Below, piece after piece: positions 1 to 64,000 of a stretch of DNA of 64,000 nt; positions within the stretch are counted from its first letter, which is position 1, and the number at the start of each line of letters is the position of its first letter. Source of the stretch: Dactylellina haptotyla (lineage: Eukaryota > Ascomycota > Orbiliomycetes > Orbiliales > Orbiliaceae); the NCBI GenBank assembly GCA_031310005.1, contig CM062388.1, positions 1,550,001 to 1,614,000 of the forward strand, written 5' to 3'. The translations under genes were made by a program, and so were the position numbers. The notes under the pieces were generated by a model. That model saw only the letters and a list, made by a program, of their open reading frames with translations, was not told where the DNA came from and ran no database searches.

Positions 1-1544
1 TATATAATATGAAAAAATAAGAAGAATAAAAATAAAAATTAATAATAATTATATTATTTAAATTTTACTAATTATTTATATTTTATTAAAAACTTAAATA
101 ATTTTATAAATATTAAGATAAGATTAAAAACTCTTTATATTATTTAAAATCTATAATAAATTAAATCTAAAAAATATTTTTAAATTATTAACATTTATTT
201 TTATAATTAAATATATAATAAAATAATTGATTTATTATATTAAAAAAATTGAAATTTATATAGAAATAAAAATCATTAAAATAATTATATATAATTTAAA
301 AATTTAATACCATATAATTAAAATTTAATTATAAAACTTAATAATAATTATTTCTAAAAATATAAAACAAATACCTTACAAACTTATAATAATTATAATT
401 AATTTTTTAATTTTAAAAATTATTTAAATTAATAAAATAATTAATCTAAACTTTAATTTAGAAAATTATTTTATAATAAATTAAAATTAATCATTTTAAA
501 ATTAAAATAATTCTTTATATACCTTAAAATAATTATTAAAAATTAAATAATTAATAATAATAAATGGAAATAATTAAATTTTAAAAATATTTTTAAACCA
601 TCTCCTATAAAATTAAAAAAAATTTAAAATTAAAATTAATAATTAAAGAATTGTTCTTTAAAATCCAACAAATTAATATATTATTAATATAATAAAAAAA
701 ATATATTAAATAAAATTATTTAACTAATTAATAATTAAAAAATATTTGAATAATTAATTAAAAAATATTATAAAAATAATATAATTATAAAAAATATTAA
801 AAAAATTATAATAAATACATTAAAAAATATAAAAATAATTATTAATAATTTAAAAAAGAATTTTAGGAGGAATGATAATTTAATATTATATTTTACTAAA
901 TTAATTAAAAAGATTTTTTTAATATTAATTTTACTATCTTTTAAATTTTAATTATATTAAAAAAAACTCGAATTTCCACTCCACTTATCATTTTATTTGA
1001 AATATATACTTTTTAAAAATCAAAAATTAAAAATATTTAACAAAAAAACAAAATTAAACTTATTATAAAAAAATATTATTTTAAATAAAAAAAAATTTTC
1101 TTAAAAAAAACTATATATTTATAATTTATTTGAGATTTTTTGAATAATTTATAAAAAGAATATAAAATCCAAAAAAAAATTTATTTATAATAAATCTTAA
1201 AAACCTTATATTATTATAAACCAAAAATTTACTTTTAAAAATATTATAAAATTACATAAAATCAGATTATTAAATTTATATCTATATCAATTAGTTTTCT
1301 AATAAAAAAAATATATAATAATTATATAAATAAATTATATTATTAATAAAAAAAATCCACGATTGGTTATTCTTTAAACTATAATATATAAATATATTAA
1401 TAGAAAAAACAAACTTTTAAAAATTAAATACTAAAAAGATTAATAAAAACCATAAAAATAAATACTATATTTAAATATTAAAAAAATTAATATTTTAAAT
1501 AATTTATTTTATTTAATATTAGACTTATAGGATATGGTTATTCA
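1..1544. other. A/T-rich stretch with no recognised element
   Basis: No gene, RNA or datable repeat could be recognised. A few G/C-containing words survive, for example around 840-880 and 965-990. The stretch is probably degraded transposon sequence like its surroundings, but I cannot assign it to a family. Confidence 0.5.
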
Positions 1545-1760
1545 ACATTTTATATTAATAATTGTAGAAGCTTCAGCTATAGCAGTATCACTGATTATAT
1601 GTAGGTATAAGCCTGTAAGATTGATTTTCGATAATAGTAAATTATAACATATTAAATTTATTTTATAAATATATATATAAAATAATATAAGTAGATTTGG
1701 TTTATATAGCCTAATATATAATCCTTATATCTTAGTTTGTGATAATATTAGTATAATATT
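1545..1760 (+). repeat. Dispersed repeat, family B, copy 1
   Basis: This segment matches 35085-35275 base for base over long runs, apart from C/T and G/A differences. Shared landmarks include an AGCTTNAGCTATA-like word, AAGCCTGTAAGATTGAT versus GAGTTTGTAAGATTAAT, a run ending AATTATAACATATTAA, and a common end at TAATCCTTATAT. It has no LTR similarity to the Ty3/gypsy family in this window. It may be the edge or LTR of a second transposon family. No coding capacity is visible. Confidence 0.6.
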
Positions 1761-4700
1761 TATATAATTTTAAAAATGTATAAAATAATAATTTTATAAT
1801 ATTAATTTTAAAGTGGTTAAAAGTAATATTAATAATTAATTTATTATAATAATTATTTTTTTATTTAAAATAAAGGGTTGGAATTATATAGCTTTTATGT
1901 AAAATTTATTAATTTCTTTTAATTACTTAATTATAGATAAATAAAAAAATATTAAATATAATATAAAATTTTATTATATTATAAGATTTATAAATAATAA
2001 TTTTTATTAATTATATTTTATATAATTTAAATAATAGAAACTAATAATATATATATATAACTTAAATAGTTAATATATAATAAAATTAATAATATTTTTA
2101 TTATTTTAATATAATAGATTATAATTAAAAATAATAATTTATACTTTTAATTTAAAATTGTATAAATTTAAAATTAATATAATAATTTTAGAATTTTATA
2201 ATAAAAATAAATATATATTTAATAATTAATTTTTTTAAAATAATAAATTTTAAATATAATTTTTATTATTTATTAATCTTATTAAATAATTTAATTTTAT
2301 TTTATATATATATTTTATTTTTCTATTTTTAATTTAATACTATTTTTATTTTCTTTAAACTATATTTATAAAAATATTTATTTTAATACTATAATTAATA
2401 ATTTTAATTAATATATTTATATTATTAGTTATTAATATTGCTATAATAATAATTATATATATATAATAATATTTATAATTTATTTAAATAAATATATTTT
2501 CTATATACTTATAAATAAACTATATTTAAAATAAATTAATTATTTAATATCTATTTACTAATTTATATATTAATATATATTTTATAAAATTATAACATTA
2601 AGTTTTAAATAATAAAATTCTAATAAATTATATAATTTATAATTTTATAACTTATTATTATACCTAAAAATCTATAGTATTATTAAATAATTATTTTATA
2701 AGTATATACCCATAATACTAATATTTTAATTAATATAATTTATAATATAATATTAAATAGATTTTCCTTTTTTTAAATAATTATATTATTATTAATATAT
2801 TATAGAGACCAAATAATAATACTAATATTATTATTTTTAATTTTCTTATTTATTTACTAATTTTAATATTAAAATATTTTTTTAAATATAAACTAGCTGC
2901 AACATTAATAAAATAGATAATATATTATTTATATAAATTATAATTATAATATTTAAAATATAAAAATTTATAAATATACTTATACTTTTATTTAATTTAA
3001 TAAATATTATAATAAATTAACCTTATTATATATAAAAGTAAATATATAAATTATATAAATTATTATATATTTTTTATATATATTTATTAATTAAATATAT
3101 ATATTAGTATATAGAATTATATAGTAAAATAGGCTGATATTAGTAATATATTTATTTAACTATTATAATTTTAATTTATAAATATTTTTGTATTAATATA
3201 TATATATTAATATATTTAATTATATATTATTTATATTTATTATTATAAATAAAGATTTTGTACTTTTAAAAAATAATTTTATTTTAAAAATATAAAATTT
3301 ATAAGGTTTTTAATAATATTTTTATTATTATATTAGTTATTAAATATTTAAAATTATAATATTTTAATATAAAATATATTTTAATATTTATTTATATATT
3401 TAAAAATATTTAATATTATAATATTTAAAATATTATTAAATTTTATTAATAATATTTATAATATAATAACAATATTATTTATATATAATTATAATAATAA
3501 AAAAATATCTTTAATTCTATTTTTTATAAATATTATTGATAAGAGATTTTTTAACTAAATTTTTTTTATTTTTAAGATAATTAAAAATAATAATTTTTAT
3601 TTTAATAAAAATTTTATAATTATTTTTTATAATTTATTATTTTAAATTATTGTATTAAAATATATAATTAAATAAATTTTATATAATATTTTTAATTTAT
3701 AAATTTATATTTAATTAATATTATTATATATTTTAAGATTTAATAAAAAATTATTTTTTTTATAATATTATTATAATTATAATATAAAACTTATTTATAT
3801 ATATTTTTTAAATACTAATATGGTTATATTATTATTTTTAATATTCTTTTATAAACATATTAATATATTATTTAATTTTATATTATATAAATAAAATTTA
3901 ATTTATTATTTTATATATTAAAATTCTAATATATTATAATATATATATACATTTTCTATTTAATTTAAATTAATTATTATTTTTAAAAATTATACTTCTA
4001 AATTTATAAAATATATTTGATTTTTAATTTAATATATTAAAATATTAAAATAATTTTTATAATATTATTTTTAACTAATTTATAAAATTTAATAATTCAA
4101 TTATATTATATTTATAATCCCAAAAATTATTTTACTTCTTTAAATTAATAATTAAAATTAAATATTTTTATAAACTACTTTTATTTTTAAATCATAAAAG
4201 ATTTAATAATACTATTTTAAAATTATTAATATATAATAATTTTATTATATTTTAAAATATAAAAATAGATATTAATAATATTTTTTTATACAAAATAGAA
4301 AATCTATATTTAATAGTATAAAATTTAATTTTTTATTTTAAAATAAAATATTTATTTTAAATTATATAAAAATTTAAGCAATAATAATGTTTTTTTTTTT
4401 TATATTTTATAATTTTCAAGTAGTATAATTATTATTTTTTTAATAATAATAATATTATATATAAAAATAGTTTTAATATTAAATTAATAAATATATAGAT
4501 TTTAAATGATAGTTATTAATAATAATATTTATATATATATAAATTTATAATTAATATATATATTTTAATATAATAAACATTATATTTTTATTTATAATTT
4601 TAATAATTAATATTTTATATAAAATTTTAAAATTTAATAATTTTTATATAAATACCTATTTTAATTTTATAAATTTAATAATTTTTAATATTATTTAAAT

Positions 4701-5503
4701 TTAATTTAAATATTATTTAAGAATAATGTTTTTAATTTTTTTCTATAATAATAATTTATTAAATATATTTATTTAAAAACATAGTTTTTAATAAAATTAT
4801 AATAAATTAAAATTATAATAATATTTTTTATAATAATATAATAGGTAAATTTTTTTAAATAATAATATTTATTATTTAATAAATAATTATATAAAAATTT
4901 ATATATAAAATTAATAATTATAAATTTTTTATTATATTATAAAATGTTTTATTTATTTACAAATTTAATAATAATTTACTTATTTTCTTTTTTATAATTT
5001 TATTTTAAATATTTAAGTAGGCTTTTATAATTATATAAAAGCTTAATTAATTTAATATATTTTATATATTATTTATTAATAATAAAAATTAATATAATTT
5101 TAATTTTTATTATATAGCTATTTTATATATAGGTTTTATATTATTTTAATATTTTTTAAATTTAATAATATAAAAATTAAAAATATTATATTAATATAAA
5201 GTTTTTTTTAATATTTTTTATTAATAAAATAACTATTAAAAATTTTTTTTATAGAGGTAAAATTATTAATAAAAATAATATTTTTAATAATAAAAATAAC
5301 TTATTTAAATAAATTTTAAATTTAATATTGTTTTATTATAATTATATAATTTAAAAAAATTTCCTTTTATATTTTATATATATTAAATAGCTTCTTTTAC
5401 TATTTCTTTAAAATTATAATATAGATTAAATATTTAAATAAATATATTCTATTATAATTAATAAATTATTTATAAAATAATTTATATAAAAATATAATAA
5501 TAA
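1761..5503. other. A/T-rich stretch with no recognised element
   Basis: Almost pure A/T sequence without an ORF of useful length. I looked on both strands for the reverse-transcriptase and integrase remnants seen in the other elements and did not recognise them. It may be the body of the family B repeat that begins at 1545, but that is a guess from position only. Confidence 0.4.
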
Positions 5504-5880
5504 CATCAGCAAAAAATTGTGTTATTATCCAGTCATCCGACAACAAAATACTCAAGACGACAACTGGCCGTCCCCTAACATCTAAATAATATATTATATC
5601 TAATTATCCTAGATAATATTTAATATTTCGTTATTTTTAATAATATATAACATTTAATTATCTTAGATAATATTATATTTTAAATTATTTGGGAAAAGAT
5701 TTTTTACATCCATATTTTAAATATTATATAATTGATATTTATTTTAAATAATTATATAATAAATATTATTTTAAATAATAAAATATTATTTATTATTTTA
5801 GATAACAATATTAGATAAAATATTTAGGGTATTTGGTTTTGGATGTAAAATATTTGGTTTATGATGTAGAGTATATTAAT
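5504..5880 (+). mobile_element. Transposon-like end with terminal word CATCAGCAAAAAATT, left
   Basis: A patch that kept G and C (5504-5583) starts abruptly inside A/T-rich DNA with CATCAGCAAAAAATTGTG. The same word occurs inverted at 32584-32598. Inside this end lie repeated TTANNTTAGATAATATT-like words (about 5600-5680) and TTTGGNTTNNGATGTA-like words (about 5826-5870), like the subterminal repeats of DNA transposons. Similar words lie inside the inverted end. Family and transposase are unknown, and the limits of the element are not proven. Confidence 0.4.
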
Positions 5881-8800
5881 ATAATTTAATAAAAAAAAAT
5901 TATATTTTATTTTATATTATATTTTATTTATATTATAAAAAAAATTTTGGAAAAAAATATATCATATTTGATTATAAATTTAAAAAAAACTTTTTTAATT
6001 TAATTATTTATTTTTCTATATTTTAATTTATTAGTAAGAAAGTAGAAAATAATGTACTTTAAAATATTGTTTTAAGTTTATTATATGTGTGTTAAAACTA
6101 TTTTATAATGATAGTAATAATTTATTTGTAGACTTTGGGTGTTTATTTATTAAATAAATTTTAAAAATTATATAATTTTTTAATAAATTTTTTATATATA
6201 TTTTTGGATTAAATATTAGTATATAAAATACTTATAATTAAAAATATAATTTATAATGGATTTAAATATTTATGTATTAACATTTTTATTATATATATTA
6301 ATTTTTTATTATTTTAATATTATAAAATAATATATTAATAAATGTTAACATATATCTAATAATATATTATAATAAATTTATATTAATAAATTTTTAATTA
6401 ATTATTAAATTATAATATTAATAAATAAAAATAATTAAAAATTTCAGATATAAAAATATAACATCAAACTAAAAACATCTATAATTAGTTTTTATATGTT
6501 TATTAAAATTAAATATTAATTTATATTATTATATTATTTCTCAAGAATTAAAAATCTATTATTTTTAAAAAAATATGTTATTTTTCTTTAATCATTATTA
6601 TGTTTTTATAAATTATAGATATTTAATACCATTTGCTAAATAACTATTGTTAAATAGGATTGGTTTAATATATATTTTTATTTAATCTATATAATATTAA
6701 TCTTATATTAATTATTAAAATTAAAATTTATTTTATATATATTTAAAACTAATAATAAAATATTAGGATATTTTAATATGAAAGTAAATATCGAATATTT
6801 ATTTAAATATTGATAATTTTAAAACAAATTTTTTAAAATTTAAATAAAATTTATTTATAATTATATTTGTAGAAAATATTTAATTCTTATTAAATAAATT
6901 TTTAATTTTTAAATAAAAATATTTTTTTTATCTATAGTAGATGTAAAAATTTTTTAAAAATTATATAAAATTTCTATTTGTTTTGTTTATTGGGTTAGAT
7001 AAAAAAATAAAGTTATTATTTTATAATATTAAAAATTTTTAAAATAAAAAAAAATATATAATAAAAATTTTTTATGTATTATTAATAAACAATTAATATT
7101 TACTAAAAAATTTGAAATAATTTTTTTGATTAAATTAAATATGAGAAATAGATTAATTTTGTTTTTCTTTTTTATGATGTATTTTAATTAAAAAATTATA
7201 TAAGTATTTTTTAGAATTTTCAGTAAATATTTAAGGATTGATGTTATTATTAATTGAGATATTTATAATTTTAATAATTTTTATATTTTTAAGGATGATA
7301 ATAATTGTTTGGGGTTTGTTAAAAAATAGAAAAAAAATAAACTCAAATATTTCAATTTTTTTTAAAGTTGGATTGATATTTAAATTATTAGTATTGCTAA
7401 TATTATCATTACTATTAATATCTTTATATTTGTTATCATCTACTTTTAAAAAATTAATAATATTTTTTAATAAAACCTTAATTGGTTGTAAAAAATTTAT
7501 TTAAGATTTTTAAACATCTATTTACTATATTAATTTGTTAAATTCAATAAATGTTTTAATTATTTAAATAAATGTTAATATATTATATTTTAGTATATAT
7601 TTTAAAAGATTTTTTATTATTTTTGGAATTTTTAAGACTTTCTGGTTAAAAACAAATTTTTCATGTTTGTTTATTAGTTGTACTTCAATTTTTTTTATTA
7701 TTTTTTCTAAGTATTGTAAGAATTTCTAAATTATAAAGAAAAAATTATAATTTTATTAATAATAATAAAAAAAGAAATAAATATATAATAAAAAAAATTA
7801 ACTTAATTTAAAAAAATAAATAAATGTTTTGATATTAGATATATTATATCTAGTCTTAGACATTTTAAGATATAATATAATTAATAAAATGTATTATAAT
7901 ATTTAAGATTAATATAATTATTAATAAACTAAAAACTATCATCTATCTATACTAATTAAATGAGTGATAGTATTTTTTTTAATTGATATAATAGATTGAT
8001 TTGGTTAAATATTTATATTTAAATAATTTAAATTAAATTTATAATTTATTAAAATTTATTAAATTGTGAAAATTATAATCATTTATTTTGTTTTAATTAA
8101 AATCTAATTATTAAAAGTAAATAATATTTTTTTAAAATAAAATTTATAAATAAAAATATATTTAATACAAAATAATACACATTTTTAAAAAAATTTATAT
8201 AATTTATAATTATTTTAATTGATTAAGATAAAATTTTGATAAAATTATTTTTTATTATTTAAATAGATTAATACATTAAATTGAATATAAAATATTTTTT
8301 TAAAATTTATAAAATCTAATATTAAAATAAATTATTAATTAAAAAGCTAATAAAAATTTAACAATTATTTTTAATTTTTGTTTAAAATAGGATGTGAAAA
8401 ATCTATTATAAAATTTTATCAAATAATTGTTACTTAGAATTTTTATATAATTATATATATGTTTTAAAGTTTAATAAATAATATTTTTAAAAAGTAAAAA
8501 TATTATTTATATTTTTTAATAGTGGTTTTAAGTTTTTTAAAAAATGTTTGTTTAAATTTATTTTTAAATTTATAATATTTTAATATTAAATTTATTTATT
8601 ATTATACTAAATTACATTATTAGAAATATAAATATTAATATTTTTAAAATTTAGATTATAAATGTAGAAACTCTTATTAAATATATATAGTTTAATATTA
8701 ATACCATTTTAATAAAAATTGTAAATTTAATTAATGTAAATAAAATAAATAGTAATGATTTTAATATATAACAAATTTAATTAAAAAGTTAATTTTATTA

Positions 8801-9371
8801 AAAATTAATAATTATTTTTAAATATTTATAAAATAATTTTAATATATTTGTTAATTAATTTTGTAGGTATTAAAAGATAGATATTATTTTAAAATAAAAA
8901 GTTAATAAAATTTAATTATATTAAAATTATTTAGATATTATAAGTTATTTTATATTTTATTTTAATTTTTAAAATTTTTTTATAAATTTTTTTTGTTTTT
9001 ATATTATTAATAAATAAAATTTGTTTTTTATTTGTTTTTTAATATTTATTTTTATTTATATATATTATTTTATAAATTTTTTTTTTAACCCACATGTTTA
9101 TATTGTATAAATATATTTTTAATGTTATAAAATAAATATTAATAGTTTTTAAAATAATTTAAACTTAATATTAAATAATTTTTATATTAAATAATAAGAT
9201 AGAATTTAATAAAATAACAAACATATATTAAAATTTTATTAAATATCGAATATTTATAATTTTTAAAAGAATTTAATATAATTATAAAAATATTTAATAA
9301 AATTTGATTAGTTGTACATAATTCTTTTCTTTATTATTGTGTAGTTTATAAAAATTTTAATTTAAATTTAT
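5881..9371. other. A/T-rich host sequence left of LTR element 1
   Basis: Degraded sequence with no identifiable product. The plus strand keeps clearly more G than C between about 6,000 and 9,000, as if mainly one strand had undergone C-to-T change. An 88-codon ORF at 7238-7504 has a Leu/Ile-rich, membrane-like translation that is typical of A/T-rich DNA read by chance. I do not annotate it as a gene. Confidence 0.5.
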
Positions 9372-9376
9372 AAAAT

Positions 9377-9885
9377 TGTTACATTTCGTACGTTACCTAA
9401 TGTAACGGTATAAATATGAAATACTAAGATATGCAAAACTTTCTTTCTATCTAGGATACTTAGGTTCTTTAATAAAAAGTATATATAAAATTATAAAATA
9501 TTAAAAATAATTTGTTTAAAATATATAATAATAATAAAATAAAGATAATTAAATATATTAAATTATATTTGAATTAATTAATGAAGATAGGAATATTTTA
9601 TTAATTCTAAGGATAGTCTTATATACAAGAATATTTTAATACATTTATAATAGATCATAAATTGCAATGGATTATAGTTCATAATTTATAATCTATAGTG
9701 AGTGGTGATCCACAAGATATATTATACCATAATCCAAAGTATTAAACAAATAAATAGATTTTATAATTAAATATATTAGGAATAATATATATTTATAAAT
9801 ATAAAGTATAATAATAAAAATAAAAATAATATAATATAAAATAAAATATAAATATTTATATTATTAAAATTTATAATTTGTAATA
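9377..9885 (-). repeat. LTR element 1, left LTR (3' LTR of the element)
   Basis: The outer edge (first 60 or so bases) kept CGTACG, TTACC and TAACGG words. The inner edge is fully converted to A/T, so the terminal TGTGACA is now TGTAATA. The opposite holds in the right LTR. Confidence 0.9.
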
Positions 9886-11769
9886 TTATTCTCCCTTTTT
9901 AGAATAAATTTTTATATAAGTAATTTTTCTATAAAATTTAAAATTTTATATAAATAATAGTAATTAAGTATAGGATAATAATATACCATCATTATTCTTA
10001 TATAAAAATTTGATTTTATATATTATTAATTTTTATATTAAAATTAGATTTATATAGAATAATAATTTATATTATAATATAAAGTTTATTTTAAGGTAGG
10101 TACTTATATAATTATATATATATAAAAGTATAATAATTAAATTAAGGTAGTAAAATAAAATTTAAATTATAAAATATTTTTATAAATATAAGTAATTAAT
10201 ATATTTTTAAAAATAATAATATTAGTGGATTATTATATAAAATTATTAATTAAATAATATCAAAATTAAGCTTACTATATTAAAGTATAAAAAAAAAAGT
10301 TTTAAATAATTTATAAATTTTATAAAAAATATAATTTTTTTTATATTATAGAATTTTTTAGTAAAAGATGTTTTAATTGTGTTTATTATGGTTATAATTA
10401 TATTTAGGAAATAATTAGTAAATTTTCATAATTTTTATATTACTAATAAAGTTAATTATTTTATAATAGATTATATTCTTTAATAACTAAATTAAAAATG
10501 GGCAAAATTATGTAAAACAGAGGATACTTAAGCTTTATTATTTACTAAAATAACTTAAATTTAAGCAAAAATAATGTATTTACAAAAAAAAATAGATTTA
10601 ATAAATAAGAAAGTAAAATTAATTTTTAAAAAAAAGGAATCTACTATTAAAAAATAGAAAAATTTTAAATAACTTTAAAAATTAGATCTAGAGTTATTAT
10701 CAAATAACATTAATTTTTAATAATTTCTAAATAATAATATTATTTTTTTTAAACAAAAAGTTAAATAAATATAATATATAAATCAAATTTTTTAAATATA
10801 ATCAATTGAAAAAATTCAAATTATTTTCTTTATTCAATTATATTTAAATATATTAAATATTATATAATTTTTTTGGGTTTTTTTTTAAATCACTTATTTA
10901 AAAATTTTAATATCTTTTTCTAAAAATAATTTTAAATTAGCTTCAGGAAAATATTACTTTTAATTTTTATAAATCATCTTGTGATCTATAAAATAGTAAC
11001 CATCTAATTAAATATTTATTATTATTATTAAATCTTTCAAGGATTTTTTAACTTCATATTTTATATAATCTTTATATTTTAATTCTTCATTTTCTAAATC
11101 TTCTCTTAAGCCTAAAAGAATTCTAAAAATAAAAAATATAAAAAATTAATAGATTTAAATAGATCCCAAAATTTCAAATTCAAAAATATTATTATTAAAT
11201 TTTCTAATAATAATAAAAAGTCTATATTTTTAATAATTTAATTTTTTATTTTATTATCCTTTCCATTTAATATATTTAACAAATAGATATACTTTATCTC
11301 CTTCTTTTAAAAAATATTTCATATATTATTAATTATAATAATATAATATACATTTTATTATAAATTAGAAATCTTTTATAAATTATTATAAAAATTTTTA
11401 TATTATTAATATATTTTTTATTTTCAAAATAATTTCTTTAAATATTATAAAAAATAATATTATAATAAAATTCCATTTTTAAATATTTTATAAAGTATAT
11501 ATTTAATAAATAAATATTTAAACATATTATAAATAAATTCAAAATATAATAATAATTTAACCTAATTATTCTATACTATATTAAAAACTTCTTAACCATA
11601 TTTTAATAATTTAGATAATTTATTTTATAATTCCATCTATTTAAACATATCCTTTACTAATAATATTAATTTTAATATTAATCTAATTCCTAACTAAATT
11701 CCAGAATTTATTAGCAAATAATATATTTTTATTATAAATATATTTAAATTATAATCCATATTAATTAAA

Positions 11770-11960
11770 AATTCGTTTATTATAAACTTATTCAAATTCT
11801 ATTATAAATTATTTAAAATTTTATAATTTTAAAATTATTTTACTAAATTTACAAATAATAATTAAAACTTTATCATAAATAATATTTATAAAAGATTTTT
11901 AAAAAGCATTTCTTATATAAAATTATATAAAATAATTTAAAATAATTTTTAAAATATATC
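11770..11960 (-). pseudogene. Integrase core remnant of LTR element 1
   Basis: The minus-strand translation contains a stretch reading YDKVLIIICKFSKII, which resembles the start of the Ty3/gypsy integrase catalytic domain (YDAxLVVVxRFSKMA in the family). The same stretch occurs on the plus strand at about 37,820-37,900 in copy 4, with further changes. Stops interrupt the frame on both sides. Confidence 0.7.
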
Positions 11961-12730
11961 ATAAAATTATAATTTTTATAAAATAAATATTAATTAAATT
12001 TATTTCAACAATATATATTATAAATTTTAATATATTATTTAATATATTATTATATTTAGAACTAAAAATAAAATTTAATTAAAAATTCTTAGATACATTT
12101 AATTCCTAGATATCCATAAACTCGTATATTATAATATTATTTAATAAATTATTATTAAAATTTTTTAATAAAAATATAAAAGAGGTTTTTAAAGAAAACA
12201 AATCTTTCTTTTACTATAAAATAATTTAGAATATTAAAGTTTTTTAATAATATTCTTTTTATAATAAAATATTTATTATAACTTTATTTAAAATCTTTAA
12301 TAAACTGGTTTTCTAAAGTATAAAAAGTAAAATTAAGAACTTTATTAATTATAATAATTATATATTATTTTTTTTTAAAAATAGCTCCTTTATCTAATTA
12401 AACTTCAACTATTAAATCAAATCATCAATTAATAGTGTCAGCTCCAAAATTATCTTTTCCTTTATAATATATAATTTTTATATTATATTAATTAATAAAT
12501 TCTTATTAGTAGACTTATTGTCAACTAAAATTTTTAAAAAATAAAAAGTAAATAAGATTTTTATAATCCAAATATATTATAAAAAATTCTTTTATTTAAA
12601 GATATACTTTTTATATTTTATAAGTTTAAATAATAGCTATTATTTCTTTATTATAGATAAAATATTATAATTTAATAATATTAAATTTATAAAAAAGATA
12701 AACAATAGAATACTATTCCTAAGTTAATTA

Positions 12731-12860
12731 TAACTAATATAGGCAAATTCTTAATATAGTATTAAAAATGTTTATTTCAATTTTAATAAGTAAATTAGGA
12801 TTATATAATTTAAAAATAGGGACTAAAAGAAATAATTCTTTAAATATATTAAAAATACAT
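12731..12860 (-). pseudogene. RNase H remnant of LTR element 1
   Basis: The minus-strand reading shows VPIFKLYNPNLLIKIE followed by INIF. It matches the pol segment that joins reverse transcriptase to RNase H in Ty3/gypsy elements (LLxHYNPDLPIxIETDAS in the family). The catalytic aspartate of the ETDAS box is now asparagine, a G-to-A change. Copy 2 keeps the same segment in a 70-codon open stretch at 26979-27191. Confidence 0.75.
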
Positions 12861-13189
12861 ATCTAACTAAGGATCATATCAAAGTATACACCAATTTTTA
12901 TTAATTCCAAAAAGATAATAAACATATAATTATATTATTTAATAAATTATTAATAATAATTATATAATTTTAAAAAGGTTTAAATATCTTTAACATTTTA
13001 AAATCAAAACTATTTTTAAATAATATCAACCTTTTTAGAATCTATTTTAATTCCTTAAATTATAATTATAACTCCAAAAAATTTATATTTTATAATTTTG
13101 AATTCTATTTTTTTTAATTTAATTTTAAAATTATATTTATTTAATACTTTAAAAATAATTATAATATATTATTGATATTTTTTAAAATT

Positions 13190-13340
13190 TTTACTATAAA
13201 TTAATATATTATTTAAATAAATAATATATATTTTATTAATATAGTCTTTCAACATATAATTTATAAAAATTTGGAAAAATATTAAGACATTAATTAATTT
13301 TATAGGCATAACCAAATATTCGAATAAACCATAACAACAT
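13190..13340 (-). pseudogene. Reverse transcriptase core remnant of LTR element 1
   Basis: The minus-strand translation reads YGLFEYLVMP, then a degraded FGLTNAPATFQ-like stretch, then YLNNILIYS at 13193-13219. These are the diagnostic RT motifs of Ty3/gypsy elements. The catalytic pair of the YLDD box is now NN, as expected from GA-to-AA change on this strand. Confidence 0.9.
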
Positions 13341-16300
13341 CTAAATATTATTTTCCAAATATCCTTTAAAACGACTTATAGATTATAATAAACAACAATA
13401 ATATTAAATTTAATAAAATAAATTACTCTAATAAAATGGTCTAATAATTTATCAATTCATAATAAACTATTGTAATCTTTGATAATAATAGTATTTAAAT
13501 TTCAATAATCAATACAAATTCTTAATTTTCCATTTTTTTTAGAAATAAAAAAAATTAGATATTCTATTAAAGATTTTAAAAAACAAATATATCCTTTTCT
13601 TAAATTTTCTTCAATATATTTTTTAAAAATTTTAAATTTTTTTTTAATACAAACATAAATAAGTAGAAATTTAAGAGTAATATCTTTTTATAATAATATT
13701 TTATAAATAAATTTATTAAATAAAGATAATACATCTCCATTTTTAATTTTTTCAAAAGTTCAAATTTATTTAAAAATTTATTTTAAAATTTTAAAAGGTA
13801 AAATATTTTTAATAATTTCTTTAACAGTTCTAATAATATTTTTAATTTTCAACCATATTTATTTAAAAATATTAAATTTATTATAAAAACAATGATAGGC
13901 TTCTTTATTAAAAAGATATTCTGTAAATCATAGATAAACTTCTTTTAATTATTTATAAACAATTTGTTAGATTTATCATAGATTTTGTTAACAATTATAA
14001 TAAATAAATTCAATTATCTTATTTTTGAAACTTATAATTAAATCATAATCTTCTAACCAGTTATATTTTAAAATAAGGTCATCATTAGTAAGATTAAAGA
14101 TATCAATAATTCATTTTTCAAAATATTTATTAATAATAAAAATAATATCAATTTTATATTTTACTATTTTTAAAAAGCTTCTTTTGAAAGTAATAACGTT
14201 ATACATAATACTTTTAAGTTATACAAAGAAATTATATTTTTTAATATATTTTTTTAAAATATATATAGTTTCTATTCCACTATTTACAAAAACTTGCATA
14301 AAATTTCCATTAATAATATAAAATATTTAAAAATATTATTTTTTAATTTAATTGAAGGTTCTATCAAATCCTTTCTTAATAAAGCTAAAATTGAATAATT
14401 TAATATATGTCACTATCCAAAATTTTTTTAATTTAAAATATTATACCATTTAATGTTATCAAATTCTATATTATTAACAATATTTTCTATTTTTTCCCAT
14501 TCTTAAAGATTAAATAACATTTTTATTAAAATTAGAATATTTTATTGATAGTTTTAAATATAAAGTTTTAAATCTTTCCTATAATAAAACCATTATTTAT
14601 AATTTAAATAACTTTTATAAATATATAATCTTAGAAGTTTCTTCCAATGTATTATAAAAATAATATTAGTCCATTCTTATATATAATCAATGCAAGTATA
14701 TAAATTTTTATTATAAAAATAATAATTAAAAAGTTTTAATTTGTAAAATTGGCATTTCTTTCCTCCTTTTTCAATTTCTATGACATTAATATTTAATATA
14801 ATATTAATAATATTATAATTTTCTATATATAATTAATATATCTTATAATTATATACTAATTTAATGATAAGATTTATAAAGACTTCTTCATCACTTTTCT
14901 ATATATTCATAATTAAAAGCAATTATTTAATCTATATAATCTTAATATATAAATTTAATAAAATCTATATTAAAATATCTATATAATTAATATTAATACA
15001 TTTTACAAAATTTTACACATTAATCTATAAATTGGGACCAACTTCTATTATTATCTATATAAAATGTTAAATAATTATATCCTATAGGTCCAATACCAAA
15101 TAAAATAAGTTATCTAAGGCACTAATTTTCTTAACATCTAAATATAGTGTTTTTTACAATTTTTATTAATTTTAATATTTAATCTTTGAAAATTTATTTT
15201 TTAATCGAAAATTCAATTTTCGGTAATTATATAATATCATTAATTATTAAAAAATTAATAAATCCTTCTTAAGTTAATTCTTTATACAATAAGTTGATAA
15301 AAGAGTGTTAAATAATTCTATAATTTTTTTATAAATAGATTTTAAATTTATATTAATATACAGTTTTTAAAATCCATTATAAACAAATTTTATTTTAAAT
15401 CTTATATTTTTTTTAAAAATTATTAAAAAAATTTTATATAAATTATAGGTATATAGCTCCTTCTAAAAGGGATTTTTTTTATTTAAAATAATATTTTTTA
15501 TAATAAGTTTAATATTATCTTTTTATTAAATATTTTTAATTTTTAATTTTTAAAAAATATATATTTTAAATAAAGTAATAAATAAAATAAAAATTTAAAT
15601 TCTTTTAAAGTAATTAAAATTTAAAAATAATAAAATTAATATTAAAAGATTTTCTTTATTAACTTAATAGAATATATATTAAGTTATTATTCTTTTTAAA
15701 TTTTTTTTAAATTATTAATAATTTTTTATATTCTTTAATATATTTATTATAATTTTTTTTTTAATATTTTTATAATTATATTATTTTTATAATATCTCTA
15801 ATTAACTATTTTAATATTTTTTAAATATTAATTAATTAAAAAATACTTAATATATTCTTCCTATTATATTATAATATATAAATTTATTAGATTTTAGAGG
15901 ATGATTTCTTAATTATTAATTTCAATTTTAGATTTTTCTAATTTATAGAAAATGGTTCAAAAGTATTTTAAATTTAATTATTTTTATTTTATTACTATTA
16001 ATTATTTAATCTTTAATAATTATTTTAAGGAGTGTATAGTAGATTATTTTAATTCTAAAATAATTAATTTTAATTTATTAAAAATAATTTTTAAGATTAT
16101 AGAATAATTAATTTCTTAACTATTATTATAAATTTAAATTAATTATTTTATTAATTTGATAATTTTCTTAAGAGTTAGGGAATTAATTATAATTATTATA
16201 ATTTAAAAAATATTTATTTTATATTTTTAAAAGTAGTTATTATTAAATCTTATAATTAAATTTTTAATTATATAATATTAAATTTTAAATTATATATAAT

Positions 16301-17477
16301 TATTTTAATAATTCATCTCTATATAAATTTAACTTTTTAATATAATAGATCAATTATTTTACTATATTTAGTTATAAAAATATAAATATTAATAATTTGG
16401 AAATATTTTTAACAAATTTAATTTATTATAGATTTAAATAATATAAAGGGCTTTTTTAATTTTATTTTAATATTTATAGAATTATTTAAATCCTTTAATA
16501 AAATATAAATAATTAATAAAAGTTTAAATAATATAATTATTATTAATTTTTTTATTTTTTATTTTTTATTTTTTTATATTGTATAAAATAAAAATTATAA
16601 ATATAGAAAATAATTTTAATAAAAATATAAAAAAATGGATTTTATCTTTATTATTTTTAAATTGTTAATATTAAAAATAAAAGATAGTACAAAACTTATT
16701 GGATAAATTGATCAAATTTATATAATAAATTATTAAATTTATTAAAATTTAATATTTTTATACTTTTTATTGAGTAGTAAATTAGAATAGATTAGCAAAA
16801 TTTGCTAAAAATTTATTAAAATTATTGAATATCTTTTATTATCATTATTAAAATTTTTATTAAGATTTTTAGATTTTTAAGATTGGAAACTAACTTGTAA
16901 TAGGATTTATTTTTATTTAATATAAAATAAAAATAAATTTTATTTAATCCTTAATTAGATTTTAAAATAATTAATATAGTTTTTTTTAATTATATTAAAC
17001 ATACCTTATACATTTTTATAAATTTTAATAATTGTTTAGATTATAATAGTTATTTTTCGAATTTTTTAAAATTTCTATAATTATTTTTAAATTTTATAAA
17101 TATTTATTGTTATTTAGATAATAATTTTTATTAAATTATTAATAATTTTATTAAATATATATAATTCTTTTTTTATACTTGTATAATAATATTAAAATAA
17201 ATTTTATTATTAATAATCAAAATTTGTTTTATTTTTAAATAAATTAGCTTTAAAGATTAATGGGGTAAAAATAATATTTTTTTTTATTTTTATAAATATA
17301 AAAATGTTTGATTAATTCTATAAAATTTGGTTTTTAATTTATTCATCTAAATATTATATAAATAAGGATAATTACCTTTTTATCTATAATCTCATTTTCT
17401 AAGATTATAAAATCTTTTAAATTAAAAAATATTATTATATATATGCTTTTCCTTAGCTAAGAGGTGATTAATTAAAA

Positions 17478-17990
17478 TATTATACTTTATATATTATTTA
17501 ATATAACAATATAAATATAAAATATTAAAATATACAAAATTTTCTCTTTATTTAAAATATTTAAATTTTTTAATAAAAAATATATATAAAATTATAAAAT
17601 ATTAAAGATAACTTATTTAGAGTGTGTAACAATAATAGAATAAAAATAATTAGATATATTAAATTATATTTAAATTAATTAATGAAAATAGGAATACTTT
17701 ATTAGTCCTAAAGATAATTTTATATATAGGAATGTTTTAATACACTTATAATAGATTATAGATCACAGTGGATCATGGTTTATAACCTATGATTTATAAT
17801 GAACAGTGATTTATAAGATGTATTATATTATAGTCCAAGGTACTAAATAAATAGGTAGGTGGGCTTTATAGTTAAATATATTAGAAGTAATATATATTTG
17901 TAAATATAAAATATAGTAGTAGAAATAAGAATAGTATAGTGTAAAGTAAGGTACAGGTATTTGTACTGTCAAAACTCGTGGTCTGTGACA
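17478..17990 (-). repeat. LTR element 1, right LTR (5' LTR of the element)
   Basis: The outer (right) end, about 17870-17990, kept G and C, including GTACAGGTATTTGTACTGTC and CTCGTGGTCTGTGACA. The inner (left) end has lost them: TATTATACTTTATA here, where the left LTR of the same element still reads TGTTACATTTCGTA. Confidence 0.9.
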
Positions 17991-17995
17991 AAAAT

Positions 17996-20900
17996 TAAAA
18001 AAATGTTTAAAATTTGATTTAAATTTTATTAAATTTTTTTAAATATTTATATTATTTAATAAATGCTACAATTTATGAAAGAAAATATTTTAAAATTTTA
18101 AGATAAAAACTATAAAAAAAGTCCAATTTAAATAAAAATATAAATTAAATTTTAGGAAGTTAATAAAAGATAAAGATTATTTAATTAAAATATTTTTGTT
18201 TTAAAAAAAATTTATAATTAAATATATTTTTATTAAAATAGTTTATTATTTATAATTTTATTTTTAATTATTTTATATTTATAATAATTATATTAAAATA
18301 TATTTAAAAAATATTTTTTTAAATATATAAAATTAATTTATAAATGGAATATAATTAAATGTTAATATTTAAATTTTATAATATTTTATATAATTTGTTA
18401 TTTAATTGGTAAAATAAAATAGTATTTTAAATAATATTATATTATAGATTAAATCTAATTTAAGATCTTAAATTAAATTATTTTTATTTAATTAAAAATA
18501 TTATAAATCTTATAATAGTAATAATATTTTTATAAAATTTCTTAAATATTTTATTATAAAATTTTATTTTATCAATATTAAATATATTTTTTTAAATAAT
18601 ATTGGTAAAAGGTAAATAAAATTTAAATATAATTTAAAAATTGGTTATAAATGTTTAACAATAGGTTGTTAATAATATATATTTATTAAAATTTTTATTA
18701 TTTAAAAAGTTTATTAAATATAATATATTTAATATTAAAATAATTAAAATTATTATATTATTTTAAAATATTTAATCTTAAATATAAAATATTAAATAAA
18801 AAATTATTTAATTTATAATTTTTTATTTATTATTCTTATTATTAATTTATAATATAAAATTTAAAATATATATATTTATTTTATTTATTATATTTTTATT
18901 AAAGTGTATATTAGATTTTTAATATATATAAATTAATAAAATAAATATACAATATAATTTATTATATTCTTATATAAATATTTTATAAAATTAATTAAAT
19001 ATTTAAAAATTATATTATATAATTTAAAATTTTATATTTCTTTTTTCTTTTATAAAATTAATCTGTTTTTAAAATTTATGAGTAAATATAAAAAATCTAT
19101 TTGTAAATTTTTAAAATTTATTAAAATAAAAAAATTTATTAATTATATTTTTTAAAAATTTTAATTTAATTATTTATTAAGTAAAAAGATTATTTTTTAA
19201 AAAATTAAATAAATAATAAGGGTTATTTAAAAAAATTATTGGTTTTGGTGGTGTATTATTAAACTTCTAATATTAGGGTAAGTTTTTTTTTATAATTAAT
19301 TGTGATTAAAAATATTTTTATTAATTTTATACTAATTATTTTATTTATAAAAGTAATGTTTTTTATTAACTCTTTAGTATTTATATATAATTTAATATTA
19401 ATCTTATATAAACATTTATATTTTTTTATTTTATAAATAATTTTTTAATTAAATATTTTAAATATTAAAATATAATAATGATATTTATATTTTTATTAAT
19501 TATTTATAATAGTTTGGTGTAAAATATACTACATTATTAAAATAATTTATAAAAAAATATAATTAAAAAATGTATATATTTAAAATTTTTAAAAATAAAG
19601 AAATTTGAAATAATTTTTTAAATTTAAAATAAACACAGAATTTTATTTTTATAAAAGTTTATTGATTGTATTTTTATATTTGGTATTTAATACTAAATAT
19701 TTGTAAAATTTTCTAAATAAAATTAATATAATATAATTTAATATAAAATATATTTTATAAAAGAAAATATATTAAATATATTATAATATATTTTATATTA
19801 AAAGGAATTTTCTATTAAATTTAATATAGTTAATAAAGTTTATTTAATATTATTAAAAAATTTATTTTATTAATATATAAAATAATCAATTTTATTTACT
19901 ATATTCTTTCTCCACCATTATTATAAATTTATAATCAATTTTTCATTATAATAAATAAATAAATTTAATAATATTATGATAAAATTTTTTTTTAATATAT
20001 TAATTATTAAAAATTAATATATAAATAAAAAAATAATATATAAATAAAAAAATAATGGAGATATTACCACAGTAAGATTAGCTAAATACAAAAATAATAC
20101 ATATACAACTAAAAATAATCATCTAAAATTTATAATATATAATTATATAAATAATAAAACATCCTTTATATAAAAAGGAAAAAATAATAAAAACGGTATA
20201 TAAAAAGGTAATAAAGATTATTTAAAGTTTATATTTATTTTTTAAAATTTATTATTAATTTTTAATTTTAATTTAATAAAATTAATTAATAATATAAAAT
20301 ATTTAATAAAATATATAATAAACTAAAAATAAAAAATTAAATATATTATAGTTTTAAAATATATTAAATATTAAAAAATTAATAAATTTTATTTTAAATT
20401 TTTAAATTTTAAAATATTATTAGTACCTATATTTCTATTAAATACAAAGAGCTCAATTAGTAAAAATTTATAAAATCAAAAAAACAATATTTAAAATTTA
20501 TTAATAATTGTAAAATAAATTTAAAAAATATTCAAATTTTTGTAAACTATATATATTTTTATTTTAAAATTATAAGTAAATAATTATATATTAAATTAAT
20601 AATATACTTTATTAAATTATAAAAATTTATAAAAAAGATATTAGTAATTAAAATTATTTTAATTAAAAATTTATAAATTTAAATAAAATATTTTATAAAA
20701 TATAAAAAATTTTTAAATTAACATAAAACATTTATTAATATTTTTATAATTATAAAAAATTTTTAATAATTTTTTGTGAATAAAACAATTACCAATAATT
20801 TAAGAAGAAATAATGTTTTTAATAAATATTATTTTTTAAATAATATTTTATTCAAATTATAAATGTTTATTAATAATTATCCATGTTTATTAATAATTAT

Positions 20901-23700
20901 CCAAAAATAATAAAAATTAAAAATATAAAATAGAGAATTATATAAATTAAAATCTTTTCTACTTATTTCTTCTATATTTTTAAAATTAAATTTATAAAAT
21001 AAAAATTATTTAATAAAAATATAAAAATTCTTTAGGTGATATGACTTAATAAAATAAAAATAATAAAAATAATAGTTAAAAAAATAAATTGGAAAAAATA
21101 AAATAAAATAAGATTAATAAAAAATATTTAATTTTAATTTATTTTATAAAAATATATAAAGTTTGATTGTGGTTATAAAATAATGATTTTATATAATTTC
21201 AAATTATTAAATGTTAAAAATAAATTTATTTTGGGAGAATATAAATAAATAATTAAAATTTTTATTATATAGTTAAGATTATAGATTATATTATAAATTT
21301 TAATAGATATATATTAATTAATAAAGAATTTTAAACTTTATTTAAAAAAAAAAAAAATAGTAAGATAATATAAAAAATATTTATATTAATAATAATAATG
21401 AAAGTATTAAAAAATCTATATTAAAAAAATTTATATTTTAAATTAAATTTAAAAATATTATATACAATCTTTATATATTTAATATAAATTACTTAATAAT
21501 TATTAATAGTTTTTTAATTAAAATAAGAAAATTTTTTAAATAGAAAAAAAAAAATAAAAATATAAAATAATTATTCTTATATAAATATAAAGCCTACTAA
21601 CAAATATATAATATTTAGTATAGATGATAATAAATTTTAAAAAATAAAAGTCAAAATATTTATAAAATAATAATAATAATGATAATAATAATGATGAAAA
21701 TGATGATAAAGATAAAAACAAAATAATAATAATAATAATAATGAAAATGATGATGACAATGATAATAATAATAACAATGATGATAATAAAAAAAAAAATA
21801 AAAAAATAAAAATAATAAAGATAATAATAAAAACAATGAATATTTAAAAAAAAATGATAAAAAATAAAATAAAATAAAAAATAAAATAAAATAAAAATAA
21901 TATATACTTATTAATAAACTTCTTAAATCTACTTACAAATAATTATTTATTATAAAATATTATATTAATATCACTTAAATTAAAATAATAATTAATTTTC
22001 TAAATAATAATTTATTTTAAAAATATAATTATAAAAAATTTAAAAAAATGTTTATTAAAATTAATAAATTTATTGGTGAATTATAAATTTATAAATTTAT
22101 ATTAATATTAAATTTAAAATCTATATAATAACTATAAATCTATTATTAAATTTTATTAAATTTAAATAATTAATTTTAATTAAAAATAATGAAGTTAATA
22201 AAAATAAACTAAAAAAATAATTTTAAATATAATTTTTTTAATTTAATTAAAATAAAATAAATATTTAAGAATAAATTAGATTTTAAATTTATTCTTAAAT
22301 ATTTTAATAATTAATATTAATTAAAAAATTAATATTATTAATAAATAAATTAAGGATAGTTATAATTTAATATTTAAGGTTATTGATAGAATAATAAATA
22401 TTTTTATGGTAATGAAATATATTATTTTAAACATTTTTAAAAAAAAAAATATAGTAATATAATATATTAAAAATTATACAAAAAAAATTTTATAGTTTAA
22501 ATTAACATAAATATGATTTTTTATAGATATATAAAAAATTATTAAATTATAAAGTAGTTAAAAATAAAAAAATAAAAAAATTTAATAAAAAATATAGTAA
22601 GATTTGATTAAAATTAATAAAGTAAAATATATTAAATTTTTAATAAATATAGAAAATTTATTAATAATGTATATAACTATATAAATATAAATTAAAAAAT
22701 AAAATTAAAATAAAATTATTTAATTTTTCATTTTATTTAAAAATTAAAATAACTTTTTTAAAAATGATTTTAATTATTTTATTTTAATATCTTCTTTAAT
22801 ATATTTTTTTAGTTTTTAGAGTTATTACTATTATTAAAAAGATATGAAAAAAAATATTAAGTAATTTAAAAAAATTATTAAGATTTATAAAATTATAAAG
22901 ATAATTTTTAATATTAATAATTTTTAAAGATTTGTTTTACAATTTTAAAGTGAATTTAAAGTGATAATAAATTAATATTTTAATTATTAATTAATAAAGA
23001 TATAATAATTCCCAATTTTTATTATATTTTATATTGAAATAAGAAAAATATATATAGTAATAGAGTTGATTTGTTATTACCAAATTGTAAAACTTAGTTA
23101 AATTAATTAAATTATATTAAATATTAAAAATTATTAGGAGGTATATTAAGTTTGAAAAAATTATTTTTAAAGTAAATTAATCATTTTATTAATATATTTA
23201 AATAATATATATATTAATATTATTATTAAAAATTTGGTAAAAATATAGAGAATTTATTAAAAATTTAAAAATTTTGAAAAAATAATATAAATAATATTAA
23301 TATAATAATTATATAATATAAATATATATTAATAAAATTTATTATTTAAAAAAAATTAAACATAAATAGTGTAGATTTAATAGTAAATTCTAAAAATCTA
23401 TAATAAAAAAATATATTTTTTTTTAAAATATTTTCAAAAAAAATTTTATTTTTAATAAAACTAATACTTGGGAAGTTTTAAATATATATATAAATTTAAA
23501 AAAAATATAAATAATTAAGAAAATAAAACATCCAACAAATTTTAAACATTTAATAATAAACTTTATCAATTTTATTAAAATTTTTTATTCTTATTTAAAT
23601 ACTTTACCTTAATTTAAAAAAAATTATAATAAATCTATTATTTTTAATAATCACAAATCATTATTTATCACATTCACTTTTAAATTTAATACATTTTTTA
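17996..23700. other. A/T-rich host sequence between LTR elements 1 and 2
   Basis: No coding remnant was recognised. It contains short direct duplications (for example about 20028-20055 and 20864-20902) and a trinucleotide microsatellite (21655-21800). If the inverted ends at 5504 and 32598 belong to one older element, this is its middle part; nothing here proves that. Confidence 0.5.
21655..21800 (+). repeat. Imperfect (AAT/GAT)n microsatellite
   Basis: Runs of AATAATAAT and GATGATGAT alternate over about 145 bp and fade into A-rich low-complexity sequence to about 21900. The 61-codon ORF on the other strand here is a product of this simple sequence. Confidence 0.8.
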
Positions 23701-23705
23701 AAAAC

Positions 23706-24220
23706 TGTTACACTTCGTACGCTACCCAATGTAATGGTACAAATATATAATACTAAGATATGTAAAACTTTTTCTCTATTTAGAATATTTAAATTTCTTA
23801 ATAAAAAGTATATATAAAACTACAAAATATTAAAGATAGTTTGTTTAAAATATATAATAATAATAGAGTAAAGATAATTTAGATATATTAAATTATATTT
23901 AAATTAATTAATAAAAATAAAAATTATTTTATTAGTTTTAATAATAGTATTATATATATAATAGGTTTTATATTTATTATAATAGATTTATAATTTTGTA
24001 TTATAATTTTGTAGCTTTATATAAAATTTTTAAATTTATAAATTAAATTATATTATACTATAATATGGATATTAAAATAAATAAATAGGATTTATATATA
24101 AGTAAATATATTAAAAATAATATATATTTATAAATATAAAGTGTAATAGTAGAATTTAAAATAATATAACACAAAATAAGATATAGATATTTATATTATT
24201 AAAATTTATAATCTATAATA
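23706..24220 (-). repeat. LTR element 2, left LTR
   Basis: It begins TGTTACACTTCGTACGCTACCC, the best preserved outer edge among the copies. The inner end is converted to A/T (…ATCTATAATA). Confidence 0.88.
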
Positions 24221-26978
24221 TTTTTTTAAAATAAGTTTTTATATAAATAATTTTTTATAAAATCCAAAATTTATATAAATAATAATAATTAAATATAAAA
24301 TAATAATATATTATTATTATTTTTATATAAAATTTAATCTTATATATTATTAATTTCTATATTAAAATTAAATCTATATAAAATAATAATTTATATCATA
24401 ATATAGAATTTATTTTAAATAAATACTTATATAATTATATATATATAAAAATATAATAATTAAATTAAAATAATAAAATAAAATTTAAATTAAAAAATAT
24501 TTATAAAATAATTAATATATTTCTAAAATTATTAATATTTATAAATTATTATATAAAATTATTAACTAGTATTATTAAAAATAAACTTATCAAATCAAAA
24601 AAAAAAAATTTAAAACTAAATATAAATTTTATTATAAAAAAATAATTTTATTAAATACGAATTTATAAAAAGCAAATATACTACTTACCTTCATTCAAAT
24701 TATTTTTATAAATTTAATAATAAATATAATTTTAATTTTTTGGTAAATTTTATTTAATAATAATTTTTTTAATAAATTATATTAATTAAAAATTTGATAA
24801 ATAATAAAAACTAAAAAATCCAAAAAATTATTAAGTTATTAGCTAAAATATTATAATTACAGACTAAAGTAATATAATTAAGAAAAAATTAAAATATTAG
24901 ATAATAAATTTAATTTAATATTAAAAAAGAAACAATTATTAAAAATAGGAATTCTTTAAATAATTAAAAATTTAAATTTAGAATTATTATTAAATAATAT
25001 TAATTTTTAATAATTTTTAAATAGTAACATCACTATTATTATTAAATAATATTAATTTTAATAATTTTAAATAGTAACATCACTTTTCTTAAATAAAAAA
25101 TTAAATAAATATAATATATAAACCAAATTTCTTAATTATATTTAATCTTATTTAATTATATTTAAATATATTATATAATTTTTAAGTTTTTTTTAAAATA
25201 TTTATTTAATAATTTTAATATCTTTTCTAAAAATATTTTTAAATTAATTAAAATAAATATTATTTTTCAGTTTTTATAAATTATCTTATAATTTGTAAAA
25301 TAATAATTATCTAATTAAATATTTATTATTTTTATTAAATTTATTAATATTTTGTAATTTTATATTCTATATAATTCTTATATTTTAATTCTCATCTTTA
25401 AGTCTTTTTTTAAATTTAAAATTAATTTAAAAATAAAATATAAAAAATTAATAAATTTGAATAAATCCTAAAATTTTAAATTTAAAAGTATTATTATTAA
25501 ATTTTTTAATAATAATAAAGTTATATTTTTGTAATTTAATTTTATTTTATTATCTTTTCTATTTAATATATTTGGTAAGTAAGTATATTTTATTTTCTTT
25601 TTTAAAAAAGTATTTTTATATATTATTAATTATAATAGTACAATATATTTTATTATAAATTAAAAATTTTTTATAAATTATTATAAAAATTTTATATTTT
25701 TAATATATTTTATTTTTAAGATTATTTTTTAAATATTATAGGAAATAATATTATAATAAATTCTATTTTTTAAATATTTTATAAAAAATATATTTAATAG
25801 ATAAATATTTAAATATTATAAATAAATTTAAAATATAATAATAATTTAATTTAATTATTCTATATTATATTAAAGAAATTTCTTAACCATATTTTAATAA
25901 TTTAAATAATTTATTTTATAATTTTATTTATTTAAACACATTTTTATTAATAATATTAATTTTAATATAGTTTGGTTTTTAATTAAATTTAAAATTTATT
26001 AATAAATAATATATTTTTAAATTATAATTTGTATTAGTTAAAAATTTATTTATTATAGATTTATTTAAATTTTATTATAAATTATTTAAAATTTTATAAT
26101 TTTAAAATTATTATTTTACTAAATTTGCAAATAATAATTAAAATTTTATCATAAATAATATTTATAAAAGGATTTTTAAAAACATTTCTTATATAAAATC
26201 ATATAAAATAATTTAGAATAATCCTAAAGGTATATTATAAAATTATAACTTTCATAAAATAAATATTAATTAAATTTATTTTAATAATATATATTATAAA
26301 TTTTAACATATTATTTAATATATTATTATATTTAAAGCCAAAATAAACTTAATTAAAATTCCTAAATATATTCAATTCCTAAATATCCATAAAAACTATA
26401 TTATAATATTGTTTAATAAATTATTATTAAAGTTTTTTAATAAAATATAAAAAATTTCTAAAAAATAAATTTTTTTATTATAAATAATTTGGGATATTAA
26501 AATCTCCTAATAATATTTATAATAAAATATTTATTATAATTTTATTTAAAATTTTTTATAAACTAATTTTTAAAATATGAGAAATAAAATTAAAATTTTA
26601 TTAATTAAAATAATTATATATTATTTTTTTAAAAATAGTTTCTTTATTAAATTAGATTTTAATTATTAAATTAGGTTATTAATTAATAATATTGGTTTTA
26701 ATTCTCCTTTTCTTTATAGTATATAATTTTTATATTATATTAATTAATAAGTTTTATTAATAGATTTATTGTTTATTAAAATTTTTAAAATAAAAGTAAA
26801 TAAGTTTTTATAATTTAAATATACCATAAAAATTCTTTGTTTAAAAATATATTTTTATATTTTATAAGTTTAGACGATAGTTATTATTTTTATCATAAAT
26901 AAAGTATTATAATTTAATAATATTAAATTTATAAAATAAGTAAATAATGGAATGTTATTTTTAATTTAATTATAGTTA

Positions 26979-27191
26979 TTAATATAGATAGGCTTTTAAT
27001 GTAGTGTTAAAAATATTTATTTTAATTTTAATAAATAAATTAAAATTGTATAGTTTAAATAAAATTAAAAAATAATTTTTAAATATATTAATTAAAAAAT
27101 AATTTTTAAATATATTAAAAGTATGTATTTGATTAGGGGTTATTTTAAAATATATTCTAATTTTTGTTAATTTTGAAAAAATAATAAACAT
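26979..27191 (-). pseudogene. RT/RNase H junction remnant of LTR element 2
   Basis: A 70-codon open stretch with FKLYNFNLFIKIKINIF near its centre. It corresponds position for position to the RNase H start of copy 1, with the catalytic Asp changed to Asn. A short internal duplication (FLINIFKNYF type, about 27060-27115) is unique to this copy. It is a fragment of pol, not an independent gene. Confidence 0.75.
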
Positions 27192-30100
27192 ATAACTATA
27201 TTATTTAATAAATTATTAATAATAATTGCAAAATTCTAAAAAAACTTAAATATTTTTAATATTTTAAAATTATGGCCATTTCTAAATAATATTAATTTTT
27301 TTAAAATCCATTTTAATTTTTTTGGTTATAATAATAATTCCTAAAAATTTATATTTTATAACTTTGAATTTTATTTTTTTTAATTTAATTTTAAGATTAT
27401 ATTTATCTAATGCTTTGAGGACAATTATAACATATTATTGATATTCTTTGGGGTTTTTACTATAAACCAATATATCATTTAAATAGATAATACATATCTT
27501 ATTAATATAATCTTTTAGCATATGATTTATAAAAATTTAAAAAAATATTAAAACATTAATTAATCCTATGAATATAATTAAATATTTAAATAAATTATAA
27601 TAATATTTAAATATTATTTTTTAAACATTTTTTAAAGTAACTTACAAATTATAATAAACAATTATAATGTTAAATTTAATAAAATGAGTGGTTTTAATTA
27701 ACTAATCTAAAAATTTATTGATTTAAGATAAACTATTACAATTTTAATTATAATAATATTAAAACTTCAATAATCAATATAAATTTATAATTTTATTTTT
27801 AAAAATAAAAGATTAAATATTTTATAAAATTTCAAAAATAAATATATTTTTTATAAATTTTTTTAATATATTTTTTAAATATTTTAAATTTTTTCTTCAT
27901 ATAAATATAAACAAATAAAAATTTAGGCGTGGTATTTTTTTACAATAATATTTTGTAAGTAAATTTATTAAATAATAATAATATGTTTTTATTTTTAATT
28001 TTTTTAAAAATTTAAATCCATTTAAATATTTATTTTGGAATTTTTTTGAAAAATATATTTTTAAAAATTATTTTAATAATTTTAACAATATTTTTAACTT
28101 TAAACCATACCTATTTAAAAATATTAAATTTATTTTAAAAACAATAATAAATTTTTTTATTAAAAAAATATTTTATAAATTATAAATGGATTTTTTTTAA
28201 TTGTTTATAAATTATTTATTAAATTTAGTATAAATTTTATTAGTAATTATAGTAAATAAATTTAATTATTTTATTTTAAAAATTTATAATTAGGTTATGG
28301 TCTTCTAATTAATCATATTTTAAAATAAGGTTATTATTGGTAAAATTAAGAATATTGATAGTTTATTTTTTAAAATATTTATTAATAATAAAAATAATAT
28401 TAATTTTATATTTGATTATTTTTAAAAAACTTCTTTTAAAAGTAACAATATTATATGTAATGTTTTTAAATTATATAAAAAAATTATATTTTTTAATATA
28501 TTTTTTTAAAATATATATAATTTTTGTTCCACTATCTGCAAAAGCTTACATAAAATTTTTATTAATAATATAAAATATTTAAAAATATTATTTTTTAATT
28601 TGATTAAAAATTTTGTTAAATTTTTTTTTAATAAAATTAAAATTAAATAATTTGGTGTACATCACTATTTAAAACTTTTTTAATTTAAAATATTATATTA
28701 TTTGATATTGTTAAATTTTATATTATTAATAATATTTTTAATTTCTTTTTATTTTTAAAGGCTAAATAATATGTTTATTATAATTAAAATATTTTATTAA
28801 CAATTTCAAATATAAAATTTTAATTTTTTTTTATAATAAAATTGTTATTTATAATTTAAGCAACTTTTATGAATATATAATTTTAGAAATTTCTTCCAAT
28901 ATATTATAAAAATAATATTAATCCATTTTTATATATAATTAGTACAAAATATAAATTTTTATTATAAAATAATAGTTAAAAAGTCTTAATTTATAAAATT
29001 AATATTTTTTTATTTTTTTTAATTTTATAATAATGTTAATTTTTAATATTATTTTGATAATATTATAATTTTTAAATATAAAATTAATATATTTTATAAT
29101 TTTATAATTTAATTTTATAATAATAAAATATTATAAAATAAGTAACCTATTAATAAAATTTATAAAACTTATTATTTTTTATACATTTATAATTAAAGCA
29201 ATTATTTAATCTATATAATTTTAATATATAAATTTAATTAAATTTATATTAAAATATCTATATAATCAATATTAATATATTCACATAATTTTATATGATT
29301 TATAAATTAAAATAACTTTTATTATTATTTGTATAAAATATTAGGTGATTATATTTTATAGATCAATATTAAATAAAATAAGTTATTTAAAATATTAAAA
29401 TAAAATAAGTTATTTAAAATATTAATTTTTAATATTTAAATATAATATTTATTTTTGTAATTTTATTAATTTTTTTAATATCCGATTTTTAAAAATTTAT
29501 ATATTAAAATATTTAATTTTTATAAATAAATAATATTATTAGTTATTAAAAAATTATAAATTTTTTTAAATTAATTTTTATTTAATAAATTAGTAAGAGA
29601 GTATTAAATAGTTTTATAATTTTTTTATAAATAAATTTTAAATTTATGTTAATATATAATTTTTAAATTTATTGTAAATAAATTTGTTTTAAATTTTATA
29701 TTCTTTTTAAAAATTATTAGAAAAATTTTATATAAATTATAATAGCTCCTTCAAAAAGGATTTTTATTTAAAATAATATTTTATAATAAATTTAATTTTA
29801 TTTTTTATTAAATATTTTTAGTTTTAATTTTAAAATATATATTTCAAATGAAATAATAAATAAATAGAAGTTTAAATTTTTTTTGTAATTAAAATTTTAA
29901 AAATAGTTAAATTAGTATTAGAGGTATTTTCTTTATTAATTTGTAAAATATAATATTAAATTAACATTCTTTTTAAGATTTTTTTAAATTATTAATAATT
30001 GTTTTATTCTTCTATATATTTATTATAGTTTTCTTAATTTTTTATAATTATATTATTTTTGTAATATCTCTTAATTAATTATTCTAACATTTTTTAAATA

Positions 30101-31722
30101 TTAATTAATTAAATAATTTCACTTAATATATCCTTCCTTATTATACTAATAAATATCAATTTATTAAATTTTAGAAAACAATTTTTAATTGTTAATTTTA
30201 ATTTTAAATTTTTTAATTCTATAAAAATAGTTTAAAAATATTTTTAAAATCCAATTATTTTTATTTATTATCATTAATTATTTAATTTTAATAATTATTT
30301 TAAAACATATAAAAATTACTTTAATTCTAAAGTAATTAATTTAAATTTATTATAAAATAATTTAAAATTATAAAATAATCAATTTTAATTATTATTATAA
30401 AATCTAAGTAAATTATTCCATTAATTTAAGCAATTTTAAAAATAGGAATTAATTATAATTATTATAGTTTTAGAAAATTTACTTTATATTTTAAAAATAA
30501 TTATCATTAAGTTTTATAATTAAATTTTAATTATATAATATTAAATTTTTAAATTATATATAATTATTTTGATAATTTCTTATTTCTATATAGGCTTTAA
30601 CTTTTTAATATAATAAATCAATTATTCTACTATATATTTAATTATAAAAGTATAAATATTAATAATCTAAAAATATTTTTTAACAAATTTAGTTTATTAT
30701 AGATTTTAAATAATATGAAAATTTTTTAGTTTTATTTTAATATTTGTAAAATTATTTAAATTCTTTAATAAAATATAAATAATTCTATAAATAATTCGTA
30801 AAAATTTAAACAATATAATTATTATTAAATTTTATTTTTTATTTTTTTTATTTTTTTATATTATATAAAATAAAATTATAAGTATAAAAATAATTCCTAT
30901 AAAAATATAAAAAAATTTTATTTTTTATTATTTTAAATTATTAATATTAAAATAAAAATAATAATAATTTATTAAATAAATTAATTAAATTTATCAAGAT
31001 TTAATATTTTCACTTTTTTATATTAAATAACAAATTAAAGTAAATTAATAAAATTTATTAAAATCATTAAAGTTATTGAGGTATTTTTATTATTATTAAA
31101 ATTTTTATTAAAATTTTAAATTTCAAAGTTAAAAGCTGATTTACAACAAGATCTATTCTTATTTAATATAAAATAAAAATGAATTTTACTTAATTTTTAG
31201 TTAGATTCTAAAACAATTAGTATAATTTTTTAATTATTTTAAACATACTTTATATGTTTTTATAGATTTTAATAATTGTTTAAATCATAATAACCATTTT
31301 TTGAATTTTTTAAAATTTTATAGTTACTTTTAAATTTTATAAATATTTATTATTTAAAATAATAATTTTTGTTAGATTATTAATAACTTTATTAAATATA
31401 TATAATTTTTTTTTTTATATTTATGTAATAATATTAAAATAAATTTTATTATTAATAATTGAAATTTTGTTTTCATTTTTAAACAAATTAACTTTAAGGG
31501 TTAATAGAAATAAAAGTAATACTTCTCTTTCTCATTTTCAAAAATATAAAAATATTTAATTAATTTTATAAGACTTAATTTTTAATTTATTTGTTTAAAT
31601 GTTATATAAATAAGAATAATTGCTTTTATTTATAATTTTATTTTTTGAGATTATAAAATCTTCTAAATTAAAAATATTATTATATATATATTTTTTTTTA
31701 ACTAAAAAATAATTAATTAAAA

Positions 31723-32218
31723 TATTATACTTTATACGCTATTTAATGTAATAATATAAATATACAATACTAAAATATATAAAATTTTTTCTCTATTTAG
31801 GATACCTAAATCTCTTAACAAAAAATATATACAAAATATCAAAAATAACTTACCTAAAATATATAATAATAATAAAATAAAGATAACTTAAATATACTAA
31901 ATTATATTTAAATTAATTAATAAAAATAAAAACCATTTCATCAATCCTAATAATAATATTATATACATAATAGATTCCATACTTATTATAATAGATCTAT
32001 AACTCTATACTATAACTCTATAACTCTATATAAAATCCCTAGATTTACAAATTAAATTATATTATATTGTAATATAAATACTAGAACAAATAAATAAAAT
32101 TTATAAGTAAATATATTAGGAGTAATATATATCTATGAATACAAAGTGCAGCAATAGAACTCAAAACAGTGCAGCGCAAGGCAAGGTATAGGTATTTGTA
32201 CTGTCATGGTCTGTGACA
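31723..32218 (-). repeat. LTR element 2, right LTR
   Basis: The outer 100 bases (from about 32110) kept G and C, including GTGCAGCGCAAGGCAAGG and GGTCTGTGACA. The inner start reads TATTATACTTTATACGCT. Confidence 0.88.
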
Positions 32219-32395
32219 AAAACATAAAAACATTTATTAATAATTATATCAATATTTATTAAAAACTTAAATATTTAAATTCAACTAAAAATAATCTTAT
32301 AACATTTATTATTAACTATAATTAAAAAATTTAAACATAATATTTATTATTTAAATTATATATAATATTTTTATTTTTTAAAATAATTTAAATAC

Positions 32396-32598
32396 AGCCT
32401 TCATACATCTAACAAATGATTTTTACAATTTAATTTTAATTAAAATTATGTAAGATTATTTAATATTATCTAAAATTAATATTTAATTATTTAATATCAT
32501 CTAAATTTAATATTTAATTATTTTATATTATCCAAAGCCAGTCTTAATACATCTGATAAACAACTATAATCGTCTAACACAACAAATTTTTTGCTGAT
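32396..32598 (-). mobile_element. Transposon-like end with terminal word CATCAGCAAAAAATT, right
   Basis: Read on the minus strand, this begins CATCAGCAAAAAATTTGTTG at 32598, the inverse of the end at 5504. It contains two related words, CATACATCTAACAAATGAT and AATACATCTGATAAACAAC, about 130 bp apart, and repeated ATTAAATAATTAAATATTAA units between them. The sequence further inside resembles 5504-5680 in layout but not closely in detail. With the two LTR insertions removed, the distance between the two ends would be about 10 kb. Confidence 0.4.
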
Positions 32599-35084
32599 GA
32601 ATTTACTTATTTATTTATATATATAATAATTTATTACTTATTACATAAATTATTAATATTATTTTTAATTAAAAATTTTTTAATAATTTTACTTTAATTA
32701 ATATAATTATAATTAATTTATAAAGTATTTATATTTTTTTCTTAATAATATTATTTTATTTATATATATATAAAATAAATATTTTTATTTTAATCCTATA
32801 TTTTTTATAAAATTTTTATATATTAAAGTATAGAAATTTTTTAACATTATTTATTTATATTTTTATAATTTTATTATTAGGATTTAGTTTATCTTTTATT
32901 ATTATAATAAATTATATAAAATATATATGATATTTTAAATATTTATTAAAAAATTATACTTATCTTATATAAATAATTTTATTTATAATTATAAATATAT
33001 ATTTAATTTTTATATATAATTTATTTATAAAATTAATATATTATTTATAATTATAAATATATATTTAATTTTATATATATTTATTTTATAAAATTAATAT
33101 ATTATTTATATAATAAAATAGTTTTAAATAGATTTATTATATTTATATATATATATTTTAATAAGTATAATTTTTTAATAAAAATTAATTTATAATTATA
33201 ATATATTATATTTTTTAGTTTATATAGAAAATTATATTTTTTAAAAAAATATAAAATCCTAATTTATTTTATAATTTTTTATTTTCCAATTTATATAGCC
33301 TAACTTTTTTATACTAATATAATAAATTAGTGATTTTAATAAAAATTTATTTATAATTATATTATTTTATATAACTATTATTATAAATTTATTTATAATA
33401 TATTTTAATCCTTATTTATCTTTAATAATATAATATAATTGTTAAATATATAAAAACTTATAATAGAATTAAATATAAATTTTAAAATTAAAAAATTTTT
33501 TTTTTTAATAATAATCTACTTTAGTTTAAAAATTATTAATACTTTTTTTCAATTAATCTTCTAATAAAATAAAAATTTAATATTATATTAAATATATAGA
33601 GTACATTATATATAATTAGATAATAAGTAAAAATTTCAATTTTAATTTAATTATATTTATAAATTAATATAATTAAATCATTTTCTTAATTTAATTTCTT
33701 TATTTTATTAAATAAAAGTAACTAATAAAATAAATAGTATTATATTTTTAGAAATTTAATTACTTACCTAGAATTTATATATTATTTATTATAAATAATA
33801 GGGAAATTCATTTTTAATAATATTAATTTTATATATATAAGTTATATTATAATATAAAATTATAATATATAAATAATAATAATAATTTTTTTATTAAAAT
33901 TAAAATAGGATAAAATTTTATTAATAATTTTTCTATATATCCAATCTTATTATAATTATTATATAAAAATACTTTTATTTTTATATTTATAAAATAATAT
34001 AAGTTATTAATATCAATATTTAATATAATTTTATTAAAATATATTTTTATTATTTATATATTTATATATTTTACACATTATTATTATTTTTTATTATAAT
34101 TTTATTATATATTTTACTTATATTTATTTTATTTTTAAATATAATAACTACCATTATAATTATAATTAAAATTTATATATTTTTAAAATTAATATTTTTT
34201 TAATTTAATTATAATCTTATAAAAATTAAAATTATATTTTTTTATTAAAAAAATTTTTAATATAAAATCCTGAAATTTTAATATTCTATTTAATATTTTT
34301 AGATAATATAATAATATAAATATTATAATTAATTTATTTCTAACAATATAAAAATTTATAATAATATTAAAAAATATATTTTATTAAAAATTTTAATAAT
34401 AATATACCATTTTTTTATATATTTACAAACTTTTTAAACAATTTTTATATAACTATATAAAGATTATTATTCTTTAAATTAATAATTAAAAAAATAATTA
34501 AATTTTTAATATTATAATAAATATATAATTATTTAAATGGAATTAAGTTTTAATAATTTTTATTATTTCTATAAAAATTATTAAATTTATAAAAGTAAAA
34601 CATATATTATTATACACTAACTATTATATATATTATTTAGTAATAATTTAATATTATATTTTTATTTTAAAAATAAAATAATAAGATTTATAATTTCTAT
34701 AAATAAAATAATAATTACTATTATTATTATAATTAATAGGATTATTTAATATAATTAGAAATTTACTAGAGATTTTTTATAAAATTATAAAAATGTAACT
34801 ACCTTTAATTATATATATAAATAAAATATGAATTATTTAAACTAATTTTAATAATTATTATATTTATTATAAATTTATATTTTGTTAAAAAGGTTATTAT
34901 TATTTTATTTATATAAATATAGGGAATTAAATTTAAATAATAATATATAATATAATATATATAATAATAAAAGAATTTTTATAAATTAGAAATTTTATAA
35001 TTATTAAAAATTTTATAATTATTAAAATTTTAAATTTTAAAATTTAATAAATATTAATAAATAAAAATTTTCCAAAAATATTAA
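32599..35084. other. A/T-rich stretch with no recognised element
   Basis: Degraded sequence without recognisable coding remnant. It holds a two-copy direct repeat of about 63 bp (32981-33109). It may be the body of repeat family B, whose better preserved edge follows directly at 35085-35275. Confidence 0.45.
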
Positions 35085-35275
35085 AAAATAATATTAATAA
35101 TATATAAAAGCTTTAACTATAATAATATTATTAATTATATATAAGTATGAGTTTGTAAGATTAATATTTAATAATTTAAAATTATAATATATTAAGTCTG
35201 CTTTGTAGATATACATATAGAGCGGTACGGGCGAACCCGGCCTGTACGGCCTGACACGTAATCCTTATATAATTA
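35085..35275 (+). repeat. Dispersed repeat, family B, copy 2 with a G/C-retaining edge
   Basis: Homologous to 1545-1760. The last 60 bases (35215-35272) are the most G/C-rich patch between the full-length elements, with GAGCGGTACGGGCGAACCCG and CCTGTACGGCCTGACACG. In copy 1 the same positions are converted to A/T. The patch ends at TAATCCTTATAT, and Ty3/gypsy copy 4 sequence starts about 12 bases later, so this is the junction of two elements. Confidence 0.6.
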
Positions 35276-36379
35276 AATTAAAAAACAACATTTTTAAATA
35301 TTTTGTATTATCAATAAAAATCTGATATAAGTTTTTGCAAATAGTGGAGTAAAAATTATATATATTTTAGAAAAATATATTAAAAAGTATAATTTTTTAA
35401 TTTGATTTAAAAGTATTATTTATAATATTGTTACTTTTAAAGAAAATTTTTTAAAAATAATTAAATATAAAATTAATATTATTTTTATTATTAATAAATA
35501 TTTTGAAAAATATAAAATTAATATTTTTAACTTTATTAATAATAATTTTATTTTAGGATATGATTAATTAAAAGATTATAATTTAGTTATAAATTTTAAA
35601 AATAAAATAATTAAATTTATTTATTATAATTATTAATAAAATTTATATTAAATTTAACAAATTATTTATAAATAATTAAAAAAATTTATTTACAATTTAT
35701 AGAATATTTTTAAATAAAGAAATTTATTATTACTTTTATAATAAATTTAATATTTTTAAATAAATATAACTTAAAGTTAAAAATATTGTTTAAATTATTA
35801 AAAAAATTATTAAATATTTTATTTTTAAAATTTTAAAATAAATTCCTAAATAAATCTAAATTTTTAAAATATAAAATAAAAATATATTATCTTTATTTAA
35901 TAAATTTATTTATAAAATATTTGTAAAAAGGTATTATTTTTAAATTTCTATTTATTATATTTATATTAAGAAAGAATTTAAAACTTTTAAAAAATATATT
36001 AAAAAAATTTATGAAAGATACATTTATTTTTAAAATTTTTAATTAAATATTTAATTTTTTTATTTTTTAAAAAAATAAAATTATAAATTTATATTAATTA
36101 TTAAAGTTTAATACTATTATTATTAAAAATTTATAGTTTATTTTAATTAATAAATTAATAAATTATTTTATTAAAATAATTTGCTTTATTAAGTTTAATA
36201 TTATTATTATTTATTATAATTTATAAATTATTTTAAAAAACATTTGAAAATAATGTTTAAATATTATTATAATTTATTGAAATATTTAATTATATTTATG
36301 GGATTAATTAATATTCTAATATTTTTTAAACTTTTATAAATTATATATTAAAAAATTATATTAATAAAATATATATTGT

Positions 36380-36403
36380 TATTTTAATAATATATTAATT
36401 TAT
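36380..36403 (+). pseudogene. RT active-site remnant of LTR element 4
   Basis: Eight codons read YFNNILIY, with both aspartates of the YxDD box changed to asparagine. The upstream plus-strand reading (about 36245-36320) matches the FRTRYGLFEYLVMP region of the family, with stops. Confidence 0.8.
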
Positions 36404-36511
36404 AATATAAACTTTAAAAGAATATTGATAATATATTATTACTATTCTTAAAACATTAAATAAATATAATTTTAAAATCAAATTAAAAAGATAAATTTAA
36501 AATTATAAAAT

Positions 36512-36706
36512 ATAAATTTTAAAATTATTATTATAATTAAAAAAATTAAAATAAATTTTAAAATTATTATTATAATTAAAAAATTAAAATAAATTTTTAA
36601 AATTATTATTATAATTAAAAAATTAAAATAAATTTTAAAATTATTATTATAATTAAAAAAATTAAAAATAAATTTTTTAAAATTATTATTATAATTAAAA
36701 TTAAAA
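36512..36706 (+). repeat. Tandem repeat, five units of about 39 bp inside copy 4
   Basis: Five nearly identical units, each beginning ATAAATTTTAAAATTATTAT and differing by one or two A or T in homopolymer runs. The unit lies in pol just after the RT box. Copies 1-3 have only one unit's worth of sequence there, so the array arose in copy 4 after insertion, probably by slippage. Confidence 0.85.
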
Positions 36707-39676
36707 TAAATTTAAAAAATTAATATTATCCAAAAATAATTTAATTTTAAAATATTAAAATAATTTTTAAGTTTTATACAATTATTATCAATAATTTATT
36801 AAAAAATAGAATATATATTTACCATTTTTAAATTAATAAAAATTAAAATATATTTTAAAATAATTTTTAATCAAATACATATTTTTAATATTTTTAAAAA
36901 ATCTTTTTCTTAGTTTTATTTTTAAATTATATAATTTTAATTTATTTATTAAAATTAAAATAAATATATTTAATGCTATATAAAAACTTACCTATAATTA
37001 TAATTTAATTTAAAAATAATATTTTATTATTTATTTATTTATAAATTTAATATTATTAAATTATAATATTTTATTTATAATAAAAATTAATGGTTATTAT
37101 CTAAACATAAAATATGGAAAGTATATTTTTAAATAAAATTTTTTTATTATATACTTAGATTATAAGAATTTTATTTTATTTCTTATTTAAAGATTTTAAT
37201 AAATAATAAATTTATTAATAAAAATTTATTAATTAATATAATATAAAATTATATATTATAAAAGAAAAAAAATTTTAGTTAATATTATTAATTAACAATT
37301 TAATTTAATGGTTAAATTAATTAGATAAAAAAATTATTTTTAAAAAATAATATAATTATTTTAATTAATAATTTTTAATTTTATTTTATATTTTAAAAAA
37401 ATTAATTTATAAAAGATTTTAAATACAATTATTAAAATATTTTTATAATTATTAAAAATATTTTATAAATAAAAAAATTTTATTAAAAATTTTAATATTT
37501 AAATTATTTTATAGAAAAAAATTTATTTTTTTTTAAAAATTTTATTAAAAATTTTAATAATAATTTTATTAAATAATATTATAATATATTAGCTTCATAT
37601 AAATATTTAAAAATTAAATATATTTAGGAATTTTTAATTATCTTATTTCTAGTTTTAAATATAATAATATATTAAATAATATGTAAAAATTTATAATATA
37701 TATTATTAATAAATTTAATTAATATTTATTTTATAGAAAATTATAATTTTATAATATACTATTAGGATTATTTTAAATTATTTTATATAATTTTATATAA
37801 AAAATATTTTTAAAAAAACCTTTATTAATATTATTTATAATAAAATCTTAATTATTATTTATAAATTTAATAAAATAATAATTTTAAAATTATAAAATTT
37901 TAAATAATTTATAATAAAATTATATGTTTATAAAACAAATTCTTTAACCAATATAAAAATATAATTTAAATACATTTATAATAAAAATATATTATTTATT
38001 AATAAATTTTAAAATTCAGTTAAAACCAAACTAATATTAAAATTAATATTATTAATAAAAATATATTTAAATAGATAAAATTATAAAACAAATTATTTAA
38101 ATCATTAAAATATAATTAAGAAGTTTTTTAATATAATATAAAATAATTAAATTAAATTATTATTATATTTTGAATTTACTTATAATATATTTAAATATTT
38201 ATTTATTAAATATATATTTTATAAAATATTTAAAAATAAAATTTTATTATAATATTATTTTTTATATTATTAAAAAAATAATTTAAAAATAGAAAAGATT
38301 ATTAATAATATAAAATTTTTTATAAAAGATTTTTAATTTATAATAAAATGCATATCATATTATTATAATTAATAATATATAGAAGTATTTTTTTAAAAAA
38401 AAAAATTATATTTGTTTATTAAATATATTAAATAAAAAAATAATAAAGTAAAAATTAAATTATTAAAAATATATTTTAATATTATTATAAAAAATTTAAT
38501 AATATTTTAAACTCAAAATCTTAGAACTTATTCAAATTTATCAATTTTATATTTTATTTTAAAATTAATCTTTTAAGACTAAAAATCTAAAAATAAAAAT
38601 TAAAATATAAAATTATATAAAAATATAAATTTAAAATTTTTTTTAATAAATTTAATAAGAATAATAAATACTTAATTAAATAATCATTATTATATAAATT
38701 ATAAAATAATAAATATTTTTAAATATAATTTATTTTTATTATTATCTAAATTTATTTTAATAAAAAAGTATATTATAGCTTATAAAAAAATTAAAATGAT
38801 TAAAAGTTTAATTCTAAAATTAATAATTAATTAGATTATTTATAATTTTAATAAATTTTTGTTATTTTTTTTAATAAAATTATATTAGAATTATTTTTGA
38901 ATTTTTTAATTGTTCAATTATTTTTAATTTTTTTTATTTTATTAATTATTTTAGTATATTTTTTTATAAATAATATTTTTATATATTTTAATTTTAATTA
39001 ATATAATTTTATTTTTTTCAAATAATTTTTATTTAAATTTTATTTTTTTAATTTTCTAATTCTTTTATAATTTTATTTAATAATTTAATTATTTTATTAT
39101 TAAAAATTAATTAAATCTATCTAATAAGAATTAAAAATTATTTATAAAAATCTACTAGATAATTTTTTACACCCATTTTAAATATATAAATAAAATAACT
39201 AATATTTTCTAATATAATAATATAAAAATAATTGTTTTAAGTATAATATTCATAAAAAAGAAAAGTAGGAAATATTAGAAAATTTTAATTTAATTAATTT
39301 AAAAATCTTTAATATTATTGAATTTCTTTTAACATTTATCTACTGATATTATTATTTTAAAATATATTGATTACTCATATTTGTAAGAATATTTTATAAT
39401 TTAAATTTTATTTTATTATTTAATTTTTATTATATTTATATATATGTATGAATTATATAAGTATTTATTTAAAAAATAAACTTTATATAATATAAATTAT
39501 TATTTTATATAAATCTAATTTTAATATAAAAATTAATAATATATAAAATCGAATTTTTATATAGGAATAATAATAATATACTATTATTTTATACTTAGTT
39601 ATTAATATTTATATAAAATTTTAAATTTTATAAAAAAGTTATTTATATAAAAGTTTATTTTAAAAAAAAAAAATAA

Positions 39677-39792
39677 TATTATAAACTATAAATCTTGATA
39701 GTATAAATATTTATATTTTATTCTATATTATATTATTTTAAATTTTACTATTATATTCTATATTTATAGATATATATTACTTATAATATATT
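39677..39792 (+). repeat. 3' LTR of copy 4, first part
   Basis: Reverse complement of the G/C-retaining end of the other LTRs, here converted to A/T. It continues at 48344 after copy 3. The two parts join to about 529 bp, in line with the 496-516 bp LTRs of the other copies. Confidence 0.8.
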
Positions 39793-40308
39793 TGTTACAC
39801 TTCGTACGCTACCCAATATAACGGTATAAATATGTAATATTGAAATATGTAAAACTCTCTTTCTACCTAAGATATTTAGATTTTTTAATAAAAAATATAT
39901 ATAAAATTATAAAATATTAAAAATAGCTTACCTAAAGTATATAATAATAATAAAATAAAAATAATTAAATATTAAATTATATTTAAATTAATTAATAAAA
40001 ATAAGAATATTTTATCAATCCTAAGGATAGTTTTATATATAAAAATGGTTTAATATATTTGTAATAAATTATAAATCATAATAGATTATAATTTATAATT
40101 TATGATTTATAGTAAATAATAATTTATAAAATGTATTATACTATAATTTAGGATATTGAATAAGTAAATAGGTTTCGTAATTAAATTGTAATTAAATATA
40201 TTAAAAATAATATATATTTATAAATATAAAATATAACAATAAAAATTAGAATAATATAATATAAAATAAGATATAAATATTTATATTATTAAAATTTATA
40301 ATTTAATA
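39793..40308 (-). repeat. LTR element 3, left LTR
   Basis: The outer edge is preserved (TGTTACACTTCGTACGCTACCC). The inner end is A/T-converted and has lost two bases relative to copy 1. Confidence 0.85.
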
Positions 40309-43300
40309 TTATTTTTTTTTAAAATAAGCTTATATAGATAATTTTTTCATAAAATCTAAAATTTTATATAAATAATTATAAATAGATATAGAATAATAAT
40401 ATATTATTATTATTTTTATATAAAATTTAATTTTATATATTATTAATTTTTGTATTAAAATTAAATTTGTATAAAATAATAATCTATATTATAATATAAG
40501 ATTTATTTTGAAATAAATACTTATATAATTATATATATATAAAAATATAGTAATTAAATTAAGATAGTAAAATAAAATTTAAATTATAAAATATTTTTAT
40601 AAATATAAATAATTAATATATTTTAAGTAATATTATTAGATCATTATAAAATTATTAATTAAATAATATTAAGATTAGGTTTATTATATTAAAATATAAA
40701 AAAAAAGTTTTAAATAATTTATAAATTTTATAAAAATATAATTTTTTATATAATAAAATTTTTAATAAAAATATTTTAATTATATTTATTATAATTATAA
40801 TTATGTTTAAAAATAATTAATAAATTTTTATAATTTTATATTACTATTAATAAAGCTAATTATTTTATAATAAATTATATTTTTTAATAATTAAATTAAA
40901 AATAAACAAATTATATAAAACAAAAATATTTAAATTTTATTATTTATTAAAATAGCTTAAATTTAGGTGAAATAGTATATTTATAAAAAAATAGATTTAA
41001 TAAATGAGAAAATAAAGTTGGTTTTGAAATCTATTATTAAAAAATAAGAAGATTTTGAATAGCTTTAAAAATTAAATTTAAAATTATTATTAGATAATAT
41101 TAATTTTAATAATTTAAATAATAATATTATTTAAATAAAAATTAAATAAATATAATATATAAATTAAATATTTTAAATATAATTAATTAAAAAATTTTCA
41201 ACTATTTTCCTTATTTAATTATATTTAAATATATTAAATATTATATAATTTTTTTGGGTTTTTTTTTAAATTGTTTATTTAAAAATTTTAATATTTTTTT
41301 TAAAAAATAATTTTAAATTAGCTTTGGGAGATATTATTTTTAATTTTTATAAATTATTTTATAATTTGTAAAGTGACCATCTAATTAAATATTTATTATT
41401 ATTATTAAATCCTTTAAAAAATTTTTAATTTTATATTTTATATAATTTTTATATTCTAATTTTTATTTTTTAAGTTTTCTCTTAAACCTAAAAACTAATT
41501 TAAAAATAAAATATAGAAAAATTAATAAATTTAAATAGGTTTTAAGATTTTAAATTTAAAAATATTATTATTAAATTTTTAATAATAATAAAAAATTATA
41601 TTTTAATAATTTAGTTTTTTATTTTATTATTTTTATTTAATATATTTAACAAATAAATATGTTTTATTTTTTTCTTCAAAAAAATATTTCCATATATTGT
41701 TAATTATAATAATATAATATATGTTTTATTATAAATTAAAATTTTTTTATAAATTATTATAAAATTTTTATATTTTAATATATTTTTCTGTTTTTAAAAT
41801 TATTTTTTTAAATATTATAAAAATAATATTATAATAAAATTCTATTTTTAAATACTTTATAAAGTATACTTAATAAATAAATATTTAAATATATTATAAA
41901 TAAATTTAAAATATAATAATAATTTAATCTAATTATTTTATACTATATTAAAAAAATTTAATTATATTTTAATAATTTAAATAATTTATTTTATAATTTT
42001 ATTTATCTAGGCACATTTTTGATGATATTAATTTTAATATTAGTTTAATTTTTAATTAAATTCCAAAATTTATTAATAAATAGTATATTTTTATTATAAA
42101 TATATTTAAATTGTAATTTATATTAATTAAAAATTCATTTATTATAGATTTATTTAAATTTAATTATAAATTATTTAAAATTTTATAATTTTAAAATTAT
42201 TATTTTATTAAATTTATAAGTAATAATTAAGATTTTATTATAAATAATATTTATAAAAAATTTTTAAAAAAATATTTTTATATAAATTATATAAAATGAT
42301 TTAGAATTTAGAATAATCTTAAAAATACATTATAAAATTATAATTTTTATAAAATAAATATTAGTTAAATTTATTTTAATAATATATATTATAAATTTTA
42401 ATATATTATTTAATATATTATTATATTTAAAATTAAAAATAAAACTTAATTAAAATTTTTAAGTATGTTTAATTCCTAAATATTTATAAATTAATATATT
42501 ATAATATTATTTGAAAATTATTATTAAAGTTTTAATAAAAATATAAAAAAATTTTAAAAAAATAATTATTTTTTATTATAAAATAATTTAAGATGTTAGA
42601 ATTTTTAATAATATTTTTTTATTATAAAATATTTTTAATAATTTTATTTAAAATTTTTATAAATTAATTTTTAAAATATAAAAATAAAATTAAAATTTTA
42701 TTAATTAAAATAATTATATATTATTTTTTTAAAAATAATTTTTATTAGATTAAATTTTAATTATTAAATTAGGTTGTTGATTAATAGTATTAATTTTAAA
42801 AATTTTTTTATAATATATAATTTTTATATTATATTAATTAATAAATTTCTATTAATAAATTTATCATTTATTAAAATTTTTAAATAATAAAAATAAATAA
42901 AATTCTTATAATCTAAATATATTATAAAAGTTTTTTAATTTAAAAATATATTTTTATATTTTATAAGTTTGAATGATAACTATTAATTTTTATTATAAAT
43001 AAAATATTATAATTTAATAATATTAAATTTATAAAAAAATAATAATAAAATATTATTTCTAAATTAATTATAACTAATATAAATAAGCTTTTAAAGTAAT
43101 ATTAAAATGTTTATTTTAATTTTAATAAATAAATTAAAATCATATAATTTAAAAATAAAGACTAAAAAAAGATTCTTTAAAAATATTAAAAATATATATT
43201 CAATTAGGGATCATATTAAAATATACGCTTTTTTATTAATTTTAAAAATAATAAATATATAACTATATTACTTAATAAATTATCAATAATAATTATATAA

Positions 43301-45456
43301 TTTTAAAAATTTAGATATTTTTAATATTTTAAAATTAAAACTATTTTTAAATAATGTATAATGTTAATTTTTGGGATCTATTTTAATTTCTTAGATTATA
43401 ATTATAGTTTTAAGGAATTTATATTTTATAATTTTAAATTCCATCTTTTTAATTTGATTTTAAAATTATATTTATTTAATGTTTTAAAAATAATTATAAT
43501 ATATTATCAATATTTTTAAGGTTTTATTATAAATTAATATATTATTTAAATAGATAATATATATTTTGTTGATATAGTTTTTAATATATAGTTTATAAAA
43601 ATTTAAAAATACTGGGGTATTAATTAATCTTATAGGTATAATCAAATATTTAAATAAATTATAATAGTATTTAAATACTATTTTCTAAATATCTTTTAAA
43701 ACAATTTATAAAATTATAAATAATAATAATATTAAATTTAATAAAATGAGTAGTTTTAATTAATTAATCTAAAGATTTATCATTCGAGGTAAATTATTAT
43801 AATCTTTAATTATAATAACATTAAGATTTTAATAATTAATATAGATTTATAATTTTTTATTTTTTTAAAATGAAAAAATTAAATATTTTATTAAAATTTT
43901 AAAAAGTAAATATATTTTTTATAAATTTTTTTAATATATTTTTAAGTGCTTTAAATTCTTCTTTATACAAATATAAATAAATAAAAATTTAAAAATAATA
44001 CATTCTCATTTTTAATTTTTTAAAGATTCGAATTTATTTAAAAATCCATTTTGGAATTTTAAAAGGTAAAATATTTTTAATGATTTTTAATAGTCTTAAT
44101 AATATTTTTAACTTTAAACCATATTTATTTAAAAATATTAAACTTATTACAAAAATGGTGGTAGATTTCTTTATTAAAAAATATTTTGTAAATTATAAAT
44201 AAATTTTTTTAATTATTTATAAACTACTTGTTAAATATAATGTGGTTTTGTTAACATTTATAATAAATAAATTTAATTATTTTATTTTTAAAACTTATAA
44301 CTAAATTATAATTTTTAATCAATTATATTCTAAAATAAGATTATTATTGGTAAAATTAAAAATATTAATAATTTTTTTTAAAATATTTATTAATAATGAA
44401 AATAATATCAATTTTGTATTTAATTATTTTTAAAAAGCTTTCTAAAATAATAATATTATATATAATATTTTAAGTTATATAAAAATTATAATTTTTAATA
44501 TATTTTTAAAATATATATATTTCTATTTTATTATTTATAAAAACTTATATAAGATTTTTATTAATAATGTAAAATATTTAAAAATATTATTTTAATTTAA
44601 TTAAAATTTTATCAAATTTTTTAATAAAATTAGAGTTAAATAATTTGGTATATATTATTGTTTAAAACTTTTTAATTTAAAATATTATATTATTTAATAT
44701 TATCAAATTTTATATTATTAATAATATTTTTAACTTTTTCTTATTTTTAAAGATTAAATAATATACCTATTATAATTAAAATATTTTATTAATAATTTTA
44801 GGTATGGAATTTTAAATCTTTTTATAATAAAATCGTTATTTATAATTTAAATAATTTTTATAAATATATAATTTTAAAATTTCTTTTAATATATTATAAA
44901 AATAATATTAATCTATTTTTATATATAATTGGTGCAAGCATATAAATTTTTATTATAAAAATAATAATTAAAAGATTTTAATTTATAAAATTATTATTTT
45001 TTTTTTTTTAATTTTTATAATATTAATTCCAATATTATTTTAATAATATTATGATTTTCTATATAAAATTAATATATTTTATAATTTTATATTAATTTAA
45101 TTTATAATAATAGAATATTATAAAATAGATAATTTATTAATAAAATTTATAAAAATTTTATTATTTTTTTATATATTTATAGTTAAAAGTGATTATTTAA
45201 TCTATATAATTTTAATATATAAATTTAATTAAATTTATATTAGGGTGTTTATATAATTAATATTAATATATTTTATATAATTTTATATATTAATTTATAA
45301 ATTAAAGCCAACTTCTATTATTATTAATATAAAATATTAAGTAATTATATTTTATAAATCCAATATTAGATAAAACAAATTATCTAAAACACTAATTTTT
45401 AATATTTAAATATAATATTTATTTTTATAATTTTCATTAATCTTTCCAATATTTGA

Positions 45457-45548
45457 TTTTTAAAAATTTATTTATTAAAATATTTAATTTTTAAAAATTT
45501 ATTTATTAAAATATTTAATTTTAAAAATTTATTTATTAAAATATTTAA
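45457..45548 (-). repeat. Tandem repeat, three units of about 31 bp inside copy 3
   Basis: Three consecutive copies of a unit built on TTTTTAAAAATTTATTTATT plus AAAATATTTAA. The other full copies carry one unit at the equivalent place. Confidence 0.85.
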
Positions 45549-47831
45549 TTTTTAATAAATAAATAATATCATTAATTATTAAAAATTAGTAAATTTTTTA
45601 GATTAATTTTTATTTAATAAATCAATGAGAAAGTATTAAGTGGTTTTATAATTTTTTATAAATAAATTTTTAATTCATATTAATATGTAATTTTTAAAAT
45701 CTATTATAAATAAATCTTATTTTAAATTTTATATTCTTTTAAAAATTATTAAAAATTTTTATATAAATTATAAATATATAGTTTTTCTAAAAGAATTTTT
45801 TATTTAAAATAATATTCTTCTATAATAAATTTAACCTTATTCTCCTATTAAATATTTTTAATTTCTAATTTTTAAAAATATATATTTTAAATGAAATAAT
45901 AGATAAAATAAAAGTTTAAATTTTTCTAATATAGTTAGGATTTAAAAATAATTAAATCAATGTTAAAAGAATTTTTTGTTAATTTAATAAAAATAATATT
46001 AAATTACCATTTTTTTAAGATTTTTTCGAATTATTAATAATTATTTTTATATTTTTAATATATTTGTTATAGCTTTTTAATGTTTTTATAATTATATTGT
46101 TTTTATAATATTTTTAATTAGTTATTTAAATATTTTTAATTACTAATTAATTAAATAATTTTATTTAATATATTTTCTTTATTATACTAATAATATATTA
46201 GTTTGTTAAAATTTTAAAAACAATTTCTTAATTATTAATTTTGATTTTTAAATTTTTTAATTCTATAAAAATAATCTAAAAATATTTTTTAAAATCTAAT
46301 TATTTTTATTTTATTATTATTAATTATTTGGCTTTTAATAATTATTTTAAAGGATATATAGCAAATTATTCTGATTTTAAGGCAATTAATTTTGATTTAT
46401 TATAAAATAATTTTTAAAATTATAGAATAATTAATTTCCTTAACTATTATTATAAAATTTAAATTAATTATTTTATTAGTTTAAACAATTTTTTTAAAAA
46501 TTTAAAAATTAATTATAATTATTATAATTTTAAAAAATATTTATTTTATATTTTTAAAAATAATTATTATTAAATTTTATAATTAAATTTTTAATTATAT
46601 AATATTAGATTTTTAAATTATATATGATTATTTTAATAATTTTTTGTTTTTATATAGATTTTAATCTTTTTTTAATATAATAGATTAGTTGTTTTACTAT
46701 ATACCCGGCTATAAAGGCATAAGTATCAATAATTTGGAAATATTTTCTAATAAATTTAATTTATTATAGATTTTAAATAATATAAAAAGTTTTTTTAATC
46801 TTATTTTAATATCTATAAAGTTATTTAAGTTTTTTAATAAAATATGAATAATTAATAAAAATTTAAATAATATAGTTATTATTAACTTTCCATTTTTTAT
46901 TTTTTCTATTTTTTTTATATTGTATAAGGTAAGAATTATAAATATAAAAAATAATTTTAATAAAAAATATAAAAAGGAAATGGATTTTATTTTTATTATT
47001 TTAAATTATTAATATTAAAATAAAAGATAATAGCAACTTATTAGATAAATTAATTAAATTTATATAATAAATTATTAAATTTATTAAAATCTAGTACTTT
47101 TACTTCTTTATAATAAATAAACTTCTTTATAATAAATAAAAATTAAAATAAATTAATAAAATTTATTAAAAATTATTAAAATTATTAAAATATTCTTTAT
47201 TATTATTATTAAAATTTTTATTAAAATTTTTAGGTTTTTAAGATTGAAACTGATTTATAATAAAATTTATTTTTATTTAATGTAAAATAAAAATAAATTT
47301 TACTTGTTTTTAATTAGATTTTAAAATAATAGGTATTATTTTTCCTTTAATTATTTTAAATATATTTTATATATTTTTATAAATTTTAATAATTATTTAA
47401 ATTATAATAACCATTTTTTTAAATTTTTTAAAATTTCTATAATTATTTTATATTTTATAAATATTTATTATTATTTAAAATAATAATTTTTATTAAATTA
47501 TCAATAACTTTATTAAATATATATAATTTTTTTATATTTATATAATAATATTAAAATAGATTTTATTATTAATAATTAAAATTTTATTTTTATTTTTAAA
47601 TAAATTAGTTTTAAAATTATTAATAAGAATAAAAATAATACTTTTTTTTATTTTTATAAATATAAAAATATTTAATTAATTTTATAAAACTTAATTTTAA
47701 TTTATTTATTTAAACATTATATAAATAAAAATAATTATCTTCTTTATTTGTAATTTTATTTTTAAAATTATAAAATTTTTAAATTAAAAATGCTATTATA
47801 TATATTTTTAATTAAAAATAATTAATTAAAA

Positions 47832-48338
47832 TATTATATTTTATATGCTATTTAATGTAATAATATAAATATGTAATATTAAAATATATAAAAAAAAATT
47901 TTTACCTAAAATATTTAAATTTTTTAATAAAAAATATATATAAAATTATAAGGTATTAAAGATAACTCGCTTAAAATATATAATAATAATAGAGTAAAGA
48001 TAATTAAATATTAAATTATATTTAAATTAATTAATAAAAATAGGAATACTTTATTAATCCTAAAAATAGTCTTATATATAAAAATGGTTTAATATACTTA
48101 TAATAGATTATAGATTATAATAGATTATAATTTATAACCTATAATTTATAATAAACAATAATTTATAAAATATATTATATTATAGTCCAAAATATTAAAT
48201 AGGTAGATAGGCTTCGCAGTTAAATATATTAAAAGTAATATATATCTATAAATATAAAGTACGGTAATAGAAATTAGAACAGTGTAGCGCAAAGCAAGGT
48301 ACAGGTATTTGTACTGTCAAGACTCGTGGTCTGTGACA
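47832..48338 (-). repeat. LTR element 3, right LTR
   Basis: The outer end kept G and C from about 48245 (TACGGTAATAG, GTGTAGCGCAAAGCAAGG, CTCGTGGTCTGTGACA). The inner start is converted (TATTATATTTTATATGCT). Confidence 0.85.
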
Positions 48339-48343
48339 ATATT

Positions 48344-48756
48344 TGATTATAAATAATATTTATTTATTTTATATTTTTATTTATAATATAATATATTATT
48401 TGTATAATTATATATAAAAATATAAGTAAGTGAGTATTAATACTTATATAATTATATAATTATATATAAACATACAAATATACAAGTGTTTATTTTTAAA
48501 GTACACCCATATGTATATAAAACTATCATTAAAACTAATAAAATAATTTCTATCTTTATTGGTTAATTTAAATATAATTTAATATTTAATTATTTTTATT
48601 ATTATTGCATACTTTAAATGCGTTATTTTCGATATTTTATAGTTTTATATATATTTTTTATTAAGAAACTTAGATATCCTAAATAGAGAGAGAGTTTTAT
48701 ATATCTTAGTATTGTATATTCATATTGTTACATTGGGTAATGTACGAAGTGTAACA
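48344..48756 (+). repeat. 3' LTR of copy 4, remainder
   Basis: This is the reverse complement of the left LTRs. It ends ACATTGGGTAATGTACGAAG followed by TGTAACA at 48756. The outer end kept G and C, as in the other copies. It marks the right border of the A/T-rich island. Confidence 0.85.
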
Positions 48757-49399
48757 CTAATATTATATTATTTATTTATTTAATACTGTTAAGTACTGCT
48801 TGTTATAAAAGTATTAATAACCCAGCTCCCTCTTAGTAATGCAGACTTGAACATATTATACATAACCGTAGTATTATACTTTATTTATATATATATGAAA
48901 AATAATAGGGTGTGATAATATATAAATATTTAATATAAAAACCAATATTTATATTTATATATTTATATGTTAGTTTATTTAATAGGGCAAATATGTTAAG
49001 ATTATTATATTTTAAGTGCCTGATTGTAAAACTTCGTGAGATCAGCGAGGCTTCACACACACAATATTAAAATTGGGTTGGGGCCTACAGAGCCTATTTA
49101 GTTTTAATTTTTTGAAAAAATGGTAGCGAATTTTTACTACTATTGGCAATACTATTTATACCCACTTAATTATATAGGATACGAAATGTAAATTTATTAA
49201 TAATATAGGATACGCTATATATGGTAAGGATCCAAATCGATTTGGATCCTTACAGATTCGAAATTTCGAGAAATCTAATATTCCGGCATAGTTCAGGAAG
49301 GGCTTTCTATATAGTGCTATCGACTACATATTCATCTCCTATGAAACCCAAAGAATAATTCCGAACACGTCTATAAATAAATTAGATAATATAAACTTA
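48757..49399. other. Border zone between repeat island and gene-bearing DNA
   Basis: Composition rises over a few hundred bases. No gene was recognised. The word ATATAGGATACG occurs twice (about 49167 and 49200). A patch at 49020-49090 contains CTTCGTGAGATCAGCGAGG and TTGGGTTGGGGCC and may be a remnant of another repeat. A perfect palindrome follows at 49224. Confidence 0.5.
49224..49253. repeat. 30-bp perfect palindrome centred on ATCGAT
   Basis: Each arm of 15 bases (GTAAGGATCCAAATC) is followed directly by its inverse, with no loop. It could be a binding site for a dimeric protein, a cruciform-forming site or a leftover of an inverted duplication. Nothing nearby shows which. Confidence 0.85.
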
Positions 49400-49918
49400 C
49401 TAAATATTTTCGATGCCTACTTCGAAGAATTCGTATGGTGAACTGGAGGTCAAGGCAACCGCTTTGTTTCGTGTGGCCTCATCCAACACATTATCCTCAG
49501 TCTGACAACGCTCTTGTATCATAATAGCAACAAATATATGAGTGGCAACCTCTTCCCCTCCTCTTTTTCCAATTTCCTTCATTGTCATTCGTCCAGTGGG
49601 AGCAAAGTGGATCCTCTGCTTGTATGTGTTCATTGGAAACACATTTCTTGGAAGTCGCTCCTGGTGCCTGGAACCTCGCCAAACGTCTTCTAAATTCAAC
49701 TAGCTCCACTGATGGAATGGTTTGTATCCGAGTCGCACGAGATTGCTGACCCAGAGATCGATTATTGAATGCACGGGCCTAGTGCTACGATTAGCGTCTA
49801 TATCCTCACCTCGACACATGTCGAAAACAAGACCTTCCCCCGCATGGGTATGACCAGGAGTCTCAAAATTGGAAAACATGGTTTGTGTAAGTGTCTGTTG
49901 AGTCTCTAATAAACCCAA
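49400..49918 (-). pseudogene. Reading frame of about 173 codons broken by one in-frame TAG
   Basis: On minus, one frame stays open from 49918 to a stop at 49400-49402, except for a single TAG at 49700-49702. The upstream half contains GEGLVFDMCRGEDIDANRST and the downstream half KEIGKRGGEEVATHIFVAIM and ends EFFEVGIENI. I do not recognise the family. The frame continues upstream of 49918 to a possible splice acceptor (CATAG near 49945), so it may be the last exon of a longer gene. No intron that removes the TAG keeps the frame. The TAG could come from CAG by a CA-to-TA change, the favoured RIP change, and the repeat island lies only about 650 bp away. Chance openness is the alternative. Confidence 0.35.
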
Positions 49919-51068
49919 GCCTTTGGCTAACAGCTATGGAGCCAAACATGGTTTGAATAATTCGGCACACAATCGCTAAGTAAGAAGTTTTGGTGATACA
50001 CAGAAGAATCAAGTCAGATTCTCGAGTGCTGATCAAACTGCCCTTTCTATTCCCTGGAGATTATCAGATATGCTATTAAGGTCCGTCCTGCCTCGTACTT
50101 TTGGTCCCAACTTGGGAGCTGGCGGGTCCTCACCCTGAACACACACCAAAGTTTAAAGTTCTGCACTATTTTGAGTTACATGGTTGCACAGCAGTTTCCT
50201 TCCGGGCTAAACTGAAGGCACCAGCGGAGGGAATGGTATTCTCTAGGATTTACCTGGAATGTGAATGAAACTTTGCTTCAGGTTAGATTTTGGGGCATGA
50301 GAAGGTTGACCGCTGCACCAGTCTGTGCGCTGTTGGAGGACTGAGATGCCCACAGCCCAAAACAAGGGTCTAAGGTTCGCTCTCCTCTTGCAATGTGCAC
50401 GGCCATCGAACCGTTCACCACCCGCCAATTCTCGTGATATTTGTCTAGGGAAACTCGAAGATACCCTAATGAAAAATCGCACTATCAGCATCGCTAACTT
50501 CGTTCTAGTGAAAAGCTTGCGATGATCCTCTTCACGATGTACATGGAGGCCGTTCGGGCTCGGAGCAAACCAGTAAGTTTGTTGGAGGAGCATCAATAAG
50601 TGGGTCTTTCTCTGAGTTTGTGGATTGGTGATAGTGGATCCGTGCGGATACGGGCTAAACTGCAGAGGGTTTAGTACGAAACTAGGTTCAGCCCTCAAGA
50701 GCGCTGGCATGCAAAAAGTGTAGTCCAGAAAGAAAGACATGTAGATATTTAGTTTCCCATCCGCTATTCTATTCGCATTTTCTTGTTTGATAAAGGATCT
50801 TAGATACTCTTTCTTTGAAATATTTCAACAAGCAGACAATGCAGCGCTACCGACATTTTGCGCTAAACGCTAGCTTCCTTTGAGCGTCTTGTGCTTAATT
50901 ATGTTATGCTCAAGTTATCGGTAGAACAGGGAATTCGTTTTTGTGGAAGGGGGATTCGCTTCTTGATTCCGACACGGCGGTACCGAACTCGAGCTAGGAA
51001 CAGGCGCATTTCACGACGAAAAAAGAAGTTGTTGTGAAGGACTTGTTTGCGATATATGTCAAATCACG
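49919..51068. other. Intergenic DNA with one weak ORF
   Basis: No recognised gene. A 165-codon minus-strand ORF from ATG at 50740 to a stop at 50243 is described separately. The stretch before 51069 is the likely promoter of the rhodopsin-like gene; I see no convincing TATA box there. Confidence 0.5.
50243..50740 (-). CDS. Hypothetical protein, 165 residues, doubtful
   Basis: An intact ATG-to-stop frame without recognisable domain. The translation begins MSFFLDYTFCMPALL, is rich in Arg, Ser and Pro, and has neither a clear signal peptide nor a membrane segment. A 66-codon frame lies opposite it, so openness here may be due to base composition. There is no homology evidence. It could be an orphan gene or non-coding DNA. 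Confidence 0.2.
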   Translation of the reverse strand: MSFFLDYTFCMPALLRAEPSFVLNPLQFSPYPHGSTITNPQTQRKTHLLMLLQQTYWFAPSPNGLHVHREEDHRKLFTRTKLAMLIVRFFIRVSSSFPRQISRELAGGERFDGRAHCKRRANLRPLFWAVGISVLQQRTDWCSGQPSHAPKSNLKQSFIHIPGKS

Positions 51069-52676
51069 ATGGGTGGCCCGCCACATCCTCAAACCGACGA
51101 AGATAGGGAATACCTTCGCTCACTCTTTCCCTACTTCAAAGGTCTTCCGGAAGACTTCGAATTTCCTCTAGCTGTCAAACAGGATCCACCTTACATACCA
51201 CCTAATAACACATTCTATTGTTTTGTTACTGCAGTCATACTATGCAGTATTACTACTGTGATTGTCGTTCTCAGATTATGGGTTAGAAGGCATCGCGGCT
51301 TTGGCATGGATGACTGGGTAATGTTGGCTTCATTTGTAAGGCTATTTCCCCACTGTATCATGACAATACTATGCGCTCACGCTCTAACATTTCTTGGTCG
51401 ACAGTTCTTCTACTGTTGTTTCAATGCTGTTAATACCTTTTGTAAGCACAGAAATAGCATACAATGATATTTGATGAATCGATATGGGGCAGAACTATAA
51501 CTGACCTTCATTTCACAGCACTTTTCGGGACCGGTCTCGGGTATCATCTATACGATAATTCGATACAAGATGTTCATAATTACTTGGTTGTAAGTGACTT
51601 ATACTATTCCACTTGCTCTACATTCACGATATGCTTCGCAGCTGATATTGTTTTAGATTTTGATTCTCTACATTACATTCCTATGGTTCACGATCAATCT
51701 CACAAGGTGCTCAATTTTGCATCTCTTTCTCAGGCTGTCGCATTTACAGTCTCCCGGACAAGTGCGATATATTCGTTCCGTACTTGCATTCTCATATTTT
51801 TTCGCCGTAATAACTGTAGTATCCTGCCTCCTGGAATGTGGATTCCCTCTCAGCAATCTTTTCGAGCTCAGAGCGTACATGGACGGCACGTGTGTCGGTC
51901 CCAGATCAATGGCCTTCTATGGGCCATATGTCGCCGTCAATGTCGCACTAGATGCTCTCACATTTCTCCCTCCTATATTTATATTGTTTAAAATACCTTT
52001 GGCAGCAAGAAAAAAGTCTAATTTGATTTTCTTGCTCTTTCTTGGCGTCTTAACCATGACCATTGGTGCTGTTCGGCTATTCGTATTCTACCAATGGATG
52101 CTGGACTCCTACGATATTACATGGAATGCCGTTTCGCTTGCCCTTGGTGGGATTATTGAGAGTAGCATAGCTGCTATCATTGCCTCTCTCCCAGCACTTA
52201 ACCAATCCTTTATTGGAGTTTACAATAAAGTTACCAGACGCAAACGCGAGCGAACAAAGATACGAACCATAAGCCTCGGATTGATAACCTCTCTTTTCGA
52301 ACGAGCTTATGTTTTCAATAACCCGGTTAAGTCTTCAAACTATTCTAGTAATGCAACAGCATTGGAGGACGGTGCGATGGCAGTATCCAATTATATCGAA
52401 CTTGGGGAATCCAAACAAGGTCGGACAGGAGTTTCAATACCAAGTAATGGCCACGGAAACCACCCGGAGGCTAGTAGTGATTCACTCCCCGATCAACTCC
52501 AAGGTTTCCCATATTTCGTTGATGTGGAAAGGATTTCAGACCCAGAGATGCGGTCGGACGAGGTTGCTGACGAGTTTTCTGCGATTTCAGTACCTAAGCG
52601 AGCGAAGGTGCACTTCTCAACGAGGCGGCCGTCTTCCCCGACCATTTCGGGGATGGCCGGGTTGCATATCACTTAA
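51069..52676 (+). CDS. Fungal rhodopsin-like seven-helix membrane protein (PTH11/SAT4-like family)
   Basis: Four exons (51069-51335, 51405-51441, 51519-51589, 51657-52676) give 464 residues with all junctions in frame. The introns are 67-77 bp with GTAAGG, GTAAGC and GTAAGT donors; the third has CTGAT 10 bp before its TTTTAG acceptor. The product has a short polar N terminus and about seven hydrophobic helices (near residues 48-69, 82-105, 126-145, 167-187, 212-236, 247-269 and 281-306). It also has the family-typical RLWVRRHRGFGMDDW after helix 1 and GTGLGYH after helix 2. A polar tail of about 150 residues follows (from about 310), with RRKRERTK and many Ser/Asn. Members of this family are plasma-membrane proteins; some act as PTH11-type receptors, but most have no known ligand. 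Function here is inferred from family only. Confidence 0.85.
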
Positions 52677-53203
52677 GTTTTTGGTTTCCCGTGTGGCCTT
52701 AATGCAATATATTTATTTCCTCTCATGTTCAATTTAGCGTGTTTTACGTCCTCTTCCTTTCAGCGTCATTTTTCAGGATTGTTACGAAGTTCACGTACAT
52801 ATATAATCGAATAAGCAGAATATTCCCATTCGTTTCCTTTTTTCAAAACAGTGCACGGCGACTTGGTATGTATCGCCTATATGTGTGCAATTTTGATTAT
52901 GCAACACCACATTCTAGCTATTACTAGCTTCTGAGTTCAAATCATTCCGCTCCGAAAGCACAGGGGCCAAACATCCAGTACGACTACAAAATCCCTTAGT
53001 TGAGTGCATATAGGATCATATGTTAGTGTGTAACAAAGGCTACATCTGTTTGCATATCAGTTTAGAATGGAACAAACATGACTATATACTATAACCTATG
53101 AGGACTGCACGGCTACAGAGCATATCTTACACTTAAGAATGCCCCGTCCTAAGAGAGCATATCATCCCAAAACATAATGTTATTGGAAACCTATTTGGTA
53201 GAT
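52677..53203. other. Intergenic DNA between convergent genes
   Basis: It holds the 3' flanks of the rhodopsin-like gene and of the convergent minus-strand gene. A 62-codon ORF (52739-52927) directly after the receptor has no features of a real gene. Confidence 0.6.
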
Positions 53204-54337
53204 TTAGGATTTCCCCAGCCCAAGCTTTGATTTCATGGAATTCAACCACTTGAACGATCTTCTTTTCACCTTTCCTGCGTCCTGGGCGGTCTCGCTAATT
53301 TCTTTGGTTATTTCTAATTCCTCCGATTTGCCACCTTCAGCTGGTCTGGGATCAATTGGTTTGACTTCAGCGATTTTAGTCTCAATCGGCTGAACATTGG
53401 TGAGTTTATCGTCCAGTGGTTCCGTATAGCTTCTAACTTCACTCACGACATCCAACCACTCCTTCAACTCTGCTGATCGTTTCTCAATCTTTTTTGTCTC
53501 CCTATACCGGGCCATGTATTCTTTTCGAGCTGCGTGCCATCCATCAGGTCTTGGCTGAGATTCCTGCGTTTAAAATTTATCAGTATCTGGTCGGACCGAT
53601 CACTTCTGTATATTGACATATCTAATCCATATCGTATGCAGCGAAGCAAGCGCCCCATCACAGCTATATCTGTGGTGCAGTGCTATGTAGAGTTACGCAG
53701 GTAGCTAAATTCAGAATCCACCCTGAAGAGTAATTCATATTTACTGTCTCCTACCCGAAGACTCGCCGAACCAACATATTTTGCATGAGACGGAATTATA
53801 AAAAGTGAAACTTACTGGGGCTGAAAAGAACAACGGTGCCTCATCACTATTTCGCACCTCTTCAATATCGGACTCGGTTGCCTCCGGTTTAATAACTTTG
53901 TAGTTTACACCTAGTCTTTCATTTGTTTTCTTGATGTACTGTCCTAGGACTCCCTGGTAGCGCTTCAGAGCCATTTCAAAGTCACCACCATGAACTTTTG
54001 CCTGGCGCTTTTTTTTTAAGTCCGGGTTTTCGTTCACAATTTGGAAAATTTGGATCACGCTCCCTCCGATCGTAGATATTTCCGTCGCAAATACATCGGG
54101 TTCTCGATGTGCTTCTTCGATTTCTTCGATTTGACAATCATCAAGTTTGGATAAAATTTCCTTGTAGATTTTAGTGATTGATGTGATACGAAGGTTGATA
54201 TCTTTAGTCGCCTGTGGGATTGAGGACAAGTCGATGGAGATCTCCAGAGCCTAGATATACCTATCGTTAGCAACCTGACCAAGCTCCTATATATGCCTTA
54301 TACTATTGTTTATTGATGCACCGGCACCTACGCTCAT
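53204..54337 (-). CDS. Unknown protein of 266 residues, three exons
   Basis: The proposed exons on minus are 54337-54332 (Met-Ser only), 54250-53816 and 53563-53204, all joined in phase. Intron 1 runs from GTAGGT to ATCTAG with GCTAAC upstream of the acceptor. Intron 2 (252 bp, long for this gene set) runs from GTAAGT to ACGCAG with CTGATAAAT upstream. The N-terminal half (ALEISIDLSSIPQATKDI onward) is helical in character, with heptad-like Ile/Leu spacing and many Lys/Glu. The C-terminal half is charged, contains a TKIAEVKPIDPRPAEGGK stretch and ends in a basic KRRSFKWLNSMKSKLGLGKS. There is no signal peptide and no membrane helix. The opening resembles the start of fungal signalling-protein N-terminal domains only loosely, so I assign no function. 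The tiny first exon is the least certain part. Confidence 0.6.
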
Positions 54338-55700
54338 GTTTGTCGGTGGCTAATGTACCGCGTTTGGTTGATCCGGGATATCTGTATCGATAAGGGAGTA
54401 ACCGGGCTCTCATATAGAATGGCGAATATTTATATGCTCTCTAAGTAACACCACCAATCTTATTACCCAGTATCTACCATTCTCCATTTTAACCATGAGA
54501 GGCTTCGGGTTACTACATTTGGCCAGTGGGTCCTAAAGCGACTCTTTTAAGGGAAAGTGGTCGCGAACCTAACCCGCCGAAAATATCCACCGTATCGAGG
54601 AACATATGCCAGCCTTTCTTTTAAATTTTCTATATTATTCTAATGTATTTTTATACTTGTATTTTTAGGTGAAGCATGTATTCAAATATACCTTATGTAT
54701 ATTAATTGGTCGATCATTCTTATACCATCGATTGCTCTGTTGCATGTTGTCGGAGTCTAATTTGATCTCCTTGGAACTAGACTCCGAGTTACCCATTTGC
54801 CGTTTAGTTGGCAGGCTATTTCTATATATAATAGACGTTTTCGATTGGTTAGTGACCTGAAGCGTCGAAAACTATCACTTAAAATGTAATAGTTACACGT
54901 CTTCTTGTATATAAAATTCTGTTAACCCAAATGTAAACTATGTCCGGATTTTGGAAACCTTGATGGTATCATGGTGCGAGCTGCGCCATTGCGATAGAAT
55001 ACATGAGGAGTCTGATGATGCATTCATTCGCGTTGTATCATATATATGTGGTTTGCAATGCAACGTCTATGCTTCTACTACGCGTACCTTGGTAATTCGA
55101 GTGATTATCTAACCTATGGTCTATATTAGTCGACCATGGCTTTGCATGGCGCGAGGCTCTGGAACGATGCTTGTCGCCCCTTCGGCGGATGAACCGAAGT
55201 TTCAACTCCCTTGTCTCCTTTGATAAGCTTATAAGTGACTGTAGCTAGAAGGACGATATAAAACAGGTCTGTCCCGTCCTTTATATAAAAGCTATTATGT
55301 AACGCTACTTTTATTATCCACTTGCTCTACTGAAGGGAGGGCTACTTCAAATGCCCGACTAATAAGGAGGTATCCCATTTATTTTTGATTTGATCCGGTT
55401 TACTAAATCAAATATATATATATATAAAGGGGTTTTTCTAGTGGTGAGAGGGAGGTATGAAGAATGTGTTATTGTAGATTAATAAATGCCAGACTGAAAG
55501 GAAGGGTTACTTCAAACCTCACTACATTAACAATCACATTTTTCTGGTGGTGGTGGTGGTGCTCTCAAAAAAAGTTTTGTTTTTCTGGGTTCTCTCTCAG
55601 TTTGGTCACTTTTTTTGAAGCTCTAGTTATGAGCCCTGTATCATGATATATATATACATTGAGCAACAGTCGGGTTTAGTGCTGCGCAGCGGCCTTCTAG
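54338..55700. other. Intergenic DNA, no gene recognised
   Basis: It contains the upstream region of the minus-strand gene that starts at 54337. A TA microsatellite lies near 55411-55425 and a GGT trinucleotide run at about 55543-55561. A degenerate word appears twice: GAAGGGAGGGCTACTTCAAA near 55333 and GAAAGGAAGGGTTACTTCAAA near 55496. Short ORFs at 54669 and 55464 lack support. Confidence 0.55.
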
Positions 55701-56092
55701 TTCAAACATATTTTAACATTTATCCTTCTGAGAACCGAATATATTAATAAAGTGTTGGAGGAAAATGAAATCACCGTCCCGTTGATCCGTAACAGCATAA
55801 TAACCGGGGGAAACGGTGTTTCAGTGCTTGAGCTTATTTCCCAAGCGAACGAGTTAAGCTTCTCCAAGTGCTGGACCCTATATTAGCCAAAGCTGCTTCC
55901 AAATTAACCTTGACTGAGAGGCCGAGATCCGAAACCGTATTACCATGGAACACCTTCCCCATTTCCGAATATCACCAACCCGGTTCGAATGAAGTACCTA
56001 GAAATATCAATTTATTGGAATGGGCTGCGGACGCAATGGAGCCGGCGTTCAAGACTGAAGATTTCCTCCGTCGCCGCGGGAAAATTAACTAG
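55701..56092 (+). pseudogene. Frameshifted gene fragment, unknown family
   Basis: Two overlapping open stretches look like one broken coding sequence. Frame 1 (55701-55886) includes INKVLEENEITVPLIRNSII and ends in TAG. Frame 2 (55832-56092) includes LLQVLDPILAKAASKLTLTE and ends in FLRRRGKIN and a stop. Neither has a plausible ATG start: the would-be start of frame 2 is a CTG. No GT-AG pair in the overlap joins them cleanly, so a small insertion or deletion near 55870 is likely. The composition is coding-like, with charged residues and little low complexity. I do not recognise the family. It may instead be the last exons of a gene whose start I did not find. Confidence 0.4.
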
Positions 56093-56289
56093 CGCATTAT
56101 TTCACCAACTTTGCGTCAGACGTAGCATATGATATAACAAATCCTTATACACCCAAACAGTTACGAAGAATATAAATTTCGAGCCAAATTCGTCCTGTTT
56201 TTAAGTATTAGCATTTACATACATACAATTTACCCGAAGATAGACACCAAAAACCTAGATACACCTAGAAAATTGTTTCCCTATCAAAG

Positions 56290-57380
56290 ATGGTTCACGT
56301 TCAATATTTCGTAATTAGTAGCTTCGTTTCCGGTAGCCTGGTGTCTGCAAGTCTTATACCAAGCTTTCCAACCCGCATTCTTAAACGTGCGGACACATGG
56401 GGAGGAAGTGTTTCACTCGGCCCTTCAAAATCCACTATTATCAAGGCCGTGACAACAATAATCCCGGGACCAGCGCCGCCCTCCCAGAATGGCGAACTAT
56501 TCCTGTGGCCGGGAATGTCAAATGGCACTGGCGATTTAGTCCAAACAACCTTAGAGTCTTGGCCATCCAATTCTTGGTGTGGTGCAGTGACTGGACAATG
56601 GTAGACACCTAATGTACCTTTCGAAGCGGGGGGTTCTAACTCGGCATTAGGTGTATCCGCGCCTCTGTATTTGGCTCTTTCGGTCAATTAGACGGCAATG
56701 CTTCCCCAGTCAGTGGCTCAGACCAAGTCAGAATTGAATATACCCTCCAATCTGATCAAAACACGTGGCTCCAGTAAGCTTAAGCGTTCAATTCCGAGAG
56801 AGAATAATTTCTCGCAAGATAATATTATCGGGAAAAGGGCTGGCTAATTATATGGAAATCTTATAGAACCGTCACAAATGCCATAACCGGTGCTGTGCTT
56901 TCGACATACTCCCATGCGTCCGGACCTTATATGAGAGGCTATGGCACAGGGACGGAATGCGATAGTAGTTGTTCTGGCACGATTTCTCCACAGAGCTATA
57001 TCAACACTGTCATCACCCTAGCGTCCGCAGATACGACATTTGGAGGAACGATTGCCGTTGCTGGAGGCGCAAGTTATAGTGGTCTTACCAATAGCGGTGG
57101 TGGGAAGATTTGGTCAATTGCTTCAATTAGCATACCCGCCATGACAAGCATCAAGACTACGACAACGAAGACAACAACCACCTCATTAAAGACGACAACT
57201 TCGTCTACTAGAGTCACTACCTCATCTTCAAAAACCACCACGACCAAGACAACAACTGGAGATAGCTCTAATTGTGCCACACTTTATAGCCAATGCGGCG
57301 GTATCAACTGGACGGGGGCTACTTGCTGTGCTTCGGGGACGTGCAAATACTCGAATGATTGGTATAGTCAGTGCCTCTAG
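56290..57380 (+). CDS. Secreted protein with C-terminal cellulose-binding module (CBM1)
   Basis: The exons 56290-56600, 56651-56773 and 56867-57380 give 315 residues in frame. Intron 1 (50 bp) has a TCTAAC branch site and a CATTAG acceptor; intron 2 (93 bp) has GTAAGC, GGCTAATTA and TTATAG. A hydrophobic signal peptide (about 1-20) is followed by a Lys-Arg site at 32-33, fit for kexin cleavage. The core (about 34-235) is rich in Gly, Ser, Thr and Trp, contains [18 protein letters not shown] and [17 protein letters not shown], and has a paired-Cys CDSSC motif. It looks like a beta-sandwich of unknown catalytic type. A Thr/Ser/Lys linker (236-280) leads to CBM1 (281-315): [10 protein letters not shown]…CC…C…QCL, with Trp and Tyr for cellulose contact. 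It probably acts outside the cell on plant cell wall. Whether the core is an enzyme is not visible. Confidence 0.88.
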
Positions 57381-58835
57381 CTGATAGCAAGTGAACATGG
57401 AATATCCATTATAACGCTAGGAACTCTATACCGAGCTTGCACACTTCTACATCCGGGGTTATTCATCCGTTTTCTTATATTAGGTTTCGTTCGTGACATG
57501 TCTAGAATAAGTCCGCATCCTTGATGTTACGCACGAAGTGTTAACATTGCATTGGAATGTTCGGGTGTTCACCAAATTTACTTGTGGTAGTCAGCATCAA
57601 TAGAAAAGAGATTTCTGTTTTGAATGAGAAAGTGCGATGTATCTTCAGTATTCTAGCCCAAGGCTAGGTGCACAGGAGAGTGAATTAATAGTAAACTTGG
57701 ATTTCTTGCGCAAGTATCCGCTTTATGTGTGCCCACATGTGTTCTTGAAGTTTTTTTTAAGGGGCCTTTAAAGATGTGTTGTGCCTATTAGACGAGCCTA
57801 TACGCAATAGTTTCCTCGTCTAAATTCCAAGATAAGTACTTACTTATTTAGTTACTTAATTAAGTATTTAAATACCGTCTAGTTGCCAAGAACTGCACAA
57901 CACAATTTCTAATGCGCACGACGATGAAATCTCTTGTTCTAGCTCGAAAGTAACAGCAATGTGTCGCGAGAAAGGCGTCTTTGCCGAGTAGGTGGAAATA
58001 TATAGCCTTAGCTACCCTTCTAGCGTTTATTATACTGATGCCTTGTTGAAACCAGGTAGACAGCTGTATTGCGAACTGAATGATACCTAGTTACACGATC
58101 TGTGAAAGATGTCAGCCGTTGAAGGAGTTGCTCCCTAACATTTTTTCGTAGCGAAAACTTTCGTCGAAATAGTATACTCGTACAAGGTCTTTTGTAATTT
58201 CTCTTTGGCCAATAGATACCAATACCTAATATAGGGATAATATTTTGTATTTCCGTTCTAGGCGAGGGTGCCGACAGGGAGGATTACCGAAGTCCTTTAT
58301 ATACTTATATACTTAAGTGCGAAGAGACGTCTTACCACAGCACCCAGCCTAAAATATTACAATACTATGCCTTCACGGGTAACTAACTAGAAAGTGGCCG
58401 TGTAGCGCTGAGCGCCGACTTAACGCGCAATTGCTATCTGCTGGTGACAGTGTTTCTAGCACTTAAATGTGGCCTTGTACTTCGATCTTGGAATTAGATT
58501 TACGAGATCAGAATATAGTGTTTTTATTTGGGTTTGAGACCGAATATTTCAGTCTCGGCGCTAGACTGTGGTTGCGTTAGATTTTTGTTGTGTTGTCTGG
58601 CCTGCGAGACCAGTTGCGTTGCCACGAATATTTGATATCAAAGGTTCTGCCGTATAAAACAACACGGGATTTTTTGGGTACCACAACTAGAAATTTAATT
58701 GAGTTAGAGTACAATATAGTGGAGTTGAAGCAAGCACCAAACTAATGTCACAGTAGATATTGAATTGGTGGAACTGTGGGTGTATTTAAATTGTATTGGT
58801 TGATATTGGAAACCGATGCATCCATATGGCGTGGT
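57381..58835. other. Intergenic DNA between convergent genes
   Basis: About 1.45 kb without a supportable gene on either strand. A TTAC/TTAA-rich patch (TACTTACTTATTTAGTTACT near 57837) is simple sequence. The stretch just before 58836 is the 3' flank of the acyl-CoA dehydrogenase gene. Confidence 0.6.
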
Positions 58836-60203
58836 TTATAGCTTCGAGGAAGCAAACCCGTCTACAAGCTGTGCCCTCATTTTTATATCCTTCGCCTCCT
58901 CTCTAACAGCAAGGCTCAGCATTATCTCTTCGCTGCCACCTCCAACTACATGAACCCTGACGTCTCTGCTAATCTGCTCGATCCTTGCGCCTCGACCAGT
59001 TTTAGAATAACCAGCGCCGCCCATAATTTGTTGCGCTTCACGACAAACTTTCTCAAGACACCTCGTACTCATAACCTTTAACAATGCGGTCATGCCCCCA
59101 ACACTGACCTTAGTCTTAGTCCGTCTTGCAGTTTCTATGATGTAGCAGAGTTGTTCTAGAAAAGCATGAACTGGTTCGATGAGCAGACCGAAAGTAGCAA
59201 TTTTAGTCTGAATGGGGTAATGCTCTATCAGACGCTTGCCGAAAGTCTGTCTTTCACATGCATATTCATATGCATCTTGGGCGCACACTCGAGCAAGTCG
59301 AAGAGAAGCGGTCGCAAGACCTAGTCTTTCAGTGTTGAAATTGGACATTATTAGGGAGAAGCCTTGATTCTCGCGTCCAATCAAGTTTTCTACCGGAACT
59401 TCGACATCTTCGAAGCTAAGGAAAGTAGATCCTAGATAGAGTCAGAGGGTAAGCGGAGGAGCAATGGTTTAGGAAATACGCATACCGCTCGCATGAACAC
59501 CTTGGTTCTCCATTCTGCGACTTGTAACACCCTTTGCAGTAAGTGGTATAACCAGCAGACTGATGCCTCCATGGTTTGGACCACCGGTCCTGACAGCAGC
59601 GGTGCAATAATCGGCCCAAATGCCATTGGTGATCCATTTTTTAGTACCATTGACCACATATACATTTCCTTTTTTCTCCGCTGTCGTTTGGATATTCGCC
59701 ACATCGCTACCAGCATCGGGTTCTGTTATCCCCAAACAAAATCTAAGATCTCCGGTCGCGACTTTGGGTAACCATTTCTGACGCTGTTCCTTTGTCCCGA
59801 ACTGAGAGATAGGAGGAGCTCCTATCGAATTTCCACCATTCAGACCCCAGATGACTCCCGCCCAGCCTAATCTGGTAAGCTCGTCACTGACTATAACACC
59901 ACAGAATGTATCCCACTCATTGTATGGTATACCAGCGGGCAACGCAACACCACCCGCATCAACTGGATCGCGAACGGGGGTGACGACGCTGAATCCATTT
60001 GCACAATATCGACGGCGTACTTCTTCCGGTACCTCTCCTGCCGCCTCCCACTCCTGTGCGTGAGATGCAAGCTCTTTGTCTACGAAATTGCGGACGAATG
60101 CTCGGAGCCGCTGGTGCTTTCCTGTATAGTAGGGGTTTGTGGGGAGGTTGAGTTGGGGCAGCAAAGGTTCTGAGAATGGGGCTGTTGTGCTTGACGCCAT
60201 CAT
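58836..60203 (-). CDS. Acyl-CoA dehydrogenase with C-terminal SKL (probably peroxisomal)
   Basis: The exons on minus are 60203-59486 and 59431-58836, 437 residues. The single 54-bp intron (GTATGC to TATCTAG) joins HASG to STFLSF in frame. The product oxidises an acyl-CoA to the 2,3-enoyl-CoA with FAD. Visible signatures are CLGITEPDAGSDVA (156-169, family signature 1), FEDVEVPVENLIGRENQGF (about 246-264) and QIMGGAGYSKTGRGARIEQI (374-393). GGGSEEIM (403-410) lies where many members have GTxEI. The length fits the family (about 380-440). The last three residues, SKL, are a canonical type 1 peroxisomal signal, and no mitochondrial presequence is seen. An upstream GTG at 60263 is in frame, but the first ATG is at 60203. 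An unspecified branched or short-chain substrate is possible. Confidence 0.92.
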
Positions 60204-60754
60204 GACAAAATGAAGTGTACAAATATAGAGTGAATTGCTTGGGGTATTTGACTGACGGGGCACGAAGTATTATGTATGGGGAATATAACCTCGGCTGAAA
60301 ACGTTGCTTGAATATTGGGCTCGCGAAGGCTTGGAGGTGAGATTGTTCAGCTCCTGATATATATCCCACAACTCTACCGAGGCACAAGCAGTGTCCAAGC
60401 TATACTGATCACCCAAGCCCCTAATTCATCACCAGCTACTCTTGCTATTTCTCTACTCCTATTAACTAGAGTAGGTCTGCTCCATGACAGGGCCGACTAC
60501 ACTCGTAGCGCGAGGTGAACATACGACTGTCATGATAAAACAACGGAAACTAAGGACTCAGTCAATTTGCTTGGCAAATGAGTTCATTTCACAATGCTAT
60601 TTCGTCTCCTCCTTCAACCATAAACTCGCATGGGAATTATAATGTTACATGAATAAAGAAACGATGAGTCCCCATGAGAAACACGTAGACACCGATACGC
60701 CCAAGATAAAACGTCAAAGAAAATATATAAAAAAGAAACGCAAATCAAATAAGA
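60204..60754. other. Intergenic DNA between acyl-CoA dehydrogenase and histone H4
   Basis: Promoter side of the dehydrogenase gene and 3' flank of H4, both on minus. No other gene was recognised; the short ORFs on both strands here have no support. Confidence 0.65.
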
Positions 60755-61224
<470 letters not shown>

Positions 61225-61349
61225 TCAAGATCAAAGTGATCTTTTGATGTTTTCTTTTCTTGTAGAGACGATTTGGAGCAAGATGCGTGGAGAAGATAGA
61301 GGGGCTTGTTCGCTGGTGGGATCTGGTGCGCTTAAGAATGCCTGGCGCG

Positions 61350-61355
61350 ACGCGT
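61350..61355. promoter_or_regulatory. ACGCGT (MCB-type) site, H4 side
   Basis: Palindromic ACGCGT 174 bp upstream of the H4 start codon, in a GGCGCGACGCGTTGG context. In yeasts ACGCGT binds MBF (Mbp1/Swi6 type) at the G1/S transition. Use here is inferred. Confidence 0.55.
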
Positions 61356-62149
61356 TGGTATCAATGAAAACAGACAGCTAACCTGAAGGTTCAGCATTAG
61401 CAGATGGCAGGGGTGGTTGGCAGGAAAGGGAAAAGACCAGAAACTCCAAAACGAAAAACAGGGAAAAACAGAATGGTGTTTTTTATTTTTTGTTTTTTTG
61501 ACTAAAATGTTTTTTTTTCTTTCTTGTTTTTGTTTTACACCACGTATTCACGGAGAGTTTCTCCCCTGCCAAAATTATTATGACAAAGTACTATTTTCTG
61601 GCATTCAATTCACATCTTACTCCGTAGTGCATTTCTTTTTGTTATTGCCGCTTCTCCAAACCAAACAGAATTAGTCACATTTAAACGTTTGCAGTGGGAC
61701 AAAAAGAATAATATAGAATATCTGGTTGCGTGCGGTGCTTGTCCGATTGGACGGATTGACGGGTGGATAGTCCTTTGTTTAGCTTGCAGGTAGCGGATCG
61801 TGCATTCTCAACTGATTGGGTTCGTCTGAACTCCCATGCATGTCGGCATCGGCCTGCTGGGACGATGGGATGTGGACCTGCATATGCTAAATGTATTGCA
61901 CCAACGACGAATGATGGTGACGACACGCATATGGGAAACAAAATCAACGAAAGACAACAACAACGCCAGCAAAACCGACGGGTGGCGGATTCACGCGCGA
62001 GAAGAAAGGATCCGTCCAGCTGCTTCGAAGCACAAACAAACGCACACATGCGAGGTGGGAAGGGGAGAGCTTCGGCTGGATGTTGCTTTTTCCGGCGCGT
62101 TTCTGGGAGTTGTTTGCAGGGTGGTGGTGGCAAGCGGGTGCCAGGATCC

Positions 62150-62155
62150 ACGCGT
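62150..62155. promoter_or_regulatory. ACGCGT (MCB-type) site, H3 side
   Basis: Second ACGCGT of the shared promoter, 464 bp upstream of the H3 start codon, in a GGATCCACGCGTTAG context. Confidence 0.5.
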
Positions 62156-62447
62156 TAGTCTTTAGATGCGATGTGATTAGAGATTAACTCCTAAAAGAGC
62201 GTTTAGCACGAGCTGTTAACTTTATTGCTCCCACCAAAATGCCACCCGCTTGTTGGGGTGTTTGACCACTCTGATTTCCAGCATCCCCAAGCCCGTTTTT
62301 TTTGTGTGGTGTTTGACACTCGCTTTTCCATGTTATCTGTTTTATTTTTTTCCCTCTCTTTCCTCTCGCTGTGAAAAAAAAATAATAATTTGGAGTAGTA
62401 AAATCTGGAGTGATCCAGCTCGCTGTCCCTTCCCTCACCCGATTTTC

Positions 62448-62455
62448 TTATAAGG
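62448..62455 (+). promoter_or_regulatory. TATA-like element before histone H3
   Basis: CTTATAAG about 165 bp before the H3 start codon, followed by a CT-rich tract that is a likely transcription start zone. Confidence 0.4.
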
Positions 62456-62534
62456 ACCACACGCCCCCCAAATCCTACCTCCCTTTCTTTCTTCCCCCTT
62501 TCCTATTCCACTCTCCTCCACAACACAACACTAA

Positions 62535-63161
<627 letters not shown>

Positions 63162-63680
63162 TTTTCTTGTCCTGCTTGCGTCTTCCACTATTTTAATGTT
63201 TTGCGGATAATGTCAACACCCAAAATGTTTATGTTGATCACCGTTAATATATATTGTTAACGTCACTGCTCGACGATTAATCCAATTTTTCTCTCTTTTT
63301 CCTTCCATGGAAAGAAAGATGGGTAGATACACCGTTTCTCTGTTTGCTTCCTAGGGTCCGGGCATGCGTTTCTTTTTATTGGTTGGTTTACACGGTGTCG
63401 CAATGGGCTGTATCATATCTGGTCTTTTATCATGTTTTCTCTGGACGAAGCAATGAACCCTTGCCTTTTGACACTTCTCTTAAATACAAACTATCTAGTA
63501 AATGAACGTGAAAACAACATTGCCGACTGTTGTTGTCGTAGTAGTCAACGAGACTAAGTAGTTTGTATGATATCGTTTGGTTTTACGAGAAAGCGCATCT
63601 TGATTGTAGCCTCCTTTGTTGATCTTTGGTTGGAACAAGCACCGATTCTTTGATATCTGATTATGTTTCTATCTACCAGA
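63162..63680. other. Intergenic DNA between convergent genes
   Basis: 3' flank of histone H3 and of the minus-strand proline-rich gene. No gene, and no animal-type histone stem-loop, was recognised. Confidence 0.6.
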
Positions 63681-64000
63681 CTATAAATTATGCCCTTGAG
63701 AACGAAGTATTTTTAGGATGTCTTCAACGGAGGGAGGTGGAGGTGGATGCTGCTGCTGTGGCGTCTGAAGCAATGGAAGCTGCGCAGGGTTGAGAGGCAA
63801 ATGTGGGGGAGGAGGGAAGTGGCCAAATTGGCTAGGAAATTGTAATGGTGGGTTTGGAGGCATCGGAAAGAAAGCTGGGTTGATATGAGCTCCAGTGGGG
63901 AAAGTTGGTACTGCTTGGCCTGGTGGTAGGAATGGCAGAAAGGCTGGAAAGTTTTGTGGTGTCGGGATCTGGATGGAAGGATTTGAGTTGGTATCGGGTG
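63681..64000 (-). CDS. Proline-rich protein, C-terminal part, cut by the window edge
   Basis: An uninterrupted minus-strand frame runs from the window edge to a TAG at 63681-63683, 105 codons visible. The translation is very rich in Pro, Phe, Gln and Asn (for example FGHFPPPPHLPLNPAQLPLL) with QQQ and PPPPP runs. It ends in a non-repetitive, probably helical SVEDILKILRSQGHNL. Such low-complexity tails are common in fungal RNA-processing and transcription proteins, but the sequence does not allow a family call. The ATG at 63863 is internal, because the frame continues upstream of it. Confidence 0.7.
   Translation of the reverse strand, partial: PDTNSNPSIQIPTPQNFPAFLPFLPPGQAVPTFPTGAHINPAFFPMPPNPPLQFPSQFGHFPPPPHLPLNPAQLPLLQTPQQQHPPPPPSVEDILKILRSQGHNL

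What the first reader, a model, noticed from the sequence alone, without database searches (positions are those of the whole stretch)
9377..48756. Element edges escape RIP while the same LTR sequence on the inner side does not
In each full-length copy the outer 50-120 bp of both LTRs kept G and C. The matching positions of the partner LTR, which face the element interior, are fully converted. Left starts read TGTTACACTTCGTACG while right-LTR starts read TATTATACTTTATA. Right ends read GTCTGTGACA while left-LTR ends read about ATTTGTAATA. The surviving outer end of copy 4 (48700-48756) shows the same. One sequence with two fates, set only by whether it faces outward, is a natural paired experiment. 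It suggests mutation fades near the limit of homology between copies.
Basis: partly seen in the sequence, partly recalled or inferred. Interest (0 to 1): 0.72.

Follow-up and report, generated by a model that had tools for sequence, protein, structure and literature searches.

The report
Repeat ends escape fungal RIP mutation
In this fungal genome the mutation system that destroys repeated DNA loses its grip over roughly the last 150 bases of retroelement copies, so the same terminal sequence is largely kept where it faces outward and largely erased where it faces inward, which gives a natural ruler for how the cell recognises repeats.

Summary
In 39 of 39 scored pairs of the window's family (LTR about 500-560 bp) the outward LTR start kept more C/G than the same columns of the inward-facing partner; the ends agree in 38 of 38 scorable pairs. 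Retention falls from about 0.9 at the border to 0.24-0.29 by 100-155 bp; inner ends keep 0.10-0.26, so they are not fully converted. A second family with 166-bp LTRs shows the same polarity, also in two lightly converted elements. Three solo LTRs keep both ends. In family A relative mutation dose rises about linearly from near zero over 130-235 bp, in the range of the 155-220 bp homology needed for RIP in Neurospora (PMC4858203). Gene-conversion tracts fit worse. Pairing of the two LTRs of one element predicts protected inner ends, which are not seen. Best reading: RIP weakens at the limit of shared homology; junction protection is not excluded. RIP and its length threshold are known; this paired profile was not found in nine paper searches, and one paper reports the opposite for de novo counts.

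The parts
9377..9885 (+). copy 1 left LTR: outer start kept, inner end converted
   Evidence: flank AAAAT at 9372-9376
17478..17990 (+). copy 1 right LTR: inner start converted, outer end kept
   Evidence: flank AAAAT at 17991-17995
23706..24220 (+). copy 2 left LTR
   Evidence: flank AAAAC at 23701-23705
31723..32218 (+). copy 2 right LTR (small deletion near its end)
   Evidence: flank AAAAC after 32218
39793..40310 (+). copy 3 left LTR; copy 3 lies inside the LTR of copy 4
   Evidence: flank ATATT
47832..48338 (+). copy 3 right LTR
   Evidence: flank ATATT at 48339-48343
48512..48756 (-). copy 4 left LTR, outer part (minus strand), start kept
39687..39792 (-). copy 4 left LTR, inner end piece on the other side of copy 3, mostly converted
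   Evidence: 6 of 39 scored sites kept
1563..1728 (+). second family (B), left LTR of 166 bp, outer start kept, inner end converted
35103..35268 (+). second family (B), right LTR, inner start converted, outer end kept

Best explanation
[quoted passage not shown] RIP acts where DNA is homologous to other copies, but its dose falls to near zero at the border of homology and recovers over about 130-235 bp. An LTR end that faces the element interior lies deep inside homology shared with other full-length copies and receives the full dose; the same sequence at the outer border receives little. Shown here: the polarity, the gradient, its repetition in a second family, in solo LTRs and at low dose. 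Inferred: that the process is RIP, that the cause is the homology border, that the partners are other full-length copies rather than the sister LTR, and that recognition needs a contiguous stretch of about 150-200 bp.
For: Paired outer/inner contrast, 39/39 and 38/38 scorable. Retention by 25 bp from the outer start.89 .63 .58 .46 .24, then .18-.29 over 126-400; inner, same columns.17 .13 .25 .26 .20. Dose ratio rises about linearly from .06-.07 to 1; linear beats exponential, step and quadratic in family A; bootstrap ramp length 130-180 bp (start) and 170-235 bp (end). Family B: left LTR .99 .77 .65 .38 .30 .12 per 20 bp, right LTR mirrored. Two lightly converted B elements: outer parts 33/33, 30/33, 46/46, 45/46 kept against inner 28/46, 25/46, 23/33, 24/33. 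Solo LTRs keep both ends; the 166-bp solo keeps 78/79 sites. Two RID-like methyltransferase genes with PCQ and EQT or EET motifs are in the genome (motif rule from PMC6709928). Neurospora RIP can be triggered by 155 bp and is substantial at 220 bp (PMC4858203).
Against: No homology border away from an element end could be tested: host DNA at insertion points is AT-rich on average, as expected if converted before the insertion. In family B a quadratic rise fits better than a linear one, so the shape is not settled, and the two ends of family A give different ramp lengths. One orphan B LTR without target duplication keeps its start but not its end, 30/79 sites; later loss of its interior would explain it. 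CpG is as converted as CpA, unlike the CpA dominance reported for S. nodorum (PMC2621366). [quoted passage not shown] tritici, the opposite direction; the passages describe counts and do not mention correction for remaining cytosines.
Confidence: 0.82

Rival explanations
1. Junction protection: chromatin, a bound protein or DNA structure at the element-flank junction shields about 100 bp on the element side, irrespective of homology.
For: All borders tested are also element-flank junctions; the gradient length is close to a nucleosome (recalled, about 147 bp).
Against: Two families with different LTRs and many different flanks show such a gradient. A protector bound to the end sequence alone is excluded, because the same sequence facing inward is converted.
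Confidence: 0.12
2. Gene conversion or recombination restored the outer ends from unmutated copies.
For: Unconverted copies of family B exist.
Against: Per-copy step tracts fit worse than a gradient by 97 and 160 log units despite 41 extra parameters each; more state switches than a step predicts (16 vs 9, 18 vs 8); 41/41 distinct outer patterns at each end. Conversion has no reason to stop at outward ends only.
Confidence: 0.03
3. RIP is driven by pairing of the two LTRs of one element.
For: PMC10294615 proposes that LTRs are prominent targets because they are duplicated in close vicinity.
Against: Then both ends of each LTR would be homology borders and inner ends would be protected too; they keep only 0.10-0.26.
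Confidence: 0.03
4. Selection keeps the terminal sequences needed for integration.
For: LTR termini are integrase sites (recalled).
Against: New LTRs are templated from the 3' LTR U3 and the 5' LTR U5 (recalled), which are the inward ends here, so selection would protect the opposite ends.
Confidence: 0.02

Closest known systems
Repeat-induced point mutation (RIP), Neurospora crassa
   Same: C:G to T:A on both strands, limited to repeated DNA, homology length needed near 155-220 bp (PMC4858203, passages and section 11 read); RID-like genes present here
De novo RIP distribution in Zymoseptoria tritici tetrads (PMC10294615, passages read)
   Same: Uneven RIP along LTR elements; little leakage into flanks there
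   Different: Reports the highest mutation number in the distal windows of LTR elements; here accumulated conversion is lowest at the outer ends. Leftover cytosines at ends could reconcile the two (inference).
Escape of short repeats and MITEs from RIP (PMC9970103, passages read)
   Same: Repeats below about 200 bp are said to be hardly affected; the 166-bp solo LTR here keeps 78/79 sites
   Different: Here a similar length shows up inside long elements as a gradient at each border
RIPCAL profiles in Stagonospora nodorum (PMC2621366, passages read)
   Same: Long non-tandem rDNA copies hit especially in their central regions
   Different: Family X0 showed slightly more RIP towards the alignment ends; no outer/inner LTR comparison in the passages seen

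Membership tests
RIP | C-to-T and G-to-A transitions, both strands | tested here: met
   C and G columns both lost; 1-5 other differences per 166-bp LTR in family B
RIP | acts on repeated DNA | tested here: met
   188 starts and 208 ends of the family; three islands without a match in the DNA held keep GC 0.35-0.39 inside AT-rich blocks
RIP | preference for CpA | tested here: inconclusive
   retained away from borders: CpA .11-.16, CpG .13, CpT .22-.26, CpC .29-.38; CpG equals CpA
RIP | RID/Masc1-type methyltransferase with EQT or EET instead of ENV | tested here: met
   C5:386181 (PCQ, EQT) and C7:1112643 (PCQ, EET); motif rule from PMC6709928; full genes not checked
RIP | happens in the sexual phase before meiosis | not testable with these tools
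   needs crosses
LTR retrotransposon | direct LTRs beginning TG and ending CA, 5-bp target duplication | tested here: met
   26 of 30 pairs with identical 5-bp flanks; outer ends, a few of them converted
LTR retrotransposon | gag-pol coding region | not tested
   interior heavily converted and not read through

The most novel reading that the evidence does not exclude
RIP works in patches of nearly fixed size, about 150-200 bp, each of which must lie wholly inside shared homology. Element borders then record a linear dose ramp whose length equals the minimum homology that triggers RIP, so any heavily mutated fungal genome carries a ruler of its own recognition unit.
Probability: 0.35. Interest if true: 0.75.

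Novelty: new variant of a known kind. Interest (0 to 1): 0.62.

Why it matters
How duplicated DNA is recognised without recombination is an open question, and the measurements seen here come from engineered repeats in Neurospora. LTR pairs give an internally controlled measurement of RIP strength against distance from a homology border in any genome with RIP. They could yield the size of the recognition unit across fungi, explain why short repeats escape, and offer another reading of the report that de novo RIP is most frequent at element ends.

Tried and rejected
Flank test: if any junction were protected, host DNA next to insertions should keep C/G; on average it is flat at 0.05-0.13 GC over 100 bp (44 flanks on each side; single 100-bp flanks of the tile and window elements range 0.00-0.28), but hosts were probably converted before insertion, so this does not decide. 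Broken copies (nested sets on C1 and copy 4) offered no evident protected internal break among the islands; same caveat. Strand polarity: differences between C and G are small and not tested for significance; at the right border G is kept more than C in the bins from 26 to 100 bp (.79/.63.67/.49.45/.36), at the left border there is no consistent order. Linear ramp as a universal law: not upheld in family B. The B end pattern was taken from one converted copy and fits fully unconverted ends poorly, so its count (30) was not used. L069 was first treated as a left LTR; its LTR is truncated by other sequence and it was set aside. Rows dropped: 11 of 96 LTR rows from the alignment (two were duplicates, nine were scored apart); in family B 7 of 31 rows for length, two of them with no end found. 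Of 11 B stretches fetched, five 166-bp LTRs were scored (the fifth, C8:2531896, keeps 27/33 in its outer 80 bp and 20/45 beyond), three had other lengths and three no recognisable end. One search timed out; one search repeated it with a larger word. Ten paper searches: nine on the profile, one on the RID motif.

Full report
What was checked. The window lies at C10:1,550,001-1,614,000 of a 39.8-Mb, 11-contig genome. Positions 1-49,000 are 4-17% GC per kb, the rest 39-49%. The LTRs at 9377 and 17478 differ as described: outer 50 bp 0.28 GC against 0.04 in the partner. Target duplications are AAAAT, AAAAC and ATATT for copies 1-3.

Unbiased collection. Two 35-base patterns with Y for C/T and R for G/A were searched in the whole genome with up to two mismatches: 188 starts and 208 ends, none for the reversed control. 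Because the patterns accept converted and unconverted letters, they do not favour preserved copies; about the first hundred of each were listed. Twenty 10-kb stretches (seventeen of them a 170-kb block on C1) and 60 short stretches around LTRs were fetched, besides loci, whose query was a preserved left start and so favours preserved starts. 96 LTR rows were found; 85 with both ends cleanly recognised were aligned after collapsing C with T and G with A, so the alignment itself ignores conversion. The short stretches were chosen from the listings where both LTRs of an element could be placed.

Result in family A. Sites are columns with C (or G) in at least 15% of rows, 155 in all. Left LTRs (41) keep .89.63.58.46.24 in successive 25-bp bins from the outer start and .18-.29 over 126-400; right LTRs (40) keep .17.13.25.26.20 in the first five bins. 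At the other end right LTRs keep .34.56.71.85.91 towards the outer border and left LTRs .10.17.15.12.12. A 5% site threshold gives the same picture. Of 30 elements with both LTRs aligned, 30 show outer above inner at the start and 30 at the end; 26 have identical 5-bp flanks. Nine further pairs, including window copies 2 and 3, give 9/9 at the start and 8/8 scorable at the end; the ninth has too few inner sites. One row (L027, C2:16985) was reassigned to right LTR by hand for later calls; three rows fitted neither class by the flank rule.

Shape. Taking minus the log of retention as dose, the outer/inner dose ratio in family A rises .07.25.38.59.78.96, 1.02 per 25 bp at the start and .06.15.30.46.60.81, 1.06 at the end. 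A linear ramp fits better than exponential saturation, a step or a quadratic at both ends. Resampling copies, the linear form won 78 and 65 of 100 against a 1.5-power (22 and 35), exponential and quadratic none; ramp length 130-180 bp at the start and 170-235 bp at the end. Sites within one copy are not independent, hence the resampling. C and G are both lost at both borders, with small differences that were not tested.

Second family. Islands of higher GC elsewhere in the AT-rich blocks led to another LTR element with 166-bp LTRs, present in the window at 1563-1728 and 35103-35268. Its starts are also bimodal, 63 hits and no reversed-control hit. With one unconverted natural LTR as reference, 12 left LTRs keep .99.77.65.38.30.12 per 20 bp from the outer start and .17-.31 beyond, and 8 right LTRs mirror this. 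Here a quadratic rise fits better than a linear one. Two lightly converted elements (C5:58065/64622 and C9:9134/2578) already show the polarity: outer parts 33/33, 30/33, 46/46 and 45/46 kept, inner parts 28/46, 25/46, 23/33 and 24/33. So the pattern is not merely what is left at saturation.

Solo LTRs. Where both ends are borders, both are kept. Family A at C5:3719252 keeps 11/11 sites in its first 25 columns and 12/12 and 2/2 in its last 30, with TTTTT flanks. A second family A solo at C1:4218977, split by another insertion, keeps 10/11 in its first 25 and 11/12 plus 2/2 in its last 30, with ATCAA flanks. A family B solo at C2:2360828 keeps 78/79 sites although its near flanks are AT-rich, with AAAAT flanks if one further A belongs to the LTR. 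Against this, an orphan B LTR at C1:4334375 without target duplication keeps its start but not its end, 30/79 sites in all.

Alternatives. A copy-by-copy step (a tract with 0.97 retention and a border of its own) fits worse than the common gradient: -1664 against -1567 and -1887 against -1727 log units, though it has 41 extra parameters; all 41 outer patterns are distinct at each end. Pairing between the LTRs of one element predicts protected inner ends and is contradicted. Selection for transposition would act on the inward ends, which template new LTRs (recalled). Junction protection by chromatin cannot be excluded, because no informative internal homology border was found; host DNA beside insertions is AT-rich on average, as expected if it had been converted before.

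Mechanism. The mutated letters, both strands, the repeat dependence and two RID-like genes with PCQ and EQT or EET motifs point to RIP (motif rule PMC6709928). CpA and CpG are converted about equally, which is not the classic picture. In Neurospora 155 bp of perfect homology can trigger RIP, 220 bp gives substantial RIP, and mutation number follows length between 220 and 520 bp (PMC4858203, passages); another paper cites a 400-bp minimum (PMC10294615). The ramp length found here falls near the former values. If mutation came in patches of fixed size that must fit within homology, a linear ramp of patch length would follow; exponentially distributed patches would give the rejected exponential form. 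This last step is inference, and family B does not follow the linear form.

Literature. Nine searches on the profile, one on the RID motif, and passages of twelve papers showed no outer/inner LTR comparison in what was seen. Most subscription papers are not held, so prior description elsewhere is possible. In PMC4858203 one Neurospora construct shows few mutations in its first ~130 bp while another with the same reference does not (section 11); full profiles are figures and were not seen. PMC10294615 (passages) reports that the distal windows making up 5% of element length hold 35% of de novo mutations within elements in Z. tritici, mainly in LTR elements. The passage describes counts per window; if ends keep cytosines longer, as here, counts could peak there even at a lower per-cytosine rate. 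That is a suggestion to test.

Limits. 

Noticed in passing
C1:4.205-4.375 Mb, C5:1.60-1.75 Mb, C3:2.19-2.31 Mb, C9:1.04-1.14 Mb and the window on C10: Hits of the family cluster in stretches of about 50-170 kb on several contigs, AT-rich where fetched (C1 and C10); they could be centromeres.
   Followed up: no
window 1-48756: Nested insertions: copy 3 sits in the LTR of minus-strand copy 4; a family B element (LTRs at 1563 and 35103, taken as one element) seems to sit in copy 4's interior, with copies 1 and 2 between the two B LTRs.
   Followed up: partly
C1:4347058-4372615: Three-deep nest of family A elements: one inserted in another at about position 7585, a third in that one at about 7780.
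   Followed up: partly
listing, eight start pairs on C1, C2, C3, C6, C7 and C9: Family B has eight pairs of LTR starts without conversion in the 35 matched bases, alongside heavily converted copies, so RIP may be weak or rare at present.
   Followed up: partly
C5:386181 and C7:1112643: Two RID-like methyltransferase genes, one with EQT and one with EET in place of ENV.
   Followed up: partly
family A left LTR columns 126-425 against its inner end: The LTR middle keeps somewhat more C/G (.18-.31) than the inner end (.10-.17); not explained.
   Followed up: no
window about 48784-48900 and L069 about 340-430: By eye, a further similar sequence with leftover GC flanks copy 4 and also adjoins a truncated family A LTR on C5.
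   Followed up: no
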